From: Streptomyces sp. NBC_01264
GTDB lineage: Bacteria > Actinomycetota > Actinomycetes > Streptomycetales > Streptomycetaceae
Length of the DNA: 64,000 nucleotides
Direction of reading: 5' to 3'
NCBI RefSeq assembly: GCF_026340675.1
Contig: NZ_JAPEOX010000002.1
Span: 620,001 to 684,000 of the forward strand
Of the stretch, positions 1-64,000 are shown one piece after another (position 1 is the first letter of the stretch; each line of letters starts with the position of its first letter). The notes under the pieces were generated by a model that was not told the DNA's origin, ran no database searches, and saw only the letters and a list, made by a program, of their open reading frames with translations. Made by a program: the position numbers and the translations under genes.

Positions 1-167
1 GGGTCGCGATGCCGAGCGGCTGCCGGGTCGGGCAGTGCGAGAGCTGTGCGTGCGGCGTGCTCAAGGGCACGGCGGCGCACCTGGTGACCCCCTCGGAGGA
101 CCTGCCCGACACCGACGTCCTGACCTGTCAGTCCCTGCCGACCTCGGACCTGGTGCTCGACGTCTGA
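1..167 (+). CDS. 2Fe-2S ferredoxin-type domain protein, 3' end only
   Basis: The window opens inside a plus-strand gene whose last 50-odd codons read CRVGQCESCACGVLKG followed by a later TCQS and a stop at 165-167. The cysteine pattern CX4CX2C plus a distant Cys is that of plant-type [2Fe-2S] ferredoxin domains, which often form the C-terminal electron-input domain of phthalate-dioxygenase-reductase-type or MOSC/FNR-type flavoproteins. An ATG at position 9 lies inside the domain and is unlikely to be the start. The flavin and NAD domains, if present, would lie upstream of the window, so the substrate cannot be inferred. Confidence 0.8.
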   Translation, partial: VAMPSGCRVGQCESCACGVLKGTAAHLVTPSEDLPDTDVLTCQSLPTSDLVLDV

Positions 168-189
168 GCCGGACCGGGAACCGCAGCCG

Positions 190-1533
190 TCAGCAGGCGC
201 TCTCCTCCTTCGCCTCCAGCCCCTCGAGGCTGTCCATGAAGGAGGAGACGGAGAACACCGCGCGCCCGGGGCCGGCCGGACCGTAACCGGGCGGGGAGCT
301 CAGGCCGAACTCCTCCAGCGTCGCGCGGTAGGTCTCCAGCAGGCGGACGTGGTACTCGAGGGGCGCGCCCAACGGGTTGGCCTTGCCCAGCGGGGTCGTC
401 GGCTCCGGGCACCAGGTGGTGAAGCGCGGGACGACTCCGTGCGACATGAAGAACCGCAGGCCCTCCTGGGTCGACGCGATCGCCTCGCTCACCTTGGTGA
501 ACCCGAAGGGCTCGGCCATCTCGATGCCCGCCACGAAGTTCGGGATCACGTTGCGCGGGCCGAACACCTCCGTGGAGTCCAGGATCCTGCGGTGCCATTC
601 GTCGCGGCCGACGTAGCGCTCCTTGCCCGGGCAGTGGAGCTTGAACAGGTACTCGTCCCACACCTCGAAGTTGGGGTGGTAGATCTTGACGCCGTGGTCG
701 TGGAAGCGCTGCACGGCGTCGCGGGGCAGGGCCTGCGCGACGACCTTGCCGGTCCAGCGGCCGGGGAAGCGCTCCTCGATGGCCTTGGCGTACTGGCCGT
801 AGAAGTCGGCCTCGTCACGGCCGCCGACCTGGGAGGTGATCGAGCCGCCCGTGAGGGTGTAGGCCTTGGAGATGCCCGCCGTGTCGTACCGGTCGATGAT
901 CTCCAGCGCCTCGAGGATCTCCTCGACCGGCTTCACACCCGTGTAGGGGCGGCCGGCCGCCTTGTGCTGGCGCCAGTTGTGGTTGATGTCGCAGAACTGG
1001 CACTCCTCCTTGGCGCCGAAGTACTGGCACACCCGGAAGACCGTCAGGTAGATGAGGTAGCCCCACTGGATGGTCGGCGCGACCTCCATCACGGACTTGC
1101 CGTTCGACAGCTTGTGCCGGTAGTACTCCGGCATCGGCGGCAGGCCGACGTCCGAGATCCGTACGCCGTCCAGGTACAGGCCGAGCGTGCCGTCCTCCCC
1201 GCCGCGCACCACGTACGGGGAGTCCGGGTTGACCCGTACGGAGACCACGGTGCGGCGCAGCTCGTACGGGCCACCGGTGAGGACGATCTCCTCCGGGGGC
1301 CGGTTCAGCGCGGCGGCGCCGAGCTCCGGGAGGGTGCGGTGGTCGAAGGAGAAGATGAAGTACGACTTCGGCTTGACGTCGCCCGAGGCCCCGTCGGCGC
1401 CCCCGCTGAGCGCGGACTCGTCGAAGGCCATGCCGCCCCGCAGGAGGTCTTCCTTGATCACGGCTTCCCGGGGGACGTGCGGGAAGCGCCCCATCAGGTC
1501 CTCGATCAGCGCGGTACGGCTGGGACTCTCCAT
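190..1533 (-). CDS. Radical SAM protein with CX8CX2C cluster motif
   Basis: This is a 447-residue protein. ATG 1533 is chosen because GGAG precedes it; the open frame continues upstream to 1644 without a better start. Cys169, Cys178 and Cys181 (VCQYFGAKEECQFCDINHN) give CX8CX2C instead of the canonical CX3CX2C of radical SAM enzymes. The segment after it (TLTGGSIT, then a VVAQALP strand) fits the following TIM-barrel strands. The N-terminal 165 residues are a family-specific domain, and near the C-terminus TWCPEPTTPLGKANPLG adds another Cys. The protein is cytosolic with no signal peptide. The substrate is unknown. The next gene upstream on the same strand is an aldehyde dehydrogenase about 170 bp away, so the two may be co-transcribed and functionally linked. 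The radical SAM assignment is firm; the role is not. Confidence 0.8.
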   Translation of the reverse strand: MESPSRTALIEDLMGRFPHVPREAVIKEDLLRGGMAFDESALSGGADGASGDVKPKSYFIFSFDHRTLPELGAAALNRPPEEIVLTGGPYELRRTVVSVRVNPDSPYVVRGGEDGTLGLYLDGVRISDVGLPPMPEYYRHKLSNGKSVMEVAPTIQWGYLIYLTVFRVCQYFGAKEECQFCDINHNWRQHKAAGRPYTGVKPVEEILEALEIIDRYDTAGISKAYTLTGGSITSQVGGRDEADFYGQYAKAIEERFPGRWTGKVVAQALPRDAVQRFHDHGVKIYHPNFEVWDEYLFKLHCPGKERYVGRDEWHRRILDSTEVFGPRNVIPNFVAGIEMAEPFGFTKVSEAIASTQEGLRFFMSHGVVPRFTTWCPEPTTPLGKANPLGAPLEYHVRLLETYRATLEEFGLSSPPGYGPAGPGRAVFSVSSFMDSLEGLEAKEESAC

Positions 1534-1704
1534 CTGCGGCTCCAATTCCAGGCTCTTGCCGGACCGCGGCGGCCCGCCCCCTTGGCGTTCCGCGCGGCAC
1601 GGCGGTGATCTCACTGTAATCAGAGCGCGCGGGGCCCGGCGCATCGCCTCCTCGGAGCCACCTCGGAGCCTGCGCTGCCACCTCGGTACCCGCTCGGCGC
1701 CGCT

Positions 1705-3224
1705 TCAGGGCATAAGCTGGTACTCCGGGAAGTTGCCCGGGAGCCGTTCGCCGGCGGGTCCGAGGGTGACGGCGCGGACCAGGAGCTCGCCGCCGACGAA
1801 GGCGCCCCGCCAGGAGGCGCCGAACCCGCCGAAGAGCTCCTCCCGGTCCCCGCGCGAGCGGGGCCTGCCGTGGCCGGTCTTGAAGGCGCGGATCTGGGGT
1901 GCGAGGCGGTCGAAGACGGCCGGGTCGTCGGTGGAGAGGGTGGCGACCAGCCCTCCGTTGGAGGCGTTCATCGCCGCCAGCAGCTCGGCCTCGGTGTCGA
2001 CGAGCACGATCGTGTCGACCGGGCCGAAGGGCTCCGCGTGGTAGAGGGGCGAGGAGGCCGGCGGGCTGAGGAGGGTCAGCGGGGCCAGGTAGGCGGAGGT
2101 GTCCTGGCCGGGCAGGAAGCGGGCCGGGTCCAGCGTGCCGCGGAAGAGGGGGACGGCGCCGTGGTCCACGGCCTCGGCGGCGTTGATGAGGGGGCCGAAA
2201 TCGAGCTCGGGCAACGGGTCGTCCGGGTGCGCGACGGCGAGCGGGTGTCCGGTGCGGACGGCGGAGACGGCCGGGAGGTAGGCGGCGAGGAAGTCGGGGA
2301 AGGCGGTGCGCTGGACGACGAAGCGCGGGTAGGCGGTGCAGCGCTGCTTGCCGTAGTCGAAGAGTTTCGGGACGGCGGCGCCCAGGGCGGTCCAGTCGGT
2401 GTGCTCACAGACCCCCCCCAGGTGTTGAGGCCCTCCTGTTCGAGGACGTGGCGCTTGCCGAGGTCGGTGAGGGAGGTGGCGATGCGGGCCCCGGTGTCGC
2501 GGCCGCCGACGAAGGAGACGCAGCCGATCTCCGGGGAGCGGACGAGCGCCTCGGAGAGTTCGCCGCCGCTGCCGCTGACCAGGGTCACCGGGACGTTCTC
2601 GCGGTGGATGAGCGCGCAGGCGAGGGTGAGGCAGGCCAGGCCCCCGTCGGTGGGGGTCTTGGCGATGACGGCGTTGCCCGCGAGGGCCTGCACCAGCATC
2701 GCGTGGACCAGGACGGACATGGGGTAGTTCCAGCTGGCGATGTTGGACACCGGGCCGTCGAGCGGGGTCCGGCCCACCGACATGGCGTCGATGTGGTCCA
2801 CGTACCAGCGCACGCCCTCGATGGCCCGGTCCACGTCCGCGCACGCGAGCCGCCAGGGCTTGCCGATCTCCCACACCAGGAGCAGGGCGAGCAGATCGCG
2901 ATGCTCGGTGAGGGCGTCGAGGGCAGCGGTGACCCGGGCCCGGCGCTCCGCCGGCGGAACCTGCCGCCAGGCGCGGTGCTGGTCGAGGGAGGCCCGTACC
3001 GCCTTGGTCGCGGTGCCCGCGTCGAGCCGGGGCGGGCCCGCGATCGGACTGCTGTCCACGGGACTGGTGGCGGGCAGGGCGTGGCCGTCGCTCTGCCAGG
3101 CGCCGGCCCAGAGGTTCAGGACGCCGTCCTCGCGGAAGGCCTCCGGGGCCGCGGCGAGGGCGCGCCGCCAGGCATCGGACCAGGCCGTGCCGGGCTTGAG
3201 GGCGAGGGGGGTGGGCTGTGCCAT
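1705..3224 (-). pseudogene. Aldehyde dehydrogenase, frameshifted at a G8 tract
   Basis: Two minus-strand frames together make one aldehyde dehydrogenase of about 505 residues. The N-terminal part starts at ATG 3224 (GGAG upstream) and runs through PVSNIASWNYPMSV, AKTPTDGG and the glycine-rich SFVGG to LEQEGLNTWG. The C-terminal part resumes in another frame at VCEHTDWT and contains the catalytic cysteine in GKQRCTAYPRF (about residue 295), the EPFGPVDT motif and the end. The break is the homopolymer of eight C on the plus strand at 2412-2419. Nine or six bases would restore one frame. Everything on both sides is intact, so a sequencing or assembly indel, recent inactivation, or slippage are all possible. 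It probably oxidises an aldehyde with NAD(P); the substrate is unknown. It may form a unit with the radical SAM gene downstream. Confidence 0.8.
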
Positions 3225-3466
3225 CTGTGAGTCTCCGCTCAAGGACGGGCGGGGCGGGGGTGGCTCGCGCGTACGGCTCCGGACGCGGGGGCGGCCGGGC
3301 GCGCGGGGCGGGGCGGGACGGGGTGCTGCGGTGACGTGCGGGTGGCGGGCGTGGACGAGTGCTCCGACCGTACGTACCTTCCGCGCAGCATCCGTGTTCT
3401 CGGGCGTCGGCGGCGCGTCACGCCCCACGGCCCGCCCCGGGCGACGGCGACCGCGGACGGCACCCT

Positions 3467-3943
3467 CTACGAGGGCGCCGGGACCGGTGTGGTCAAGGTC
3501 GCCGAGGGATGAGCCCCGGCGCCGTGGGTGTGCACGGGGGCCGAGTCCAGGGTCCCGCCGAGGCGGGCCCGGGCCGGGGCCAGGGCGTCCGCCGAGGGCG
3601 CCGTGATGATCCAGCGCTCGCCGACGAGGTACGTGCCACCGTACTGCCGCGACTCCGACAGCCAGGCGGCACGGCCCTGCGCCGTACTGAAGGTGGCGAG
3701 CCGGAAGGCCTGCGCGCCCACCGCGCAGGCGCCCTCGCGGAGCTCCTGCGCATCGACCGTCACCTCGGGGCTGCAACCCACGGCGGCGGCGATCCGGTCC
3801 AGCGGCTCGGGGGCGGGGAGCGGGGGCGCTGCTCGGCCCCCGCCCGTGCCGCCCGCGCCGGCCGTGCAGCCGGCGCAGAGGAGAGCGGCGAGCAGGGCGA
3901 TCGTGCGGGGCGCCCGGAGCGCCCCGACTCGCTTGTCGGTCAC
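3467..3943 (-). CDS. Small secreted lipoprotein
   Basis: This 158-residue protein starts at GTG 3943, with GAAGGG about 11 nt upstream inside the end of the preceding gene. The N-terminus has a basic stretch, a hydrophobic segment and a lipobox LCAGC with the lipidated Cys at residue 26, so it should be anchored to the outer face of the membrane. The mature part has two further Cys (VGCSPEV and EGACAVG) that could form a disulphide, and the segment TYLVGERWIITAPS. It follows the PF03640-type lipoprotein gene by only 6 bp, which implies co-transcription and translational coupling. No enzymatic motif is visible. It belongs to a conserved-hypothetical class in streptomycetes. Confidence 0.75.
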   Translation of the reverse strand: MTDKRVGALRAPRTIALLAALLCAGCTAGAGGTGGGRAAPPLPAPEPLDRIAAAVGCSPEVTVDAQELREGACAVGAQAFRLATFSTAQGRAAWLSESRQYGGTYLVGERWIITAPSADALAPARARLGGTLDSAPVHTHGAGAHPSATLTTPVPAPS

Positions 3944-3949
3944 GGCCGT

Positions 3950-4978
3950 TCAGCCCTTCGCCGGGATCTTCTCACCCGCGTCGTCCACCGCGAACCAGAG
4001 GCCCTGGAGGCCGTGTCCGTTGGTCTGGCCCGGCGCGGTGTCTCCCGTGTAGAGGTAGACCGGCCAGCAGTCGATCGTCAATTGGCGGGTTCCGTCAGGG
4101 CGTTCCACGGATCCGACCAGACCGGTGGGAATTCCGACGGCCTTTTCCCGTTCCACGGGTGCGGCGGGTTTCCACGTGTTCAGGCAGGCGTCGAGGCAGC
4201 CGAATTTCATCGGCCAGGCGCTGTCCTTTCCGAACCGGTAGAGGGTGCGTCCCTGGCCGTCCACCATCAGTTTTCCGAGTTTCGCGTCATCCGTGACGGA
4301 GAGCTGCGCGGATTCCTTTCCGGCCTCTGCAGCCTCGCCGGCATCTGCGGCCTTTCCGTCGTCCGCGGCCTTTCCGGCATCCACGGCCTTCTTGCCGTCC
4401 GGAGCCAGCACGTGCCAGGTGCCGCCGACGCCCTCGCCCTTCGCCTCACCCGGCCGGGTGTCCTTCGCGTACCGGTAGACGGGCCATCCCGCGAGCGTGA
4501 GCTGACGGGTGCCGTCGGGCCGGTCGACCGAGCCGAGCAGCCCCGCGTCCGTGCCGGCCGGGGCCTGCGCCCCGTCCGCCGGTACCGCGGGCCAGAGGGT
4601 GGCGCAGGCGCCCTCGCAGTTCGAGCGGGGCGGCTGGGCGGTGTCCTTGTCGAACCGGTAGAGCGTGGACCCGGCCGCGTCCGTGGCCACACTGCCGATT
4701 CCGGGGATCTCCCGGACCGACAGCTTCCCGGCCGGAGTCAGGTCCGCATCCTCCTCCGCATCCGTTTCCTGCCCCGCGCCGTACTCCTCGCCGTAGCCCT
4801 CGCCCTCAGCCTTACCCTCGGCGTCTCCGGGGCCATGGCCCACCGCCCGTTCCGCTCCCGCCGGCCGGACCGTCACCGTACGGGCGCCGTCGTCACCGCT
4901 ACCGCATCCCGACGCGAGCAGAATTACGGTCAGCACCGATCCCGCGGCGGCCGCGGTCGCCCGGCTCCTGTTGCCCAT
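3950..4978 (-). CDS. Lipoprotein with two pairs of PF03640-type secreted repeats (SCO0930-like)
   Basis: This 342-residue lipoprotein starts at ATG 4978, with AAGGAGA upstream. The lipobox LASGC places the acylated Cys at residue 25. After an acidic, low-complexity stretch there are two long repeat units, each with TLYRF.KD, a C-x3-C segment (NCEGACATLWPA; GCLDACLNTWKPA), a PDGTRQLT strand and a WPVY.Y..DT strand. This is the 'secreted repeat of unknown function' (Lipoprotein_15, PF03640). The linker between the units is an Ala-Gly-Lys-Asp-Glu repeat. Related lipoproteins in streptomycetes carry the name SCO0930 family. The gene lies 115 bp downstream of the NuoF-ferredoxin gene on the same strand, which suggests an extracytoplasmic partner for that redox module. 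The biochemical function is unknown. Confidence 0.85.
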   Translation of the reverse strand: MGNRSRATAAAAGSVLTVILLASGCGSGDDGARTVTVRPAGAERAVGHGPGDAEGKAEGEGYGEEYGAGQETDAEEDADLTPAGKLSVREIPGIGSVATDAAGSTLYRFDKDTAQPPRSNCEGACATLWPAVPADGAQAPAGTDAGLLGSVDRPDGTRQLTLAGWPVYRYAKDTRPGEAKGEGVGGTWHVLAPDGKKAVDAGKAADDGKAADAGEAAEAGKESAQLSVTDDAKLGKLMVDGQGRTLYRFGKDSAWPMKFGCLDACLNTWKPAAPVEREKAVGIPTGLVGSVERPDGTRQLTIDCWPVYLYTGDTAPGQTNGHGLQGLWFAVDDAGEKIPAKG

Positions 4979-5092
4979 GGTTCTCTCCTTCGGTTTCCAT
5001 CCGGAGCAATTCCGTCGGGACATTCATAAGGGCTACGGGAGCCTGCGCATTCAAAGGCGCGGGAATTTATCAGATCACGCCAAAGCGTGAAC

Positions 5093-6544
5093 TCATTCCT
5101 GGATGCGGAGCGCGAGCGCCGGGCAACGCCGCACCGCGCGCAATGCTTTCGGCCGCAGGGGACCTGGGACGGGCATCACTCCGCGTGCCGGATAGCCGTC
5201 CTCGTCGAGCCGCACGACATCGGGCAGCAGGTCCACGCACAGGCCGTGGCCCTTGCACAACGTCCAGTCCACGACGAGCCGTTCGGGGCTCTCGTCCGCG
5301 GGCAGCGGCAGGGCGCCCAGGACGCGGCGTCCGCAGCCGCTGCCGAGCGCGTGGTCGCGGAACTCGTCGGGGAAGACCGCCAGCGCGGAGGCCACGAACG
5401 AGGACGTGCCGTCCGGGTGGGAGCAGGCTCCCCGGCCGCGCACCCCGCGCATCCGGGCCTGTACCGCGTCGAGGGCCGCCCCTCCCCCGCCCGCCACGAG
5501 CCGTTCCACGGCGTCGGCGAGCGAGGGCAGTCCCCGTACGCACGGGCCGCACTGGCCCGCCGACTCCTTCGCCAGCCAGCGCGCGACCCGGGCCACCTCG
5601 CCCGCCGGGCACGTCTCTTCGGGCAGCGGCAGCACCGCGCCCGCGCCCAGCACCGCGTCGTACGCCGCCAGGGACTTCCGCGAGATCAGCGCCTCGCGCG
5701 CCGCCCCCGGGTCCAGCCAGCGCCCGTGGAAGCCGCCGATCAGCACGCCCTGTCCGGGCAGCGTGCCGCACAGGTCCAGTACGTACGCCAGGGACGTGCC
5801 CAGCGGTACCTCGACGACGGTCCTCCCGGCGACGGTCAGCAGGGTCGTGCCGGGCTCGTCGGGCAGGCCGGCCGTGCCGTACTCGGGCGCGCCGAGGCGG
5901 GCGGCAACGGCGAGTTGGGCGTACGTCTCCGCGTTGGACAGCAGGGTGGGCAGGCCGCCGAGGCCCCGTTCGCTGGTGCGCGTCCGGTGCCCGGAGGGCA
6001 GGGCGGGTCCGCCGTCCAGGCCGTTCACGAGGGCGCTGCCTTCACCCGTGACGAACCGTTCGGGGAGCCTGACGACGCGCACCCGCCGCCCGGCCGGGCC
6101 CCGTTCGGCGACGGCCTCGACGAGCGAGCGCTCCACGTCCGGGCGGGTGACACCGACGACCACGTCCTCGGCGCCGAGCGCGGCGGCGGCCACCAGCGCG
6201 CCGTCGAGCACGAGGTGCGGAACGTAGAGGAGCAGGGCGGCGTCCTTGAGGCAACTCGGCTCGCCTTCCGTTCCGTTGACGACCACGGCGGTGCGCCCGT
6301 CCTGGCCCCGGGCGGACCGGATCACGGCCCGGAGTTTGCGGGCGAAGGGGAAGCCCGCTCCCCCGCGTCCGCCGAGGGCGATGCCCTCGGCGAGCTCGAC
6401 GAGCCCTTCGGAGGGATACCGGGGCAGGGCGCCGTGCACGCCCAGATGGCCTGCCCGGTCGAGTCGCTCGGAGGTGTCGAGTCCGGCCAGCAGGCGCGGC
6501 CCTCCGACGCAGCCGAGCGCGGGCCGCGTCGCGGAATCGCTCAT
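5093..6544 (-). CDS. NuoF-like flavin/4Fe-4S subunit fused to a C-terminal 3-Cys ferredoxin
   Basis: This is a 483-residue protein. ATG 6544 overlaps the stop of the upstream gene (ATGA, 6541-6544), so translation is coupled. The first half is the FMN/NAD-binding fold of complex I 51-kDa subunits (GGRGGAGFPFARKL, VVNGTEGEP, LLSNAETYA), followed by an SLBB-like stretch. The 4Fe-4S ligand region GQCGPCVRG lies near residue 330. The last 60 residues form a separate ferredoxin with C-x5-C (CKGHGLC) and a distal RRCPALAL, the three-Cys pattern of 3Fe-4S ferredoxins that serve P450s. The fusion suggests NAD(P)H to FMN to Fe-S electron transfer delivered directly to a partner. The likely acceptor is the membrane protein encoded just upstream. 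It is not part of a complex I operon. Confidence 0.85.
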   Translation of the reverse strand: MSDSATRPALGCVGGPRLLAGLDTSERLDRAGHLGVHGALPRYPSEGLVELAEGIALGGRGGAGFPFARKLRAVIRSARGQDGRTAVVVNGTEGEPSCLKDAALLLYVPHLVLDGALVAAAALGAEDVVVGVTRPDVERSLVEAVAERGPAGRRVRVVRLPERFVTGEGSALVNGLDGGPALPSGHRTRTSERGLGGLPTLLSNAETYAQLAVAARLGAPEYGTAGLPDEPGTTLLTVAGRTVVEVPLGTSLAYVLDLCGTLPGQGVLIGGFHGRWLDPGAAREALISRKSLAAYDAVLGAGAVLPLPEETCPAGEVARVARWLAKESAGQCGPCVRGLPSLADAVERLVAGGGGAALDAVQARMRGVRGRGACSHPDGTSSFVASALAVFPDEFRDHALGSGCGRRVLGALPLPADESPERLVVDWTLCKGHGLCVDLLPDVVRLDEDGYPARGVMPVPGPLRPKALRAVRRCPALALRIQE

Positions 6545-7710
6545 CGTCCGCTCCGCACGCCGTCGAGCGGCTCGGCAGACGGCCCGCCGGTGGGCTCCGC
6601 GGCCCGTCCCGGGCGGCCGGGGAACACCGTGGTGCCCGGCTGCCGGGTCAGGCGCGCGGTCAGCAGCTCCGCCGCCCATTCGGCCGGCCTGTGCACGAAG
6701 GGGGCCGGCCGGTGCGGGGGCGCCTGCCCGGGCGCCCGGGAGGGTACGGACGGCACGTGCGGCGGGGCCTGCGCCGGCGCCACCGGTGCGGCCGGCCCGC
6801 CGGAAGGCCGTACGGGGTCCGCGCGGAGCGGCGTACCGGGCCTCGTGCGCGGTCCCGCGGCGGCGAGCGTACGGAGCTTCGCGCGCAGCCGCAGCGCCAG
6901 CAGTGCGGCGACGGCGAGCAGGCACAGGACGTACCCCGCCGTCACCCAACCACTCGCGGGGCGACCGGACTTGAGCCCGTGGACGAGCGAGGCACCCCAG
7001 GCGGGGTACGCGCCCATGTGCAGGGCCCGCCACCACAGCGACCGCCCCCGGGTGGCGAAGGCGCCGCGGACGGCGCCGGAGACGGCCACGGCGACGAACC
7101 CGTATCCGGCCAGGCTGCCGAGGCCGATGAGGAGGGGCCGCTGACCGTCCGCGAAGGGCAGGACCACGGCGGCGGCGTCGGTCCGGGACCGCCCGACCTT
7201 GATCCACACGTGCAGCAGGAGGAAGCCGAGTCCGGCGACGGCCAGGCCCCGGTGCACGGCCTGGGCGACGAGCCGGTGCCCGGAGGCGAGCAGTCTGCGG
7301 TCGGTGGCCGCCAGGCCCCACAGCACGGCGCCGGTGAGGCAGACCAGCGAGAGCACACCGGCCCCGTAGTCGAGGAAGTCCCACAGCCGGGTCAGTGCGC
7401 CCGCGCGGGCCGCGACGAGCAGGGCGGCCGCGGCCGCGAGGGCCGCCGCACCCAGGGCCGCGGGGTGCGGTCCCCCGGCGGCGGACAGCAGCGGCGGACG
7501 CCGCAGCGCCCGCCGGCCGGAGGCGCCCGGTGTGGCCGGCATCGATGCCGTCGGGGACTGCGCCGCGGATACCTGAACCGGGCCGGACGGCACGGCGGAC
7601 GGAGTTCCGGACGGAGTCGCGGAGGGCGCTCCGGCGTGGCGCCGGGTGCGGCCTCTCGTGCGGCGGGCCCGGTGCGAGCGACCGGACAGGCGGGGCTGGA
7701 GCAGGGGCAT
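6541..7710 (-). CDS. Ferric-reductase-like transmembrane protein
   Basis: This is a 389-residue protein. ATG 7710 is preceded by GGGAG at a good distance; an in-frame ATG at 7722 is possible. The N-terminal 95 residues are basic and Pro/Ala-rich. From about 100 to 300 there are six hydrophobic segments with paired histidines (AVHRGLAV, LLLHVWIK, RALHMGAYP, SLVHGLKSG) in the arrangement expected of b-type haem ligands in ferric-reductase-like domains. A Pro/Ala-rich cytoplasmic tail follows. It overlaps the NuoF-ferredoxin gene by 4 bp. The pair looks like a two-component membrane redox chain: the cytosolic flavoprotein feeds electrons to the haem protein, with the downstream lipoproteins outside the cell. 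The terminal acceptor is not evident. Confidence 0.75.
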   Translation of the reverse strand: MPLLQPRLSGRSHRARRTRGRTRRHAGAPSATPSGTPSAVPSGPVQVSAAQSPTASMPATPGASGRRALRRPPLLSAAGGPHPAALGAAALAAAAALLVAARAGALTRLWDFLDYGAGVLSLVCLTGAVLWGLAATDRRLLASGHRLVAQAVHRGLAVAGLGFLLLHVWIKVGRSRTDAAAVVLPFADGQRPLLIGLGSLAGYGFVAVAVSGAVRGAFATRGRSLWWRALHMGAYPAWGASLVHGLKSGRPASGWVTAGYVLCLLAVAALLALRLRAKLRTLAAAGPRTRPGTPLRADPVRPSGGPAAPVAPAQAPPHVPSVPSRAPGQAPPHRPAPFVHRPAEWAAELLTARLTRQPGTTVFPGRPGRAAEPTGGPSAEPLDGVRSGR

Positions 7711-8090
7711 GTGGTCTCCCATACGTCCGGACCCGAGCACTTCCACCTCGCGCTCGGCGCCCGGGGGTCGACGTCGTAACCGCTCCTCGGCGGGCGGGAG
7801 ATGGGCACCTGGCCCACCGGGCCGGCCGGGAGCGGGGGCCGGAGTGCAGAAGCATCGTGGAGGTATGCAAGCCGTCCACGAGATTTATCGAAACGTGATA
7901 ATTTCTGGCCCTCGCACAGCCATCGCATCGAACATCCCCGGAAGATTCCCTTCCAGTGGTGCGGTTGCGACGGGGTTGACGCCTGATCCGCCGCCGCACC
8001 TCCCCGACGGCGATCGAGCCGATGCCGCGGGACTGCGGGCTTGCCACCGTCCCACGGTGCAGGCCATACCCCGGCTTGAACGAGGTAACA
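7711..8090. other. Divergent intergenic region with AT-rich inverted repeat
   Basis: These 380 bp separate the ferric-reductase-like gene (minus) from the PucR-type regulator (plus). Most is GC-rich without a plausible gene. An AT-rich island near 7880-7905 contains the inverted repeat TTATC-N7-GATAA (7885-7901). GATAAT at 7897-7902 resembles a -10 hexamer. This is the natural place for the promoters of both genes and for autoregulation by the PucR protein, but no -35 element is convincing. Confidence 0.35.
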
Positions 8091-9377
8091 ATGTGCGAAC
8101 TTCTGAACCGCATCTGGTCCCGCCCACGCGGCGAGTGGACCCGGGTCCTGCGCAAGGAACTGCCCTCGGTGGCGGCGGGGATGGTGGACGAACTGCGGGA
8201 GACCGTCCCCGGATTCTCGGCGCTCGTCGAGGACATCGGCGACGAGGTGGTCAGACGGAGGATGGAAGGGGCCCTGCTCACCGTCCTCGGCTACCGCGAG
8301 GGAGCCGGCGGCGGGTGCACGGCGACCGACGGGGCCGGCGGGGCCGCCGTGAGCGGCGGAGCCGAAGGGGCCGGCACGGCTCACGCTCAGGAGCCTTCGG
8401 ACCACCACACCCCACCCCGGTCCGGCCCCGGACCCGTCAATACGACGGCCGCCGACTTCGAGGCCGAGCACGCCCGGCCCCACCCGCACGCCCACGCACA
8501 CCCGCACACCGTCTTCCGGAGCGGCGAGTCGCCACCGCTCCAAGCCGTCCCCTTACAGCGGTTCGGATCGGTCCGCGAGCACGCCCGGCGCGAGATCTTC
8601 GCCCTGCTCACGGCTGACGCCCCGCACCGCGAACCGGCCCTCGCCGAGCTGGCCGGCCCGGCCGGGTGGCCGCTCCCCGTCGCCGTACGGGCCGTCGCCC
8701 TGGCCTCGCCCGGCGAGACCCAGCAGCTCGCGGCCCTCCTCGACGACTGCCTCGGCGGGATGGTCGCGGGCCAGCCCTGCTTGCTCGTCCCCACCGCCGA
8801 CCCGGAGGCCCGCACCGCCCTGGACGCCGCGCTGCGCGGCCGGCTGGCCGTGGTCGGCCACCCGGTGGCCCCCGGCGACACCGCTTCCTCCCTGCGCTGG
8901 GCGGTACGCCTGCTCGCGCTGGTCCCGGCGCAGGCCCGGACCGGCCCGGACGCCCGGACGGTCTTCGTGGACGACCACCTCTCGACCCTACTGCTGCTCC
9001 AGGACGAGCCGCTGGCACACGCGCTCGCCGCACGCTGGCTGCGTCCGCTCGCGGACCTCACCCCGCGTCAGAGCGAGCGGCTCGAAGTGACCCTGCTCGC
9101 CTGGCTGGAGGGCGGCGGGGCACCCGAGGCGGCCAAGGCTCTGAGCGTGCACCCGCAGACGGTCCGCTACCGGATGCGCCAGCTGGAGAAGCTCTTCGGG
9201 CCCGGCCTGCGGGATCCGCGCACTCGCTTCGAACTGGAACTCGCGCTGCGCAGCCGCCGGTTGATGGCCCAGGTCCGGCTGCGCCCGGTCCGGGGCGGCC
9301 GCCGGGCGCGCCTGGTGGCCGCCGATTTCCGCCCGAATCCGGGCGATGACCGCATCGCCCGCGTGAACGGCCTGTAG
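8091..9377 (+). CDS. PucR/CdaR-type helix-turn-helix transcriptional regulator
   Basis: This 428-residue protein starts at ATG 8091, with GAGG eight bases upstream. The extreme N-terminus (SVAAGMVDELRETVPGF) resembles the RsbT co-antagonist-like first helices seen in actinobacterial PucR proteins. A low-complexity His/Ala linker follows near 80-145. The middle region is a GGDEF-like CdaR-type sensory fold without catalytic motifs. The C-terminal 65 residues (SVHPQTVRYRMRQLEKLFG) are the PucR C-terminal HTH (HTH_30), beginning near residue 345. It is divergent from the ferric-reductase/NuoF/lipoprotein genes and is the best candidate for their regulator. The effector is unknown. Confidence 0.85.
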   Translation: MCELLNRIWSRPRGEWTRVLRKELPSVAAGMVDELRETVPGFSALVEDIGDEVVRRRMEGALLTVLGYREGAGGGCTATDGAGGAAVSGGAEGAGTAHAQEPSDHHTPPRSGPGPVNTTAADFEAEHARPHPHAHAHPHTVFRSGESPPLQAVPLQRFGSVREHARREIFALLTADAPHREPALAELAGPAGWPLPVAVRAVALASPGETQQLAALLDDCLGGMVAGQPCLLVPTADPEARTALDAALRGRLAVVGHPVAPGDTASSLRWAVRLLALVPAQARTGPDARTVFVDDHLSTLLLLQDEPLAHALAARWLRPLADLTPRQSERLEVTLLAWLEGGGAPEAAKALSVHPQTVRYRMRQLEKLFGPGLRDPRTRFELELALRSRRLMAQVRLRPVRGGRRARLVAADFRPNPGDDRIARVNGL

Positions 9378-9400
9378 CGCGGGACGGGAGCGGACGTACG

Positions 9401-9442
9401 AGGCGGTGCCGGCCGGGAGCGTTCTCCCGGCCGGCACCGCCT
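9401..9442. terminator. Bidirectional terminator hairpin
   Basis: Perfect 19-bp inverted repeat with arms 9401-9419 and 9424-9442 and loop CGTT, between the convergent PucR-type and DUF1996 genes. There is no T-run, as is common in streptomycete terminators. Confidence 0.85.
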
Positions 9443-9452
9443 CTCCGCGTGG

Positions 9453-10847
9453 TCAGCGGCAGGTGCGTCCGCCGTTGACGCACCGCACCGCGCGGGCCAT
9501 CAGCTCGTCCGGCATGACGTTGATGAAGTCGCCGTGGTCGGTCACCGGTTTGTGGAGCTGCTCGGGGAAGCTGTCCACCGCGAAGCGTGCTCCGGGCGCA
9601 GTCGCGTAGACGATCCGCTGCACCAGTTGCGGCACGGCCTTGAAGCCCGCCGGGCAGGATCCGTCACGTCCGGCGAAGGCCACGTGCGTGCGGTGGTTGG
9701 CGCTGTCGGTGTTCTTTCCGTCCCAGCAGCTCTGGAAGGCGAAGGTCCGCACCACGTCCGTCCCCTTGGGACAGATCGGGTACTTGTCCTTCAGCTGCCG
9801 GTTCTCGAATCCGGTGCAGCTCCACGAGGCGTTGGCGTTGGCCGGGCCGTTGGTGAAGGCCTTCGCGTCGCCCGTGATGATCCGCAGGAAGCGGGGCATG
9901 GCGGTGACGCGGGAGACGGGGCTCCCCCGGAATTCGATGGTCACCTGCTTCGGTCGCAGGATCGTGCCCACGTTGGCGTCCTGGCCGCCGCCGGGGGCTC
10001 CCGCGTCCTGCTCGGCCTTTCCGTCGCGCAGCCTCAGCACCGGCCAGTAGTAGGTGGAGAGGTCACCGTTGGTGCAGGTGGTCCCCGAGGCGGCGAGGCT
10101 GTTGTTCGTGGAGAAGGCGTCCGTGGTCCTGTTGCCGACGTAATCGTGCATGTGGTGGGCGCCGTTGCTCACCCCGGGGGCGACGATCACGTTGTCGGGG
10201 TTAAGGTGGCGCTCCTCGTTGCGGCCGCACTGCACCGAGAGGGAGCCCTTGGAGGCACCGGACTTGGGGGCCGGGCGCCGCACGTTCGGCTTGACCGAGC
10301 CGATGGGGACGAAGTCGGAGCGGGCCGGGCCGCCCTTCAGGGCGACGTCGCCCGCGCCGCCCCGGGCGGTGTCCTCCTCGGCGGCCGGCGCCTCCCGCAT
10401 CGTGCAGGTGCTCAGCTCCGCCAGCCCTTCGGGGCGGGTGGTGTTCCGCCCGATCGCCTCGGAGACCCGGCCGATCGAGGTGCCGCGGCGCTCCTTCAGC
10501 TCGCCGAGCAGCGCGTCCGCCGGAGCCTTGCCGGTGGCGAGCCGCTGGTAGGCCTCGGCGATCTGGGTGTCGAGCCCGGCGAGTTCCCGGTCCACCTCGC
10601 CGCGCGCCTGGTCGGGGACCTCGCGCAGCCGCTCGCCCACGTCGGGGCAGTCGATGGTGGCCGTCACCGGCGCCCGGCGCGCCGAGTCCTGGCCCGCGGA
10701 GGCGGCCTGGCTCGCGATCACGACCCCGCCGCCGCCCAGGATCAGTGCGGAGGCGGTGGCCAGCGCCTTGTACAGGGGGCGCGTCCTGCGTTTGTGTCCT
10801 GCCCCGTCCCGGCGCGCCGGGTCTTGCGTGGAGTCGTTGTCGCGCAT
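9453..10847 (-). CDS. Secreted DUF1996 protein
   Basis: This 464-residue protein starts at ATG 10847, with its ribosome-binding sequence supplied by the GAGGAAG at the end of the upstream gene 9 bp away. The N-terminus has an Arg/Lys stretch and one hydrophobic segment ending near AQAASAGQ, a signal peptide or anchor. Residues about 50-150 form a helical region. From about 195 to the end is the DUF1996 domain (SVQCGRNEERHLNPDNVI, GAHHMHDYVGN, WSCTGF, SCWDGKN, NHRTHVAF) with conserved His and Cys residues. The family is common in fungi and streptomycetes, is secreted, and has no established activity. It is co-transcribed with the DUF4142 gene. Confidence 0.85.
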   Translation of the reverse strand: MRDNDSTQDPARRDGAGHKRRTRPLYKALATASALILGGGGVVIASQAASAGQDSARRAPVTATIDCPDVGERLREVPDQARGEVDRELAGLDTQIAEAYQRLATGKAPADALLGELKERRGTSIGRVSEAIGRNTTRPEGLAELSTCTMREAPAAEEDTARGGAGDVALKGGPARSDFVPIGSVKPNVRRPAPKSGASKGSLSVQCGRNEERHLNPDNVIVAPGVSNGAHHMHDYVGNRTTDAFSTNNSLAASGTTCTNGDLSTYYWPVLRLRDGKAEQDAGAPGGGQDANVGTILRPKQVTIEFRGSPVSRVTAMPRFLRIITGDAKAFTNGPANANASWSCTGFENRQLKDKYPICPKGTDVVRTFAFQSCWDGKNTDSANHRTHVAFAGRDGSCPAGFKAVPQLVQRIVYATAPGARFAVDSFPEQLHKPVTDHGDFINVMPDELMARAVRCVNGGRTCR

Positions 10848-10856
10848 GTGATCACT

Positions 10857-11648
10857 TCACTTCCTCGGTCGGGTGTCCGTGGGAGAGGGGTCCGTGGGAG
10901 AGAGACCGGCGGGAGAGGGGGCGGCGGGACGGGCGGCCCCGGGAGGGGCGGCCGTCGGCGCGCTGTCCGCGAGGCCTTCGAAATCGACCAGGCCGCTCGC
11001 TTCGAGAACCGCGATGTGGTCCAGGACGGTGGTGTTGGCGTCCGTGGCGAGCTCGCGGACCACCGAGTTGCGGGTCTGCGCCCGCACTTGAGCGACGAGC
11101 GTGAAGACCTTCCCGTGGGCCCGCCGCAGCAGCTGCACGAACAGCCCTTCGTACGCGGGTCCTTGGGCCCGGTCGAGCTGGTCGAGCCAGGCCTGCTGCT
11201 GCCCGGACGGCCGGTCTGGGAGCTCGACGCCGAGCGCCTCGCCGACCTCCAGGACCCGCCGGTCCAGTTCGGTGTGCCCTTCCACGAGGTGCTCGCCGGC
11301 CGTCCGCACCGACCTGCGGGTCCCCCGCTCCTGGGCCTGCCGGCCCGCGGGCAGCTCCCACAGGCCGGCGAGTCGGACCTTGCGCACGAACTCGCGGTCC
11401 TGCGGGGTCAGCGGCCCGAAGGCCGTGTTCATCACCCCGGTGCCGTCGTCATCCGCCGGAGCGGAGGCGGAGCCGGGGGCCGGCGAGAGGGCCGGGGCGG
11501 CCGCGGCGCCGGCGCCGCCGAAGCTCCGTACCGGAATCAGCAGCGCGATCAGGGTCAGGGCGAGGGCGCCGATGACGATGCCCGTACCCATCACGTGCCG
11601 CGAAGCGACCGACATGCCGCCGAGGTTCGTCCGACGAATGGACAGCAC
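10857..11648 (-). CDS. DUF4142 (putative outer-surface, ferritin-like fold) protein
   Basis: This is a 263-residue protein. GTG 11648 is chosen over upstream codons because AAGGAGG lies just before it. After VLSIRRTN there is a hydrophobic segment (GIVIGALALTLIALLIPV) that acts as signal anchor. DUF4142 spans about 70-230 (PLTPQDREFVRKVRLAGLWE, GEHLVEGHTELDRRVLEVG, ATDANTTVLDHIAVLEASG), a four-helix bundle with conserved His/Glu pairs. The tail is Pro/Ser/Thr-rich. It is the first gene of a two-gene unit with the DUF1996 protein. The molecular role of DUF4142 is undetermined. Confidence 0.85.
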   Translation of the reverse strand: MLSIRRTNLGGMSVASRHVMGTGIVIGALALTLIALLIPVRSFGGAGAAAAPALSPAPGSASAPADDDGTGVMNTAFGPLTPQDREFVRKVRLAGLWELPAGRQAQERGTRRSVRTAGEHLVEGHTELDRRVLEVGEALGVELPDRPSGQQQAWLDQLDRAQGPAYEGLFVQLLRRAHGKVFTLVAQVRAQTRNSVVRELATDANTTVLDHIAVLEASGLVDFEGLADSAPTAAPPGAARPAAPSPAGLSPTDPSPTDTRPRK

Positions 11649-11971
11649 TGTGCCTCCTTGACTCCCGGGACGGCCCGGGTGCCAAGGGACGCTAGTGCCG
11701 GCTCCGGCCCCTGCGCCGAAGGCCCATCCGGACCGGACAAACAACGGGGCGGACCCCCGAAAGACTGCTACGGTGCCGCGCCCGGCCCCCGTACGGCGCC
11801 CGCGCCGCCGGAGCCTGACACGAGGACAAAAACTGCGGCGCGTCGGCCAGTTGTCCGGATTTCCGGTCATTCGTGAGGAGTAGAGGGCGCGGCCCCTCAG
11901 GTGGATTCGCCCGGACCGCGGGGTGACCCAGGGTGGGGCTGACCACCGCCCACCCGAAAGGAACGGCCTCC
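11649..11971. other. Divergent intergenic region
   Basis: These 323 bp separate the DUF4142 gene (minus) and the Tap-type peptidase gene (plus). The sequence is GC-rich, with a less GC-rich stretch at about 11820-11880 (GGACAAAAACTGCGG and TTGTCCGGATTTCC) that may hold promoters. No gene, tRNA or clear operator is seen. Confidence 0.4.
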
Positions 11972-13591
11972 GTGCGCAAGAAACGACTGGCATCCCTCCT
12001 GGCCGCCGCAGGGCTCCTCGCGAGTACCGTGCCGCTGCTCGCCGCCGCCCAGGCCTCCGCCGCCGACACCGACGGCACCACCACCACCGCCACCGTCCAG
12101 GCGGACTCCGCGTACCTGCGGCAGAAGCCCTCCTGGCACCGGTGCGACGCCGAGCAGCCGGCCTCGTTCGAGTGCGCCACCATCAAGGTGCCGCTCGACT
12201 ACCGGCGGCCCGCGGGACGCACTCTCGACCTGGCGATATCCCGGGTGCGGAGCACCAACCCCGCCAAGCGGCACGGGGTCCTCCTGATGAATCCGGGCGG
12301 GCCGGGCGGGAGCGGGCTCGATCTGCCGGTGGCCTTCGGCGAGGTGGTCCCCCCGGCGGTGGCCGAACAGTACGACCTCATCGGCTTCGATCCGCGCGGG
12401 GTCGGCGCCAGCAGTCCCATCAGCTGCGGGCTGACCGACGCCGAGCAGGGCATCGACCGGCCGTACCACCCCGGGTCCTTCCCCTCCGACGTGGCCTGGG
12501 CGCGCACCATCGCCGAGAAGTGCCGGGCGAAGGCCGGCTCGGTGCTGCCGTACATCACGACCCGCAACACCGCCCGCGACATGGACACGATCCGGGCCGT
12601 GCTGGGCGAGCGGAAGCTCTCGTACCTGGGCTACTCCTACGGTACGTACCTCGGCTCGGTGTACACGCAGATGTTCCCCGGCCGGACCGACCGCTTCGTG
12701 CTCGACAGCGGCGTCGACCCGGACCTGATCTGGCGGAACATGTTCCGGAACTGGGCCACGGAGTCCGAGCCGGCTTTCGCCCGGTGGACGCGGTGGGCGG
12801 CGCAGCGCTCGGGCGAGTACCACCTCGGCGAGAGCCCGGCGGCCGTGTCGAAGACCTTCTGGGACCTGGTGGCGCGTGCCGACCGGGATCCGATCGTCTT
12901 CCAGGGGGAGAAGATCAACGGGGACGACATCCGGGGAGCCCGCGCGCTGTTCTTCTATCCGGCGCAGGTCACCCCGCTGATGGTGGCGCTGAAGGACGCC
13001 GCCGAGGGAAAGCCCGCCGTCACTCCGGGCGCCTCCGGGCCGGACTTCAGCATGAAGCGGGCGCTCGCCGGCCAAGCCGGGGCGCCGGCCGAGCCCGCCT
13101 CCGACAACGGGGTCGCCGTCCTGTGGAGCGTGGTGTGCGGGGACACCGACTCCTGGCCGCGCGATCCCGAGCGCTACCGGCGCGACGCGGTCCGTGACAA
13201 GGCCGCGTACCCGCTGTACGGGGACTTCGCCTCGAACATCAAGCCTTGCGCGTTCTGGCCGCGCCCCCTCGAGGCCGAGACGCCGATGAAGACGCCGGCC
13301 CGTGTGCTGACGGTGCAGAACGAGTGGGACTCGCAGACCCCGCTGGCGAGCGGCCAGGGCCTGCACCGGGCGTTGAAGGGCTCGCGGATGGTGCTGGCCC
13401 TGGGCGGTGAGGGCCACGGGGTGTACCTGGCCGACCCCTCCTCCTGCGCCTCCGCGCCGGTCACCGCGTACCTGACCACGGGACGGCTGCCCGCGCGGGA
13501 CATCACCTGCCGTACGCCGTCACCCGGCGCGGACAGGCAGGGTGCGCCGGCGAAGCCGCTGCCGATTCCGTCCGGACCCGGGCGCTTCTGA
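11972..13591 (+). CDS. Secreted tripeptidyl aminopeptidase-like alpha/beta hydrolase
   Basis: This 539-residue protein starts at GTG 11972 after AAAGGA. A classic signal peptide (RKKRLASLLAAAGLLAST to AQASAAD) precedes the mature enzyme. The alpha/beta-hydrolase core shows the oxyanion loop MNPGGPGGSG, FDPRGVGASSP, and the nucleophile elbow GYSYG with Ser222. The C-terminal Tap-like domain (VLTVQNEWDSQTPLASG with the acid, EGHGVY with the His) completes the triad. The length and layout match the S. lividans Tap/SlpD/SlpE family of mycelium-associated or extracellular peptidases that remove N-terminal tripeptides. Cys pairs (WHRCDAE/FECAT and SCASA/ITCRT) are consistent with secretion. The gene stands alone. 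Confidence 0.9.
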   Translation: MRKKRLASLLAAAGLLASTVPLLAAAQASAADTDGTTTTATVQADSAYLRQKPSWHRCDAEQPASFECATIKVPLDYRRPAGRTLDLAISRVRSTNPAKRHGVLLMNPGGPGGSGLDLPVAFGEVVPPAVAEQYDLIGFDPRGVGASSPISCGLTDAEQGIDRPYHPGSFPSDVAWARTIAEKCRAKAGSVLPYITTRNTARDMDTIRAVLGERKLSYLGYSYGTYLGSVYTQMFPGRTDRFVLDSGVDPDLIWRNMFRNWATESEPAFARWTRWAAQRSGEYHLGESPAAVSKTFWDLVARADRDPIVFQGEKINGDDIRGARALFFYPAQVTPLMVALKDAAEGKPAVTPGASGPDFSMKRALAGQAGAPAEPASDNGVAVLWSVVCGDTDSWPRDPERYRRDAVRDKAAYPLYGDFASNIKPCAFWPRPLEAETPMKTPARVLTVQNEWDSQTPLASGQGLHRALKGSRMVLALGGEGHGVYLADPSSCASAPVTAYLTTGRLPARDITCRTPSPGADRQGAPAKPLPIPSGPGRF

Positions 13592-13597
13592 GCCGGT

Positions 13598-13630
13598 GGC
13601 CGGGTGACCGGTTGACCGGGTGACCCGGCC
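13598..13630. terminator. Inverted repeat between convergent genes
   Basis: GGCCGGGT (13598-13605) pairs with ACCCGGCC (13623-13630), with internal GACCGG repeats, just after the peptidase stop. It could serve as a terminator for both convergent genes. Confidence 0.5.
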
Positions 13631-13655
13631 CGGTCCGGGCACCCAGGCCCGGTCC

Positions 13656-14111
13656 TCACTCCGGCCGTGGGGACGCCTCCGCCGCCGCCTTGATCCGGCG
13701 GCCGAAGTCGGGGGCGTCCTTGCGCGCCGCGCTGAGGGCCAGGCCGACGAGGAGGCGGCCGAAGCCGTGCCCGGTCAGGGTGTTGAAGACGCGCAACCTC
13801 GTCCGCCCGCCGGGGAGTTCGGCCAGGGCGTAGCCGCCCTCGGCGGTCACCAGGTTGTGGCTCAGCTCCGTCCAGCGGATCCGCACCGGCGCGTCGAGTT
13901 CGGTGATCCGGAACTCCCTGGCGGTCTTCATCCCGGCGTCCTTCACCGTGCTGCGGAAGACCGTCCCGACGGCGGTCGGGCCGTCGGGCGTCCGGGTGAT
14001 CCGCTGGACGCGCGGGCTGAACTCCGGGTCGTTGCGCCCGTCCGCGAGGTACGCGAACACCTCGGCGACGGGCCGGTCGATCTCGACGCTCGCCTCGAAC
14101 AGTCCGGACAT
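13656..14111 (-). CDS. SRPBCC (polyketide cyclase/dehydrase-like) protein
   Basis: This 151-residue protein starts at ATG 14111. The N-terminal strand FEASVEIDRPVAEVFAYLAD, the mid segment FRITELDAPVRIRWTE and the C-terminal helix containing LVGLALSAARKDAPDFG are typical of START-like SRPBCC proteins of the 'polyketide cyclase/dehydrase and lipid transport' group. Such proteins bind hydrophobic ligands. No polyketide genes are nearby, so the family name should not be taken as function. It is convergent with the peptidase gene and on the same strand as the FUSC gene, 90 bp downstream of it. Confidence 0.8.
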   Translation of the reverse strand: MSGLFEASVEIDRPVAEVFAYLADGRNDPEFSPRVQRITRTPDGPTAVGTVFRSTVKDAGMKTAREFRITELDAPVRIRWTELSHNLVTAEGGYALAELPGGRTRLRVFNTLTGHGFGRLLVGLALSAARKDAPDFGRRIKAAAEASPRPE

Positions 14112-14201
14112 GTCCGCTCCTCACCACACGCCCCTGCCGGCGGAGCCGGTACCCCTGCTTCCACGATCGCAGAGCCTCGCCCCGGGCGCACCGCCGCGCG
14201 C

Positions 14202-16415
14202 TCAGGCCCGCCCGGAGGCCACGGGCCCGCCTCCTGGCCCGCCTCCGGGCCCGGCCGCGTCCCCCCGGTCGAGCAGCTCCAGGTCCGCGGCCAGCGCGTC
14301 CAGCCAGGCCATGGCGGTGTAGAACACCGGCGGCGCATCCTCGGGCCCGGGCCGGCGCGGGGCGGGGCCGGCGGGACCGGGGTCCGTGGCCCCGGCCTCG
14401 TGTACGGGATCGGCGGCCGCCGCCGCACGGCGCAGGCCGGCCGCCACCCAGGCCCCGTACTCCCGGACCACCGCCTCCTCGCGCGGGCCGGGCGGTGCGC
14501 CGGGCGGTCTGCGGCCGCCCCAGAGGACGTGGTGGCCGTTCATCATGGCGGCCTGCCAGTCCTTGCCCGTGGCGGCGTCCGGCTGCCGGCCCTCCGTCTG
14601 GTACTGGGCGTACGCGCTCTCCGCCAGGGCCAGCGCGTGCCGCACCCGCTGGTCGGGCTCCACCGCGCGGGCCCGCCCGAAGGCGGCCGTGGCCGCCTGG
14701 ACGTCGTCGGCCGCGGCGTGCAGCAACACGGCGACGGCGCGGCCCAGTTCGTCGTGGGCGCCGCGCGGCCAGGCCAGCAGCCCGCACACCGTCCCGATCG
14801 CGCTGCCGACCAGTACGTCCAGGAACCGGACCTCGGCCAGCTGCCACGTCGTGGGGGCGAGCTGGGCGAAGGCCATGGCCACCACCAGGGTGAACATGGC
14901 CTGCGCCCAGCCCACGCCGCGCACGGGCCCGACGCAGAACGCGAACAGCATCAGCGGCGGCAGCACGATCGCGTACACCGTGCTCGCCTCCCCGGCCAGC
15001 GCGAGGACCCCGCCGGCGGCGACCGCGCCCACCAGGGTGCCGATCAGGGCCAGCCGGACGGTGGCCCGGGTCTGCTCGGCGTTGGTGCGGGTCAGGCTGA
15101 GGACGGCGAGCATCGCCCAGAAGCCGTGCGGCAGCGAGTCCAGTCCGGCGACGGCCCGGGCGAAGGCGAGGGCCACGCCGATCCGGACGGCGTTCTGGAA
15201 GTGCACGGACCGGGGCCCGGAGTTCCCGGCCAGCCGACGCCACCAGAGCAGCACCGGCCCCTCCCCGGCGTACCAGAACCGGTCGGCGGGCCCGGCGACG
15301 GACCCCACCCCCGGCCCGGCCGCGTCCACGGCCCCCGCACGCCCCCGTACGGCTATCCCGGCGGCGCCGCGCAGCACGAGCGCGGCGTCCGCCAGCTCGA
15401 CCAGGGCGGCGTTGCGGAATCCGGGCCCGGGCCCCGTCACGGGGGTCCGGGCCAGGGAGACCTGCAGGTCCCGCAGCCGGGTGGAGTCCGTCGCGGGCGG
15501 GGTCCCCGACCCGAGCAGCCCGGCGGTCCCGGCGGCCGACTCGCGCACGGCCTGTACGAGGTCCAGCCCGCCCCGCGCTCCGCCCTGGCTGCCCGGCTCC
15601 GGCGGGGGCAGGGACCGGAGCCGGGCCAGCAGGGTGCGGGCCGCCAGTCCGGTGTGGGCCAGCGCGCGTTCCCGTACGCCGGGCCCCGCGGGCCGGTGCG
15701 CCTCATCGACCCGCGACGGCCGCAGGGCCTGCGACCGCTCCGCGGCGCGGGCGATATCCGCGGCGGGGAGCGCGTGCGGCGGCCGCTCCAGCACCTCGGC
15801 GCACCGGGCCGCCTCGGAGGCGGCCGCCGCGGCCAGGTCACGGTAGCCGGGGACGGCCGGGTCGGGCAGCACGGTGGCCTCGGCGACGATCAGCAGCAGG
15901 ACCCCGACGACGGTGCCCGTCAGGCGCTGCCCCAGGGTGTCGGGGGCGTACGGCGGGAAGCTGGGCAGGATGTACAGCAATTGGAGCCCCGGCGCGGCGC
16001 CCCCCAGGCGGGGTCCCGCCGCCGAGGAGAAGGCCACGCAGAAGCCGATGACGAGCATGCCCGCCACGGCCGCCCAGGTCCGCACGGACAGGTAGGTGCC
16101 CAGGACCACCAGCGCGCAGGCGGCGGGGAGCACGCGGGCGACCACCCGGGCCCGGAGCCTTCCGCTGCCCGGTATCCGGGAGAGTCCGGCCAGCGCGACG
16201 GCGGCGAAGAGCGCGTAGGTGGCCTCGACGGGCCGGTCCAGCCCGTACAGGAACGCGTAGAAGCCGAGGCCGGCGGCGAGGGTGACCCGGACGGCCCGCC
16301 GGGCGGCCGTCGGCAGGGGGCCGGTGCCGGTACGGAGCTCCTTCAGGGCGGCGCGCACCCTCTCAGCGTCCCACCGGGCGCCCGTACGGTCCTGCGGAAT
16401 CCCTTGACACTTCAT
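14202..16415 (-). CDS. FUSC-family membrane transporter
   Basis: This is a 737-residue protein. ATG 16415 starts the frame but has no clear Shine-Dalgarno sequence; with a -10-like TATAAG a short distance upstream the leader may be very short. It has two membrane halves: hydrophobic helices at about 40-190 (AVRVTLAAGLGFYAFLYG, LLYILPSFPPYAPD) and again at about 400-570 (FQNAVRIGVALAFARAVAG, FWAMLAVLSLTRTNAEQ). Helical cytosolic regions separate and follow them. The second half carries the FUSC signature around FWAMLAVLSLTRTN. The family is related to aromatic-acid and fusaric-acid exporters (AaeB type). It is divergent from a TetR regulator across a perfect palindrome, which predicts efflux repressed by that regulator. 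Confidence 0.85.
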   Translation of the reverse strand: MKCQGIPQDRTGARWDAERVRAALKELRTGTGPLPTAARRAVRVTLAAGLGFYAFLYGLDRPVEATYALFAAVALAGLSRIPGSGRLRARVVARVLPAACALVVLGTYLSVRTWAAVAGMLVIGFCVAFSSAAGPRLGGAAPGLQLLYILPSFPPYAPDTLGQRLTGTVVGVLLLIVAEATVLPDPAVPGYRDLAAAAASEAARCAEVLERPPHALPAADIARAAERSQALRPSRVDEAHRPAGPGVRERALAHTGLAARTLLARLRSLPPPEPGSQGGARGGLDLVQAVRESAAGTAGLLGSGTPPATDSTRLRDLQVSLARTPVTGPGPGFRNAALVELADAALVLRGAAGIAVRGRAGAVDAAGPGVGSVAGPADRFWYAGEGPVLLWWRRLAGNSGPRSVHFQNAVRIGVALAFARAVAGLDSLPHGFWAMLAVLSLTRTNAEQTRATVRLALIGTLVGAVAAGGVLALAGEASTVYAIVLPPLMLFAFCVGPVRGVGWAQAMFTLVVAMAFAQLAPTTWQLAEVRFLDVLVGSAIGTVCGLLAWPRGAHDELGRAVAVLLHAAADDVQAATAAFGRARAVEPDQRVRHALALAESAYAQYQTEGRQPDAATGKDWQAAMMNGHHVLWGGRRPPGAPPGPREEAVVREYGAWVAAGLRRAAAAADPVHEAGATDPGPAGPAPRRPGPEDAPPVFYTAMAWLDALAADLELLDRGDAAGPGGGPGGGPVASGRA

Positions 16416-16430
16416 CAGGGAGGGCGCAAC

Positions 16431-16452
16431 TTATATCGGCGGCCCGATATAA
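16431..16452. promoter_or_regulatory. Probable TetR operator between FUSC and TetR genes
   Basis: The inverted repeat is TTATATCGG - CGGC - CCGATATAA with perfect 9-bp arms. It sits 15 bp upstream of the FUSC start and about 90 bp upstream of the regulator start. TTGACA at 16404-16409 and the AT-rich TTATAT at 16431-16436 could contribute to the plus-strand promoter, although the spacing is longer than ideal. On the other strand TATAAG could be the FUSC -10. Repressor binding here would block both promoters. Confidence 0.7.
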
Positions 16453-16459
16453 CTCGGGC

Positions 16460-16518
16460 ACCCGATACAGCTCGGCACCCGGCACGGCTCGGCACCCGAT
16501 GCTTCCCGGCCACCCGAT
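16460..16518 (+). repeat. Three direct CACCCGAT repeats
   Basis: CACCCGAT occurs at 16460-16467, 16493-16500 and 16511-16518, between the palindromic operator and the TetR start codon. They may be accessory binding half-sites or simple duplication. Confidence 0.4.
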
Positions 16519-16540
16519 ACGACCCACCCCCGGAGGCCCG

Positions 16541-17203
16541 GTGGAACCGTCCCGCACGCGAGAACAACCCCGGCGTCGCACCCCGCAGGCGCAGCGCACC
16601 CCGCAGGCCCAGCGCAAGTCCGAGAGCCGCGCGCGCCTCATCGACGCGGCGGCCGACCTCTTCGCCCGCAAGGGGTTCCACGCCGTCTCCGCCGAAGCCG
16701 TCGCCGAGGCGGCCGGGCGCACCACGGGCGCGCTCTACAGCCACTTCGGCGGCAAGGCGGGCCTGCTGCTGGCGCTCCTGGAGGTCTGGAAGGAGCGCAC
16801 CAGCGAGGAGCTGGCCGCCGAGATCGCGGCCGGGGACCCGGCCGACCCCTCCGTGCACTTCTCCGCGATGTGGGGCAGCCTCACCCGCCCGCACCCCGAG
16901 CACGGTGACTCCTGGCTGCTCCTGGAGACGGAGCTGTGGCTGCACGCCGCCCGCGGCCCCCTCATCGGAGACCGCCTCGCGCAGCGGTACACCGAGATCC
17001 GTGCCCAGCTCGGCGAGGGACTGGCCGACTGGGCCGAGGCGACCGGCACCCCCTTGACCCGTACGCCGGAGGAGACCGGAGCCCTCGTCCTCGGCCTCCT
17101 CCTGGGGCTCGCCATGCAGCACCGCCTCGAACCGGCCGCCGTCCCCGACGGGCTCGTCGTCGAGGCCCTCGGCGCCGTACTGGGCCTCGGCGGAGCCCAC
17201 TGA
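16541..17203 (+). CDS. TetR-family transcriptional regulator
   Basis: This 220-residue protein starts at GTG 16541, with GGAGG at 16532-16536. The first 25 residues hold a QAQRTPQAQR duplication. The HTH follows: ARLIDAAADLFARKGFHAVS, then AEAAGRTTGALYSHFGGKAGLL, the recognition-helix pattern of TetR proteins. The C-terminal ligand domain is helical (GDSWLLLETELWLHAARGPL). It is divergent from the FUSC permease with a palindrome in between, so local repression of efflux and autoregulation are expected. The P450 gene begins about 100 bp downstream on the same strand and may be read from the same promoter. Confidence 0.9.
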   Translation: MEPSRTREQPRRRTPQAQRTPQAQRKSESRARLIDAAADLFARKGFHAVSAEAVAEAAGRTTGALYSHFGGKAGLLLALLEVWKERTSEELAAEIAAGDPADPSVHFSAMWGSLTRPHPEHGDSWLLLETELWLHAARGPLIGDRLAQRYTEIRAQLGEGLADWAEATGTPLTRTPEETGALVLGLLLGLAMQHRLEPAAVPDGLVVEALGAVLGLGGAH

Positions 17204-17233
17204 CGCGTACGGGACTCCGCCCCGTACCGCCCC

Positions 17234-17257
17234 GATCCGTCGATCCGTCGATCCGTC
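17234..17257 (+). repeat. Tandem GATCCGTC repeat (three copies)
   Basis: Three back-to-back copies of the 8-mer GATCCGTC, followed by a degenerate GATCCTCG, lie between the TetR gene and the P450 gene about 50 bp before its start. Confidence 0.8.
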
Positions 17258-17305
17258 GATCCTCGACCCGTGCCACCCCGATCCGTCCGACGAAGGGAAC
17301 GCCCC

Positions 17306-18523
17306 GTGCCGCCCACCGGCGAGATAGACCTCCTTGAGGACACCTGGGCCCGTGAGGTCCCGCACGCCCAGTTCACCCGGCTGCGCCGGGAGGACCCGGT
17401 CCACTGGCACGAGGTGCCGGGCCCGCACGCCGGCTTCTACGCCGTCACCCGCCACGCCGACGTCAAGGCCGTCAGCCGCGACCCCGAGCTGTGGTCCACC
17501 GAACTCGGCTCGTTCATGATCCGCGACCAGAACCCGGAGTCCCTGGAGACCCTGCGCCTGGTCCTGCTGGGCATGGACGCCCCGCGCCACTCCCGGTACC
17601 GCTCGCTGGTCAGCACGGGTTTCACGCCCCGGGTCGTACGGAGGCTCGCGGCCCGGATCCAGGAGCGGGCGGTCACCCTGGTGGAGCGCGCGGTCACCCC
17701 GGGCCGGGACATGGACTTCGTCGCGGAGGTCGCGGCCTGGCTGCCGATCCAGACGATCTGCGAGATGGTCGGCGTACCCGAGGGGGACGAACGGCTGATC
17801 TTCGAGTGGAGCAACCGGATGGCCGGCTCCCAGGACCCCGAGCTCTCGGCCGGCAAGCACGACAGCGACCTCGCGGCCGCCGAGATCTACGCCTACTGCG
17901 ACGCGCTGGCCGAGGAGCGGCGGGCCCGCCCCCGGGAGGACATCCTCTCGACGCTGGTGCACGCCGAGGTCGACGGGGACCGGCTGTCGCCGGACGAGAT
18001 CAACATGTTCTTCGTCCTGCTCTGCGTCGCCGGGAACGAGACCACCCGCAATCTCCTCTCCGGCGCCCTGATCGCCCTGATCGACCACCCCGCGGCGCGC
18101 GCGGAACTGGCCGCGGCCCCCGGGGACGAAGCCCTGTGGACCACCGCGACGGAGGAGTTCCTGCGCTGGGGCGGCTCGATCCACAACTTCCGGCGCACCG
18201 CCACCCGCGACACCGTGCTGCACGGGCGGCCCGTGGCCGAGGGACAGAAGGTGGTCACCTACTACACCTCCGCCAACCGCGACGAGGAGGTCTTCGCCGA
18301 CCCCTTCGCCTTCGACATCCGCCGCGCCCCGAACGAGCACCTCACCTTCGGGGGCGGCGGCCCCCACTTCTGCCTGGGGGCCGGGCTCGCCCGCACCCAG
18401 ATCAAGGCCCTGGTCCGGGAGCTCCTGCGCCACCATCCGGAGGTCTCCCTCGCGGGGGAGGTCCGCCGCCTGCGCTCGGACTTCATCAACGGGATCAAGT
18501 ACCTCCCGGTGCGGTTCGGGTAG
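17306..18523 (+). CDS. Cytochrome P450
   Basis: This 405-residue bacterial class I P450 starts at GTG 17306 after GAAGGG. The I-helix oxygen-binding motif is VAGNETTRN. The K-helix region is EEFLRWGGSIHNFRRTA, where the ExxR motif is EFLR. The haem loop is FGGGGPHFCLGAGLAR with Cys356 as thiolate ligand. The sequence pattern (LLGMDAPRHSRYRSLV, VHWHEVPGPHAGFYAVTRH) resembles the CYP125/CYP142/CYP124-like actinobacterial enzymes acting on steroid side chains or fatty chains. The substrate here is unproven. No ferredoxin or reductase gene is adjacent. It may be controlled by the upstream TetR protein. Confidence 0.9.
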   Translation: MPPTGEIDLLEDTWAREVPHAQFTRLRREDPVHWHEVPGPHAGFYAVTRHADVKAVSRDPELWSTELGSFMIRDQNPESLETLRLVLLGMDAPRHSRYRSLVSTGFTPRVVRRLAARIQERAVTLVERAVTPGRDMDFVAEVAAWLPIQTICEMVGVPEGDERLIFEWSNRMAGSQDPELSAGKHDSDLAAAEIYAYCDALAEERRARPREDILSTLVHAEVDGDRLSPDEINMFFVLLCVAGNETTRNLLSGALIALIDHPAARAELAAAPGDEALWTTATEEFLRWGGSIHNFRRTATRDTVLHGRPVAEGQKVVTYYTSANRDEEVFADPFAFDIRRAPNEHLTFGGGGPHFCLGAGLARTQIKALVRELLRHHPEVSLAGEVRRLRSDFINGIKYLPVRFG

Positions 18524-18604
18524 CCACCGGCCGACAGCCCCCGGCGCCCCCGGGACCTTCGCCCCCTGCAGGAGCACCCGCCGCCGCTGTTACAGTTGTC
18601 TGCA

Positions 18605-18720
18605 GCGAAGGGGAGTAGTCCCGAAAACCGCTGGTCGACATACTGGACGCCCCCACGGGTCCCGGCCACCGGGCCAGCGCGCTTCAGGCGCGGGGCGGAC
18701 GAGACCTTCGGCCAAGGCAT
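18605..18720 (+). ncRNA. yybP-ykoY manganese riboswitch
   Basis: Both conserved loops of the yybP-ykoY family are present: AAGGGGAGTAG near 18608-18618 and GACGAGACCTTCGGC at about 18699-18713. Pairable GC stems lie between and around them. It precedes a GDT1/TMEM165 exporter gene, the textbook partner of this Mn(II)-sensing element. TACAGT at 18592-18597 just upstream is a good -10, so the RNA would begin about where the riboswitch does. Mn(II) binding is expected to raise exporter expression. Confidence 0.85.
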
Positions 18721-18845
18721 GACCCGTCCCACATCACCGTGTGGGCCGCTTCGTCGTGCCGGGCCGAGTGGTTCTTCCCGTCGCCTCCCGCTGGGTGCCG
18801 ATCCGAGCCATCAGAGCCCGGCTCCAGCAGAAAGCAGCACCCGGA

Positions 18846-19430
18846 ATGGCTCTCGACCCCGTGGCGATCTTCACCGCCTTCGGTCTGATCTTCCTTGCCG
18901 AGCTCCCCGACAAGACCATGTTCGCCTCACTGGCCATGGGCACCCGGATGCGTCCGCTGTACGTGTGGTTCGGCACCTCCACCGCGTTCATCGTGCACGT
19001 GGCCATCGCGGTCGGCGCCGGAAGTCTGCTGAGCATGCTGCCGAACATGGCCGTCAAGCTCACCTCCGCCGCCCTGTTCGCCTTCGGCGCCGTCGTCATG
19101 ATGCGCTCCGGCGCCGACGACGACGAGGCGGACTCGGCGGCCAAGGCCGTCACCGGCTTCTGGCCCGTCTTCACCACCGCGTTCATGGCCGTCTTCATCG
19201 GCGAATGGGGCGACCTGACGCAGATCACCACCGCCAACCTCGCCGCCACCAACGGCTGGCTGCCCACCGCCATCGGCTCCGCGGCAGCCCTGATGTCGGT
19301 GTCCGCCCTCGCCCTGATCGTGGGCCGGTTCATCGCCAAGCGGGTCCCCCTCAAGACCGTTCAGCGCTTCGGCGCCCTGTGCATGGCCGCACTGGCCGTC
19401 TGGACGCTCGTCGAAGCCTTCACCGGCTGA
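18846..19430 (+). CDS. GDT1/TMEM165 (UPF0016) family manganese exporter
   Basis: This 194-residue membrane protein starts at ATG 18846, where family alignments would begin; an upstream open frame from 18741 lies in riboswitch and leader RNA. Six hydrophobic helices are visible. The two signature ion-binding motifs are ELPDKT (from Glu19) and EWGDLT (from Glu120), the E-x-G-D-[KR]-[TS] pair of the family. An acidic loop (SGADDDEADS) separates the halves. Family members move Mn(II) or Ca(II) against H+. The upstream manganese riboswitch strongly favours Mn(II) efflux here. The Shine-Dalgarno is weak, consistent with riboswitch control of initiation. Confidence 0.9.
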   Translation: MALDPVAIFTAFGLIFLAELPDKTMFASLAMGTRMRPLYVWFGTSTAFIVHVAIAVGAGSLLSMLPNMAVKLTSAALFAFGAVVMMRSGADDDEADSAAKAVTGFWPVFTTAFMAVFIGEWGDLTQITTANLAATNGWLPTAIGSAAALMSVSALALIVGRFIAKRVPLKTVQRFGALCMAALAVWTLVEAFTG

Positions 19431-19454
19431 CCCCGACCGTCCGGGTCGGGGTCA
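19428..19454. terminator. Bidirectional terminator containing both stop codons
   Basis: TGACCCCGACC (19428-19438) pairs perfectly with GGTCGGGGTCA (19444-19454) over 11 bp with a 5-nt loop. The TGA stop of the GDT1 gene and the TGA stop of the convergent VOC gene form the two ends of the stem. Confidence 0.8.
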
Positions 19455-20231
19455 CTCCGCCCGCGGCGCGGCCGCGAGCAGGGCGAACACCGCCCCGCTC
19501 GGGTCCGCCAGCCAGGCAATCCGGCCGACGTCGGGCACGTCCGCGCCCGGCAGGAGCACCGCGGCGCCGCTGGTGCGCGCGGTGCTCACCACGGCGTCCA
19601 CGTCCGCGACCGCGAAGTACGGCACCCAGCGCGCGTCGCTCTCGCCCTCCGTCAGGGGCGCCACCCCTCCGAAGGCGGCGTCCTCCTGGTCCCCGTCGGC
19701 GGTGCTGAGCACCTGGTAGGTCATGCCGGGCGCGTCCATCTCCCGTGAGCGCGTCCCGAAGAGGGTTCCGTAGAAGGCCAGCGCCGCCATCGGGTCCGGC
19801 ACGTGCAATTCGACCCAGCACAGCGCGTTGTCGGCGGAGGTCAGCTCCAGTCCCGGTGTCCGGCCCGGCTTCCAGATGGCGAAGTCGGCGCCCTGCTGGT
19901 CGGTGCACTGCGCGAGCCATCCCTCCCCCATGACGTCCATCGGCTCGACGCGGACGGCGCCCCCGCCGTCGCGGACGCCGCGGGTGGTGGCCTCCGCGTC
20001 GTCGGTCCGGAAGTACACGGTCCACGCCGAGGAGGCCCCGGGGTCCAACTGCCCCACGGCGGCGACGGTCTTCCCGTCCGCCTGGAAGAACCCGTACCCG
20101 CCGGTCTCGGGTCCGAGCAGGTGGAACTCCCAGCCGAAGACGGCCCGGTAGAAGGCCGCGGCCCGGGGGATGTCGGGGCTCCCGAGGTCGATCCAGTTGG
20201 GCGAGCCGGGGCGGTAGTCGGTACCGAGCAC
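19452..20231 (-). CDS. Two-domain VOC (glyoxalase/bleomycin-resistance fold) protein
   Basis: This 259-residue protein starts at GTG 20231, preceded by GGAGG. It has two VOC modules: residues 8-120 (PNWIDLGSPDIPRAAAFYRA) and 135-255 (LCWVELHVPDPMAALAFYGT). Each starts with the strand that usually carries the first metal ligand and ends with DP.GA.F/DF.IW. The layout is that of the CFP30B-like or 'hydroxylase' VOC proteins frequent in streptomycetes. Metal ligands are incomplete relative to true glyoxalase I, so ligand binding or antibiotic sequestration is as likely as catalysis. It is convergent with the Mn exporter gene. Confidence 0.8.
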   Translation of the reverse strand: MLGTDYRPGSPNWIDLGSPDIPRAAAFYRAVFGWEFHLLGPETGGYGFFQADGKTVAAVGQLDPGASSAWTVYFRTDDAEATTRGVRDGGGAVRVEPMDVMGEGWLAQCTDQQGADFAIWKPGRTPGLELTSADNALCWVELHVPDPMAALAFYGTLFGTRSREMDAPGMTYQVLSTADGDQEDAAFGGVAPLTEGESDARWVPYFAVADVDAVVSTARTSGAAVLLPGADVPDVGRIAWLADPSGAVFALLAAAPRAE

Positions 20232-20397
20232 GGGTTCCTCCTGCGTTGGGGTTTCGCATGCGAGGTACCCGCGTAGCGGCCCGGCACCCCGGTTTCCCCT
20301 CCCACCGCCACACGTACGGTCCCCCGGCACACCGCATTCGGCCGGTGCGCGCACCCGACCGCCGGGCCGCCGCCCCCGCCCCGCCGGCCGTGCGGTC

Positions 20398-21045
20398 CTA
20401 GTAGGGACCCCCGCGGAACAGCACGCTGCCCTGGTGGCGCGGGCGGTCGCCCCGTTCGTGGGCCGCGTCGGAGCGGTCGGCGGGGGCCGAGAGCCGGGCG
20501 AGGCTCCGCAGGTTCTCCAGGCCGGCCAAGACCTCGTCACGGCGTGCCGCGGACTTCATCCAGGCAGGCAGCCGGGCGAACATCGACAGCGTCGGGGAGG
20601 CGTGCCGCTCGCGCAGCCGGGCGCCCACGTAGGCGGCGAGGGCTTCGACGTGCTCCTCGTCGTAGGCCCACAGGATCCGTCCCGCACATCGGGTCTGCAG
20701 CCACAGCGGGCGCCGGAAGAACGGGTCCTCGGTGCCGCCGACCGAGACCCCCACGAGGGCGCCGTCCCGCTCCTGCGCCGACCAGTCGACCACCGCCCCG
20801 CAGCTCCCGCAGGTGAGACGGCGGGGCTGGAAGAGCAGAAAGCTGGAGGGCTCCGACTCCGCGAGGCCGGGCCGCGGCACCACCAGCGCGCGGCCGCCGC
20901 ACCGCGAGCAGACCACGAGCACCCGGCCGGTGAACCGGGCCAGCCACATGCCGTGGTCCCGGTGCCGGACGGGTTCGGCGGGTGCGGGCCGGGCGGGCTC
21001 GGCGGGCCCGGAACTCATGGAGGGGAGGGACGACATGGACGCCAT
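20398..21045 (-). CDS. Zinc-ribbon hypothetical protein
   Basis: This 215-residue cytosolic protein starts at ATG 21045, with GGAGGGG upstream; the longer frame to 21090 lacks one. Two CxxC pairs (VVCSRCGG and LTCGSCGA) about 35 residues apart form a probable zinc ribbon. The middle has FFRRPLWLQTRCAGRILWAYDEEHVEALAAYVGARLRER, and the C-terminal helix SAARRDEVLAGLENLR. This architecture is known as a conserved hypothetical in actinobacteria and some proteobacteria. No catalytic motif was found. It lies 41 bp downstream of the ECF sigma factor gene on the same strand, so the two may be co-transcribed. Confidence 0.7.
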   Translation of the reverse strand: MASMSSLPSMSSGPAEPARPAPAEPVRHRDHGMWLARFTGRVLVVCSRCGGRALVVPRPGLAESEPSSFLLFQPRRLTCGSCGAVVDWSAQERDGALVGVSVGGTEDPFFRRPLWLQTRCAGRILWAYDEEHVEALAAYVGARLRERHASPTLSMFARLPAWMKSAARRDEVLAGLENLRSLARLSAPADRSDAAHERGDRPRHQGSVLFRGGPY

Positions 21046-21086
21046 GCTGCCAGCCCCTCCCCCGCCCGGCACGTGCCACCCGGGAC

Positions 21087-21998
21087 TCACCTCAGGGTGG
21101 GCGTGGTCTCCGTGTCGACGTGGGACAGTTTCTCCGGGTTGCGGACGAAGTAGAGGCCCGTGATCCGGGTGTCCTCGACGCGGACGGCGATGACTCCGTC
21201 GAACTCCCCGTCCACGTGGACGGCCAGGGCCGGGGTGCCGTTGACCATGGTGGCACCGAAGGAGAGCGCGTTGCCGGCCTTGCCCGCCTTCTCCGTCATG
21301 CCGGCGAAGAGGCGGGCCACGTGGAGGGCGCCCACGATCGGCCGCAGTGCGGCGTGCTTGATGCCGCCGCCGTCGCCCATGTACACGACCTCGGGGGCGA
21401 GCACGTCGAGGAGGCCCTGCAGGTCCCCGGTCTCGAACGCCCGCTGGAACAGCTCCACGGCCACCCGCGCCTCGCTCGCGGAGACCGCCTGACGGGGGCG
21501 GCGGGCGTCGACGTGCTTGCGGGACCGGTGCGCGATCTGCCGGACGGCCGCCGGCGTCTTGTCGACGGCGGAAGCGATCTCCTCGTAGTCGAGGCCGAAC
21601 ACCTCACGGAGCACGAAGACCGCCCGCTCGGTCGGCCCGAGCGTCTCCAGGACCAGCATCATCGCCATCGACATGCTCTCGGCCAGTTCCACGTCCTCGG
21701 CCACGTCCGGGGTGGTGAGCAGCGGTTCCGGCAGCCACTGGCCGACGTAGGACTCCTTGCGGCGGCTCATGGTGCGCAGCCGGTTCAGCGCCTGGCGGGT
21801 GGTGATCCGTACCAGGTAGGCGCGCCGGTCGCTGACCGTGTCGAGGTCGACGCCCGCCCAGCGCAGCCAGGTCTCCTGCAGCACGTCCTCGGCGTCGGCC
21901 GCCGAGCCGAGCATCTCGTAGGCGACGGTGAAGAGCAGGTTGCGGTGGGCGACGAAGGTCTCGGTCGCCGCGTCGGGGCCCTGCGGGGGTGTGTCCAC
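21087..21998 (-). CDS. ECF sigma factor with C-terminal SnoaL-like domain (SigJ/ECF41 type)
   Basis: This is a 303-residue protein. GTG 21998 is chosen because AAGAGA precedes it. Region 2 reads FTVAYEMLGSAADAEDVLQETWLRW and region 4 reads VFVLREVFGLDYEEIASAVDKTPAAVRQIAHRSRKHV. From residue about 190 onward a SnoaL-like domain follows (EARVAVELFQRAFETGDLQGLLDVL, GATMVNGTPALAVHVDGEFDGVIAVRVEDTRI). In ECF41 and SigJ proteins this tail takes the place of a separate anti-sigma factor and tunes activity. No carboxymuconolactone-decarboxylase-type partner gene, common beside ECF41 sigma genes, is adjacent. The upstream 118 bp is short and may carry an autoregulated promoter. Confidence 0.9.
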   Translation of the reverse strand: MDTPPQGPDAATETFVAHRNLLFTVAYEMLGSAADAEDVLQETWLRWAGVDLDTVSDRRAYLVRITTRQALNRLRTMSRRKESYVGQWLPEPLLTTPDVAEDVELAESMSMAMMLVLETLGPTERAVFVLREVFGLDYEEIASAVDKTPAAVRQIAHRSRKHVDARRPRQAVSASEARVAVELFQRAFETGDLQGLLDVLAPEVVYMGDGGGIKHAALRPIVGALHVARLFAGMTEKAGKAGNALSFGATMVNGTPALAVHVDGEFDGVIAVRVEDTRITGLYFVRNPEKLSHVDTETTPTLR

Positions 21999-22116
21999 AG
22001 CTGGTTCTCTTCCGTCGGGTTCTGTAGGTCGTCTCAGACACAAGACACCCGACGGCTATGAGGGGTTGTACCGGGAACTGCCTTCCGCTGCCGCGGCGGC
22101 CTGGACCCTCGGCGGG

Positions 22117-22482
22117 TCAGCCGGCCTTCCCGGGAGCGGCGGCCGTGGCCCGCAGCAGGTCCTTCAGGAGTACGAAGTCGATCTTCTCCGGTGTGCGGAA
22201 GCGAAGGCAGACCTTGCCCATGTCGTGGTCCGCGAGCCGTTCCTCGAAGGCCTCGCGGACCTCCTCGCGCATCAGGTAGAAGGAGACGTACTGCTTCTGG
22301 CTCGCGAAGGCGATCTCCCCGACGCCGTCCCGTTCGAACACGGGCATCCCGTACGCCATCGCTTCGGTGAATCCGGGCAGCTCGCTACGGCACAGCTCAC
22401 GCAGTCGGGCCAGTGCCTCCCTGCGCCCCTCGGGCACCTCCGCGAGGTACGCGTCCACGTCTTCCGCCCGGCTCTGCACCAT
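22117..22482 (-). CDS. DUF1801-family protein
   Basis: This 121-residue protein starts at ATG 22482. The pattern VDAYLAEVPEGRREALARLRE, TEAMAYGMPVFE and ASQKQYVSFYLMREEVREAF is that of DUF1801 (YdhG-like) proteins, related to the Fe-chaperone frataxin-like/YdeI fold. The C-terminus KVCLRFRTPEKIDFVLLKDLL matches the last strand and helix. The function is unknown. It is divergent from the AHSA1 gene. Confidence 0.75.
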   Translation of the reverse strand: MVQSRAEDVDAYLAEVPEGRREALARLRELCRSELPGFTEAMAYGMPVFERDGVGEIAFASQKQYVSFYLMREEVREAFEERLADHDMGKVCLRFRTPEKIDFVLLKDLLRATAAAPGKAG

Positions 22483-22608
22483 GGGTCCGAGCCTAGGCGA
22501 ACCCGCGCGACCCGTCCTCGCGCAACCTCACGGTTGCGGGATGGAGACGCACGTGCAACTCTGGAGTTGCACCGAATCGCTCAATGGCTTGCGACGAAGG
22601 AGTCCCTG

Positions 22609-23055
22609 ATGAACGCGGACCGGATCGAACGCGACACCTTGATCGAAGCTTCCCTGGAGCGGGTCTGGTCCCTGGTGGCCGAGCCGGGCTTCTGGGTGGC
22701 CGACGAGGGGAGCCTGGCCGGCACGGTGGCCCGGGAGGGCGAGTCGGTCGTGGCGAGGAACAGCGAGTACGGCGAGTTCCCGGTACGGGTGGAGAAGGTG
22801 GACCCCCCGACCTATCTCGCGTACCGGTGGGCCAGCGCCTTCCCCGGGCAGGAGCTGCGTGCGGACAACAGCACCCTGGTGGAGTTCACGCTGAGCCGCG
22901 AGGGCGACAAGACGCGGCTGCGCGTCGTGGAGAGCGGGTTCGCGGCCCTGGCCGGTTCCGAGGAGCTGCGCGACAAGGCGCTGAAGGACAACACCGGCGG
23001 CTGGCCGCAGGTGCTCGACGCCTTCAAGAAGCGCGTCGAACAACCGGCCGCGTGA
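22609..23055 (+). CDS. SRPBCC / AHSA1-like protein
   Basis: This 148-residue protein starts at ATG 22609, with GAAGGAG six bases upstream. The sequence IERDTLIEASLERVWSLVAE, AYRWASAFPG, VEFTLSREGDKTRLRVVESGF and GGWPQVLDAFKKRVEQ is typical of activator-of-Hsp90-homology (AHSA1) START-like proteins. Its stop overlaps the start of an ArsR-type regulator (GTGA, 23052-23055). AHSA1-ArsR pairs are a recurrent two-gene operon in actinobacteria, in which the small ligand-binding protein is probably under control of its partner. The ligand is unknown. Confidence 0.85.
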   Translation: MNADRIERDTLIEASLERVWSLVAEPGFWVADEGSLAGTVAREGESVVARNSEYGEFPVRVEKVDPPTYLAYRWASAFPGQELRADNSTLVEFTLSREGDKTRLRVVESGFAALAGSEELRDKALKDNTGGWPQVLDAFKKRVEQPAA

Positions 23056-23405
23056 GCGAGGAACACCCCGGCGCCGACGCGGCGGTCGATCAGGTCCTCG
23101 TCGCACTGGCCGACCCGACCCGCCGCAGACTGCTCGGCCTGCTCGCCGCACACGGCGAGGTCACCGCGACCACGCTCGCCGAGGGACTGCCCGTCTCCCG
23201 GCAGGCGGTGGTCAAGCACCTCGCCGTCCTGGACGCGGCCGGGCTGGTGTCCGGCAGCCGGGTCGGACGCGAGGTCCGCTACACCGTGCGGCCCGCGGCC
23301 CTCGACGCCACGGCCCGGTGGATGGCCACCCTCGCCGCCGACTGGGACCGGCGGCTGGCAGCCGTCAAACGGATCGCCGAGGCGGCGGAACGGGATGCGC
23401 CCTAG
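23052..23405 (+). CDS. ArsR-family winged-helix regulator
   Basis: This 117-residue protein starts at GTG 23052, translationally coupled to the AHSA1 gene by a 4-bp overlap. The winged helix shows VLVALADPTRRRLLGLLA, TLAEGLPVSRQAVVKHLAVLDAAGLV and VGREVRYTVRPAALDATARWM, typical of metal-independent ArsR proteins associated with SRPBCC partners. No metal-binding CxC motif is present. It is expected to repress its own operon through the region upstream of 22609. Confidence 0.85.
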   Translation: MSEEHPGADAAVDQVLVALADPTRRRLLGLLAAHGEVTATTLAEGLPVSRQAVVKHLAVLDAAGLVSGSRVGREVRYTVRPAALDATARWMATLAADWDRRLAAVKRIAEAAERDAP

Positions 23406-23421
23406 GCCCGATAGTGGAACT

Positions 23422-24264
23422 GTGAGCGACTGGCCAGAGGGAACCGGGCGGGCAGGACGGAACGAGCCGACCGGAACGGGCGGCGCGGACCACGGCGACG
23501 GGCAGGAGTCCGTCGCCTGGTCCGGTCCGGAGGGCGCGCGGGCCTTCGCCTCGGTGGAGGCGGCCACGGACTGGCTGCTCGGGTACCCGTTCGTCTTCCG
23601 GGCCCTGGGCCGCTGGGTCGGCAGCGGATCCGTCCTGGTGGACTACGGATGCGGGCCCGGCAAGGTCGCCGACCACGGGGCCCGGCTCCTCGGAGCGAAG
23701 GTGCTGGGCGTGGACACCTCCCCCGAGATGCTGGCGCTGGCCCGCGGCACGGGGACGGCCGTCGCCGAGTTCCACCTGGTCACGGACGGGCGTACGGCCT
23801 GCCTTGCGGACGGCAGCGCCGACGCCGTGATGTGCAACCACGTCCTGGCGTCGCTGCCCACCGGGGAAGCGGTGCTCGCGGTGTTCCGGGAGATCCGACG
23901 GATGCTGCGCCCCGGCGGCCCGTTCGTGCTGCTGGCCACCGATCCCGCGTGCAGCGGGACGGAGTACGCCTCGCTGCGCATCGGCGAGGCGGGTGCCGCG
24001 TACGGCCCGGGCGACGAGTTGCCCGTACGGCTCCGGCGTACCGACGGCACCTGGCAGGTGATGCCCAACCGCGCCTGGCCCGTGGACTTCTACCCGGCCC
24101 TGCTGGAGCGGGCCGGATTCACCCTCATCGTCCAGCACCGCCCGACGGTGGAGGAGGCCCTCGGCCTCCCCGGCCTCGTCGACCCGGACCTCGCCGCCGG
24201 CCGCGGCTGGGCGGCGGAGCGGGCCGCGCCCCCGTTGGTGATCACCACGGCGCTGGCGGTCTGA
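23422..24264 (+). CDS. SAM-dependent class I methyltransferase
   Basis: This 280-residue protein starts at GTG 23422; only a weak ribosome-binding sequence (TGGAAC) precedes it, and an ATG-started frame from 23395 overlaps the ArsR gene. The SAM-binding motif I is VDYGCGPGKVADHGA (from Asp74), followed by VLGVDTSPEML and the motif IV region DAVMCNHVLASL. The RRMLRPGGPFVLL segment is the usual post-IV motif. It belongs to the methyltransf_11/25 group. The substrate is not evident and no biosynthetic cluster surrounds it. It lies 16 bp downstream of the ArsR gene and may belong to the same transcript. Confidence 0.8.
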   Translation: MSDWPEGTGRAGRNEPTGTGGADHGDGQESVAWSGPEGARAFASVEAATDWLLGYPFVFRALGRWVGSGSVLVDYGCGPGKVADHGARLLGAKVLGVDTSPEMLALARGTGTAVAEFHLVTDGRTACLADGSADAVMCNHVLASLPTGEAVLAVFREIRRMLRPGGPFVLLATDPACSGTEYASLRIGEAGAAYGPGDELPVRLRRTDGTWQVMPNRAWPVDFYPALLERAGFTLIVQHRPTVEEALGLPGLVDPDLAAGRGWAAERAAPPLVITTALAV

Positions 24265-24309
24265 GGACGCGGGCCCTCTCCCTCGCGAGAACGCTGGACC
24301 GCTCGGCAC

Positions 24310-24834
24310 TCAGCAGGCGCAGGAGATGCCCGAGCGCGGAGCGGTCAGATCGTCGATCGCGCGCTGGTCGGTGCCCTGGGCGGTCTCGAAGGCGAAGCCC
24401 TCGCGGACCCAGTACTCGAACCCGCCGAGCATCTCCTTCACCTGGTAGCCCAGGCGGGCGAAGGCCAGCGCCGCCCGCGTGGCGCCGTTGCAGCCGGGGC
24501 CCCAGCAGTACGTGACCACCGTCAGCGCCGGGTCGATCAGCGAAGGCGCCAGCTCCGCGATCCGCGCCGTCGGAAGGTGCAGCGCCCCCGGGATGTGCCC
24601 CTGGTCCCAGGCCGCCTCACTGCGGGAGTCGACCACCACCAGGCCGGGGACACCGGCGAGCAGGTCGGCCCGTACGTCCGAGACGTCCGCCTCGAAGGCG
24701 AGCCGGGCGGCGTAGTGGGCGGCCGCCACAGCCGGAGCGGCGGCCGGGACGGAGAGGACGGCACTGGCGGTCTCCGCGCCTGTGATCTCGGTGGAGACGG
24801 TGGACGGGACGGTGGACGGGACGGTCACGGACAT
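24310..24834 (-). CDS. Rhodanese-like protein
   Basis: This 174-residue protein starts at ATG 24834 after GAGGAG. After a low-complexity Thr/Val/Ser/Ala N-terminus the rhodanese domain begins near 55 (LAGVPGLVVVDSRSEAAWDQGHIPGALHLP, the CDC25-like signature). The active-site loop is YCWGPGCNGATRAA with Cys110 as presumptive persulphide carrier and a second Cys five residues on. The domain ends with LGYQVKEMLGGFEYWVREG. Rhodaneses transfer sulphane sulphur or act in detoxification. It follows the GlxA-type regulator gene on the same strand and may be its target. Confidence 0.85.
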   Translation of the reverse strand: MSVTVPSTVPSTVSTEITGAETASAVLSVPAAAPAVAAAHYAARLAFEADVSDVRADLLAGVPGLVVVDSRSEAAWDQGHIPGALHLPTARIAELAPSLIDPALTVVTYCWGPGCNGATRAALAFARLGYQVKEMLGGFEYWVREGFAFETAQGTDQRAIDDLTAPRSGISCAC

Positions 24835-24956
24835 CGGGGAACTCCTCGTGCGGGGCGAAGGGCGGGACTCGCCGGCCGGGTGGACTCCCTTGCGGCGATG
24901 ACCCCATCCTCTGTTCCCGTCACCCCCGCGACGAGTGGCGTATACGCCTCCACTCG

Positions 24957-25988
24957 TCAAGATCCCGCCAGGGGTGCGGTGACCCTGACGAACGCCTTCC
25001 GGTAGGCCGTCGGCGTCGTCCGCATCTGGCGGGTGAAGTGGTGGCGGTACGTCGCGGTGGAATCGAAGCCCACCGCCGCGGCCACCTCGTCCACCGTCCC
25101 CTCGCCCGACTCCAGCAGCGGCAGGCTCGCCGAGATCCGCTGGGAGACCACCCAGCGGATCGGGCTCACCCCGTTGCGACGGGTGAAGTGGCGCAGGAAG
25201 GATCGCTCGGACATGTTCGCCGCGCGGGCCAGGGCCGGGACGGAGAGCGGGCCGTACAGCCGCTGGAGGGCCCAGGCCATGCTCCGGGAGATCCCGTCGT
25301 CGGCGCCGTCGGGGCCCAACTCGCCGACCGCCGCCTCGATGAACTGGGCCTGCCCGCCCTCGCGATGGGGCGGGACGACGAAGCGGCGGGCCACGGTGTT
25401 GGCGACGGCCGCCCCATGGTCGGCGCGGACCAGGTAGAGGCAGAGGTCGATGCCGGCGGCGCTGCCCGCGCTGGTCAGTACGTCGCCGTTGTCGACGTAG
25501 AGGACGTCCGCGTCGACCTCGATCGCGGGATGCTGCTCGGCGAGGGTGCGGGCGTAGCGCCAGTGGGTGGTGGCCCGGCGGCCGTCGAGGAGGCCGGTCG
25601 CGGCGAGTGCGAAGGCGCCCGAGCAGATGGAGACCAGCCGCGCACCCCGGGCATGGGCCGCGAGCAGGGCCTCGACGAGCGCGGGCGCGATGGCGCCGCC
25701 CGCCGGGGAGACCCCGGGGATGATCACGGTGTCCGCGGTGGAGAGGGCGTCGAGCCCGTCTTCGGTGCGGAGCGTGAACCCGCCCACCACGCGCAGGTCC
25801 CGGCCGGGTTCCGCCGAACAGACCCGCAGTTCGTACCAGGGCAGGTCCCCCAGCTCGGGCCGGGCGAGGCCGAACACCTCGACCACCACGCCCAGTTCGA
25901 AGGGAGCCATGCCGTCGAAGGCGAGTACGGCCACCACATGGGACGGCGCCGGCTTCGAGAGGTGAAGGGATATGGCCTCGGACGTCAT
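24957..25988 (-). CDS. GlxA-type AraC-family regulator with DJ-1/PfpI domain
   Basis: This 343-residue protein starts at ATG 25988. No Shine-Dalgarno precedes it, but TACAGT lies exactly 6 nt before the ATG, so the mRNA is probably leaderless. The N-terminal half is a DJ-1/PfpI-like amidotransferase fold (VVAVLAFDGMAPFELGVVVEVFG; VSICSGAFALAATGLLDGRRATTHW, with Cys at the nucleophile elbow). The C-terminal half carries two AraC helix-turn-helix units (LARAANMSERSFLRHFTRR and VDEVAAAVGFDSTATYRHHFTRQM). This fusion is the GlxA regulator family. It is divergent from helR and upstream of the rhodanese gene. Confidence 0.9.
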   Translation of the reverse strand: MTSEAISLHLSKPAPSHVVAVLAFDGMAPFELGVVVEVFGLARPELGDLPWYELRVCSAEPGRDLRVVGGFTLRTEDGLDALSTADTVIIPGVSPAGGAIAPALVEALLAAHARGARLVSICSGAFALAATGLLDGRRATTHWRYARTLAEQHPAIEVDADVLYVDNGDVLTSAGSAAGIDLCLYLVRADHGAAVANTVARRFVVPPHREGGQAQFIEAAVGELGPDGADDGISRSMAWALQRLYGPLSVPALARAANMSERSFLRHFTRRNGVSPIRWVVSQRISASLPLLESGEGTVDEVAAAVGFDSTATYRHHFTRQMRTTPTAYRKAFVRVTAPLAGS

Positions 25989-26123
25989 GACCGTACTGTA
26001 GCCAGCCGACCCGCAGGGCCTGATCGTGGCGGGCTCCGATCGCGCCTCGGCAAGCCGCTGGAGAAGGGGCCGGGAGCGAGGGGAGGGAGGCGCGGAGGAA
26101 TACGCACTCCTTGCCACTTACAA

Positions 26124-26158
26124 GATATAGCGCACTGGGGGGCTTGCGGCAAGTCCCC
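26124..26158 (+). promoter_or_regulatory. Rifamycin-associated element (RAE) and promoter upstream of helR
   Basis: The near-palindrome GGGGCTTGCGGCAAGTCCCC (26139-26158) matches the rifamycin-associated element found upstream of rifamycin-inactivating and rifamycin-tolerance genes in actinomycetes. GATATAG at 26124-26130, just before it, is a plausible -10 region. The element lies about 60 bp upstream of the helicase start. Confidence 0.8.
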
Positions 26159-26219
26159 CTGCCTGGGGCAAAATCGCGGCTCGAGGCCAGAACTTGCCGT
26201 AAAATGGGAGATTCACTCA

Positions 26220-28433
26220 GTGCGTTCCGATATGTCAGCTCTTGGATCACATGGTTCCGTCGAGGCGGTGGCGACCGCCACCAGCGCGTTCGAGCTTCCC
26301 GACCACCTCTCCCCCAAGGCCGACCCGGCTCTCATCGAGGGCGACGAACGGCATTTCGCAGCCATCTCGCACTGCCTGGAGCAGACGATCGCCGAACTGT
26401 CCGACCGCCTGGAGGCCACGCGCAGGGCGCCCGGCGGCGTCGGCCGGGAGGCGATGGACCGCGACACGGAGATCCACCGGCTGACCAGCCGGCTGCGCAC
26501 CCTGCGCCGCTTCGGGCTGGACCTGTGCCTGGGGCACATCGTCCCCGCCGACGGCTCCGAGCCCGTGTACATCGGGCGCCTCGGTCTCACCGACAGCGAG
26601 GGCAACCGGCTGCTGCTCGACTGGCGCTCCCCCGCCGCCGAACCCTTCTTCGCGGCGACCCACGCCGTCCCGATGGGGCTGGCGAGCCGCCGTAGGTACC
26701 GCTGGACCCGCGGGCGGATCAGCGACTACTGGGACGAGGTCTTCTCCGCGGAGGGACGGGAGGGGCGCGCCGCGCTCGACGACCAGTCCGCGTTCATCGC
26801 CAGCCTGGGCGGCAACCGGTCCGACCGGATGCGCGACGTGCTCGCCACCATCCAGACCGACCAGGACGCGATCATCCGGGCCGGATCCCGGGGCGCCCTC
26901 GTCGTCGACGGCGGTCCCGGCACGGGCAAGACCGTCGTCGCCCTGCACCGCACCGCCCACCTGCTCTACTCCGACCCCCGGCTGGGGCACCGTCGCGGCG
27001 GCGTGCTGTTCGTCGGCCCGAGCCGCCCCTACCTGGCCTACGTCTCGGACGTGCTGCCGAGCCTCGGCGAGGAGGGCGTACAGACCTGCGTCCTGCGCGA
27101 CCTCGTCACCGAGGGAGCCGCCGCGACGGTCGAGGCCGACCCGCGCGTCGCCCCACTCAAGTCGTCCGCCGGCCTGGTGGGGGCGATCGAGGCGGCGGTG
27201 CGCATCTACGAGGAGCCCCCCACCCAGGGGATCACCGTCTCCAGCCACTGGTCCGACCTCTGGCTGAGCCCCGACGACTGGGCGGCCGCGTTCGCGGCGG
27301 TGGAACCGGGCACCCCGCACAACGAGGCGCGCGACCAGATCCTGGAGGAGCTGCTGACGATCCTGATGGACCAGGACGACAGCGACGTCTCGCCCCAGCT
27401 GCTGCGCCGTTCGCTGCTCCAGGACCGGGACCTGATCACCACCCTCAACCGTGCGTGGCCGATGCTCGACGCGGGCGAGCTCGTCGGAGACCTCTGGTCG
27501 GTGCCCGCCTACCTGCGCAAGTGCGCTCCGTGGCTCGGGCCCGATGACGTCTCCCTCCTCCAGCGCGCCGAAGCCCAGGCCTGGACCGTGTCCGACCTGC
27601 CCCTGCTGGACGCGGCCCGGCAGCGGCTCGGCGACGCCGAGGCCTCCGTGCGCAAGCGCCGGCACGAGGCCGCCGTCGCCGCCGAGCGTGCGCGCCGGTC
27701 CGACGTCATCGACCGGCTGCTCCAGGACACCGAGATCGACGAGAGCCAGGGCGCGGTGGGGATGCTGCGGGGACGGGACCTGCAGGACGCCCTGATCGAC
27801 GGGGACGCGCTGCCCGGCGCCGAACCCGACCTGCTGGCGGGCCCGTTCGCGCACATCGTCGTGGACGAGGCGCAGGAACTGACCGACGCCGAATGGCAGA
27901 TGCTGCTGAGCCGCTGCCCGTCGCGGAGCTTCACGATCGTCGGCGACCGCGCGCAGGCCCGGCACGGGTTCACCGAGTCCTGGCGCGAGCGGCTCGAACG
28001 GGCCGGGCTCGACCGGATCACCATGGCCTCGCTCAGCGTCAACTACCGCACCCCGGAAGAGGTCATGGCCGAGGCCGAGCCGGCCATCCGCGCCGCGCTG
28101 CCCGACGCGAACGTGCCCACCTCCGTCCGCAGCAGCGGCATCCCCGTCACGCACGGCAGCGTCGCGGACCTGTCCGCGGTCCTCGACGACTGGCTCGGCG
28201 CGCAGTCCGACGGCGTCGCCTGCGTCATCGCCGCCGATGGCGTCGACGCCGGCACGTACGCGGAGGCGTCCCGGGTCCGCGTGCTGACGCCCACCCTGTC
28301 GAAGGGCCTCGAATTCGACCTGGTCGTCCTCCTCGACCCGGACACCTTCGGCGAGGGCATCGAGGGCGCCGTCGACCGCTACGTCGCGATGACCCGGGCG
28401 ACCCAGCGCCTCGTCATCCTCACGAGCTCCTGA
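26220..28433 (+). CDS. helR: HelR, HelD-class RNA polymerase-associated helicase-like protein (rifamycin tolerance)
   Basis: This is a 737-residue protein. GTG 26220 is preferred because GGGAG (26206-26210) sits 9 nt before it; ATG 26232 is the alternative and longer open frame upstream is shadow. The N-terminal helical region (about 30-110) fits the coiled-coil arm of HelD proteins. It is followed by LLLDWRSPAAEPFF and Walker A GGPGTGKT (about 230), and by the motif II region VVDEAQELTDAEW (about 547). The C-terminal UvrD-like motifs are VNYRTPEEVM, PTLSKGLEFDLVVLLDPD and YVAMTRATQRLVIL. Class II HelD proteins bind RNA polymerase. HelR displaces rifamycins from it and so gives tolerance. The RAE upstream makes HelR a better call than a general HelD. 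Confidence 0.85.
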   Translation: MRSDMSALGSHGSVEAVATATSAFELPDHLSPKADPALIEGDERHFAAISHCLEQTIAELSDRLEATRRAPGGVGREAMDRDTEIHRLTSRLRTLRRFGLDLCLGHIVPADGSEPVYIGRLGLTDSEGNRLLLDWRSPAAEPFFAATHAVPMGLASRRRYRWTRGRISDYWDEVFSAEGREGRAALDDQSAFIASLGGNRSDRMRDVLATIQTDQDAIIRAGSRGALVVDGGPGTGKTVVALHRTAHLLYSDPRLGHRRGGVLFVGPSRPYLAYVSDVLPSLGEEGVQTCVLRDLVTEGAAATVEADPRVAPLKSSAGLVGAIEAAVRIYEEPPTQGITVSSHWSDLWLSPDDWAAAFAAVEPGTPHNEARDQILEELLTILMDQDDSDVSPQLLRRSLLQDRDLITTLNRAWPMLDAGELVGDLWSVPAYLRKCAPWLGPDDVSLLQRAEAQAWTVSDLPLLDAARQRLGDAEASVRKRRHEAAVAAERARRSDVIDRLLQDTEIDESQGAVGMLRGRDLQDALIDGDALPGAEPDLLAGPFAHIVVDEAQELTDAEWQMLLSRCPSRSFTIVGDRAQARHGFTESWRERLERAGLDRITMASLSVNYRTPEEVMAEAEPAIRAALPDANVPTSVRSSGIPVTHGSVADLSAVLDDWLGAQSDGVACVIAADGVDAGTYAEASRVRVLTPTLSKGLEFDLVVLLDPDTFGEGIEGAVDRYVAMTRATQRLVILTSS

Positions 28434-28466
28434 ACCGGCGCCGGCCGTGGGGGGCCACCCGCCGTT

Positions 28467-29110
28467 CTAGCGCAGGGCCCCGAAGGCCCTGGTGAAGGCC
28501 AGCGGCTGCTGGAGGATCGAACTGCACGTCGCGTCAGCGTAGTTCACGACCCCGGCCAGGCACTGCTGGTCGCGGGTCGCGGACCACATCGCGAGCCTGC
28601 CGATTCCGCGAGGGTGGGGGCGCCCGTGGGGGCGGTGGTGGGGCGGCCGCCCGGCGGGGGTGTGGGGCCCGGGTCCGCCGAGCACTTCGCTCCGTTGATC
28701 CGGCAGGCCGTCGGGTTGCCCGGGGTGCCGCTCGCGCTCGTGACGAAGCCGATCGTGACGGAGGCTCCCGCGGCCAGTTCCTTGTTCCATGCGGCCGGCT
28801 TCACGGTGACGTGGCGGCCGCTGACCGTGTGGGAGCCGTTCCACAGGGAGGCGATCGTCGTGCCCGCGGGCAGGTCGAACTCCAGGGTCCAACCGGTCTG
28901 CGCCCGGCTCTTGTTGTTGGTGATCACGTACGTTCCGGTGTAACCGCCGCTCCAGGAGCTCGACTTCGTGTACACCGCGCCGACCGAGGAGGCCTGGGCC
29001 GTTCCCGTGAAGGAGAAGGCGGCGGCCGCGATCAGTACGGCCACCGCCGTCCCGCCCGCGGCCTTCGCCTTCTTGCTCGTCCTGCGCCGGTGACCGGTCG
29101 TGCTGCCCAT
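28467..29110 (-). pseudogene. Decayed CBM2-GH18 chitinase: CBM joined out of frame to a chitinase tail
   Basis: ATG 29110 begins a twin-Arg/Lys-rich signal peptide (RRRTSKKAKAAGG, then a hydrophobic run to AQASSVG). A carbohydrate-binding module family 2 follows (YTKSSSWSGGYTGTYVITNN, GWTLEFDLPAGTTIASLWNG), then a Pro/Thr linker. That frame stops at 28544. The frame one base off then carries GIGRLAMWSATRDQQC...YADATCSSILQQPLAFTRAFGALR to the stop at 28467. This resembles the last 45 residues of a family 18 chitinase catalytic domain. The catalytic DxxDxDxE region is absent, so the catalytic module has been deleted (junction near 28600-28625) and the frame lost. The product, if made, is a secreted CBM only. 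Confidence 0.75.
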
Positions 29111-29220
29111 GGCGTGCCTGCCTCTGAATTGCTGGGGAGTTCGGGGTGCGGCAGCACGCCAGCCGTCCGGAAACGGACATTTGATCGATTCTGGGTGGTG
29201 GCGGCGAACCTTAGGTTCCA

Positions 29221-29248
29221 CTTAAGGAAGCGATCGGGCGACCTTAAG
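29221..29248. promoter_or_regulatory. CTTAAGG inverted repeat between chitinase remnant and polysaccharide locus
   Basis: CTTAAGG (29221-29227) and CCTTAAG (29242-29248) form perfect 7-bp arms across 14 bp, with a related ACCTTAGG just to the left. It lies in the 293-bp region between divergent transcription units and may be an operator for either. Confidence 0.4.
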
Positions 29249-29403
29249 ACAGCGGGCTCCGCTCCGCCCGAGGCCGCCTCAAGTCCACTTCGTGAACAGT
29301 CGATTGATCTTCGGGGCACGCACGGCCGATGCCGCATATGCTCCCCCGGTACCTCAATGCGACAAACATCCGCACGCCTCGCGAGCCGTAAGGGGACCGC
29401 CCC

Positions 29404-30003
29404 GTGAGTGTCCGAATTCAACCCTCCTCCCAGGTCGACGAGACGGCCGAACTCGGCGAGGGGACCACGATCTGGGATCTGGCGCAGGTGCGGGAGGACG
29501 CGACGCTCGGCCGCGACTGCATCGTGGGTCGTGGGGCGTACGTCGGTCCCGGCGTGCGGATCGGGGACAACGTCAAACTGCAGAACTACGCGCTGGTGTA
29601 CGAGCCCGCCGTACTCGGCGACGGGGTGTTCATCGGCCCGGCCGTGGTGCTCACCAACGACTTCTACCCGCGGGCCGTCGATCCCGACGGCCGCCAGAAG
29701 CGCGGCGGCGACTGGGAGGCGGCCGGGGTCGTCGTGGCCGAGGGGGCCTCCCTGGGCGCCCGGTCGGTGTGCGTCGCGGGGGTCCGGATCGGGCGGTGGG
29801 CCCTGGTCGCGGCCGGCGCGGTCGTGTCCCGGGACGTACCGGATTTCGCGCTCGTGGCCGGGGTGCCGGCCCGGCGCATCGGCTGGGTGGGCCGGGCGGG
29901 GGTGCGCCTTGTGGAACGTGACGGCGAGCCGGGCATCTGGGAGTGCCCGCGCACCGGCGCTCTGCACGACGAGACCGACGGAACCCTGGCCGAGCGCATC
30001 TGA
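29404..30003 (+). CDS. WbpD/WlbB-like UDP-sugar 3-N-acetyltransferase (left-handed beta-helix)
   Basis: This 199-residue protein starts at GTG 29404 after AAGGGG. It is built of hexapeptide repeats (IGDNVKLQNYALVYEPAVLGDGVFIGPAVVLTNDFYPRA; a second run at AEGASLGARSVCVAGVRIGRWALVAAGAVV). The closing DVPDFALVAGVPARRIGWVG is strikingly like WbpD and WlbB. Those enzymes N-acetylate the 3-amino group of UDP-GlcNAc(3NH2)A with acetyl-CoA. In this locus it is the first plus-strand gene of the polysaccharide region. It supplies the acetylation step missing from the dehydrogenase, aminotransferase and epimerase genes farther on. The specificity is inferred from family and context. Confidence 0.75.
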   Translation: MSVRIQPSSQVDETAELGEGTTIWDLAQVREDATLGRDCIVGRGAYVGPGVRIGDNVKLQNYALVYEPAVLGDGVFIGPAVVLTNDFYPRAVDPDGRQKRGGDWEAAGVVVAEGASLGARSVCVAGVRIGRWALVAAGAVVSRDVPDFALVAGVPARRIGWVGRAGVRLVERDGEPGIWECPRTGALHDETDGTLAERI

Positions 30004-30367
30004 CGCAACGTCGGCAATTTGGGTCAATGGCATTTCCTCAAAACCACAATCAACGAACATCCTTGGGCATACCTTGTCCCTGTACACGGGATCTGAGCAG
30101 GCAACAGGCTGTGTTCAGTGGGGGGTTGTACACGACGAGGGCAACCACGGACCAGGTGACGGAACGGCGCAGGACCATGCGCCCGTCCGCCGCCGCCGTC
30201 CGCGCGCGCCCCCATCCGGAATATCGCTGGAGGGGGATCCAGCGGTCCCGGACCGCTCGTGCCATCGGGGGGATCACACCGTAGGCACGCGCAGCGTCAT
30301 GCGCAGTCCCCTCGCCGGACGACGACCGCCGGGTCTGTCCTAGGAGCGATTTTCAGAGGGGGTAGGT
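30004..30367 (+). promoter_or_regulatory. Control region upstream of the plus-strand polysaccharide operon
   Basis: This 364-bp region has no convincing gene. It is less GC-rich at 30010-30140 and carries two copies of TGTACACG, at 30081-30088 and 30127-30134, 46 bp apart and in the same orientation. TTGTACAC or CTGTACAC may be operator sites. AGAGGGGG near 30354-30362 is the ribosome-binding site of the leader ORF that follows. Confidence 0.4.
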
Positions 30368-30445
30368 GTGTTGGAGCAGTACGGCTACAGCTCGGACATA
30401 CAGGGCGAGCAGGGCATGCGGGAAACCGAGGTGGGGACCCGGTGA
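30368..30445 (+). CDS. 25-residue leader ORF coupled to the toroid-protein gene
   Basis: GTG 30368 is preceded by AGAGGGGG at a normal distance and reads VLEQYGYSSDIQGEQGMR followed by ETEVGTR. It ends with TGA at 30443-30445, which overlaps the GTG start of the next gene (GTGA, 30442-30445). A ribosome-binding site plus a 4-bp overlap argues for real translation and for coupling of the downstream gene. The peptide is acidic and polar, with no hydrophobic segment and no run of a single amino acid that would mark an amino-acid attenuator. It is either a small functional protein or a coupling leader. Confidence 0.5.
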   Translation: MLEQYGYSSDIQGEQGMRETEVGTR

Positions 30446-31611
30446 CCGCCAGACGATTAGCAGCACTGGCCCAGGAAGACCCGTCGCTGCACGCCCTCGC
30501 CGAGCGGCTGCTCGCACTGGCCGAGGCGGGGCTGCCCGAGATGTACCTGCCGGGCGCGGAGACCTTCGTCTTCACCCGGGTGGGGACCGTCTCCCCCGAA
30601 GGCGCGAGGCGCGTGGAGCGGCGCGGGACCAGCACCCGGTACGCGGCCATCACCGCGCTGGGCGCACGGTTCCTCCCCGAGGAGCGGCAGCGCGCCCTCT
30701 TCGACGGCCGCACGGCCGGGGAGTTCACGGCGCTCCTGGTGGAGCGGCTGCCCGCGGTGACCAACCTCGGCGACGCCGCGCTCATCGCCTGGGCCGCGGC
30801 CGAGACCGGCCACCCCAAGCTCGCGGACGCCGTGGCCAGGGTGGCCGAACTGGACGTCCCCGGGCGTCCGCAGTACACGGTGGAGGCCGCCTGGGTGCTG
30901 TCCGCCCTCACCGCGGCCCGCGCCGCGGTGGACGTCGAGTACCGGCTCGTCGCCGCCCGCGACCGCCTGCTGGCGGCCAGGGTCGGGGACGGTCCGCTGT
31001 TCCCCCACGCCACCGGACCCGGGCTGGTCCCCGGGTACCGCTCCCACGTGGCCTGCTTCGCCGACCAGACCTATCCGCTCCAGGCACTGGCCCGGCTGCA
31101 CGCCAGTGCCCCGGATCCCCGCGCCCTCGCGGCCGCCGACGCCTGCGCCGCCCGGATCTGCGCCCTGCAGGGGGACGGCGGACAGTGGTGGTGGCACTAC
31201 GACGCCCGCACGGGCGGCGTGGTGGAGGGCTACCCCGTCTACAGCGTGCACCAGCACGCCATGGCCCCCACCGCCCTCTTCGACCTGGCCGAAGCGGGCG
31301 GCACCGACTTCGGCGCGGAGATCCGCCGGGGTCTGCGCTGGATGACGGAGGTGCCCGAGATCAGCGGGCCCGACGGGACCCCGCGCGAGTCCATGATCCG
31401 CGAGGAGTTCGGGGTCACCTGGCGCAAGGTCTACCGCGGCGATCCCGCCAAGGCCGTGCGCGCCGCCCGCGGACTCACCACCCGGGTCGCACCGCGGGCC
31501 CGGCTGGCCCCGCTCGACCGGATCTTCCGCCCCCTGGCGGTGGACCGCGAGTGCAGGCCCTACGAGTTCGGCTGGCTGCTCCACGCCTGGCTCGGGGGGC
31601 TCGGAGGATGA
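30442..31611 (+). CDS. Alpha/alpha-toroid protein of the polysaccharide locus (terpene-cyclase-like or epimerase-like fold)
   Basis: This 389-residue cytosolic protein starts at GTG 30442, overlapping the leader ORF. The sequence is almost wholly helical, with repeated helix pairs: AALIAWAAAETGHPKLADAV, AAWVLSALTAARAAVDVEY and PLQALARLHASAPDPRALAA. One QW-like motif is QGDGGQWWWHYDA, and a conserved-looking patch is GYPVYSVHQHAMAPTALFDL. This resembles alpha/alpha toroids seen in prenyltransferase/squalene-cyclase repeats and in sugar epimerases or lyases. The DxDD acid motif of class II terpene cyclases is absent. The GT26 gene overlaps its stop by 4 bp, so a role in polysaccharide or glycolipid precursor modification is more likely than terpene synthesis. 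I do not recognise a characterised homologue. Confidence 0.6.
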   Translation: MTARRLAALAQEDPSLHALAERLLALAEAGLPEMYLPGAETFVFTRVGTVSPEGARRVERRGTSTRYAAITALGARFLPEERQRALFDGRTAGEFTALLVERLPAVTNLGDAALIAWAAAETGHPKLADAVARVAELDVPGRPQYTVEAAWVLSALTAARAAVDVEYRLVAARDRLLAARVGDGPLFPHATGPGLVPGYRSHVACFADQTYPLQALARLHASAPDPRALAAADACAARICALQGDGGQWWWHYDARTGGVVEGYPVYSVHQHAMAPTALFDLAEAGGTDFGAEIRRGLRWMTEVPEISGPDGTPRESMIREEFGVTWRKVYRGDPAKAVRAARGLTTRVAPRARLAPLDRIFRPLAVDRECRPYEFGWLLHAWLGGLGG

Positions 31612-32387
31612 AGCACAGACAGTCCCTCTTCGGGGTGTCGCTCGACCCCCTGACCATGGACGAGACGGTCCAGCGCTGCCTCGACGCCGTCCAGCGCGGC
31701 GAACAGATCGAGATCGGCATGGTCAACGCCGCCAAACTGGTCAACATGCGCCGCGACCCCCGCCTCGCCGCGGCGGTCGCCGGCTGCGACCTGGTCCTGG
31801 CCGACGGCCAGGCCGTGGTCTGGGCCGGCCGCGTCCTGGGGGTCCGCCTGCCCGAACGGGTCGCGGGAATCGACCTGTTCATGCGGCTGCTGGCCGCGGC
31901 GGAGACCGCCGGGATCCCCGTCTACCTGCTCGGCGCCCGGCAGGACGTACTGGACCTCATGCTCGGCCGGATCGCCGAGCGGTTCCCCGCGCTGCGCGTG
32001 GCGGGCAGCCGCAACGGCTACTTCGAGGACTCCGAACAGGGCGGGATCGCCGACGCGGTGGCCTCGAGCGGGGCCCGGATGCTGTTCCTCGGCATGACCT
32101 CGCCCAAGAAGGAGATCTTCACCGCCGGCTACGGCAAGCGCACCGGCTCCCACGTGGTGCACGGCGTCGGCGGCTCCTTCGACATCCTGGCCGGCATCAC
32201 CAAGCGCGCCCCCCTGGTCTGGCAGCGGATGGGGCTCGAATGGTTCTACCGGACCCTCCAGGAACCGCGCCGCCTGGGCAAGCGCTACCTCACCACCAAT
32301 GCTGCCTTCCTCCTCATGACGGTCCGGGAACTCATCCGCCGCACACCGTCCACACCTCCTTCCGGTTCCGCGAACAGGAGTCACTGA
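31608..32387 (+). CDS. WecG/TagA/CpsF-family glycosyltransferase (GT26)
   Basis: This 259-residue protein has its ATG at 31608 overlapping the previous stop, with GGAGG-like TCGGAGG before it. Characteristic segments are VNAAKLVNMRRDPRLAAAVAGCDLVLADGQAVVWAGRVLG, RVAGIDLFMRLL, IPVYLLGA, FLGMTSPKKEIF and GVGGSFDILAGITKRAPLVWQRMGLEWFYRTLQEPRR. The last is the typical C-terminal membrane-associating motif. GT26 enzymes add ManNAc or ManNAcA-type sugars to a lipid-linked first sugar. With UDP-sugar dehydrogenase and 2-epimerase genes next to it, transfer of a mannosaminuronic-acid-type residue is plausible. Confidence 0.9.
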   Translation: MKHRQSLFGVSLDPLTMDETVQRCLDAVQRGEQIEIGMVNAAKLVNMRRDPRLAAAVAGCDLVLADGQAVVWAGRVLGVRLPERVAGIDLFMRLLAAAETAGIPVYLLGARQDVLDLMLGRIAERFPALRVAGSRNGYFEDSEQGGIADAVASSGARMLFLGMTSPKKEIFTAGYGKRTGSHVVHGVGGSFDILAGITKRAPLVWQRMGLEWFYRTLQEPRRLGKRYLTTNAAFLLMTVRELIRRTPSTPPSGSANRSH

Positions 32388-33643
32388 TGCGCGTCGTCGT
32401 CGTGGGACAGGGATACGTCGGCCTTCCGCTGGCCATCAGGGCCGCCGAGGTCGGACACCAGGTGGTCGGCTACGACGTGGACGCCCGGCGGGTCAAGAGC
32501 CTCGCCGCCGGCGAGTCGTACGTGGAGGACGTCTCCTCCGCGCGGCTGGGCAAGGCGCTGGAACTGGGCACGTACCAGGCCAGTGACCAGGCCCGGGACT
32601 GCGGCGGCTTCGACGTCGCGGTCGTCACCGTCCCGACCCCCCTGCAGGACGGTGCCCCCGACCTGCGCTACATCGAGGAGTCCGCGCACACGCTGGCCCG
32701 GTTCCTGCGGCCGGGAGCCACCGTCGTCCTGGAGTCGACCACCTACCCCGGTACCACCGAGGAGCTGTTCGGCCCGATCCTGGAGGACGGCTCGGGCCTC
32801 ACGGCCGGCGTGGACTTCCACCTCGGCTACAGCCCCGAACGCATCGACCCCGGCAACAAGGTGTGGGGCTTCCAGCAGACGCCGAAGGTGGTCTCCGGCG
32901 TCAACGCCCTCTCGCTCAAGGCCGTGGAGACCTTCTACGCGGGCCTCGTCGACACCACGGTGCCGGTGCGCTCCCCCAAGGAGGCCGAGCTGGCGAAGCT
33001 GCTGGAGAACACCTTCCGGCACGTGAACATCGCCCTGGTCAACGAGATAGCGATGTTCGCCCGGCACCTCGACATAGACGTGTGGCAGACCATCGAGGCC
33101 GCCTCCAGCAAGCCGTTCGGCTTCATGAAGTTCACCCCGGGCCCCGGCGTCGGCGGGCACTGCCTGCCCATCGACCCCTCGTACCTGTCGTGGCGGGTGC
33201 AGCGCGAACTCGGCCAGAACTTCCGGTTCGTGGAACTGGCCAACGACATCAACAGCCACATGCCCGAGTACGTGGCGCGCCGCGTCATGGACGCGCTCAA
33301 CGCCAAGCGCCGCTCGGTCAACGGCTCCCGGATCCTGCTGCTGGGGCTGGCGTACAAGAAGAACACCGGCGACGCCCGGGAGTCTCCTGCCGTACGCGTG
33401 TCCCAGCTGCTCCTGGACATGGGCGCCAAGGTGCGCGCGGCCGATCCCCACGTCGTGGAGAGCATCAAGGTCGACGCGCGCCTCTCGCGGGTGGAGCCGA
33501 CCCGCAAGGAGCTGGCCGCCGCCGACGTGGTCGTCCTGCTCACGGACCACGACTCCTTCGACTACCCGATGATCACCGAGCACGCCTCGCTGATCCTCGA
33601 CTGCCGCAACCGGCTGTCGGGACCCACCGTGGAGGTGCTCTGA
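32387..33643 (+). CDS. Nucleotide-sugar 6-dehydrogenase (WbpA/WecC type)
   Basis: This 418-residue protein starts at ATG 32387 (TGATG overlap with the GT26 stop), with AGGAG upstream. The N-terminal Rossmann fold reads VVVVGQGYVGLPLAIRAAEVGH. The catalytic cysteine is Cys259 in GVGGHCLPIDPSYLSW, with KLLENTFRHVNIALVNE before it and GLAYKKNTGDARESPA in the C-terminal domain. FMKFTPGPGVGGHCLP and the length fit UDP-HexNAc dehydrogenases (WbpA on UDP-GlcNAc, WecC on UDP-ManNAc) better than UDP-glucose dehydrogenases. It oxidises C6 twice with NAD. Step 1 of the proposed UDP-ManNAc(3NAc)A pathway. Confidence 0.9.
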   Translation: MRVVVVGQGYVGLPLAIRAAEVGHQVVGYDVDARRVKSLAAGESYVEDVSSARLGKALELGTYQASDQARDCGGFDVAVVTVPTPLQDGAPDLRYIEESAHTLARFLRPGATVVLESTTYPGTTEELFGPILEDGSGLTAGVDFHLGYSPERIDPGNKVWGFQQTPKVVSGVNALSLKAVETFYAGLVDTTVPVRSPKEAELAKLLENTFRHVNIALVNEIAMFARHLDIDVWQTIEAASSKPFGFMKFTPGPGVGGHCLPIDPSYLSWRVQRELGQNFRFVELANDINSHMPEYVARRVMDALNAKRRSVNGSRILLLGLAYKKNTGDARESPAVRVSQLLLDMGAKVRAADPHVVESIKVDARLSRVEPTRKELAAADVVVLLTDHDSFDYPMITEHASLILDCRNRLSGPTVEVL

Positions 33644-33647
33644 CTCC

Positions 33648-34775
33648 ATGCCCAGAATCATCTGCGTGGCCGGAGCCCGGCCCAACTACATGAAGATCAA
33701 GCCGGTGATGGACGCGCTGGAGGCGCGCGGCGCGGAGGTCGTCCTCGTCCACACCGGCCAGCACTACGACGAGTCCATGAACGACGTCTTCTTCCGCGAC
33801 CTCGGCATCCGCTCCCCCGACCGCCATCTGGGAGCCGGGTCCGGCAGCCACGCCGTCCAGACCGGCCGGGTGATGGAGGCCTTCGAACCGCTGCTCGAAG
33901 AGCTGGTCCCGGACGCGGTCGTGGTGGTCGGGGACATCAACTCCACCCTGGCCTGCGCCCTGGTCACCGCCAAGGCCGGTCCGCTGCTGGCCCATGTGGA
34001 GGCGGGTCTGCGCAGCCGGGACTGGAGCATGCCCGAGGAGGTCAACCGGGTCGCCACCGACCGGATCAGCGACTACCTGCTGGCCCCCTCCCCCGACGCC
34101 GCCGCGAACCTGCGGTCGGAGGGGTACCGGGAGGACCAGATCCACGTCGTCGGCAACGTCATGATCGACACCCTGTTCGCCAACCTGGACCGGGCCCGGC
34201 GCTCCGACGTCCTCGACCGCTACGGGCTCACCCGCGGCGGGTACGGCCTGGTCACCCTGCACCGGCCGGCCAACGTGGACGACCCGGACGCCCTGCGCGG
34301 CCTGCTGAAGGCACTGGGCGAGATCGCGGGCCGCTGCCCGCTGCTGCTGCCGGTGCACCCCCGCGCGGCCGAACGGCTGTCCGAGATCGGCGTCCCCGGC
34401 GGCATCCGGCTGGTGCCGGCCGCCGGATACCTCGATTTCATCGCCCTGCAGGACTCCGCCCGCGTGGTGCTCACCGACTCCGGGGGCATCCAGGAGGAGA
34501 CCACCGCGCTCGGCGTGCCCTGCGTGACCCTCCGGGAGAACACCGAGCGCCCGATCACCGTCGAGCAGGGCACCAACGTCCTGGCGGGCACCGACCCGGA
34601 CCGCATCACGGCCACGGTGCACCGGGTGCTCGACGATCCGCCCGCGCCCCGCTGCCCCGAGCTGTGGGACGGCCGCGCGAGCGAGCGCATCGCGCAGGTG
34701 CTCCTCGAGGGCGGGAGCGCGGCGACCCGGCCGCGGCCCACCGACCTCGTCGCGGGCACCGTGCCCGTCGTCTGA
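33648..34775 (+). CDS. UDP-GlcNAc 2-epimerase family enzyme (WecB/WbpI type)
   Basis: This 375-residue protein starts at ATG 33648, four bases after the dehydrogenase stop. The GT-B-fold non-hydrolysing epimerase motifs are GARPNYMKIKPVMDAL, VHTGQHYDESMND, HVEAGLRSRDWSMPEEVNR, LVTLHRPANVD, LPVHPRA and DSGGIQEETTALGVPCVTLR with ENTERP. WecB makes UDP-ManNAc. WbpI homologues epimerise UDP-GlcNAc(3NAc)A. The sequence alone cannot separate the two; the rest of the locus favours WbpI-like chemistry. Confidence 0.9.
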   Translation: MPRIICVAGARPNYMKIKPVMDALEARGAEVVLVHTGQHYDESMNDVFFRDLGIRSPDRHLGAGSGSHAVQTGRVMEAFEPLLEELVPDAVVVVGDINSTLACALVTAKAGPLLAHVEAGLRSRDWSMPEEVNRVATDRISDYLLAPSPDAAANLRSEGYREDQIHVVGNVMIDTLFANLDRARRSDVLDRYGLTRGGYGLVTLHRPANVDDPDALRGLLKALGEIAGRCPLLLPVHPRAAERLSEIGVPGGIRLVPAAGYLDFIALQDSARVVLTDSGGIQEETTALGVPCVTLRENTERPITVEQGTNVLAGTDPDRITATVHRVLDDPPAPRCPELWDGRASERIAQVLLEGGSAATRPRPTDLVAGTVPVV

Positions 34776-34776
34776 C

Positions 34777-34826
34777 GCTGTGGCCGAAGGGGTGCGCCGG
34801 AGTACGGCGGCCCTTCCGGCCACAGC
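34777..34826 (+). terminator. Long hairpin inside the polysaccharide operon
   Basis: GCTGTGGCCGAAGGG (34777-34791) pairs with CCCTTCCGGCCACAGC (34811-34826) with one bulged base. An inner stem CGCCG-GAGTA-CGGCG continues the pairing. It follows the 2-epimerase stop by 3 bases and precedes the Wzz-like gene, so it should reduce read-through to the export genes. Confidence 0.7.
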
Positions 34827-34867
34827 ACCGTTTCCACCCCCGTTCCACCTGGATCGAAAGAAGGCTG

Positions 34868-35623
34868 ATGGACCTCGCGGAGATCTGGCGGGTCATGCGC
34901 AGGCGCTGGTACGTGCTGCTGCCCGGGCTGCTGCTCACGGCCGCGCTCATCACCGGCGTGTACCTGCTGGTCCCGGTGGAGTACCGGTCGCAGAGCACCG
35001 TGTCGCTCCTGAACTCGAAGAAGGCCACGGTCGCCTTCGACGGCAACCCCTTCCTGAGCACGCAGGCCTCGCTCACCGGCATGGCCGACGGGCTGGCCCG
35101 CAACCTGAACTCCGATGATTCCAAGGCCGACCTCAAGGCCCAGGGAGTCACCGGCGTGTACGAGGCGAAGATCGCCGACAACGCCCAGGGACCCTTCATG
35201 TGGCTGAGCGTCACCGGCACCGACCCGGCCTCCGTCCTGGAGTCCTGCAAGGTCTTCACCGCGTACACCGAGAAGCGGCTGCGGGAGTTCCAGGCCCAGC
35301 AGTCGGTGACTCCCGACGCGATGATCCGCATGACGACGCTCGTACCGCCGCAGAAGCCCGAGCCGCAGACGAAGACCCGGCTCCAGTACCTGGTGATGGC
35401 GGCGGCGCTGGGCTTCGTCCTCAGCATGGTGGCCACCTTCTTCGTCGAGGCCCGGCGCCGCAAGGCCGACAAGCCCGGGCGGCGCAAGCCCGTGGAAGGC
35501 GATCAGGGTCCGCCCGAGGACCCCGACTCCGCCGACGTCAACATCGGCGCCGCCGACCCGACGGCGACCATGGCGCTCAAGGTCCTGCCCTCGTCGGCCT
35601 TCCCCTCCAAGGCGCCCCGGTGA
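34868..35623 (+). CDS. Wzz-like chain-length determinant protein
   Basis: This 251-residue membrane protein starts at ATG 34868, with AAGAAGG seven bases upstream. A first transmembrane segment (WYVLLPGLLLTAALITGVYLL) follows the typical RVMRRR motif. A periplasm-side-type region of about 140 residues (EYRSQSTVSLLNSKK, PFMWLSVTGTDPASVLE) follows. A PxxP-flanked second segment (VPPQKPEPQTKTRLQYLVMA, then AALGFVLSMVATFFVEARRR) leads to a short cytosolic tail without a tyrosine-kinase domain. Its start overlaps no gene, but its stop overlaps the flippase start (GTGA). It is one of three Wzz-like domains in the locus. Confidence 0.85.
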   Translation: MDLAEIWRVMRRRWYVLLPGLLLTAALITGVYLLVPVEYRSQSTVSLLNSKKATVAFDGNPFLSTQASLTGMADGLARNLNSDDSKADLKAQGVTGVYEAKIADNAQGPFMWLSVTGTDPASVLESCKVFTAYTEKRLREFQAQQSVTPDAMIRMTTLVPPQKPEPQTKTRLQYLVMAAALGFVLSMVATFFVEARRRKADKPGRRKPVEGDQGPPEDPDSADVNIGAADPTATMALKVLPSSAFPSKAPR

Positions 35624-37158
35624 CCGCGCCCACCACCGACGCGGGCCCCCAGGAGCCGTCCGACGGCCCGTCCGAGGTCGAGCCCGGGGCGCCGTCCCTG
35701 GGGCGCAAGGTGGGATCCGCCGCCCGGTGGAGCCTGGTCAACACCATGGTGATGCGGCTGGGCAACTTCGTCACCGGCATCATCCTCGCCCGCTTCTTCC
35801 TCGGCCCCGAGGCCTGGGGCGTCTACGGGATCGCCCAGACGGTCCTGCTGGTCCTGCTCTCCGCGAACGAGCTCGGGGTCTCCCTGGCCATCGTGCGCTG
35901 GGAGGGCGACCCCCGCCGCTTCGCCCCCACGGTCCTCACCCTGAGCGCCGCCTCCAGTCTGCTGCTGTACGCGGGCCTGTTCGCGGCGGCCCCCTTGGTG
36001 GCCCGGGTGCTCGGCTCCCCCGAGGCCTCCGGCGTGCTGCGCGTGATGTGCGTGTGCGTGGTGCTCGACGGGCTCTCGCAGGTGCCCGCCGGCTTCCTCA
36101 CCCGGGAGTTCCAGCAGGGCCGGCGGATGGCCATCGACGCGGTCAACTTCGTCCTCAGCACCGCGGTGACCCTGCTCCTGGCCGTCCAGGGCTGGGGGGC
36201 GATGAGCTTCGCCTGGGGCTCCGTCGCGGGCAACGTGGCCGCGCTCATCGGCTGCTGCCTGGCCGCGCCCGGCACCCTGAAGTTCGGCTGGGACCGGGAG
36301 CAGGCCCGGGCCCTGCTCCGCTTCGGACTCCCCCTCGCCGGGGCCAGCATGCTGGCGCTCTGCGTCGTCAACGTGGACACCATGGTGGTGGGTTCCTCCC
36401 TCGACCAACTGGCCCTCGGCTTCTACGTGCTCGCCTTCAACATCTCCGGCTGGCCCGTACGGATCATCTCCGAGGCGGCCCGCCGGGTCTCCTTCGCCGG
36501 CTTCTCCCGGCTGGCGGACAGCGAGAGCGGAGGGGGGCCCGGAGCCCTGGCCGCCGGCTTCGGCCGCGCCCTCGGCGTGGTGATGACGGGCACGGTCCCG
36601 CTCTGCGTGCTGCTGGCCGCCCTCGCCGGGCCCATCGTGGAACTCGTCTACGGGGAGCGCTGGCTGCCCGCCGCCGCCGCCCTGCCTTGGCTGATGGGGC
36701 TCGGGCTGGTCCGCATCGGCTGCGAACTGGCCTACGACTGCCTGGTCGCCATCGGCCGCCGCCGCTCCCTCATCGGGGTCCAGGGGCTGTGGCTCGCCGT
36801 CCTGGTCCCGGTACTGGTGGTCGGCGCCGGAGCGGGCGGGATCGAGGGGGTGGCCCAGGGGCACGTCCTGGTCGCCGGGGGCGTCGTGGTGCCGGTGTTC
36901 CTCTTCGCCCTGCACCGGGGCGGCGTCGGGCTCGGTACCGTGGTGCGCGCCTGTGCCTGGCCCTTCCTCGGCGGGGCCGTGATGACGGGCGTGGTCCTCG
37001 GTCTGGAGCGGCTCCTCGGCGACGGCGTCCTCGCCCTCCTCGCGACCGGGGCCGCCGCCACCCTGGCCTACGCGGCCTGCGTCCTGCCGAGCTTCGGCTT
37101 CCTCCGCGGCACCGCACCGGCCGCCGCGGCCGCTCCGAAAACGACGATGAAGGACTGA
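35620..37158 (+). CDS. Wzx-type oligosaccharide flippase
   Basis: This 512-residue protein starts at GTG 35620, coupled to the Wzz-like gene by 4 bp. After a hydrophilic 35-residue lead it has about fourteen hydrophobic segments. The polysaccharide-synthesis signature SAARWSLVNTMVMRLGNFVTGIILARFFLGPEAWGVYG marks the first repeat. LLRFGLPLAGASMLALCVVNVDTMVVG begins the second repeat, and YGERWLPAAAALPWLMGLGLVR follows. This is the MOP-superfamily flippase that moves lipid-linked repeat units across the membrane before Wzy polymerisation. Its presence defines the locus as Wzx/Wzy dependent. Confidence 0.9.
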   Translation: MTAPTTDAGPQEPSDGPSEVEPGAPSLGRKVGSAARWSLVNTMVMRLGNFVTGIILARFFLGPEAWGVYGIAQTVLLVLLSANELGVSLAIVRWEGDPRRFAPTVLTLSAASSLLLYAGLFAAAPLVARVLGSPEASGVLRVMCVCVVLDGLSQVPAGFLTREFQQGRRMAIDAVNFVLSTAVTLLLAVQGWGAMSFAWGSVAGNVAALIGCCLAAPGTLKFGWDREQARALLRFGLPLAGASMLALCVVNVDTMVVGSSLDQLALGFYVLAFNISGWPVRIISEAARRVSFAGFSRLADSESGGGPGALAAGFGRALGVVMTGTVPLCVLLAALAGPIVELVYGERWLPAAAALPWLMGLGLVRIGCELAYDCLVAIGRRRSLIGVQGLWLAVLVPVLVVGAGAGGIEGVAQGHVLVAGGVVVPVFLFALHRGGVGLGTVVRACAWPFLGGAVMTGVVLGLERLLGDGVLALLATGAAATLAYAACVLPSFGFLRGTAPAAAAAPKTTMKD

Positions 37159-37163
37159 CACCC

Positions 37164-38288
37164 ATGGCACGCCTTCGCAGACGCTTGTGGGCCTGGCTGC
37201 TGGCCGGGTTCTTAACGGTCGCCGCCCTGACGCTCTACCAGGCCGAGCGGACGGGCCGCAGCGAGCCGACGGCCGGTTCCTGCCCGGAGAGCGCCCTCGA
37301 ATGCCCCGGCGAGGAGAAACCACTCCCCCTGCCCGTGCCCGTCGAGCCCTCCGCCTCGCCTTCCTCGTCCGGTAGCCCGACCCCCTCCGCGACCCCGGCC
37401 TCGCCCTCGCCCACGCCCCCGCCGGGCAGCAGCGCACCGCCCTCGTCCGCACCGGGCCCCGCCTGCAACGCCACCTCGCCCGGGGCCTGCGGCTTCCCCG
37501 ACGCCCGCTCGACCGGTCCCCGGATCGCCCTGAAGCGGCACGACACGGGGAACATGTCCATCAAGACCGACGGCACCGTCATCAAGGGCTGGGACATCTA
37601 CGGTTCGCTCGACGTGTACGCCGACAACGTCACGATCATCGACAGCCGGATCACCTCCACCAACTGGTGGGGCGTCAACCTGCGTCCGGGCTTCAAGGGT
37701 CTGCGGGTCCTGCACACCACGATCACCGCCGTGCCGGGCAAGGGACCCGACAACGGAGGCGTCAACTACGCGGTGTCCAACATGGGCGTGAGCTCCGTCG
37801 AGGTCGGCTGGTGCGACGTCTCGGTGTTCGGCAACGCCCTGTCCATGGGCCAGGGCGATCTGCACGACAACTACGTGCACGACATCGTCGCCTTCCGGAA
37901 CCTGGGCGGTGAGTGGCAGCACACCGATGCCGTGATCAGCGGCGGCGGCAACAAGGGCCGGCTGACGGTCCGCCACAACACGCTGCTGAACTCCGTCCCC
38001 GTGGACAAGGGCGCCAGCGCCGCGCTCGGGCTCTTCGCGGACACCGGCGTGGTCTCCAACGTGGTCGTCGACAACAACTGGCTGGCCGGGGGGGCGTACG
38101 CGCTCTACGGCGGCGGCCCGGGAGCCACCGGGATCCAGGTCACGGACAACGTGTTCTCCACCCAGTACCACCCCAAGAGCGGGCTCTACGGTGCGGTCGC
38201 CGCGTGGAACGCGGGCGGCGCGGGGAACGTGTGGCGCGGCAACCGCATGTCGGACGGGCGCCCCGTCGTACCCGAGCCCTCCCCCTGA
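37164..38288 (+). CDS. Secreted right-handed beta-helix protein
   Basis: This 374-residue protein starts at ATG 37164, five bases after the flippase stop. An N-terminal anchor (RRRLWAWLLAGFLTVAALTLYQAE) and a Ser/Pro-rich stalk (about 45-110) place it at the cell surface. The rest is a parallel beta-helix of short strands: VIKGWDIYGSLDVYADNVTIIDSRIT, LRVLHTTITAV, VEVGWCDVSVFGNALSM and RLTVRHNTLLNSV. Pectate-lyase-like catalytic residues cannot be assigned by eye. Proteins of this fold in polysaccharide loci are often lyases, epimerases or surface binders of the polymer. The His/Asp-rich face (DLHDNYVHDIV, WQHTDAVISGGGN) is a candidate active surface. Confidence 0.75.
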   Translation: MARLRRRLWAWLLAGFLTVAALTLYQAERTGRSEPTAGSCPESALECPGEEKPLPLPVPVEPSASPSSSGSPTPSATPASPSPTPPPGSSAPPSSAPGPACNATSPGACGFPDARSTGPRIALKRHDTGNMSIKTDGTVIKGWDIYGSLDVYADNVTIIDSRITSTNWWGVNLRPGFKGLRVLHTTITAVPGKGPDNGGVNYAVSNMGVSSVEVGWCDVSVFGNALSMGQGDLHDNYVHDIVAFRNLGGEWQHTDAVISGGGNKGRLTVRHNTLLNSVPVDKGASAALGLFADTGVVSNVVVDNNWLAGGAYALYGGGPGATGIQVTDNVFSTQYHPKSGLYGAVAAWNAGGAGNVWRGNRMSDGRPVVPEPSP

Positions 38289-38306
38289 CCACCGAGAGGA
38301 CATGAC

Positions 38307-39128
38307 ATGCGCCGCATCGCCCGGGCCCCCTGGGAGCTGCTCAAGCGGGCCTTCGGCTGGCTGGTGCTCTTCGAGGCCAGGAACAAGCTCGTGCTGGCCC
38401 CCTCCGCCCTGCGGCTGCGCCGGTTCGAGAACGCCGAGACCACTCGGCTCGGATCGCTCCTGGAGCGGCCGCCGTCCGCCCTGGTGGCCACCGTGATCGC
38501 CACCCACCGGCGTCCCGAGGCCCTGCGCGAGGCCGTGCGCTCGGCCCTGGCGCAGACCGTGTTCGACCAGGTGGTCCTCGTCGTGGACGACGGCGCCGGG
38601 CTGCCCGAACTCCCCGCGGATCCACGGCTCTTCGCGGTGTCGCTGGCCCGCAACACGGCCACCGCCGGAGTGGTGCGCAACGTAGGGATACGGCTGAGCC
38701 GCTCGCGGTACGTGGCCTTCCTGGACGACGACAACCTCTGGGAGCCCGACCATCTGGAGCAGGCCCTGACGGTCCTGGAGTCCCCGGGCGGACCGGACGC
38801 GGTGTACACGGCGCTGCGCAGGGTGCTGCCCGACGGGACCCAGCGGGACGTGCTGTCGGTGCCCTTCGACCGGCGCCGCTCCGCGCACGAGGCCTTCCTG
38901 GACACCAATGCCTTCGTGGCGCGCCGCACCCCGGCCCTGCACTTCAGCCGCCTGCGGCGGACCCCCGAGGTGCTGCCCCGGGAGGACTGGGAGCTCGTAC
39001 GCCGCTACAGCCGGCGCCACGAGGTCCGCCACCTGCCCCGTCCCACCGTCCGCTACCTGGTCAACCCGGAGAGCTTCTGGACCGCGTGGGACGGGTCGGC
39101 ACCGGCCGGCCCGTCCCCCGCCTCCTAG
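38307..39128 (+). CDS. Family 2 glycosyltransferase
   Basis: This 273-residue protein starts at ATG 38307 after GAGAGGA. A helical N-terminal 55 residues precede the GT-A domain. Motifs are LVATVIATHRRPEALREAVRSAL, LVVDDGAGLPELP and the DXD-like FLDDDNLWEPDHL, with LPREDWELVRRYSRRH near the acceptor side. It lacks transmembrane helices. It is the last gene of the plus-strand operon and converges with the GT gene at 39139 only 10 bp away, with no obvious terminator between. Confidence 0.85.
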   Translation: MRRIARAPWELLKRAFGWLVLFEARNKLVLAPSALRLRRFENAETTRLGSLLERPPSALVATVIATHRRPEALREAVRSALAQTVFDQVVLVVDDGAGLPELPADPRLFAVSLARNTATAGVVRNVGIRLSRSRYVAFLDDDNLWEPDHLEQALTVLESPGGPDAVYTALRRVLPDGTQRDVLSVPFDRRRSAHEAFLDTNAFVARRTPALHFSRLRRTPEVLPREDWELVRRYSRRHEVRHLPRPTVRYLVNPESFWTAWDGSAPAGPSPAS

Positions 39129-39138
39129 ACCCGCCCGC

Positions 39139-40131
39139 TCAGGGCCCCGGCGTCGCGTGCAGCGCGGTCCGGCTGACCAGGGCCCGCGCCGCGGCCCGGT
39201 TGGCCGGCCGGCCGAGCGCCGCCCGGGAGGTCTCCCGTAGCAGCACGGCAGCGCGGAAGGCCGCGGTGGCCGGGGCCGAGTTCCGGCGGCCGTAGAGGCG
39301 TACGCGGTTGAGGGTCAGCAGGGTCCACAGCCGCGGGGAGACCTGCGACTCCCCGCCGAGGTGGACGGCCGAGGCGGCCGGTTCGAGCCGCGTGACGAAG
39401 CCGTGGTCCCCGGCCCGCAGGCAGTACTCGGTCTCCTCCGAGTACAGGAAGAACGATTCGTCCCAGGCTCCGCAGGCGTCCAGGCACTCCCGGGAGAGCG
39501 CCATCATGGCGCCGGACGCCCAGTCGGCGACCGTACGGCTCCGGTACGCGGCCGGATCGGTGACCAGCTCGCTCCATCGCGGGAAGCGTCCCGCGCGGCG
39601 GTTGCCGATCACGGCCTCGCCCAGGGCGCGGGTCACGCGCGACTCCCGGCGCAGCGAGTAGTGCAGCGTCCCGTCCTCCTCGTACAGCAGTGGGACGCTG
39701 ATCCCGACCCGGCCCGCCCCGCCGTCGACGGGAGAGCCGAGCGCGCCGACGAGGTGCCGCGCGCAGCCCTCCCGCATCCGCAGGTCCGGGTTGCAGACCA
39801 GGCCGACGCTGAAGCCGCCGTCCCATCCGGCGGCGGCCTCCAGGGCCGCGTTCACCCCGGCGGCGTAGCCGGCGTTGCGGCCCGTCTGGACGATCGTGGC
39901 CTCCGGTGCCAGCGACCGGATCATCTCGACGGTGTCGTCGGCGGAGTCGTTGTCGGCGACGACCAGCCGCCAGTCGACCCCGGCCATGCCCTGCGGCAGG
40001 GAGGCGAGGAACCCGGGTATCACCTTGGCACTGTTCCAGGTGACGACGAGGACGGCTACGGGGCCGGCTGCATCCGGCCGGTCCGGGCGGCGGTCGGCTG
40101 CGGGGCTGGAAGCTGTGCTGTCGGAGGGCAC
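39139..40131 (-). CDS. Family 2 glycosyltransferase (rhamnosyltransferase-like)
   Basis: This is a 330-residue protein. GTG 40131 has GGAG upstream. It begins 76 bp inside the 3' end of the Wzz-Wzy gene, an unusually long overlap in a different frame. The GT-A core reads VAVLVVTWNSAKVI, LVVADNDSADDTVEMIRSL, TGRNAGYAAGVNAALEAA and LVCNPDLRM (DXD equivalent). ASGAMMALSRECLDACGAWDESFFLYSEETEYCLRA closes the domain. It resembles WbbL-type rhamnosyl- or N-acetylhexosaminyl-transferases. No TDP-rhamnose genes are in the window. Confidence 0.85.
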   Translation of the reverse strand: MPSDSTASSPAADRRPDRPDAAGPVAVLVVTWNSAKVIPGFLASLPQGMAGVDWRLVVADNDSADDTVEMIRSLAPEATIVQTGRNAGYAAGVNAALEAAAGWDGGFSVGLVCNPDLRMREGCARHLVGALGSPVDGGAGRVGISVPLLYEEDGTLHYSLRRESRVTRALGEAVIGNRRAGRFPRWSELVTDPAAYRSRTVADWASGAMMALSRECLDACGAWDESFFLYSEETEYCLRAGDHGFVTRLEPAASAVHLGGESQVSPRLWTLLTLNRVRLYGRRNSAPATAAFRAAVLLRETSRAALGRPANRAAARALVSRTALHATPGP

Positions 40132-42110
40132 GGGTTCTCCAAGGTTCGGGGCTCGGGCGCGGCGCGCCGTATGAAGCCGAGGTAGCTGCCGCCGGCGGCG
40201 ATCGTGAGGAAGAACATCCCGGCGAACATCGGGAAGCTGAGGGCGTCGAAGGTGGCCGCGCTGACCAGGGCGACGAGGGCCGAGGCGAAGAAGGCCTGGC
40301 CCAGCTCCCGGTCGGACTCGCCGGCGGCGAGACGGCGGATCGCGCCGCCCTGGTGGATTCCGGTGAAGAAGAGCGCCAGGAGCGCGAGCAGACCCAGCAG
40401 GCCCATCTCGGCCAGGGTCAGCATGTACTGGTTGTCGGTGAAGAAGTAGAGGTCCGGGGTGAAGGTGCCCAGCCCCCGGCCGAACAGCGGGCGCTCCTCC
40501 AGGTAGGGCACGATCGCGCTGTACTTGACGGTGCGGGCCTGGGTGCTGCTGTCGGAGTTCGACACGAAGGACGCGAAGAGCGTGGTGATCGTGCCGATCA
40601 GTCCGGGGACCATGACCTTGAAGACGGCCACCGAGCCGAGCAGCAGCCCGAAGGTGGTCCAGCGGCGCTGCGGCTTCCACCGCGGGACCATCACCAGGAC
40701 CACGATGAGGGCGCCGATGATGGAGGTCCGCGACACCGTCAGCGGCAGGGCGCCGCCCATCAGCGCCACCGGCGCCCAGCGGCGCCAGCGTTTCAGGTGC
40801 GCCCGGACCGGATCGAAGGCCTGCTGGATCGCGAAGGGCAGCAGCAGGGCGAGCATGCCGCCGAACTCCAGGGGCTGCGCGGTGGTCGAGCGGGGCCTGG
40901 TGAACGCCCCGCGGTCCAGGGTGGTGATCTGCGCGACGCTCGACTGGAGACCCGGGATGCTGATCTTCTCGGCGATGTTCGTCGCGGTGAAGAAGTCGTA
41001 GTAGCCGATGGCGGCGACCACCGCCCCCATCACGACGGCCCGCCGCAGCAGCACGTCCAGGCGGGCCCGGTCCTGGATCCCCGCGGTGATCAGCACCACC
41101 AGCGACACCCAGACCAGCAGTCCGATCAGCCCGCGGTCGGCGCCCAGCACCTCCTTGTGCGAGCTGCCCCGGGAGGCGTTCGCCAGGTACGAGGCCAGGA
41201 CGGAGACGGCCAGCAGCCACATGGCGACCCGGGGCAGCCGGGTGCCGGGGGTCGGTCTGATCCGGCCGGTCAGCCAGGTCGCCAGGTACCAGAACAGGGC
41301 CAGGAGCGCGAAGACGTTGGCCGGGGTGCCCACGCCCCCGAGGCCCGGCAGGGTCAGGTTCGAGGGGATGAAGAAGGCCATCCCCAGATAGCCGGTGAGC
41401 AGCGCGGTGGCGTCCAGCTCGCGGTGGCGCGTCCGCTTGCGCACGCGCGGCGTGTTCTTGCCGGCCTGGCCGGCCGCCGCCTCTGCGGCCTCACGCCTCC
41501 GCCGGCGGCTCGCCAGCAGGCTCTCGAGGACGAAGGAGGCGGTGAATCCGGCGACCAGGCCGGCGATGAGCACGGCGAGGACCTGCTGATAGCGGGCCTT
41601 GAGCTGCGGTTTCGGGGTCTGCGGCAGCACCACGGGGGCGGCCTGCACGTAGTACTGGCGCTTGACCTTCGCCGCCGACTGGAGGGCATCGAGCTGCTCC
41701 CCGGCGAAGTCGGTGAGCGTGGTGGTCTCCTTGAGCACCTTCGCCCGGTTGGTGCCCGTGACGGTCAGCGTGAGCATCGGTCCCGAGGCGTTCGCGGCGA
41801 AGCCGACCGTGTAGGGGTCGGTCACCCCGAGCCCTTGCAGGGCCCGGGCCGCGTCCGCGCCCGATAGGGTCCTGATCAGCACGTCGGCGGTCACCACGAG
41901 CGAACCGCCCGCGTTCGCGATGGGGTTGCCGAAGGTGGGGGCCAGTTCGGCCACGGCCGTGGAGTCGAGCAGCGCCACCGAGCTCTGGGACTGGTAGGCC
42001 ACCGGAACCGACTGGTAGAGCTGCACTCCCGCGAGGACTCCGCACAGGGTCAGGGGCGCCATGACGTACCAGCGACGCCGCAGTACGGCTCCTATCTCAC
42101 CGATGTTCAC
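40056..42110 (-). CDS. Wzz-like domain fused to O-antigen polymerase/ligase (Wzy) domain
   Basis: This 684-residue protein starts at GTG 42110, with AGGGAG upstream. Residues 1-220 form a complete Wzz-like module: RRRWYVMAPLTLCGVLAGVQLY, extracellular loop, then PQTPKPQLKARYQQVLAVLIAGLVAGF. After a basic linker, residues about 235-660 form a polytopic O-antigen polymerase/ligase-like domain with about ten helices. Its large loop carries RTVKYSAIVPYLEERPLFGRGLGTF, a typical Wzy/WaaL segment. One polypeptide would therefore couple chain-length control and polymerisation. The region downstream encodes the overlapping GT2. The tail is Pro/Ala-rich. Confidence 0.85.
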   Translation of the reverse strand: MNIGEIGAVLRRRWYVMAPLTLCGVLAGVQLYQSVPVAYQSQSSVALLDSTAVAELAPTFGNPIANAGGSLVVTADVLIRTLSGADAARALQGLGVTDPYTVGFAANASGPMLTLTVTGTNRAKVLKETTTLTDFAGEQLDALQSAAKVKRQYYVQAAPVVLPQTPKPQLKARYQQVLAVLIAGLVAGFTASFVLESLLASRRRRREAAEAAAGQAGKNTPRVRKRTRHRELDATALLTGYLGMAFFIPSNLTLPGLGGVGTPANVFALLALFWYLATWLTGRIRPTPGTRLPRVAMWLLAVSVLASYLANASRGSSHKEVLGADRGLIGLLVWVSLVVLITAGIQDRARLDVLLRRAVVMGAVVAAIGYYDFFTATNIAEKISIPGLQSSVAQITTLDRGAFTRPRSTTAQPLEFGGMLALLLPFAIQQAFDPVRAHLKRWRRWAPVALMGGALPLTVSRTSIIGALIVVLVMVPRWKPQRRWTTFGLLLGSVAVFKVMVPGLIGTITTLFASFVSNSDSSTQARTVKYSAIVPYLEERPLFGRGLGTFTPDLYFFTDNQYMLTLAEMGLLGLLALLALFFTGIHQGGAIRRLAAGESDRELGQAFFASALVALVSAATFDALSFPMFAGMFFLTIAAGGSYLGFIRRAAPEPRTLENPCPPTAQLPAPQPTAARTGRMQPAP

Positions 42111-42192
42111 GAACGCTCCCTCGCAACTGCCCGGGAACCGTTGGCGTGTTGGCCGGCGTCCTGGGAAGATCGAACACGACGGAAGGAATCCT

Positions 42193-42888
42193 GTGTCGCC
42201 TGGTGAGCTGTTCCGCACGTTGCGCCGCCGCTGGTACGTGCTGGTCCTGGCGGCAGCGCTCGCGGCCGTCGGGGCCCTCCAGGTGCTCCGGCCCACCACG
42301 ACCTACGTGAGCACCGCGATCGTCGTCCTCAAGCCGCCGGTGACCAGCAACCAGCCGAACCAGCTGGCCAATCTGCAGCCGCCGCTGGCCGCCGTGTCCC
42401 TCGCCGTGGTGGAGCAGTTGGACTCCGCCGACGGGGAGGCCGAACTGCGCGCCGCCGGGGTGGCGGGCACCTACCGGCTGATCCCGCGCAACAGCGGTAC
42501 GAGCGTCACCCCGCGCTATCTGATCCCCTCCCTCCAGGTCCAGGCGGAGCACACGGACCCGGCCACGGCCGACCGCTCGGTGCGAGCGGTCGTCGAGGTC
42601 TACGGGAAGCACCTCTCGGACATGCAGGCCGAGCAGAAGATCCCGGCGGCGGGGCGGATGAGCGTCACGCTGCTCGTCGCGCCGTCCGCGGTGGCACAGC
42701 TCGGGACCAAGAGCCGCGGACTGGCCGGGACGGCGCTCCTGGCCCTGGTCGCCGGGGTGGCCTGCGCGGTGTGGACCGATCGGTTCCTGGCGGGCCGCGC
42801 CCGGCGCCGGCGCGTTCGCGCCGGCGCCGGGGACGGCGGGCAGGAGCGGGACGCGAGTCCCGTGCCGGCGACCGCGGCGGCCCGCTGA
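42193..42888 (+). CDS. Second stand-alone Wzz-like membrane protein
   Basis: This 231-residue protein starts at GTG 42193, after AAGGA, and is divergent from the Wzz-Wzy fusion gene across 82 bp. It has the same plan as the other Wzz-like proteins: a LFRTLRRRWYVLVLAAALAAVGALQVL first helix, TTYVSTAIVVLKPPVTSNQ, an extracytoplasmic domain, then GTALLALVAGVACAVWTDRFLAGR. The C-terminus is basic and Gly/Arg-rich. It has no PxxP-kinase module. It converges with the GT2 gene at 42945. Confidence 0.8.
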   Translation: MSPGELFRTLRRRWYVLVLAAALAAVGALQVLRPTTTYVSTAIVVLKPPVTSNQPNQLANLQPPLAAVSLAVVEQLDSADGEAELRAAGVAGTYRLIPRNSGTSVTPRYLIPSLQVQAEHTDPATADRSVRAVVEVYGKHLSDMQAEQKIPAAGRMSVTLLVAPSAVAQLGTKSRGLAGTALLALVAGVACAVWTDRFLAGRARRRRVRAGAGDGGQERDASPVPATAAAR

Positions 42889-42912
42889 TACAGCGGGCCG
42901 CCCGGCCGCCAA

Positions 42913-42930
42913 CGCCCCTGGTTCGGGGCG
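42913..42930. terminator. Small hairpin between convergent polysaccharide genes
   Basis: CGCCCC (42913-42918) pairs with GGGGCG (42925-42930) around a 6-nt loop, in the 56 bp between the Wzz-like gene and the convergent GT2 gene. Weak compared with other terminators in the window. Confidence 0.4.
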
Positions 42931-42944
42931 GTGGTGCGTTGTCA

Positions 42945-43991
42945 TCAGATCCCTCGGCGCTTCCAGGACTGCCACCAGAGCCATTCGCGTCCCCGGTCGG
43001 CGACGGCCGAGAGCACCAGTGGCTGGAGGTACGGCATCACGCGGGCCCCGATCCGCCGCCGCCGGCGCAGGGCCCCGTACTCGGCGAGCGAGGTGTACCG
43101 AGGCAGGCACTCGGCGGCGAAAGCCTCCAACTCCTCGACCGGGACCACCCCGGTGCGCCCGCGGTCGTACGCCCGGTAGGCGCGCCGCAGCGCGTACCGG
43201 GCGAGCCGGGTGCGGGCCGCCGTGGACAGCCGGCCCGCCTCCGGGAGCAGGCCGCCGCACTTCTCCAGCACCGAGTCGAAGGCGACGAGGCGCTGGCGCA
43301 GGTCGTCGAGCTGACCGCCGAAGTCCGTGGTGGACATGTTGTTGCCGTGAACCCGGTAGAAGGCCTGGTCGGCGCCGCGGACGTAGCCCACGTCGGCGTG
43401 GGCCGCGAGCCGCATCCACATTTCGATGTCCCCGGCGTGCGGAAGGTCCGGGTCGTAGCCCCCGACCTTCCGCTGGAGGCTGGTGCGCACGACCACCTCG
43501 GGTGAGGTGATGCACCCGGTGCCTTCCCGGAAGCGCCGCTCCAGCCACCACCGGCCCGGATAGACCACCGAGCCGGTGGACCGGGTACGGGCCGCGGGCA
43601 GCGGCCCGCCGTGCTGGAACCGCAGCGGCCTGCCGTAGGCGAAACCGGCCTGCGGGTGGGCGTCGAGCAGGGCCGCGGCGCGCACCAGGGCGCCGGGGAC
43701 CAGCCGGTCGTCGGCGGAGAGCAGGGCGACGTAGTCCCCGTCCGCCCACTCCAGCAGGCCCTCGTTGTAGGTGGCGATGTGGCCCTGGTTCTTCTCGTGG
43801 ACCCGGACCTCGATCCGGGGGTCGGCCGCCGCGAGGGCGCGCGCGACCTCCGCGGAGTCGTCGGGGGAGGCGTCGTCGATGATCAGTACCCGTACGTCGA
43901 CGCCTTCCTGTTCGTCCAGGACGCTCTTGACGCAGTCGGCCAGGAAGTGGCCGTACTTGTAGCAGGGGATCACCACGCTGACGGTGCTCAC
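42945..43991 (-). CDS. Family 2 glycosyltransferase
   Basis: This 348-residue protein starts at GTG 43991, overlapping the stop of the giant secreted protein (GTGA, 43988-43991), with GGAGG upstream. The GT-A domain is clear: VSVVIPCYKYGHFLADCVKSVL, VLIIDDASPDDSAEVARAL, EKNQGHIATYNEGL and LLSADDRLVPGAL. GGYDPDLPHAGDIEMWMRLA is the acceptor-side motif. The C-terminal 130 residues are helical and basic. It is the last gene of the long minus-strand polysaccharide operon that starts at 52585. Confidence 0.9.
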   Translation of the reverse strand: MSTVSVVIPCYKYGHFLADCVKSVLDEQEGVDVRVLIIDDASPDDSAEVARALAAADPRIEVRVHEKNQGHIATYNEGLLEWADGDYVALLSADDRLVPGALVRAAALLDAHPQAGFAYGRPLRFQHGGPLPAARTRSTGSVVYPGRWWLERRFREGTGCITSPEVVVRTSLQRKVGGYDPDLPHAGDIEMWMRLAAHADVGYVRGADQAFYRVHGNNMSTTDFGGQLDDLRQRLVAFDSVLEKCGGLLPEAGRLSTAARTRLARYALRRAYRAYDRGRTGVVPVEELEAFAAECLPRYTSLAEYGALRRRRRIGARVMPYLQPLVLSAVADRGREWLWWQSWKRRGI

Positions 43992-46900
43992 TGGCCGGGC
44001 ACCTCCGTGGATCCCTCCGTGAGCGGGGCGGGGGGCGTGGTGGTGAAGACCGGGCCGACCCAGTAGTTCACCGATCCGAAGGTGTTGTTCGGGAAGACCG
44101 TGGCCGACCCGTACTTGTAGAGGCCGTTGCCGTTGCCCGCGCCGCCGCCGTCGGCCGGGGCCACCAGCGGGTAGGAACGGTGCGCGGCGCCGAAGTAGCC
44201 GCCGTCCACGGCGTACTTGCCGTTCGGCGCGTGGTACGAGGCCACGTACTCGGTGTTCGCGGTGACGGCCACCGGGGTGGTGAAGTGCAGCTGCTGCCAG
44301 CCGGACAGGGTCTCGCTGCCGAAGGTTCCGGTGGCCAGGAGCGTGCCGTTGGCGGACCACAGGCTGCCGGTGTGCGTTCCGGTGTTCCCCGGGCCCTTGT
44401 AGAAGGTGATGCCGGTGACGTAGCCGCCGACCGTGGACTGGAAACGGGTGCCCAGTTCCACGGAGTTGGTGTCGTCGTTGACGTTGGCGGTGGTCGGGGT
44501 GGCGTTCGGACCCCACAGGGTGCAGGGGCAGTTCACCGCCGGCGGGCTCGTGCTGGTGGTGAAGGTCCAGGTGACCGGCGCGGCCATGGCGTTGCCCCAC
44601 AGATCGGCCACCTGGACCGACGCCGTGTAGGTGGTGCCCAGTGCCAGTTCGCTGGAGGGGGTGAAGGTGGCGCTGTTGGACACGTCGAGGACCTTGCTGC
44701 CCGGGACGGTGGCGCCGCCGGGGTCCTTGACGGTGAACACCAGGGTGTCGGCGTCCACGGCCGCGTTGAAGGTGGCCTTCACCGTCGCGGTGATCGCGGT
44801 ACCGGTCGCCGCGGACTGCGGGCTGGTCGAGGTGACGGTGGGGGGCGTCGTGCTGGCGGTTGCCGTGTCCAGGACCGCGTCCACCCAGTAGTTGCTGCCG
44901 GAGGAGGCGGTGGAGGGGAAGCCGCCGGTGCCGCTGTAGCGGTAGACGCCGTTGCCGCCGTCGGTGCCGCTCTTGAGCGCGGTGAACGGGGCCAGCCCGG
45001 CGTCGGCCGAGGCGAAGGTGGTGTCGTAGGAGTATCCGCCGTTGGGGGCGAAGTAGGAGGCGATGTAGGTGGTGTTGGCCTTGACGGGGATCGGCGAGGA
45101 GAAGTTGAGCTGCTGCCAGCCCGAGGCCGTCTCGTTGGTGAAGGTGCCCGTGGCCAGGCGCTGGCCGGAGTTGCTCCACAGGCTGCCCGTGTGGGTGCCG
45201 GTGTTGGCCGGGGACTTGTAGAAGCGGACGCCCGTGATCGAACCGGGCACCGAGGAGCGGATCTTGACGCCGAGTTCCACGGCGCTGCCGTCTCCGGCGT
45301 TCACCGTGCCCGGCACGGCCGCTGCGGGCCAGACGGTGCAGGGGCACTGCTGGGGGCCCACGGTCAGCGGAACGGTGGTGGTGGCACCGATGTTGACGCT
45401 GTCGTCCACCGCGCGGACCTTGATCGACGCGGAACCGGGGGTGGTCGGGGTCCACTTGTAGCTCCAGGACCCGACGCCCGTGGTGGCCTTCCAGGTGGTT
45501 CCGCCGTCGGTGGAGACCTCCACGCGGGCGACGACTCCGCCGCCGCTGTCGGAGGCGGTGCCCGTGATGGTGACGGGCCTCAGGGCGGGCACCGTGGCGT
45601 TCGCCGCGGGGCTGGTCACGGTGATGACCGGGCCGGTGTGGTCCGCGGAGGCGGTGGCCGTGAGCAGGTTGCTCTGCAGGGACTTGGGCTGGACCCCCAT
45701 GTCGGCGAAGATGTTGACCGTCGCCTGCTGCATCCGCTTGTCCTCGGTGACCACCGCGTCGTCCGGGTTCCCGGTCGGCATGTTGGTCAGGCCCCAGGAC
45801 CACTGCACGGTGCCGGAGCCGAAGACCAGGGCGCCCGAGGTCTGGTCCCGGAACGCGACCAGGCTGTGCGTCGCGGTCCCGTTGCCGTACGTGTTCCCGT
45901 AGTCGAGGCGGTACTTGCCGTCGGTGATGTCCACCGTGGTGGACGACATCGCGATCTGCCCGGCCGGGCGCGCCGCGTCCTCCACGTCACTGTCCCACTC
46001 GTAGCCGAGCGTGCCGACGGGGAAGGTGGCGGTCTGGGAGGGGGTCAGGTTCGCGACGGTGGTGTTCCGCCACAGCCGCATCTTGGCGTACGCGCCGGGG
46101 ACGGTGATCGCGTCGCTGCGGTAGCCGTTCACGCTGAACAGGGAGCCGGTGACCTGGTTCTGCGGCTGGTAGGGGCGGCCGTTCGTGGCGCTGGCCGGGT
46201 CCATGAAGGTGCCGGTCCAGATGCCGCTCGGGTCGGGGATGCCGTTGGGCTGCGGGAAGGAGAGCTTGGTCTCCTTGTAGCAGACCAGGGTCCGGTTGGC
46301 CGTGTTGGCCCCGTCGATGCTGGGGGCCAGACGGGTCTTCCAGAAGACCTCGTTGCCGGCGAAGTAGGTCTGGTTGACGCCCGCGTGGCGAGCGTTCAGG
46401 GCGTTGGTGAACTGGTCCTGGGTCCAGTACTCGTCGTGCCCCGAGGACATGAACACCTTGTGGTTCTGCAGCTGGGTCGCGCCCTTGGTCGACATGTCGA
46501 TGCCCGACATGTAGCTGACGTCGTACCCGTTGCGCTCCAGCCAGGCGACCATCTGGTACTCGGACCCGTAGATGCCGTTCTCACCGCCGATGTCCATCGG
46601 CCGGTTGTAACTGACCTCGTAGGCACGGCCGTCGGGGGCGGGGCCGGCGCCGTCGTACAGGTCCTGGCCGCCGTAGTTGTTGTACGCCTGCCAGGTCTGG
46701 TCACTGGTCTGCACGACGATGTCGGAGTGACTGGAGTCGTTGCGGACCACGAACGGGTAGGGCATGACCCCGTTGCCGTCCGCCTGGTCGAAGTTGACGA
46801 TGTAGAGGCCGGAGACGGCGTCGGAGGGCACCGTCCAGTTGGCGGTGACCGGCCAGTTGCCGCAGTCGACCAGCCCGGTGGAGGCCTTCTTCGTGCAGGC

Positions 46901-47287
46901 CGCCGGATTGCCGCTCTGCGGGAAGTTGGCCGGGTAGGTCTGGGCGGCCTGGGCCGCGGTCGACATCAGCCGGGCCCCGTCACCTCCGTAGTGGCCGAGC
47001 CGGTAGACCGAGACCTTGTAGGCGGTCGGCGACTGGACCTTGAACTGCAGGGTCTCGCCCGCCTGCACGCTCTCCTTGGCCGGGAAGCCCTTGATGTCGC
47101 CGTAGGCGCTGGGTGCGAACCAGTCGGACATCGGTGTGCCCGCCTTCGAGTTCTCGCACACGATCGCATTGGAGCCGGGGCCGCACGGGTCCGCCGCGAC
47201 CGCCACCGATGGCGGCAGCGCCGCCGCCATCAGGGCCGCCACCACGGTGAAGAGCCCGTACCGCAGCAGCCTTGTCCGTCTGTTCAT
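43988..47287 (-). CDS. Giant secreted protein: DMFase-beta-like domain, Ig-like domains and two DUF4082 modules
   Basis: This is a 1099-residue protein. ATG 47287 follows GAGG. A signal peptide of about 31 residues precedes the mature form. Residues about 35-520 resemble the large-subunit-like domain of N,N-dimethylformamidase (GDIKGFPAKESVQAGETLQF, YKVSVYRLGHYGGDGARL, SGHDEYWTQDQFTNALNAR, YFAGNEVFWKTRL). This family is often seen in secreted actinobacterial proteins near polysaccharide genes. Then come an Ig-like module (ADHTGPVITVTSPAANATVP), DUF4082 from about 645 (CPCTVWPAAAVPG), a Big_5-like module (about 815-905), and a second DUF4082 from about 918 (CPCTLWGPNATP). DUF4082 is thought to be carbohydrate related. 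It probably acts on or binds the exported polymer. Enzymatic activity is unproven. Confidence 0.8.
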   Translation of the reverse strand: MNRRTRLLRYGLFTVVAALMAAALPPSVAVAADPCGPGSNAIVCENSKAGTPMSDWFAPSAYGDIKGFPAKESVQAGETLQFKVQSPTAYKVSVYRLGHYGGDGARLMSTAAQAAQTYPANFPQSGNPAACTKKASTGLVDCGNWPVTANWTVPSDAVSGLYIVNFDQADGNGVMPYPFVVRNDSSHSDIVVQTSDQTWQAYNNYGGQDLYDGAGPAPDGRAYEVSYNRPMDIGGENGIYGSEYQMVAWLERNGYDVSYMSGIDMSTKGATQLQNHKVFMSSGHDEYWTQDQFTNALNARHAGVNQTYFAGNEVFWKTRLAPSIDGANTANRTLVCYKETKLSFPQPNGIPDPSGIWTGTFMDPASATNGRPYQPQNQVTGSLFSVNGYRSDAITVPGAYAKMRLWRNTTVANLTPSQTATFPVGTLGYEWDSDVEDAARPAGQIAMSSTTVDITDGKYRLDYGNTYGNGTATHSLVAFRDQTSGALVFGSGTVQWSWGLTNMPTGNPDDAVVTEDKRMQQATVNIFADMGVQPKSLQSNLLTATASADHTGPVITVTSPAANATVPALRPVTITGTASDSGGGVVARVEVSTDGGTTWKATTGVGSWSYKWTPTTPGSASIKVRAVDDSVNIGATTTVPLTVGPQQCPCTVWPAAAVPGTVNAGDGSAVELGVKIRSSVPGSITGVRFYKSPANTGTHTGSLWSNSGQRLATGTFTNETASGWQQLNFSSPIPVKANTTYIASYFAPNGGYSYDTTFASADAGLAPFTALKSGTDGGNGVYRYSGTGGFPSTASSGSNYWVDAVLDTATASTTPPTVTSTSPQSAATGTAITATVKATFNAAVDADTLVFTVKDPGGATVPGSKVLDVSNSATFTPSSELALGTTYTASVQVADLWGNAMAAPVTWTFTTSTSPPAVNCPCTLWGPNATPTTANVNDDTNSVELGTRFQSTVGGYVTGITFYKGPGNTGTHTGSLWSANGTLLATGTFGSETLSGWQQLHFTTPVAVTANTEYVASYHAPNGKYAVDGGYFGAAHRSYPLVAPADGGGAGNGNGLYKYGSATVFPNNTFGSVNYWVGPVFTTTPPAPLTEGSTEVPGQ

Positions 47288-47331
47288 CCGAACCTCATTT
47301 GGGAGTGCCTGGGGTGATGCGACGCCTGGCG

Positions 47332-48447
47332 TCAGCGCAGCGCTGCTGAGAGCGCGACCACGACCCGCTGCTGTTGGGCGGCGGTGATCTGCGGGAAGAG
47401 AGGGAGGGAGAGCATCCGGTCGGCCGCCAGCTCCGCGTGCGGGAAGGCCCCGCGGCCGCGGCCGAGGTGGGCGAAGGCCGGAGTGAGGTGGACCGGGGCC
47501 GGATAGTGCACGCCCGCGCCGATGCCCTCGGCGTTGAGCTTGCCGACGACCGCGTCGCGGTCCGCTCCGCTGACCCGGATGACGTACAGGTGCCAGACGT
47601 GCACGTTGCCCGGAGCCGTGACCGGCAGGGTGAGGCGGCCGGTGGCCGCCAGGTCCGCGAGCAGCGCGTCGTAGCGGGCGGCGGCGGCCCGGCGGGCCTC
47701 GTTCCCCCCGGCGAGCCGGGCCAGTTTGGCCCGCAGCACGACGGCCTGCAGACCGTCGAGCCTGCTGTTGAAACCGGCCACGTCGTGCCGGTACTTGGCG
47801 ACGCCGCCGTGGTTGGCCAGCGCCCGGACCAGGTCGGCGGCCTCCTCGTCGTCGGTCACCACCGCGCCGGCGTCCCCGTAGGCGCCGAGGTTCTTGCCCG
47901 GGTAGAAGCTGGTCGCGGCGATCCCGCCGCTGCCGGGGGTGCGGCCCTCGCGGGAGGCGCCCTGGCTCTGCGCGGCGTCCTCGACGATCTTCGCGTACGA
48001 GGGCAGGCCCGCGGCCAGCGCGCCGGTGTCGGCGCACTGCCCGTACAGGTGGACCGGGACCACCGCGCGGGTGGCCGGGGTCACCGCGTCGAGCGCGGCC
48101 TGCGGGTCCAGCAGCAGGGTGTCGGGGAGGCAGTCGGCCAGCACCGGCTTGGCGCCGATCCGGGCGACGGCTCCGGCGGTGGCGATGAAGGTGTTCGCGG
48201 GCAGGACGACCTCGTCGCCGACGCCCACTCCGCTCGCCCGCAGGGCCAGTTCCAGGGCGTCGGTGCCGTTGGCCACGCCGACGCAGTGTCCGACCCCGGC
48301 GAAGGCCGCGTACTCGCGCTCGAAGGCCCGGACCTCCTCGCCGCCGATGAAGGCGGTGTCGGCCAGGACCCGGTCGAATCCCGCACGTAATTCGTCCGCG
48401 ACCTCGGCGTGCGCTGCCTTCAGGTCGACGAGCGGTATCTGGTTCAT
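47332..48447 (-). CDS. DegT/DnrJ/EryC1 sugar aminotransferase (WbpE/WlbC-like)
   Basis: This 371-residue protein starts at ATG 48447, overlapping the acyltransferase stop (48444-48447). The opening IPLVDLKAAHAEVADEL, VGVANGTDALELALRASGVG and VEDAAQSQGA are followed by the PLP lysine in FYPGKNLGAYGDAGAVVT (about residue 185) and GFNSRLDGLQAVVLRAKL. This subgroup (WlbC, WbpE, QdtB, FdtB) makes 3-amino sugars from 3-keto nucleotide sugars using glutamate. In this locus it would convert the product of the Gfo/Idh dehydrogenase into UDP-GlcNAc(3NH2)A. Confidence 0.85.
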   Translation of the reverse strand: MNQIPLVDLKAAHAEVADELRAGFDRVLADTAFIGGEEVRAFEREYAAFAGVGHCVGVANGTDALELALRASGVGVGDEVVLPANTFIATAGAVARIGAKPVLADCLPDTLLLDPQAALDAVTPATRAVVPVHLYGQCADTGALAAGLPSYAKIVEDAAQSQGASREGRTPGSGGIAATSFYPGKNLGAYGDAGAVVTDDEEAADLVRALANHGGVAKYRHDVAGFNSRLDGLQAVVLRAKLARLAGGNEARRAAAARYDALLADLAATGRLTLPVTAPGNVHVWHLYVIRVSGADRDAVVGKLNAEGIGAGVHYPAPVHLTPAFAHLGRGRGAFPHAELAADRMLSLPLFPQITAAQQQRVVVALSAALR

Positions 48448-49223
48448 GCGGCTGTGCTCCCCATCCGTGTCTCCGGCCCGCGGCCGGTCTCCAACTCATC
48501 GGCCCGCAGCTCGTCGAGCGCCGGGCCCCCCGCCTCGCGCAGCCGGCGGGCGGGGCTTCCGGCCCACACCTCGCCGGCCGGTACGTCGGCCAGGACCGTG
48601 CTTCCCATCCCGGTCAGCGACCAGGCGCCGACCTCGGTGTACTCCCGGACCAGCGCGCCGGCGCCCACGTAGGCCCCGCGCCCCAGCCGGACCCCGCCCC
48701 CGAGGCGGACCCCGGAGGCCAGGGTGGCGAAGTCCCCGACCTCGTCGTCGTGGGTGAGGACCACGTGCGGCATGACCGCCACATGGGCCCCGACCCGTAC
48801 CGCGGCCGTCAGTACGCAGTGCGCGAGGAGCACCGTGCCCGGCCCGAGGACCGAGGAACCGGAGAGCGCCGCCGTGGGGTGGACCACGGTGGCGTACCGG
48901 CTCTCGGGCAGGGCCAGGCGCCGCACCAGGCGGGCCCGTACCCCGTAGTCGCGGGGGCTGCCGACGCAGACCACCGCGCGGGCGTCCGGGCGTTCGTGCA
49001 CCAGCGCGCTGCCGCCCAGCACGGGAACCCCGTCGACCTCCCGCCCGTGCAGGGCCGGATCGTCGTCGAGGTGCCCGGCGAGCCGCCAGCGCGGGACCCG
49101 GTCCGCCGCCAGGTCGGCGGCGGCCGCGTCCCGTACGGCCTGGGCCGTCTCCCGGGCGAAACCGCCCGCGCCGACGATCAGCAGGTCCTCGGTCGCCGCG
49201 GCCCCGGTGACGGCGGCGGTCAT
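48444..49223 (-). CDS. NeuD/PglD-like sugar O/N-acyltransferase
   Basis: This 259-residue protein starts at ATG 49223, overlapping the previous stop by 4 bp. The N-terminal Rossmann-like domain (DLLIVGAGGFARETAQAVRD, LAGHLDDDPALHGREVDGVPVLGG) binds the nucleotide sugar. From about 120 a left-handed beta-helix follows (ATVVHPTAALSGSSVLGPGTV, VAVMPHVVLTHDDEVGDFATL with the probable catalytic His, SLTGMGSTVLADVPAGEVWAG). PglD-like enzymes acetylate 4-amino sugars made by the aminotransferase type encoded just upstream, so this pair probably works together. Confidence 0.85.
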   Translation of the reverse strand: MTAAVTGAAATEDLLIVGAGGFARETAQAVRDAAAADLAADRVPRWRLAGHLDDDPALHGREVDGVPVLGGSALVHERPDARAVVCVGSPRDYGVRARLVRRLALPESRYATVVHPTAALSGSSVLGPGTVLLAHCVLTAAVRVGAHVAVMPHVVLTHDDEVGDFATLASGVRLGGGVRLGRGAYVGAGALVREYTEVGAWSLTGMGSTVLADVPAGEVWAGSPARRLREAGGPALDELRADELETGRGPETRMGSTAA

Positions 49224-50395
49224 CCGTCGGCCTGTTCGCGCAGCACCGCCACCACCCGGTCCTGCTGCTCCTCGGTCATGGTGTGGAACAGCGGCAGGAT
49301 CAGCGAGTCGCGGGTGATCCGCTCGGTCACCGGCAGCGCCGCCGCACCGTGACCGGCGTACGCCGGCTCCAGGTGGGAGGCCATGATCCCGCGCCGGGCC
49401 GAGATCCCGGCCTCGGCGAGCACCGCGAGCAACTCGTCGCGGCCGACGGGGAAGTCCTCGGCCAGGAGCACCCAGTACGACTGGAAGTTTCCCTCGCCGT
49501 GACCGGGGTCCCGGACCGGGGTCAGACCACGGACACCGGCGAGGAGCCGCGCGTAGCGGGCGGCGAGGAACCGCCTGCGGGCCACGATCTCGTCCAGTTT
49601 GCCCAGTTGCACCAGGCCCACCGCGGCCTGGATGTCGGTCATCCGGTAGTTGTAGCCGACCTCGAGGTAGCTCTCGGCGATCGGCTTGCTGCTCGCGTGC
49701 CGCTGCGCGGCGGACACGTTCATGCCGTGCTCGCGCAGCCGGCGCAGCCGCTCGGCCCAGGCGGCGTCGTCCGTGGTCACCATGCCGCCCTCGCCGGTGG
49801 TGATCACCTTGCGGGGGTGGAAGGACCAGGCGGCCAGCAGCGCCCCCTGGCCGACCGACTTGCCGCCCACGGTGGCGCCGATGCCGCAGGCGGCGTCCTC
49901 CACCAGGGCGATGCCCCAGTCGGCGCAGGCGGCGCGCAGGGCGTGCACGTCGGCCGGGACCCCGCCCTGGTGGACGGCGATGACCGCCTTGGTGCGCGGG
50001 GTGCGGACGGCGTCCACGGTGGCTGCGGTCAGGTTGCCGGTGGCCTCCTCGACGTCCGCGAACACCGGGTGGGCGCCCACGTAGCGCACGGCGTTCGCCG
50101 TGGCGATGAAGGACAGGGAGGGGATGACGACCTCGTCGCCCGGGGCGAGGTCGAGCGCGATCAGCGAGAGGTGCAGGGCGGTGGTGCACGAGCTCACCGC
50201 GATGCCGTGCTCGGCGCCCACGCGCTCGGCGAAGGCCCGTTCGAACGCGGCGACCCGGGGTCCCTGGGCCACCCAGCCGGACAGGACCGCGTCGGCGGCG
50301 GCCCGCGCCTCTTCCTCACCGAGCCACGGGATCATGACGGGGATCCGGGCGGGGGTGGCGGGAGCGGCCCCGGCCCCGGCGTCCTGGGCGCTCAT
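49220..50395 (-). CDS. DegT/DnrJ/EryC1 sugar aminotransferase (PglE-like)
   Basis: This 391-residue protein starts at ATG 50395, overlapping the epimerase stop by 4 bp. IPVMIPWLGEEEARAAADAVLSGWVAQG, VSSCTTALHLSLIALDL, VVIPSLSFIATANAVRYVGA and LVEDAACGIGA precede the PLP lysine Lys196 in SFHPRKVITTGEGGMVTT. GYNYRMTDIQAAVGLVQL is a further family motif. It differs from the 47332 enzyme and resembles PglE and ArnB-type enzymes that aminate C4 of 4-keto sugars. A 4,6-dehydratase to supply such a substrate is not obvious in the window. The first of two aminotransferases in this operon. Confidence 0.85.
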   Translation of the reverse strand: MSAQDAGAGAAPATPARIPVMIPWLGEEEARAAADAVLSGWVAQGPRVAAFERAFAERVGAEHGIAVSSCTTALHLSLIALDLAPGDEVVIPSLSFIATANAVRYVGAHPVFADVEEATGNLTAATVDAVRTPRTKAVIAVHQGGVPADVHALRAACADWGIALVEDAACGIGATVGGKSVGQGALLAAWSFHPRKVITTGEGGMVTTDDAAWAERLRRLREHGMNVSAAQRHASSKPIAESYLEVGYNYRMTDIQAAVGLVQLGKLDEIVARRRFLAARYARLLAGVRGLTPVRDPGHGEGNFQSYWVLLAEDFPVGRDELLAVLAEAGISARRGIMASHLEPAYAGHGAAALPVTERITRDSLILPLFHTMTEEQQDRVVAVLREQADG

Positions 50396-51396
50396 CGGCC
50401 GGCTCCGGCGGCCGTCGCGGCCTCCGCGTCCGCGGCGCGCTCGGCCCGCCACCAGTCGACCAGGTCCCGCAGCCCGCTGCGCAGGTCGATCCCGGCCGTG
50501 AAGCCGAGGCGCTCGGCGGCCTGCGAGGTGTCGGCGAGCCGGCGGGTCACCCCGTTCACGGCGCGGGCCGGCCCGTGCTCCGGCGTCAGGCCCTCGGCGC
50601 CCATGGCCTCCAGGAGCCCGTTGGCCAGCTCGAGCAGGCTGGTCTCGGATCCGCTCGCGACGTTGAACACCTCGTCGGTCAGGTCCGATTCGGCGGCCAG
50701 GAGGTTGGCCCTGGCGATGTCCCGGACGTCGACGAAGTCCATGGTCTGGGTGCCGTCGCCGAGGATCAGCGGCGGTTCGCCCGCGGCGATCCGCTCCATC
50801 CACCGGATCAGCACCTCGGTGTAGAGCCCGTGGATGTCCATCCGGGGGCCGTACACGTTGAAGTAGCGCAGTGCGACGTAGTCCAGCCCGTACATGGCGT
50901 GGAAACTGCGCAGCACGCCTTCGTTGAAGGCCTTCGCGGCCCCGTAGAAGGTGTCGTTGTTGTACGCGTGGTGGCGCTCGGTGGTCGGGAAGGACTCGGC
51001 CATCCCGTAGACCGAGGCCGAGGACGAGGCGATGACCTTGCCCACACCGGCGGCCGCGGCGGCCTCCAGCACGTTGAACGTCCCGTCGACCATCACCTCG
51101 TTGGCCAGCCGCGGCTCCTCGGCGCACTGGGTGATCCGGATCGCCGCCAGGTGGAAGACGAAGTCGGCTCCCTCGGTCGCCTTGCGCACCGCGGATATGT
51201 CCCGGATATCGCCCTCGACGAGGTCCACGACCCCGCTCGGCAGGGCGCGGGCCAGGTTGGCGGTGCGTCCCCGTACGAAGTTGTCGAGCACGACGATCTC
51301 GCGCGCCCCGTTGTCCACCAGCAGGTCCACCAGGTGCGAGCCGATCGTGCCCGCTCCGCCGGTGACCAGAATCCTCTTGCCTCGTACGCTGCTCAA
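50392..51396 (-). CDS. NAD-dependent epimerase/dehydratase (extended SDR)
   Basis: This is a 334-residue protein. A TTG start at 51396 is preferred: the frame has no ATG or GTG nearer the Rossmann motif, and GGGGCAGGG lies upstream. Motifs are KRILVTGGAGTIGSHLVDLL, VEGDIRDIS and FHLAAIR, catalytic Ser in ASSSASVYG, Tyr151/Lys155 in FYGAAKAFNEG, and RYFNVYGPRMD. FVDVRDIARANLLA and NVASGSETS complete the fold. This is UDP-GlcNAc/UDP-glucose 4-epimerase-like. It could be the 4-epimerase or a dehydratase feeding the PglE-like enzyme; the sequence does not decide. Confidence 0.8.
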   Translation of the reverse strand: MSSVRGKRILVTGGAGTIGSHLVDLLVDNGAREIVVLDNFVRGRTANLARALPSGVVDLVEGDIRDISAVRKATEGADFVFHLAAIRITQCAEEPRLANEVMVDGTFNVLEAAAAAGVGKVIASSSASVYGMAESFPTTERHHAYNNDTFYGAAKAFNEGVLRSFHAMYGLDYVALRYFNVYGPRMDIHGLYTEVLIRWMERIAAGEPPLILGDGTQTMDFVDVRDIARANLLAAESDLTDEVFNVASGSETSLLELANGLLEAMGAEGLTPEHGPARAVNGVTRRLADTSQAAERLGFTAGIDLRSGLRDLVDWWRAERAADAEAATAAGAGR

Positions 51397-51478
51397 CGCC
51401 CTGCCCCTACTGAGTCGGTCATGGTGTTCCCTGCTGTGCCCGGCGCGCCGCACGCGGCCCGGACGGCGTTCGGGGCGC

Positions 51479-52585
51479 TCAACGGCCGGTGCGCAGTCCG
51501 ACGACGGCGCCCTTGAACTCCAGGCTGCGGGAGGCCGCTTCGAGGATGTCGAGGACCTGGAGCCCGGCCCGCCCGTCGGTGAGCGGCGCCCGTCCCGTCC
51601 TGATCGACGCGGCGAACTCCTCGACCATGCTGCGCAGGGCCTCCTTCTCGCCGAGCGCGGGTGCCACCATGTCGCCGGTCCGGTAGGAGACGAGCATGTC
51701 GCGGCGCTCGTCCGCGCCGATCTCCTGCGGGGCCGTGAGGTCGACGCCCCGGTCGAACACCGCGACGCGCTGGGTGGGGTTGAGGTCGTCCCACACCAGG
51801 GTGCGCTTGGAGCCGCCGACCATCGTGGTGCGGACCTTCACCGGGGAGAGCCAGTTGACGTGGACGTGCGCGATGGCGCCCGTGTTCAGCTGGAGCGTCA
51901 GATAGGCCACGCAGGACTGGCCGGCGCCTATCGGGTCGGCCCCGTGGGCGGCGACCGCGACCGGGTGGACGTTGTCCGGGAGGATGAAGTCGAGCACCGA
52001 GAGGTCGTGGGGGGCCAGGTCCCACAGGACGTCGATGTCCTTCTGGACCAGTCCGAGGTTGATCCTGACCGAGTCCACGAACTGGATGTCGCCGAGTTCG
52101 CCGGAGCGGACCATGTCCCGGATGCGGGCCACGGCCGGGGTGTAGCAGTAGGTGTGGTCGCACATCAGGGTGAGACCGCGTTCCTCGGCCTCGTTCACCA
52201 GCCGCAGCCCGTCCTCGTAGGTGGCGGCGAGCGGCTTCTCCACGAGGACGTGCTTGCCGGCGCGCAGGGCGGCCAGCGCCACGTCCAGGTGGGTACCGGC
52301 CGGGGTCGCCACGGCGACGGCCTTCACCTCGGGGTCGGCCAGCACCGCCGCGTAGTCCGCGGTCGCCTGGACCGTCGAGTAACCGCCGAGCACCTGCCGG
52401 GCCCGGTCCACGTTCAGATCACAGAGCCAGCGGAGCCTGAACTCCGGACTGGACTGGAAGTTGCGGACGAGATTGGGGCCCCAGTAGCCCGCTCCGACGA
52501 CGGCGACCCCTAACGGCTCGGTCCGTCCGCCACCCGCACCTGCGCCCGCGGCGTCCCGCCCGGCGTCCTTCGCGGTGTCCTTCAC
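51479..52585 (-). CDS. Gfo/Idh/MocA oxidoreductase (WbpB/WlbA-like)
   Basis: This 368-residue protein starts at GTG 52585 after GGAAAGGG. A Gly/Ala-rich lead precedes the Rossmann motif LGVAVVGAGYWGPNLVRNF. Next are VAVATPAGTHLDVALAALRAGKHVLVEKP (the EKP lysine motif of the family) and LMCDHTYCYTPAVARIRDMV. VLWDLAPHDLSVLDFILP carries the likely catalytic His in APHDL. WbpB/WlbA oxidise UDP-GlcNAcA at C3 with NAD. As first gene of the long minus-strand operon and alongside WbpA-, WbpE-, WbpD- and WbpI-like genes, it fills step 2 of the proposed pathway. Confidence 0.85.
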   Translation of the reverse strand: MKDTAKDAGRDAAGAGAGGGRTEPLGVAVVGAGYWGPNLVRNFQSSPEFRLRWLCDLNVDRARQVLGGYSTVQATADYAAVLADPEVKAVAVATPAGTHLDVALAALRAGKHVLVEKPLAATYEDGLRLVNEAEERGLTLMCDHTYCYTPAVARIRDMVRSGELGDIQFVDSVRINLGLVQKDIDVLWDLAPHDLSVLDFILPDNVHPVAVAAHGADPIGAGQSCVAYLTLQLNTGAIAHVHVNWLSPVKVRTTMVGGSKRTLVWDDLNPTQRVAVFDRGVDLTAPQEIGADERRDMLVSYRTGDMVAPALGEKEALRSMVEEFAASIRTGRAPLTDGRAGLQVLDILEAASRSLEFKGAVVGLRTGR

Positions 52586-52738
52586 AGCATTCCCTTTCCT
52601 TCCGCGCACGCCCGCGGGCGTGTCGACGACCCATGGCCGGGACGCGTGCGAAGGAAGGGAGTGCCGCCGAGGGCATGCCGGGCGCCTGTGCGACCCGCGC
52701 GTGACCCGCCGACGGTGATGGCCCCCACGACCGATGCC

Positions 52739-52755
52739 GTACGTGTTCCACGTAC
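52739..52755. promoter_or_regulatory. GTACGTG-TTC-CACGTAC palindrome, probable operator
   Basis: Perfect 7-bp arms GTACGTG and CACGTAC with a 3-bp centre, about 155 bp upstream of the Gfo/Idh start. It is the clearest protein-binding-type palindrome near this operon. The regulator is not identifiable in the locus. Confidence 0.6.
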
Positions 52756-52765
52756 TTCCGCCCCC

Positions 52766-52798
52766 CGGCCGGCCGGCACCCCTCGCGCCGGCCGGCCA
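52766..52798. terminator. CCGGCCGG-rich hairpin
   Basis: CCGGCCGGCCGG (52766-52777) pairs with CCGGCCGGCC (52788-52797) over about 10 bp around CACCCCTCGCG. It sits in the leader of the divergent operon, so it may act as a leader structure or insulator instead of a 3' terminator. Confidence 0.4.
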
Positions 52799-53003
52799 CG
52801 GACAGGCGGCCTGTTCCCCCAAGCCGCCGAACCCGTAAACCTGCCCCAACTACCCTGTGCCGACTGGACTGCAGCGTGGATCACGGCATTGCCGAAGCAT
52901 GCCGAATCCGGTCGGCTGCGTTCAATCTAGACCACGGGGCGTACGGCCGGGGAGAGTTGGAGGAAACGGTCGGTACGGGCGTTCGGCCGTGCATACTTCC
53001 GGG

Positions 53004-53879
53004 GTGACCAGCATCGTGATCCCGGCCCACAACGAGGGGCGGGTCATCGGCCGGCTCCTCGACGCGCTCCTGTCCGACCCGTCCGCGGCCCCGGCCACCG
53101 GGCCCGACATCGTCGTGGTGTGCAACGGCTGTACGGACGACACCGCCGCAGTGGCCGCCGCCCGTGGCTCCCGCGTACGGGTGGTCGAGATCCCGACTCC
53201 TTCCAAACACACGGCACTTCGGGTGGGGGACAAGCACGCGCACGGTTTCCCCCGCCTCTACGTGGACGCCGACGTGGTGGTCGGCGCGGCCGACGTACGG
53301 GCCCTGGCCGACGCCCTCGCCGGCAGCCCGGCCCTCCTGGCCACGGCCCCCGGGCGGGACATTCCGCTTACCGGCTGCGCCTGGCCCGTCCGGGCGTACT
53401 ACCGGGTCTGGCAGCTGCTCCCGGCCGTTCGCGAGGGGCTGTTCGGGCGCGGGGTCATCGCCGTGTCCGAGGCGGGGCACGCCCGGCTCGCCGCCCTGCC
53501 TCCGCTGATGGCCGACGATCTGGCCGCGTCCCTGGCCTTCGCGCCGGGAGAGCGGCAGGTGGTGGAGTCGGCCAGGGTCGTGGTCCTGCCACCGCGCACC
53601 TGGGGCGACCTGATCAAACGCCGGGTGCGGGCGGCGACTTCCTCCGCCGAACTGGAGCGGTTCCAGGCGTCACGGCCCTCCGGACCGGAGGCGGCCGCAC
53701 CGTCCGCGCGCACCGGCACGGGGGACCTGCGGGCACTGCTCCGGGCCCAACCACGGCTGCTCCCGGGGATGGTGGTGTTCGTCGTCGCCGCCCTCGCGGC
53801 CCGCCGCGGCTCCCGCAAGGCCATCCGGAGCGGGGACTTCTCCACCTGGCTGCGCGACGAGAGCAGCCGCCAGGGCTGA
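53004..53879 (+). CDS. Family 2 glycosyltransferase with C-terminal hydrophobic segment
   Basis: This 291-residue protein starts at GTG 53004. CATACT six bases upstream and the absence of a Shine-Dalgarno suggest a leaderless mRNA. The GT-A core reads SIVIPAHNEGRVIGRLLDALL, VVVCNGCTDDTAAVAAARG and RLYVDADVVVGAADVRALA (DXD). A hydrophobic stretch near 255-270 (PGMVVFVVAALAARRG) may tether it to the membrane. The HNEG/CNGCTDDT pattern resembles dolichyl-phosphate-type and 'hopanoid/EPS' GT2 enzymes. It is divergent from the polysaccharide operon and probably belongs to it. Confidence 0.8.
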   Translation: MTSIVIPAHNEGRVIGRLLDALLSDPSAAPATGPDIVVVCNGCTDDTAAVAAARGSRVRVVEIPTPSKHTALRVGDKHAHGFPRLYVDADVVVGAADVRALADALAGSPALLATAPGRDIPLTGCAWPVRAYYRVWQLLPAVREGLFGRGVIAVSEAGHARLAALPPLMADDLAASLAFAPGERQVVESARVVVLPPRTWGDLIKRRVRAATSSAELERFQASRPSGPEAAAPSARTGTGDLRALLRAQPRLLPGMVVFVVAALAARRGSRKAIRSGDFSTWLRDESSRQG

Positions 53880-54006
53880 GCGTGCCGCGGGGCCGAGCGG
53901 CCGGATCGCGCCGTATGCGGCCCAGTTGGCCCGTACAACCACTAGGGTGCCATTCACACGTACGACTGGCTCGCCGTTCAGCCGCCCGACCGGGAGTTCG
54001 AAAGAC

Positions 54007-55371
54007 ATGTACCTCGCGGACCGCTCCGCGCCCGAGGACGCGAAGACCACCGCCGACGGATCCTCCGTCCGCGCACCCGCGGTCGCCTCGACCGTCCTCG
54101 CACTGGGCACGGTCAGCCTGATCACCGATGTCTCCTCCGAGATGGTCACCGCCGTCCTGCCGCTCTACCTCGTCGCCGGACTGGGCCTGAGCCCGCTCGG
54201 CTTCGGCGCGCTCGACGGCCTGTACAACGGGGTCAGCGCGCTGGTGCAGCTGACCGGCGGCCACCTCGCCGACCGCATCCGCAACCACAAGCTCATCGCC
54301 GGCATCGGCTACGGCCTCTCCGCCCTGTGCAAGCCGCTGCTCCTGCTCGCCCACAGCCTCGGCCCGGTGGCACTGATCCTGGCCCTGGAACGCACCGGAA
54401 AGGGCCTGCGCACCGCCCCGCGCGACGCGCTCATCTCCCTGTCCACGCCTCCGGAGTTGCAGGGGCGGGCCTTCGGGGTCCACCGCACCATGGACACCAC
54501 CGGGGCCCTGCTCGGGCCGCTCGCCGCGTTCTTCATCCTGAGCCTGACCGTCGACGGGTACGACGCCGTCTTCGGGGTCAGCGCCTGTGTGGCCGCCCTC
54601 GGTGTCGTGGTGCTCCTGCTGTTCGTCCCGTCCGGCGCGCAGCCGCGGCCCGCCCGCCCGGCCCGCCGGAAGCCCGCCGCTCCCCCGGTACCCGTACCGG
54701 CTTCGCGGCGGCCCTCCGCCCCGAAGCCGGACGCGGTGAACCTGCGCGACGCCCTGGGCCTGCTGCGGCTGCCCCGGTTGCGCGCCCTGGCGGGCTGCGC
54801 GGCCCTGCTCGGGCTCACCACCGTCAGCGACGCCTTCCTGTACCTGCTGCTCCAGGACCGCACCGGCATCGGCGAGCGCTGGTTCCCGCTGCTCCCCCTG
54901 GGCACCGCGGCCGTGTTCCTGCTGCTGGCCGTCCCGGCGGGCGCCCTCGCGGACCGCGTCGGACGCCGCACCGTGTTCCTCGCCGGGCACGCCCTCCTGC
55001 TGGCCGGGTACGGGCTGCTCCTGTGGGCCCCCGGCCTGCCCGCGCTCCCCTACCTGGTCCTCGCCCTGCACGGCATGTTCTACGCCGCCACCGACGGGGT
55101 GCTGCCCGCCGCCGTGGCCGCGACCGTCCCCGCGAAGCTGCGGGCCACCGGCATCGCGCTCGTGGGCACCGGCCAGGCCCTGTCCCGTTTCGGCTGCTCC
55201 CTGGCCTTCGGCGCCGCGTGGACGGTCCTGGGCTCGGGACAGGCGCTCGCCGCCGCCGCGGCCGGCCTGTGCTGCTGCGCGGCCGTCGCCGGATTCGTAC
55301 TCCGCCCCACGGCCCAGGACGGCGACACCGCCGGGGCCCCGCAATCCCGACGCCCCCGAGGACACCGATGA
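54007..55371 (+). CDS. MFS transporter
   Basis: This 454-residue protein starts at ATG 54007, with GGGAG about 13 nt upstream. Twelve hydrophobic helices are predicted. The A-motif-like GGHLADRIRNHKLIA lies between helices 2 and 3 and its counterpart GALADRVGRRTVFLAGH between helices 8 and 9. SLITDVSSEMVTAVLPLYLVAGLGLS opens the protein and ERTGKGLRTAPRDALIS follows helix 4. This resembles the YfcJ/'SSEM' subgroup of MFS proteins. The central loop is Pro/Arg-rich. It is coupled by a 4-bp ATGA overlap to the TolB-like gene. The substrate is unknown. Confidence 0.85.
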   Translation: MYLADRSAPEDAKTTADGSSVRAPAVASTVLALGTVSLITDVSSEMVTAVLPLYLVAGLGLSPLGFGALDGLYNGVSALVQLTGGHLADRIRNHKLIAGIGYGLSALCKPLLLLAHSLGPVALILALERTGKGLRTAPRDALISLSTPPELQGRAFGVHRTMDTTGALLGPLAAFFILSLTVDGYDAVFGVSACVAALGVVVLLLFVPSGAQPRPARPARRKPAAPPVPVPASRRPSAPKPDAVNLRDALGLLRLPRLRALAGCAALLGLTTVSDAFLYLLLQDRTGIGERWFPLLPLGTAAVFLLLAVPAGALADRVGRRTVFLAGHALLLAGYGLLLWAPGLPALPYLVLALHGMFYAATDGVLPAAVAATVPAKLRATGIALVGTGQALSRFGCSLAFGAAWTVLGSGQALAAAAAGLCCCAAVAGFVLRPTAQDGDTAGAPQSRRPRGHR

Positions 55372-56381
55372 CGCGCTCACGCCGGCTGCTCCTACTCGCC
55401 CTGGCCGTGCTGCTCCTCGGGGGCTTGGCCGGCGTGCTGGTGGTGCGCGCCGCCGCCCGCTCGGAGCAGACCCGCGCGGGCGACCCGACGGCCGCCCCGG
55501 GCAAGGTCATGCTCGACCGGCGCGGCGCTCTGGCCTTCCTCAACGGCGCGCAGGGGCCGCACCGCGGAGCCCTGGTTTCCGTACCGGACAGCTCACCGCA
55601 GGAGGCACGGACCGCCTCGGGCCTCACCTGCCTGCGGTTCCACGCCGCGGGCGGCACCGGCGTCTGTCTGAGCTCCGCCCCGGGCGCACTCGCCCAGGAC
55701 AACCGGGCGCTGATCGTCGACTCCGAACTGCGCACGCGGCGCGAGTTCCCGCTCGCGGGCACCCCCTCGCGGGCCCGGGTCTCCCCGAGCGGCCGCTTCG
55801 CCGCCTGGACCGTCTTCGTCACCGGGGAGTCCTACGGCTCCGCGTTCTTCTCCACCCGGACCTCGATCGTGGACACCCGTACGGGAACGCTCGAACCGGA
55901 CCTGGAGAAGTTCGCCATCGAGCTGGAGGGCCGCCCCTACAGCGCGAGCGACGCCAACTTCTGGGGCGTCACCTTCTCCAAGGACGACGACACCTTCTAC
56001 GCCACGCTCGCCACCGGCAACCAGACGTACCTGGTGAAGGGTTCGATCGCGCGGCGCAGCGTCACCACCCTCGCCTCGAACGTCGAGTGCCCGTCCCTCT
56101 CCCCCGACGAGACCCGGGTCGCGTACAAGAAGCGGGTACAGCGCGGCGCGTCCCTGTGGCGCGAACACGTACTGGACCTGCGGACGTTGCGGGAGCAGCC
56201 GCTGACGGAGAAGCGCAGCGTGGACGATCAGGCACTCTGGCTCGACGACAGGACGCTCGCCTACGCCCTGCCCGCCGAGGGTTCCGTGGACACCACGGAC
56301 CTCTGGACGGTCCCGGCGGACGGCACCGGAGCCCCGCGCCTCCTGGCTCCGGCGGCCTCGTCGCCCACCCGGCTGGGCTGA
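55368..56381 (+). CDS. TolB-like beta-propeller protein with N-terminal anchor
   Basis: This 337-residue protein has its ATG at 55368 overlapping the MFS stop. One N-terminal hydrophobic segment (RLLLLALAVLLLGGLAGVLVV) without a lipobox Cys anchors it, facing outward. The rest has repeated strands of a TolB/WD40-like propeller: GRFAAWTVFVTG, TSIVDTRTG, NVECPSLSPDETRVAYKKRV, DDQALWLDDRTLAYALP and TTDLWTVPADGTG. Such proteins are common partners of transporters in actinobacteria. The translational coupling suggests a stoichiometric transporter-accessory pair. Function is not established. Confidence 0.8.
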   Translation: MTRSRRLLLLALAVLLLGGLAGVLVVRAAARSEQTRAGDPTAAPGKVMLDRRGALAFLNGAQGPHRGALVSVPDSSPQEARTASGLTCLRFHAAGGTGVCLSSAPGALAQDNRALIVDSELRTRREFPLAGTPSRARVSPSGRFAAWTVFVTGESYGSAFFSTRTSIVDTRTGTLEPDLEKFAIELEGRPYSASDANFWGVTFSKDDDTFYATLATGNQTYLVKGSIARRSVTTLASNVECPSLSPDETRVAYKKRVQRGASLWREHVLDLRTLREQPLTEKRSVDDQALWLDDRTLAYALPAEGSVDTTDLWTVPADGTGAPRLLAPAASSPTRLG

Positions 56382-56429
56382 TCCGCCGGGAGGCGTACCC
56401 GGGGGGCCCGCAGAATCGTTGGGGCGGGC

Positions 56430-56759
56430 ATGGGCACTCCACACGCCGTCTCCCCGTCCCCGGCCCGGCACCGGGCACCCGAGCGCGCCCCCGCCGCGAT
56501 GGCACGGGGCATCCCCCGGCAGCAGTCGGGCAGCGCCGCCCCCTCGGGCGGGGCGGTCGTCTTCGAGCAGCTCGCCCGCGAGTGGGAGGCGCGCGGGGCC
56601 ACCGTCCCGGGCCGTCCCGACCCGCTGTGGGAGCGGCTGATCACCTACGCGCACTTCCAGCGCGAGACGGAGGCCACCCTGCGCAGCCTGCGCCTGGACG
56701 GAGCCGAACCCCCGCCAGCCCCCGCGGCGACGGCGCACCCGCGCTGGACCCGGGCCTGA
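56430..56759 (+). CDS. Small conserved-hypothetical protein
   Basis: This is a 109-residue protein with ATG 56430 (GGGGCGGGC before it); a later ATG at 56499 would give 86 residues. The C-terminal half (VFEQLAREWEARGATVPGRPDPLWERLITYAHFQRETEATLRSL) is a probable helical domain and the rest is Pro/Ala-rich. Such short helical proteins are frequent in streptomycetes. Nothing points to a function. Third codon positions look coding-like in this frame, but confidence that it is translated is only moderate. Confidence 0.5.
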   Translation: MGTPHAVSPSPARHRAPERAPAAMARGIPRQQSGSAAPSGGAVVFEQLAREWEARGATVPGRPDPLWERLITYAHFQRETEATLRSLRLDGAEPPPAPAATAHPRWTRA

Positions 56760-56801
56760 GCCGGGCCTGACCCCGGGCGCCTGAGCCGGTGGCACGCAAA
56801 G

Positions 56802-56843
56802 GCCCGGGGCCCCGGTCGGCTGCAGCCGACCGGGGCCCCGGGC
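56802..56843. terminator. 42-bp perfect palindrome, bidirectional terminator
   Basis: Arms 56802-56822 and 56823-56843 are perfectly complementary over 21 bp with no unpaired centre (core GTCGGCTG-CAGCCGAC). It lies between the convergent genes at 56430-56759 and 56871-57182. In RNA the innermost bases would form a tight loop. Confidence 0.85.
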
Positions 56844-56870
56844 TCCGTACGCGTCGTTCCCGCGGCTCCG

Positions 56871-57182
56871 CTACACGCCCGAGGGGGCGCCGAGCATGGC
56901 CGACGCCTTCTCGAGCGGGGTCAGGCCGACGGCGGGCGCCGGGACCGTCTCGAGCGGGCGACAGGTGAAGCCCAGCGCGGTCAGCGCCCGGATCACCTCG
57001 GCGGCGGTGAAGTCGCGGCGGTCCTGGCGGGTGATGACGGCGCCCACCTGCTTCACGGGGTAGGACCGACGCCCTATGACCACCGAGTCAGCGGTGATCG
57101 GTTCGGGCTTGACGCCCTTCATCGATTCCAGGACCCCGGCCTTGGTCAGGTCGAACGGAAAGCGGGCGATGACGAAGCGCAT
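56871..57182 (-). CDS. Small protein of the cold-shock/helicase series (SCO5918-type)
   Basis: This 103-residue protein starts at ATG 57182 after GAGG, 62 bp downstream of the DEAD-box helicase. It begins RFVIARFPFDLTKAGVLESMKGV and contains VVIGRRSYPVKQVGAVITRQDRRDFTAAEVIRALTALGF with no Cys motif except FTCRP. The basic, beta-rich sequence and the constant position beside a csp/helicase pair suggest an RNA-related role. No domain is recognised with certainty. Confidence 0.6.
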   Translation of the reverse strand: MRFVIARFPFDLTKAGVLESMKGVKPEPITADSVVIGRRSYPVKQVGAVITRQDRRDFTAAEVIRALTALGFTCRPLETVPAPAVGLTPLEKASAMLGAPSGV

Positions 57183-57244
57183 GCTGCCTCACAGGTAGAA
57201 GAGAACCGTCCGTGCCCGGTCCGGCAGGATCCGGGCGGGGCTAC

Positions 57245-58816
57245 CTACGCCGCCGCGGCGGCCGGGGACTGACGCTGCGGGCCCCGGGCGGTCGTGCCGG
57301 TCCTGCTGCGCCGGTCCTGCGCGGGCCGGCTGCGGCGGCCGCGGGAGGTGGCGCCGGCGCCCCCCCTCGGGCGCTCGGTGACCGGGGCCGTGATGACGAC
57401 CGGGACGCCGGACGGCGTCTGGGCGCCGGTGATCCGGCTCAGCTCGGCCTCGCCGGAGCGGACCTGGGCGGTCTGCGGGGTGATCCCCGCAGCCTGCATG
57501 AGACGGACCATGTCGCGGCGCTGGTTGGGCAGGACCAGGGTGACGACGCTGCCGGACTCACCGGCGCGGGCCGTACGGCCGCCGCGATGCAGGTAGTCCT
57601 TGGGGTCGGTCGGCGGGTCCACGTTGACGACGAGGTCCAGGTTGTCCACGTGGATGCCGCGGGCCGCGACGTTCGTGGCCACGAGAACGCTGACGTGCCC
57701 GGACTTGAACTGGGTGAGGGTACGGGTGCGCTGGGGCTGCGACTTTCCGCCGTGCAACGCCGCGGCGCGCACGCCGTTGCTCAGCAGGTGCTCGGTGAGC
57801 CTGTCCACGCCGTGCTTGGTGTCCAGGAACATGATCACGCGGCCCTCGCGGGCGGCGATCTCGGTCGTGGCGGCCTGCTTGTCGAAGTTCTGGACGTGCA
57901 GGACGTGGTGTTCCATCGTGGTGACGGCGCCCTGCGAGGGGTCCACGGAGTGCACGACGGGGTCCGTCAGGTAGCGGCGGACCAGCAGGTCGACGTTGCG
58001 GTCGAGGGTGGCGGAGAACAGCATCCGCTGGCCCTCGGGGCGCACCTGGTCGAGGAGCGCGGTGACCTGGGGCATGAACCCCATGTCGGCCATCTGGTCG
58101 GCCTCGTCCAGGACGGTGATCCCGACCTGGTTCAGCCGGCAGTCACCCCGCTGGATGAGGTCCTTCAGGCGGCCCGGGGTGGCGACGACCACTTCGGCCC
58201 CGGCGCGCAGCGCGCCGGCCTGGCGGTGGATCGGCATGCCGCCGACGACGGTGGCGATCCTCAGCTTCACGGCGCGGGCGTACGGCGTGAGAGCCGCCGT
58301 GACCTGCTGTGCGAGCTCACGGGTGGGTACGAGGACCAGCGCGAGCGGCTGGCCCGACTCGGCGCTCTGGCCGGCGGTACGGGCCAGCAGCGCGAGGCCG
58401 AAGGCCAGGGTCTTGCCGGAGCCGGTACGGCCGCGCCCCAGGACGTCCCGGCCCGCGAGGCCGTTCGGCAGTGTGGCCGCCTGGATCGGGAACGGGGTGG
58501 TCATGCCCTCACGGGTGAGCGTGGCAAGCAGCTGGGACGGCATCGCCAGGTCGGCGAACGCCTCGACGGCGGGCAGCGCGGGGACCACGGTGACCGGCAG
58601 GGCGAACTCGCCCTGCGGTGCGGCGGGACGGCGCCCGTAGCCGCCGCCACCCGAGCGCTTGGGACCGCTGGAGCGGCTGGGGGCGGACGAGCCGAATCGG
58701 CTGCCGAACGAGCGGCTGCCGGAGCCGGAGGAGCCGCCGTAGGAGCCGTAGGAGCTGTTGGATCCACCCGTACGGGAGGACGAAGACCGGTCATTCATGC
58801 GGGTCGTACGGTTCAT
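57245..58816 (-). CDS. DEAD-box RNA helicase (RhlE/CsdA type)
   Basis: This is a 523-residue protein. ATG 58816 follows GAGGAAGG; ATG 58798 is a second possibility. A Ser/Gly/Arg-rich low-complexity N-terminus (about 10-60) precedes the helicase core. Motifs are Q-region TTPFPIQAATLP, I GRTGSGKT (about 135), Ia PTRELAQQ, GG, Ib TPGRL, II VLDEADQMADMGF (about 235) and III SATLD. The second RecA half has FLDTKHG, HGGKSQPQR, VATNVAARGI and HRGGRTARAGESG. The C-terminus is Arg/Gly/Pro-rich. It is downstream of a cold shock protein gene, and its 345-nt AT-containing leader suggests temperature-sensitive expression. Confidence 0.92.
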   Translation of the reverse strand: MNRTTRMNDRSSSSRTGGSNSSYGSYGGSSGSGSRSFGSRFGSSAPSRSSGPKRSGGGGYGRRPAAPQGEFALPVTVVPALPAVEAFADLAMPSQLLATLTREGMTTPFPIQAATLPNGLAGRDVLGRGRTGSGKTLAFGLALLARTAGQSAESGQPLALVLVPTRELAQQVTAALTPYARAVKLRIATVVGGMPIHRQAGALRAGAEVVVATPGRLKDLIQRGDCRLNQVGITVLDEADQMADMGFMPQVTALLDQVRPEGQRMLFSATLDRNVDLLVRRYLTDPVVHSVDPSQGAVTTMEHHVLHVQNFDKQAATTEIAAREGRVIMFLDTKHGVDRLTEHLLSNGVRAAALHGGKSQPQRTRTLTQFKSGHVSVLVATNVAARGIHVDNLDLVVNVDPPTDPKDYLHRGGRTARAGESGSVVTLVLPNQRRDMVRLMQAAGITPQTAQVRSGEAELSRITGAQTPSGVPVVITAPVTERPRGGAGATSRGRRSRPAQDRRSRTGTTARGPQRQSPAAAAA

Positions 58817-59160
58817 GCAGAACCTTCCTCGATACGGCGCACATCGAGGAGTTCTCGGCGGCGAAAATCTGGCCGCACGAGGATTCACAAGAATGAGCCG
58901 GAGCATAAAAAATATGACGAAGTCGAATCGAACTTCGATCGACGTCAGATAAAGGATTATCACCCTATGTGTCGGCGGAAAATGCGCCGCATCCGGGTGG
59001 GGAGCCGTAGAGCGTGTCCATCGGCCGAACGGTGGGGCGCCGGTACAGGTTTCCCCTGCCGCGCCGCGCACACGGGCCGCGGCCCGCAGATCCAAAAAAC
59101 GCAACGAGCTGGGGCCCGCACCCAAGGTGCGGGCCCCAGCTACGCGGTTACGCGTGAACG
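58817..59160 (-). promoter_or_regulatory. Helicase leader with AT-rich stretch and hairpin
   Basis: These 344 bp separate the csp gene from the helicase gene. A markedly AT-rich stretch at 58885-58970 is unlike the surrounding DNA. A hairpin (GTCGA-TCGAA with TTCGA-TCGAC, one bulge, 58922-58943) lies in it. It probably contains the helicase promoter and a long 5' untranslated leader. The csp terminator occupies the other end. Confidence 0.5.
59108..59140 (-). terminator. Cold shock gene terminator
   Basis: GCTGGGGCCCGCACC (59108-59122) and GGTGCGGGCCCCAGC (59126-59140) form a perfect 15-bp stem with a 3-nt loop, 20 bp after the csp stop. It should limit read-through into the helicase gene. 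Confidence 0.85.
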
Positions 59161-59364
59161 TCAGGCGGTGACGATGTTCTCGGCGGTCGGGCCCTTCTGG
59201 CCCTGCGCGATGTCAAAGCTGACCTTCTGGCCTTCCTGAAGCTCACGGAAGCCCTGCGAGGCGATGTTCGAGTAGTGGGCGAACACGTCAGGACCGCCAC
59301 CCTCCTGCTCGATGAAACCGAAGCCCTTTTCCGCGTTGAACCACTTCACGGTGCCATTAGCCAT
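59161..59364 (-). CDS. Cold shock protein (CspA family)
   Basis: This 67-residue protein starts at ATG 59364, with AAGGAG upstream. It is a single OB-fold cold-shock domain: [20 protein letters not shown] with RNP1 KGFGFIEQ, and RNP2 DVFAHYSNI in place of the usual VFVH. It ends in [14 protein letters not shown]. This matches streptomycete CspA/ScoF proteins, small RNA chaperones that melt secondary structure. The 5' leader is long and contains a strong hairpin, as in many csp mRNAs. Confidence 0.95.
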
Positions 59365-59701
59365 GTTTTTTTAACTCCTTCGGGGCACAGCCCGGAGATC
59401 CGCACTGTGCGGATCTCAAGTCGCCGATGATTGCCCAGCCCGGAAAACGCCGGAAAAACAAGAACACTCGCCCTGCTCCTACGAGAGGAGTGGGCAGAGG
59501 TGCTCGAAATTTTGGGAACCACAACTGCAACTCAAACCACAGTAGCACGGCAGGGTCGGATCGGCGTGAAAATAAAACCCGCCCCTTCCACCGGTCCGGA
59601 AATTTCCGCCCCGCCCTGTTCATTTTCCGTCCGGGCCGGCCCGGATTTTCGGCCGTGGTCGGAGGCCGGCCCGGGATCCCGTACAGTGGTGTTCACAACG
59701 G
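59365..59701 (-). promoter_or_regulatory. csp leader region and flanking intergenic DNA
   Basis: These 337 bp separate csp (minus) and the initiator tRNA gene (plus). On the minus strand a perfect hairpin GAGATCCGCA-CAG-TGCGGATCTC (59395-59417) lies about 30 nt before the csp start. TACTGT near 59540 on the minus strand may be a -10. TACAGT at 59682-59687 is the likely tRNA promoter -10. No coding region is convincing. Confidence 0.5.
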
Positions 59702-59775
59702 CGCGGGGTGGAGCAGCTCGGTAGCTCGCTGGGCTCATAACCCAGAGGTCGCAGGTTCAAATCCTGTCCCCGCTA
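59702..59775 (+). tRNA. Initiator tRNA-fMet (anticodon CAT)
   Basis: The 74-nt cloverleaf has acceptor CGCGGGG/CCCCGCT plus A73, anticodon loop CTCATAA, and T-arm with GGTTCAAATCC. The first acceptor pair is a mismatch (C1-T72) and the anticodon stem ends with three G-C pairs (GGG/CCC), both hallmarks of the initiator. CCA is not encoded. Confidence 0.95.
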
Positions 59776-59780
59776 CGAAA

Positions 59781-59822
59781 GGTCCGGCCCCCTCGACGCC
59801 CAGGCGTCGAGGGGGCCGGACC
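59781..59822 (+). terminator. tRNA terminator hairpin
   Basis: Perfect 20-bp stem with arms 59781-59800 and 59803-59822 and a 2-nt CA centre, five bases after the tRNA. It also separates the tRNA from the convergent SDR gene. Confidence 0.9.
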
Positions 59823-59833
59823 CATTTCCGGGG

Positions 59834-60598
59834 TCAGGCGGCGACGCCGCCGTCGATCACCAGGTCGGTGCCGACCACGGAGCCGGCGTCCGGCGATGCC
59901 AGGTAGAGCACGGCCGCCGCGACCTCGGCGGTGGAGGACACCCGGCCCAGCGGCGATTCGTCCTTCATCCTCACCGCACGCTCGGCGTCACCCTCCCCCG
60001 GCCGCAGGGACATCGTGGTGGCGGTCGCGCCGGGGCTGACGGCATTGATGCGGACACCATCGGCGATGTGGTCGAGGGCCGCGGCCCGGGTCAGGGCGGA
60101 GACGGCCGCCTTCGTCGTGAGGTAGCCGGCGACTCCCGGGATGCGGGTGTGCGCGCCGAGGTTCGAGGAGATGTTGACGATCGCCCCGCCCCCGGGCTGG
60201 TCACGCATGGCGGCGACCTCGGCCTGCAGGCTGAGCAGGACACCGGTGAGGTTGATGTCCAGCATGCCGCGCCAGTCCTCCTCCGCCAGGTCCGCCACGG
60301 GGCCGCCGCCCCGGAAGACGCCCGCGTTGTTCACGGCGACGTCGATGCCGCCGAAGTGTTCGACGGTGCGGCGCACCATGGCCCGTACGTCCTCGGAGCG
60401 GGTCACGTCCGCGGTCACCGCGATCGCCCTGCCGCCCTCCTTCTCGATCAGCTCGACCGTCTCGTCGAGCAGTGCCGCGGTGCGGCCGGCCACGGCGACC
60501 GCGGCTCCCTCGGCGGCGAAGGCGAGGGCGACGGTCCGGCCGATGCCGGAGCCCGCTCCGGTGACGAGGACGTTCTTGCCGGTGAAACGTGCGGACAT
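59834..60598 (-). CDS. Short-chain dehydrogenase/reductase (classical SDR)
   Basis: This 254-residue protein starts at ATG 60598 after AAAGGA. Cofactor motif is LVTGAGSGIGRTVALAFAAEGA, followed by NNAGVF, the catalytic Ser in NISSNLG, and the YxxxK pair in GYLTTKAAVSALTRAAA. The C-terminus ends GTDLVIDGGVA. This is typical of FabG-like or glucose-dehydrogenase-like SDRs that use NAD(P) on small hydroxy or keto compounds. The gene is 36 bp downstream of the MFS gene, so it belongs to the TetR-controlled unit. The substrate is unknown. Confidence 0.9.
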   Translation of the reverse strand: MSARFTGKNVLVTGAGSGIGRTVALAFAAEGAAVAVAGRTAALLDETVELIEKEGGRAIAVTADVTRSEDVRAMVRRTVEHFGGIDVAVNNAGVFRGGGPVADLAEEDWRGMLDINLTGVLLSLQAEVAAMRDQPGGGAIVNISSNLGAHTRIPGVAGYLTTKAAVSALTRAAALDHIADGVRINAVSPGATATTMSLRPGEGDAERAVRMKDESPLGRVSSTAEVAAAVLYLASPDAGSVVGTDLVIDGGVAA

Positions 60599-60634
60599 GA
60601 GGGTGATTCCTTTGCTCGGTCGGGTGTCTGTCGG

Positions 60635-62014
60635 TTACTTGATGCGGGTGTTGAGGAAGGCGGCCGCGCCGAAGGCGAGCGCGGTGGCGGCCAGCGAGAC
60701 CGTGTCGGAGCCCAGGGAGAGCACGGCGGCGAAGACGACCGTCGGGCCGAGCTCCATCGCGGTGTTCATGACCCCGCCGGCGAGTCCCGCCTGGTGCGGC
60801 TCCACCCCGTCGGTGGCGAGGACCGCGGCCCCCGCGAAGGCGGCCGCCGTGCCGACGGGCAGCAGGATCAGGCCGGGGAGCAGGCCGTAGGCGTACGGGA
60901 TCTGCGCGGCCAGGCCGGTGAGCGCGAGGAGCCCCAGCCCGGCCGCGGCGACCGCGAGGCCGGTGGTGGTGACGCGGGGCGCTCCGTACCGGCCCACGAG
61001 GGGACCGGCCACCCGGCCGGCCACGAGCAGCACCACCGCGAAGGGGAGGAACGCGGCGGAGGTCCGCAGCTCCGACCAGCCCAGTTCCTGCTGGAGGTGG
61101 AGCGAGAGGAGGACGAAGGTCACGGTCGATCCGGCGGCGGTCAGGCCGATGGCGGCGAGGGCCAGGACCCGGCGGCGGTCGCGGAGGAACGTGAGCGGGA
61201 GGAGGGGGTCACGGATCCGGCGCTCGACGAGCGGGAAGGCCACCAGGAGCGCCGTCGCGGCGAGCAGGGCGACCAGGACGCCCGTCGATCCCCAGGGCCG
61301 GACGTCGGTGAGGACGAACCCGTAGCTGACGAGGCTGATCCCGGCGGTGGCCAGCAGGGCGCCCGGCAGGTCCAGGGAGCGGCCCTCGCCCGCCTCGGTG
61401 GCGGGCAGCAGCCGGGGTGCGAGGAGCAGTGCGGCGACGGCCACCACGACCGGGACGGCGAAGGAGAACCGCCAGCCGGCCACGGCCGAGATGACTCCGG
61501 AGAGCAGGTTGCCCGCGGTGGCGCCGAGTACGGACAGCCCGCCCCAGGTGGCCATCGCCCGTCCGAACGCGGCGGGTTCGGGGAAGACCGCCCGCAGGAC
61601 GGCCATGGCGGCCGGTGCGGTGAGCGCGGCGGCCACCCCCTGGGCGAAGCGGGCGGCGAGCAGCGTGCCGGACCCCTGGGCGAACGGTGCGGCGAGGGAG
61701 GCCACGGCGAAGAGGAGCAGGCCGGCGGTGAGCACCCGGCGCCCGCCGAACCGGTCGGTGAGGCGGCCCCCGAAGAGCAGGAGCCCGGCGAAGCTCAGCC
61801 CGTAGGCGGCGCTGAGGAGCAGCAAGTCGTCGCGGCCCAGGGTGAGTTCGCGGCCGATCGTGGGCAGCGGCACGACGAGCGAGGTGAGCGCGAAGATCAA
61901 CGTCATCTGTACGGTGCCGAGCAGCGCGAAGGCCGGGCCGGGCGCCGGTCGGGCCGCCCTGGATCCGGACGCGGTGAGCGTCTGCTGGGTGCGTGCGGTC
62001 TGCGTGACGGTCAT
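60635..62014 (-). CDS. DHA2-type MFS drug efflux transporter
   Basis: This 459-residue protein starts at ATG 62014, preceded by GAGGGGGAG. It has fourteen hydrophobic helices, with motif A GGRLTDRFGGRRVLTAG, the LLAARFAQGVAAALTAPAAMAVL helix 4/5 region (motif C-type glycines near GGLSVLGATAGNLLSG), and LLPVGTAAAFAGAAVLATDGVEPHQAGLAGGVMNTAMELG in the C-terminal half. This is the EmrB/QacA 14-TMS group, exporters of hydrophobic drugs. An operator-like repeat lies just upstream and a TetR gene precedes it. Confidence 0.9.
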   Translation of the reverse strand: MTVTQTARTQQTLTASGSRAARPAPGPAFALLGTVQMTLIFALTSLVVPLPTIGRELTLGRDDLLLLSAAYGLSFAGLLLFGGRLTDRFGGRRVLTAGLLLFAVASLAAPFAQGSGTLLAARFAQGVAAALTAPAAMAVLRAVFPEPAAFGRAMATWGGLSVLGATAGNLLSGVISAVAGWRFSFAVPVVVAVAALLLAPRLLPATEAGEGRSLDLPGALLATAGISLVSYGFVLTDVRPWGSTGVLVALLAATALLVAFPLVERRIRDPLLPLTFLRDRRRVLALAAIGLTAAGSTVTFVLLSLHLQQELGWSELRTSAAFLPFAVVLLVAGRVAGPLVGRYGAPRVTTTGLAVAAAGLGLLALTGLAAQIPYAYGLLPGLILLPVGTAAAFAGAAVLATDGVEPHQAGLAGGVMNTAMELGPTVVFAAVLSLGSDTVSLAATALAFGAAAFLNTRIK

Positions 62015-62034
62015 GACTCCCCCTCGAAATATAA

Positions 62035-62054
62035 ACTGGATCGTACATTCCAGA
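62035..62054. promoter_or_regulatory. Probable TetR operator upstream of the efflux gene
   Basis: CTGGA (62036-62040) and TCCAG (62049-62053) form an inverted repeat about 20 bp upstream of the MFS start, within the AT-rich sequence ATATAAACTGGA. A related ATACTGGAACGGTCAGT occurs in the regulator's own promoter at about 62706-62722. Confidence 0.55.
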
Positions 62055-62104
62055 ATGAGGCCCGAAAAGAACCTCCCCGGAGGGAGGCGCCCTCGTGCGT
62101 CCGG

Positions 62105-62689
62105 TCAGTCGAGCAGGCTCAGCGCCTGCTCCGCCGCGACCCGGACCCGGCCCGGGTCCTGCGAGGCCTTGCCCACGACGCGCATGCCCTGCATCAGCAC
62201 CAGCAGCATGCTGGCGAGCGTGCGCGGATCGCGGTCCGCGGGCAGTTCGCCCTGGGCCTGGGCCCGGGTGAGCGCCGAGCGCAGCAGGGTCTCGATGTGG
62301 TTCCAGCTCGCTTCGACCCTGCGGGCCGCCGCCGGGTCGTGCGCTCCGAGTTCCGCGGCCGCGTTGGTCACGAAGCAGCCGTTCCGCCGCAGGTCGCCTG
62401 TGCTCGACTCGGCGGCGAAGCGGCGTACCACCGTGCGCACGGCCGGCAGCGCGGGTCCCGGCTGGGACAGTTCGCGCAGCAGGCCGGGGTCGAGGTGCTC
62501 GCTGTAGCGGTCCAGCGCCTTCAGGTAGAGCTCGCGCTTGTTCCCGAAGGTGGCGTACATGCTGGCTCGCCCGATGCCGAGCGCCTCGACGAGGTCCGCC
62601 ATCGACGTCGCCTCGTAGCCGCGCCGCCAGAACAGCTCCAGAGCCGACTGCAGCGCGGCGTCCGGATCGAATTCCTTGGTCCTGGCCAC
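62105..62689 (-). CDS. TetR-family regulator (leaderless)
   Basis: This is a 194-residue protein. GTG 62689 is chosen because a -10 TAGAGT ends 7 nt before it, giving a leaderless mRNA; the in-frame ATG at 62725 would lie inside the promoter. HTH: ALQSALELFWRRGYEATSMADLVEALGIGRASMYATFGNKRELYLKAL, the subgroup with the C-terminal domain TetR_C_6/YjdC-like (RRNGCFVTNAAAEL, ASMLLVLMQGMRVVGKAS). It lies 90 bp upstream of the MFS gene on the same strand and shares operator-like sequences with it. Confidence 0.9.
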   Translation of the reverse strand: MARTKEFDPDAALQSALELFWRRGYEATSMADLVEALGIGRASMYATFGNKRELYLKALDRYSEHLDPGLLRELSQPGPALPAVRTVVRRFAAESSTGDLRRNGCFVTNAAAELGAHDPAAARRVEASWNHIETLLRSALTRAQAQGELPADRDPRTLASMLLVLMQGMRVVGKASQDPGRVRVAAEQALSLLD

Positions 62690-62695
62690 GTCCCG

Positions 62696-62724
62696 AACTC
62701 TACGGATACTGGAACGGTCAGTCA
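62696..62724 (-). promoter_or_regulatory. TetR promoter: TTGACT-N17-TAGAGT
   Basis: On the minus strand TTGACT (about 62719-62724) and TAGAGT (about 62696-62701) are spaced 17 bp, followed by seven bases and the GTG start codon. The spacer contains GACCGTTCCAG, related to the MFS operator, so autorepression is likely. Confidence 0.75.
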
Positions 62725-62743
62725 AGTAATCCGCGCGGTTCGT

Positions 62744-63043
62744 TCAGATGGCCCGGGTCTCCCCCGCCGGGTGGGCGCTCAGCTCGACCACCTCGACGCA
62801 GCGCCGGAGCTTGGCCAAGGCGCGGGGCGAGTCGGCCACGGGCACCACGATCTCGCACACCGCGAGGTCCCCGCCGTCCGCTGCCCTGAAGGACAGTCTG
62901 CGGACGGACAGGTTGTTGAGGAGCGCGGAGATGCGGGTGAGGGCGTGACCACCGTCCCGGACGGTGACGGTCAGCGTGTGGCAGGCGGTGTCGCCGGTGC
63001 GCACGGCGTCGTCGACGGCGGGGAGAACATCGCTGCGGGTCAT
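62744..63043 (-). CDS. ACT-domain protein (acetolactate-synthase-small-subunit-like)
   Basis: This 99-residue protein starts at ATG 63043, with AGGAG upstream. The ACT fold is seen in TACHTLTVTVRDGGHALTRISALLNNLSVRRLSF, GDLAVCEIVVPVADSPRALAKLRRCVEVVEL. This resembles single ACT domains of small regulatory subunits (IlvN/IlvM type), though no catalytic partner gene is adjacent. A terminator-like hairpin lies about 50 nt upstream in the leader. It probably binds a branched-chain or other amino acid. Confidence 0.75.
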   Translation of the reverse strand: MTRSDVLPAVDDAVRTGDTACHTLTVTVRDGGHALTRISALLNNLSVRRLSFRAADGGDLAVCEIVVPVADSPRALAKLRRCVEVVELSAHPAGETRAI

Positions 63044-63092
63044 GAGGGGTGGGCTCCTGTCCTGGGGCGGAGGTGCGTGGTCCCGGAAAACA

Positions 63093-63117
63093 AGAAGACC
63101 CCTCGCGGATGCGAGAG
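63093..63117 (-). terminator. Hairpin with T-rich tail upstream of the ACT gene
   Basis: On the minus strand GACCTCTCGC-ATCC-GCGAGGGGTC is followed by TTCTTGTTTT, the best U-tailed terminator in the window. It could be the terminator of the upstream alpha-glucosidase gene or an attenuator for the ACT gene. Confidence 0.75.
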
Positions 63118-63287
63118 GTCTGCGTGCGGGCGGTGGGCTGCTGGGGTGGTCTCGGTCAGCTCCGGGCCGGCACGCCGGCGCTAATCTTCTGCTGGCACAT
63201 GCGGAAGAGTCTGGCACGCCGCCGCCGACATGTGACACCGCATCTCACGATACGGATTGCCCGCGCCGTGGGGCCCACGGATGCCGC

Positions 63288-64000
63288 CTACCCGGGCATG
63301 CGCAGCCAGACCGTGGTGTCCCGGGGCAGTACGGGTGCGCCGTCCGAGCCGGTGTCGAGGGGACCGCTGCCGAGCAGGACCCGGGCGCCCGCGGGAAGCG
63401 GGGCCGGGCTCGCGAAGGCGGTCAGGCAGCGCAGACCGCCGGGGCGGTCGAAGCACAGGGTGTCGGGTCCCGCGTCGACCCACTCCAGTGTCTCGGGCAG
63501 CCGCGTCAGTTCGGCGCCGCGCAGGGCGAGCGCCTCGCGGTAGAGGGTGAGGACGGAGTACGGGTCCTCCTGTTGAGCCGCCGCGCTGAGGGCGGCCCAC
63601 CGCTCGGGCTGCGGCAGCCAGGGGGCCGCCGGTTCGGCCCGTTCGGCCGGATCGCCCGGGGCGCGCCCGGCCGCCGGGGCGGAGAAGCCGAGCGAGGGGC
63701 CGTCGGCCTCCCACGGCAGGGGGACGCGGCAGCCGTCGCGGCCCCGGTCCGTACCGCCGGAGCGCAGGAAGGTCGGGTCCTGGAGGACCTCGTCGGGCAG
63801 GTCCTGGACCTCGGGCAGGCCGAGCTCGTCGCCCTGGTAGATGTAGACCCCGCCGGGCAGGGCCAGGGAGACGAGGGCAGCGGCGCGGGCACGGCGGCGG
63901 CCGAGTTCGGCGTCGCTGGGGTCGAGGAGCCGCTTGTCACCCATGTCGAAGGAGGTGTCGGCGCGTCCGTAGCGGGTGACGTGGCGGATGGTGTCGTGGT
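63288..64000 (-). CDS. GH13 alpha-glucosidase/alpha-amylase-family protein, 3' part
   Basis: About 237 C-terminal residues are in the window; the gene continues past 64000. Readable segments are HVTRYGRADTS, ARAAALVSLALPGGVYIYQGDELGLPEVQDLPDEVLQDP (the GH13 region after the catalytic acid, with YQGDELG), RDGCRVPLPW, LSAAAQQEDPYSVLTLYREALALR and the C-terminal beta-sandwich LRCLTAFASPAPLPAG. The catalytic Asp/Glu residues lie beyond the end of the window. It resembles streptomycete AglA-type oligo-1,6/alpha-1,4-glucosidases of the GH13_30 type, which act on maltose-like or trehalose-derived sugars. The stop is followed by the U-tailed hairpin at 63093-63117. Confidence 0.9.
   Translation of the reverse strand, partial: HDTIRHVTRYGRADTSFDMGDKRLLDPSDAELGRRRARAAALVSLALPGGVYIYQGDELGLPEVQDLPDEVLQDPTFLRSGGTDRGRDGCRVPLPWEADGPSLGFSAPAAGRAPGDPAERAEPAAPWLPQPERWAALSAAAQQEDPYSVLTLYREALALRGAELTRLPETLEWVDAGPDTLCFDRPGGLRCLTAFASPAPLPAGARVLLGSGPLDTGSDGAPVLPRDTTVWLRMPG

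What the first reader, a model, noticed from the sequence alone, without database searches (positions are those of the whole stretch)
29404..52585. All five steps to UDP-ManNAc(3NAc)A are present but split across both ends of one polysaccharide locus
WbpA-like dehydrogenase (32387-33643), WbpB-like Gfo/Idh (51479-52585), WbpE-like aminotransferase (47332-48447), WbpD-like acetyltransferase (29404-30003) and WbpI-like 2-epimerase (33648-34775) all occur in the 24-kb region. This pathway for 2,3-diacetamido-2,3-dideoxy-mannuronic acid is known mainly from Gram-negative O-antigens. Its presence in a streptomycete Wzx/Wzy locus, with genes on opposite strands, would be unusual. A second PglE/PglD-like pair could make another diamino sugar. 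The assignment of each enzyme is by family; the complete pathway is inference.
Basis: partly seen in the sequence, partly recalled or inferred. Interest (0 to 1): 0.7.

Follow-up and report, generated by a model that had tools for sequence, protein, structure and literature searches.

The report
Two sugar modules, not one pathway
The five genes are real, but comparison with many relatives suggests that this Streptomyces polysaccharide locus combines two separately inherited sugar-making gene sets rather than one five-step route to a rare diamino uronic acid, a sugar already known from Streptomyces cell walls.

Summary
In detail: dehydrogenase (DH), 2-epimerase (Epi) and a WlbB/WbpD-like acetyltransferase (AcT1) lie on +, a Gfo/Idh enzyme and a WbpE-like aminotransferase (AT1) on -, and a second aminotransferase/PglD-like pair exists. 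The single-pathway reading holds poorly. (1) Epi has the arginine that contacts the C3' hydroxyl in UDP-GlcNAc epimerases (53 of 53 sequences of this locus type, 50 distinct), whereas Streptomyces teichuronic-acid (utr) epimerases (31 of 31, 29 distinct) and the crystallised UDP-GlcNAc3NAcA epimerase have tryptophan. (2) Outside Streptomycetaceae the genes separate: 20 of 20 Epi neighbourhoods lack Gfo, AT1 and AcT1 (19 keep DH); 20 of 20 Gfo neighbourhoods lack DH and Epi. (3) A clustered five-gene ManNAc3NAcA set exists elsewhere, the utr cassette, which shares closely only the acetyltransferase (77% identical). Best reading: a Wzx/Wzy exopolysaccharide locus with a UDP-ManNAcA pair (Epi, DH) and a separate amino-sugar module (Gfo, SDR, AT2, AcT2, AT1, plus AcT1). 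ManNAc3NAcA is not unusual in Streptomyces: S. griseus makes it (PMC13274773). Products are inferred; nothing was assayed. A reordered five-enzyme route in Streptomyces is not excluded.

The parts
29404..30003 (+). AcT1: WlbB/WbpD-type (UtrJ-like) N-acetyltransferase without a PglD_N domain
   Evidence: 76.8% identical to the acetyltransferase of the S. anulatus L27-side locus
30442..31611 (+). conserved protein of unknown function ('Toroid' is only my working label), start uncertain
   Evidence: coding frame; best Pfam match E 1.3; conserved in related loci
31608..32387 (+). WecG/TagA/CpsF-family glycosyltransferase, start uncertain
32387..33643 (+). DH: nucleotide-sugar 6-dehydrogenase, proposed to act with Epi in making UDP-ManNAcA
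   Evidence: in 19 of 20 class-level Epi neighbourhoods
33648..34775 (+). Epi: non-hydrolysing 2-epimerase with Arg at the Trp307 position of the T. thermophilus UDP-GlcNAc3NAcA epimerase
34868..35623 (+). Wzz-like protein (weak match)
   Evidence: Wzz E 0.0089, below cut-off
35680..37158 (+). Wzx-type flippase; true start probably somewhat upstream
37164..38286 (+). putative beta-helix protein (weak match), start uncertain
   Evidence: Beta_helix E 0.02, below cut-off
38307..39128 (+). GT2 glycosyltransferase (GTa)
39139..40029 (-). GT2 glycosyltransferase (GTb); true start probably somewhat beyond 40029
40056..42089 (-). Wzy_C (O-antigen ligase/polymerase-type) membrane protein, start uncertain
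42190..42888 (+). second Wzz-like protein (weak match), start uncertain
   Evidence: Wzz E 0.00028, below cut-off
42945..43991 (-). GT2 glycosyltransferase (GTc), start uncertain
43988..47287 (-). large protein with DMFA2_C, two DUF4082 stretches, Big_5 and Big_7, start uncertain
47332..48447 (-). AT1: DegT aminotransferase of the 3-amino-sugar group
48444..49223 (-). AcT2: PglD/NeuD-type acetyltransferase, start uncertain
49220..50395 (-). AT2: DegT aminotransferase nearer to 4-amino-sugar enzymes (TlmJ, ArnB, perosamine synthetase), start uncertain
50392..51453 (-). SDR: extended NDP-sugar epimerase-like enzyme, motif SSASVYG with YGAAK; true start probably below 51453
51479..52585 (-). Gfo: Gfo/Idh/MocA oxidoreductase; best curated family is the archaeal UDP-GlcNAc 3-dehydrogenase (below cut-off)
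52968..53879 (+). GT2 glycosyltransferase (GTd), start uncertain
53926..55371 (+). MFS transporter, conserved with the locus

Best explanation
This is a Wzx/Wzy-type exopolysaccharide locus of Streptomycetaceae that carries two separately inherited nucleotide-sugar modules. Module A (Epi and DH, beside a WecG-family transferase) converts UDP-GlcNAc to UDP-ManNAcA, by 2-epimerisation of a sugar that still has its C3 hydroxyl and by C6 oxidation; the order of the two steps is open. Module B (Gfo, SDR, AT2, AcT2, AT1, helped by AcT1 from the + strand) makes a 3-acetamido and probably a 4-acetamido sugar: Gfo oxidises C3, AT1 aminates it and AcT1 acetylates it, giving a UDP-2,3-diacetamido-hexose such as UDP-GlcNAc3NAc; SDR may epimerise C4; AT2 and AcT2 would make a 4-acetamido sugar. 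Shown here: gene families, the residue pattern, and conservation and separation of the modules. Inferred: every substrate and product.
For: Residue test: at T. thermophilus position 307, Arg in 53 of 53 type I epimerases (window plus 52 loci; 50 distinct sequences), Trp in 31 of 31 utr-type ones (29 distinct), Arg in 19 of 20 class-level relatives with 1 unread (numbering checked against the alignment; meaning of the residue from PMC10622841). The T. thermophilus enzyme is nearer to three utr-type epimerases (48-49%) than to ours (44%). Separation: 20 Epi neighbourhoods have DH in 19 and Gfo, AT1 or AcT1 in 0; 20 Gfo neighbourhoods have SDR in 19, AT2 in 17, AT1 in 16 and DH or Epi in 0. With up to about 30 kb of flank, 8 of 11 Gfo loci have no DH- or Epi-family hit. 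Of 13 genomes with the close Epi-DH pair, 0 have AcT1 at E<=1e-35 and 10 are not among the Gfo matches (E<=1e-80). In four genomes a utr-type set (AcT1, aminotransferase, 3-dehydrogenase, Trp307 epimerase, dehydrogenase) is clustered at another place. G430 has DUF4082, Wzy_C, WecG, Epi and DH on a 30-kb contig without a Gfo, AT1 or AcT1 hit. The WecG-family protein scores a little higher to the ManNAcA-transferase model (140.6 bits) than to the ManNAc-transferase TarA model (117.5), both below cut-off.
Against: In Streptomycetaceae the modules stay together: all 52 type I loci read have DH and Epi in the stretch, so joint use is possible. AcT1 is closest to enzymes of a uronic-acid pathway (3mqg; utr acetyltransferase), and EPS and utr copies differ at group level only by conservative residues, which also fits one shared uronic substrate. 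AcT1 sits in the + strand run with DH and Epi, not with Gfo. The best PDB score of Epi is the UDP-GlcNAc3NAcA epimerase. G373 has distant DH and Epi relatives (35%) in its Gfo locus, and G427 and G215 a distant DH (27-29%). Positions 96 (Val) and 18 (Ile) of Epi match neither pattern of PMC10622841, utr epimerases have Leu18, and distant class-level epimerases combine Tyr96 and Ala18 with Arg307, so these two positions are not clean markers. DH similarity does not discriminate. Some neighbourhoods are short contigs (down to 7.7 kb), where absence says little.
Confidence: 0.58

Rival explanations
1. Canonical five-step route: DH=WbpA, Gfo=WbpB, AT1=WbpE, AcT1=WbpD, Epi=WbpI, making UDP-ManNAc3NAcA with the epimerase last.
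For: All five families are present and stay together in type I loci; WbpE and 3mqg (recalled as WlbB) are among the best solved relatives of AT1 and AcT1; the best PDB score of Epi is the T. thermophilus UDP-GlcNAc3NAcA epimerase, 285 bits against 274 for a UDP-GlcNAc epimerase, 4neq.
Against: Arg instead of Trp at position 307 in 53 of 53; separation in 20 of 20 and 20 of 20 neighbourhoods; the utr-type set with Trp307 fills this role in actinomycetes; Gfo is far from 3q2k, recalled as a WlbA structure (49 bits).
Confidence: 0.12
2. Same five enzymes in another order: Epi and DH first make UDP-ManNAcA, then Gfo, AT1 and AcT1 work on the manno sugar, giving UDP-ManNAc3NAcA.
For: Fits Arg307 (C3 hydroxyl still present when Epi acts) and the constant presence of both modules in type I loci.
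Against: The Gfo module stands without DH and Epi in other families; AcT1 would have to accept a manno substrate, although its utr relatives also occur in loci where no epimerase was found within the stretch, in line with S. antibioticus, which lacks utrH and makes GlcNAc3NAcA (PMC13274773, section 10).
Confidence: 0.12
3. DH, Gfo, AT1 and AcT1 make UDP-GlcNAc3NAcA without epimerisation, while Epi supplies UDP-ManNAc to the WecG/TagA-family transferase.
For: S. antibioticus makes a GlcNAc3NAcA polymer without utrH (PMC13274773, section 10); the WecG/TagA family includes ManNAc transferases (TarA model); AcT1 is close to the utr acetyltransferase.
Against: Epi and DH go together in 19 of 20 neighbourhoods, and 8 of 11 extended Gfo loci have no DH-family hit; the WecG-family protein scores higher to the ManNAcA-transferase model than to TarA, though both are below cut-off.
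Confidence: 0.12

Closest known systems
Streptomyces utr/teichuronic-acid locus (S. griseus UtrA, B, D, H, J; PMC13274773)
   Same: Same enzyme families for a diacetamido sugar; the acetyltransferase is 76.8% identical between our locus and the S. anulatus one.
   Different: The other four enzymes are only 31-41% identical. The utr locus lies near ribosomal protein L27 (motif in 28 of 41 utr-type stretches and 0 of 37 type I stretches), and its epimerases have Trp307. Our locus has Wzx/Wzy, two aminotransferases and two acetyltransferases.
Pseudomonas aeruginosa / T. thermophilus WbpA-B-E-D-I
   Same: AT1 and AcT1 resemble WbpE and WlbB.
   Different: Gfo and Epi lack the hallmarks tested; the genes are on two strands and belong to two modules.
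WecB-WecC and archaeal MMP0705-MMP0706 UDP-ManNAcA pair (PMC2952790, passages)
   Same: Adjacent 2-epimerase and 6-dehydrogenase, Arg in the epimerase, high scores to 4r16 and 4neq (recalled as P. horikoshii and M. jannaschii enzymes).
   Different: Substrates unassayed here; Val96 and Ile18 are atypical.
GnnA-GnnB type 3-oxidation and amination of UDP-GlcNAc
   Same: Proposed chemistry of Gfo and AT1 (recalled; only a paper listing was seen).
   Different: No sequence comparison with GnnA or GnnB was made.

Membership tests
UDP-ManNAc3NAcA (Wbp) pathway | 2-epimerase with Trp in place of the C3-OH-binding Arg (position 307 of T. thermophilus) | tested here: not met
   Arg in window Epi and in 52 of 52 type I loci; Trp in 31 of 31 utr-type. 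The rule rests on one crystallised enzyme and the utr loci; P. aeruginosa WbpI was not compared
UDP-ManNAc3NAcA (Wbp) pathway | 3-aminotransferase of WbpE type | tested here: met
   AT1: 2oga (recalled as DesV) 304 bits, QdtB 279, WbpE 267, ArnB 179
UDP-ManNAc3NAcA (Wbp) pathway | N-acetyltransferase of WlbB/WbpD type | tested here: met
   AcT1: 3mqg (recalled as WlbB) 143.8 bits, next 85.4
UDP-ManNAc3NAcA (Wbp) pathway | 3-dehydrogenase of WlbA/WbpB type | tested here: not met
   3q2k (recalled as WlbA) 49 bits, others up to 91; best curated family archaeal UDP-GlcNAc 3-dehydrogenase, 151 bits, cut-off 450. The utr-locus enzyme is not close to 3q2k either (52 bits), so this test does not separate the two loci
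UDP-ManNAc3NAcA (Wbp) pathway | 6-dehydrogenase acting on UDP-GlcNAc | tested here: inconclusive
   best match 4r16, a UDP-ManNAc(A) dehydrogenase, but a utr-locus dehydrogenase also matches it best
UDP-ManNAc3NAcA (Wbp) pathway | the five genes are inherited together | tested here: not met
   together in the type I loci read; outside, 0 of 20 Epi and 0 of 20 Gfo neighbourhoods hold both modules
UDP-ManNAcA (WecB-WecC) module | epimerase and dehydrogenase paired | tested here: met
   19 of 20, 52 of 52 type I
UDP-ManNAcA (WecB-WecC) module | epimerase keeps the C3-OH arginine | tested here: met
UDP-ManNAcA (WecB-WecC) module | activity on UDP-GlcNAc and UDP-ManNAc | not testable with these tools
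   needs an assay
utr teichuronic-acid locus | position near ribosomal L21/L27 and wall teichoic acid genes | tested here: not met
   no L27 motif in the stretches of 37 type I loci; the window itself was not scanned for it, and L21 and TagF were not looked for

The most novel reading that the evidence does not exclude
In actinomycetes the 3-acetamido group is installed on neutral UDP-GlcNAc first (3-dehydrogenase, aminotransferase, AcT1), and C6 oxidation and 2-epimerisation are optional later tailoring, the reverse of the Pseudomonas order. One acetyltransferase type then serves both the teichuronic-acid set and this exopolysaccharide module. This fits AcT1 occurring in loci with no dehydrogenase nearby and both 3-dehydrogenases scoring best to the archaeal UDP-GlcNAc 3-dehydrogenase model, though below its cut-off.
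Probability: 0.3. Interest if true: 0.5.

Novelty: new member of a known kind. Interest (0 to 1): 0.35.

Why it matters
It warns against assembling a pathway from enzyme families that share a locus. It separates two Streptomyces loci that share an acetyltransferase type, and offers a candidate one-residue marker (Arg or Trp) to tell C3-hydroxyl from C3-acetamido 2-epimerases in actinomycetes. It also names a conserved exopolysaccharide locus whose sugars could be tested. PMC13274773 (section 9) suggests that umbrella-toxin lectins may recognise further surface carbohydrates in strains without teichuronic-acid genes; whether this polymer is one is untested.

Tried and rejected
Family scores for DH: given up as a marker, because a utr-locus dehydrogenase also scores best to the UDP-ManNAc(A) dehydrogenase 4r16. 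Psychrobacter-type 2,3,4-triacetamido-pentose route with the SDR as decarboxylase (route recalled; passages of PMC8040287 seen): set aside because the SDR has SSASVYG in 24 of 25 relatives above 60% identity and SSASIYG in 1, not the acidic motif that I recall for dehydratases and decarboxylases. SDR as 4,6-dehydratase: set aside on the same motif; its best solved relatives include several named as epimerases, but a dehydratase family model (LegB, 148 bits) and GalE (147.5 bits) score alike, both below cut-off. A link to the Actinoplanes imp and wps clusters (PMC13390465, PMC12691653, passages): no shared gene set seen in those passages. DUF4082 in papers: one paper, on a Methylococcus secretome. 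Structure of the unknown protein at 30442-31611: job interrupted, not accepted again.

Rows left out: L059, L061, L090 and L092 (AcT1 without the other locus genes) and L070 (AcT1 59%) were left out of the group comparison. Two of these genomes (G140, G141) have no Gfo or Epi match at E<=1e-60. Three epimerase sequences were not read by the text pattern; one search read them by alignment except 1 of the 20 class-level ones. Neighbourhoods were chosen, not random: 20 of 55 non-type-I Epi matches (one of them, G067, is in the same genus) and 20 of 22 non-type-I Gfo matches (G337 and G380 not fetched as Gfo loci). Counts of loci include repeated contigs; distinct sequences are given.


Full report
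What is there. Coding frames and Pfam scans give the locus: on + AcT1, an unknown protein, a WecG-family transferase, DH, Epi, a Wzz-like protein, Wzx, a beta-helix-like protein and a GT2; on - a GT2, Wzy_C, a GT2, a DMFA2_C/DUF4082 protein, AT1, AcT2, AT2, SDR and Gfo; a second Wzz-like frame on + at 42190-42888; and a GT2 and an MFS protein on + beyond Gfo. Several starts are uncertain.

Family evidence. Structure codes are from the calls; where the call gives no enzyme name, my name is recalled. AT1 is nearest to 2oga (recalled DesV), QdtB and, after 7b0d, WbpE (304, 279 and 267 bits). AT2 is nearest to TlmJ, ArnB and perosamine synthetase (231-233 bits; WbpE 135). AcT1 is nearest to 3mqg (recalled WlbB; 144 bits, next 85). 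DH is nearest to 4r16, a UDP-ManNAc(A) dehydrogenase (252 bits). Epi is nearest to the T. thermophilus UDP-GlcNAc3NAcA epimerase (285 bits), with the UDP-GlcNAc epimerase 4neq almost level (274 bits). Gfo has no close solved relative (best 91 bits; 3q2k, recalled WlbA, 49); its best curated model is the archaeal UDP-GlcNAc 3-dehydrogenase, far below cut-off.

Two kinds of Streptomyces locus share AcT1. AcT1 has a match (E<=1e-25) in 59 of 199 genus genomes, the window's own included. I fetched neighbourhoods for 31 of the other 58. In 15 the locus is ours (type I), as far as the stretch reaches. In 13 AcT1 is 76-79% identical while the other enzymes found nearby are only 28-41% identical (type II). 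L059 and L061 have AcT1 alone, and L070 has AcT1 at 59%. A six-residue L27 motif is within the stretch of 28 of those 41 and of 0 of the 37. PMC13274773 (passages; sections 9, 10 and 45) describes the S. griseus utr locus beside L21/L27, whose polymer contains ManNAc3NAcA by NMR, and assigns utrD, A, B, J and H to the five steps by modelling. It says that S. anulatus lacks a predicted epimerase found in S. griseus (which one is not said in the passage); our S. anulatus locus L111 has no Epi or SDR match. I therefore take type II as the utr locus. S. griseus itself was not fetched, so this rests on position, gene content and named relatives. The own genome has one AcT1 match only.

Residue test of the epimerase. 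PMC10622841 (passages; sections 2 and 10) states that enzymes acting on UDP-GlcNAc have an arginine at the C3' hydroxyl and that the UDP-GlcNAc3NAcA enzyme has Trp307 there. The HMMER alignment puts our Arg at that column. By alignment it is Arg in 53 of 53 type I sequences (window included), Trp in 31 of 31 type II, and Arg in 19 of 20 class-level relatives with 1 unread. The 52 type I loci give 49 distinct sequences besides the window's, and the 31 type II loci give 29. Epimerases of the utr-type sets in G324, G380, G333 and G237 have Trp in 4 of 4. The other two positions are less clean: residue 96 is Val in 53 of 53 type I and Tyr in 31 of 31 type II, but also Tyr in 10 of 10 distant class-level relatives with Arg307; residue 18 is Ile in 51 of 53 type I, Leu in 31 of 31 type II and Ala in T. 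thermophilus. I read Arg307 as a C3 hydroxyl on the substrate and leave C6 open.

Separation outside the family. In 246 class-level genomes, 58 match Epi (E<=1e-90) and 25 match Gfo (E<=1e-80), each count with the window's own genome and two other type I genomes. I fetched 20 Epi and 20 Gfo neighbourhoods. Epi: DH in 19 of 20; Gfo, AT1 and AcT1 in 0 of 20. Gfo: SDR 19, AT2 17, AT1 16, AcT2 11, AcT1 family 11, DUF4082 15, DH or Epi 0 of 20. A few are short contigs. For 11 Gfo loci flank was added: 8 of 11 have no DH- or Epi-family hit, G373 has both at 35%, G427 and G215 a distant DH (27-29%); many of the other exopolysaccharide genes recur. Among 38 chosen genomes, 13 have the close Epi-DH pair (DH 63-67%). 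None of the 13 has AcT1 at E<=1e-35, though G215 and G252 have AcT1-family proteins at 39-44% in their separate Gfo loci. Of the 22 with Gfo, 10 have no DH match at E<=1e-60. In G324, G380, G333 and G237 AcT1 lies with utr-type aminotransferase, 3-dehydrogenase, epimerase and dehydrogenase within about 8-15 kb, and in three of these a second AcT1 lies on the contig of the Gfo locus, about 25 kb from Gfo. In the same four genomes a DH of about 50-52% also lies on that utr contig, roughly 15-25 kb away, and in two of them (G324, G380) an Arg307 Epi too. G430 has the exopolysaccharide genes with Epi and DH and no Gfo, AT1 or AcT1 hit on its 30-kb contig.

Within Streptomycetaceae the picture is tighter. 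All 52 type I loci have DH and Epi in the stretch. Gfo lies in the same locus in the seven genomes whose stretches reach it, and within about 18-25 kb of Epi or AcT1 in G189, G133 and G413. In G012 Gfo is 3.3 Mb from AcT1, perhaps a rearrangement or an assembly matter. So joint use there cannot be ruled out, and I keep 0.24 for the two routes to ManNAc3NAcA.

AcT1. A tree of 116 AcT1 proteins puts 49 type II copies in one branch (95/95). The four lone copies fall among type I with weak support, and type I is not resolved as one group; some class-level rows have long branches. EPS (60) and utr (58) copies, repeats included, differ at group level in only seven conservative positions at the 75% threshold used. 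AcT1 therefore probably sees the same amino sugar in both systems. Since 8 of 11 extended Gfo loci show no dehydrogenase of these families, that sugar may be the neutral one, which would reverse the Pseudomonas order. This is inference and is given as the novel case.

Verdict. Genes confirmed; one five-step pathway not supported; two modules best supported at 0.58. Interest 0.35: a useful correction and a testable marker, built from known enzyme kinds. I saw no description of this locus in the listings (Streptomyces, exopolysaccharide, Wzx, Wzy, gene cluster; 15 of 21 listed; 7 papers; 12 of 14 listed) or (1 paper); that is a limited search.

Noticed in passing
30442-31611 (+): Protein without a Pfam match, conserved beside WecG in type I loci and in some class-level exopolysaccharide loci (40-79% identity to ours in the 12-sequence alignment A1), with an invariant GxxGQWWWHYD-like region. 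Function unknown; the structure job failed.
   Followed up: partly
43988-47287 (-): Large DMFA2_C/DUF4082/Big protein that travels with the Gfo module (15 of 20 neighbourhoods); the one paper holding the word DUF4082 is unrelated by its title and abstract.
   Followed up: partly
L059, L061, L090, L092: AcT1 genes in Streptomyces with none of the other locus genes in the stretch; in two of these genomes no Gfo or Epi match at E<=1e-60. Possibly relics.
   Followed up: partly
L034 / G012: Type I locus split: AcT1 to Wzz at one place and Gfo 3.3 Mb away.
   Followed up: partly
L129 and L137: Streptomyces sp. 1-11 carries both a type I locus and a utr-type locus.
   Followed up: no
28544-29221 (-): CBM2-domain protein beside AcT1, matched only in five of the type I loci nearest to ours plus one more (L031, L033, L034, L038, L071, L072).
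   Followed up: no
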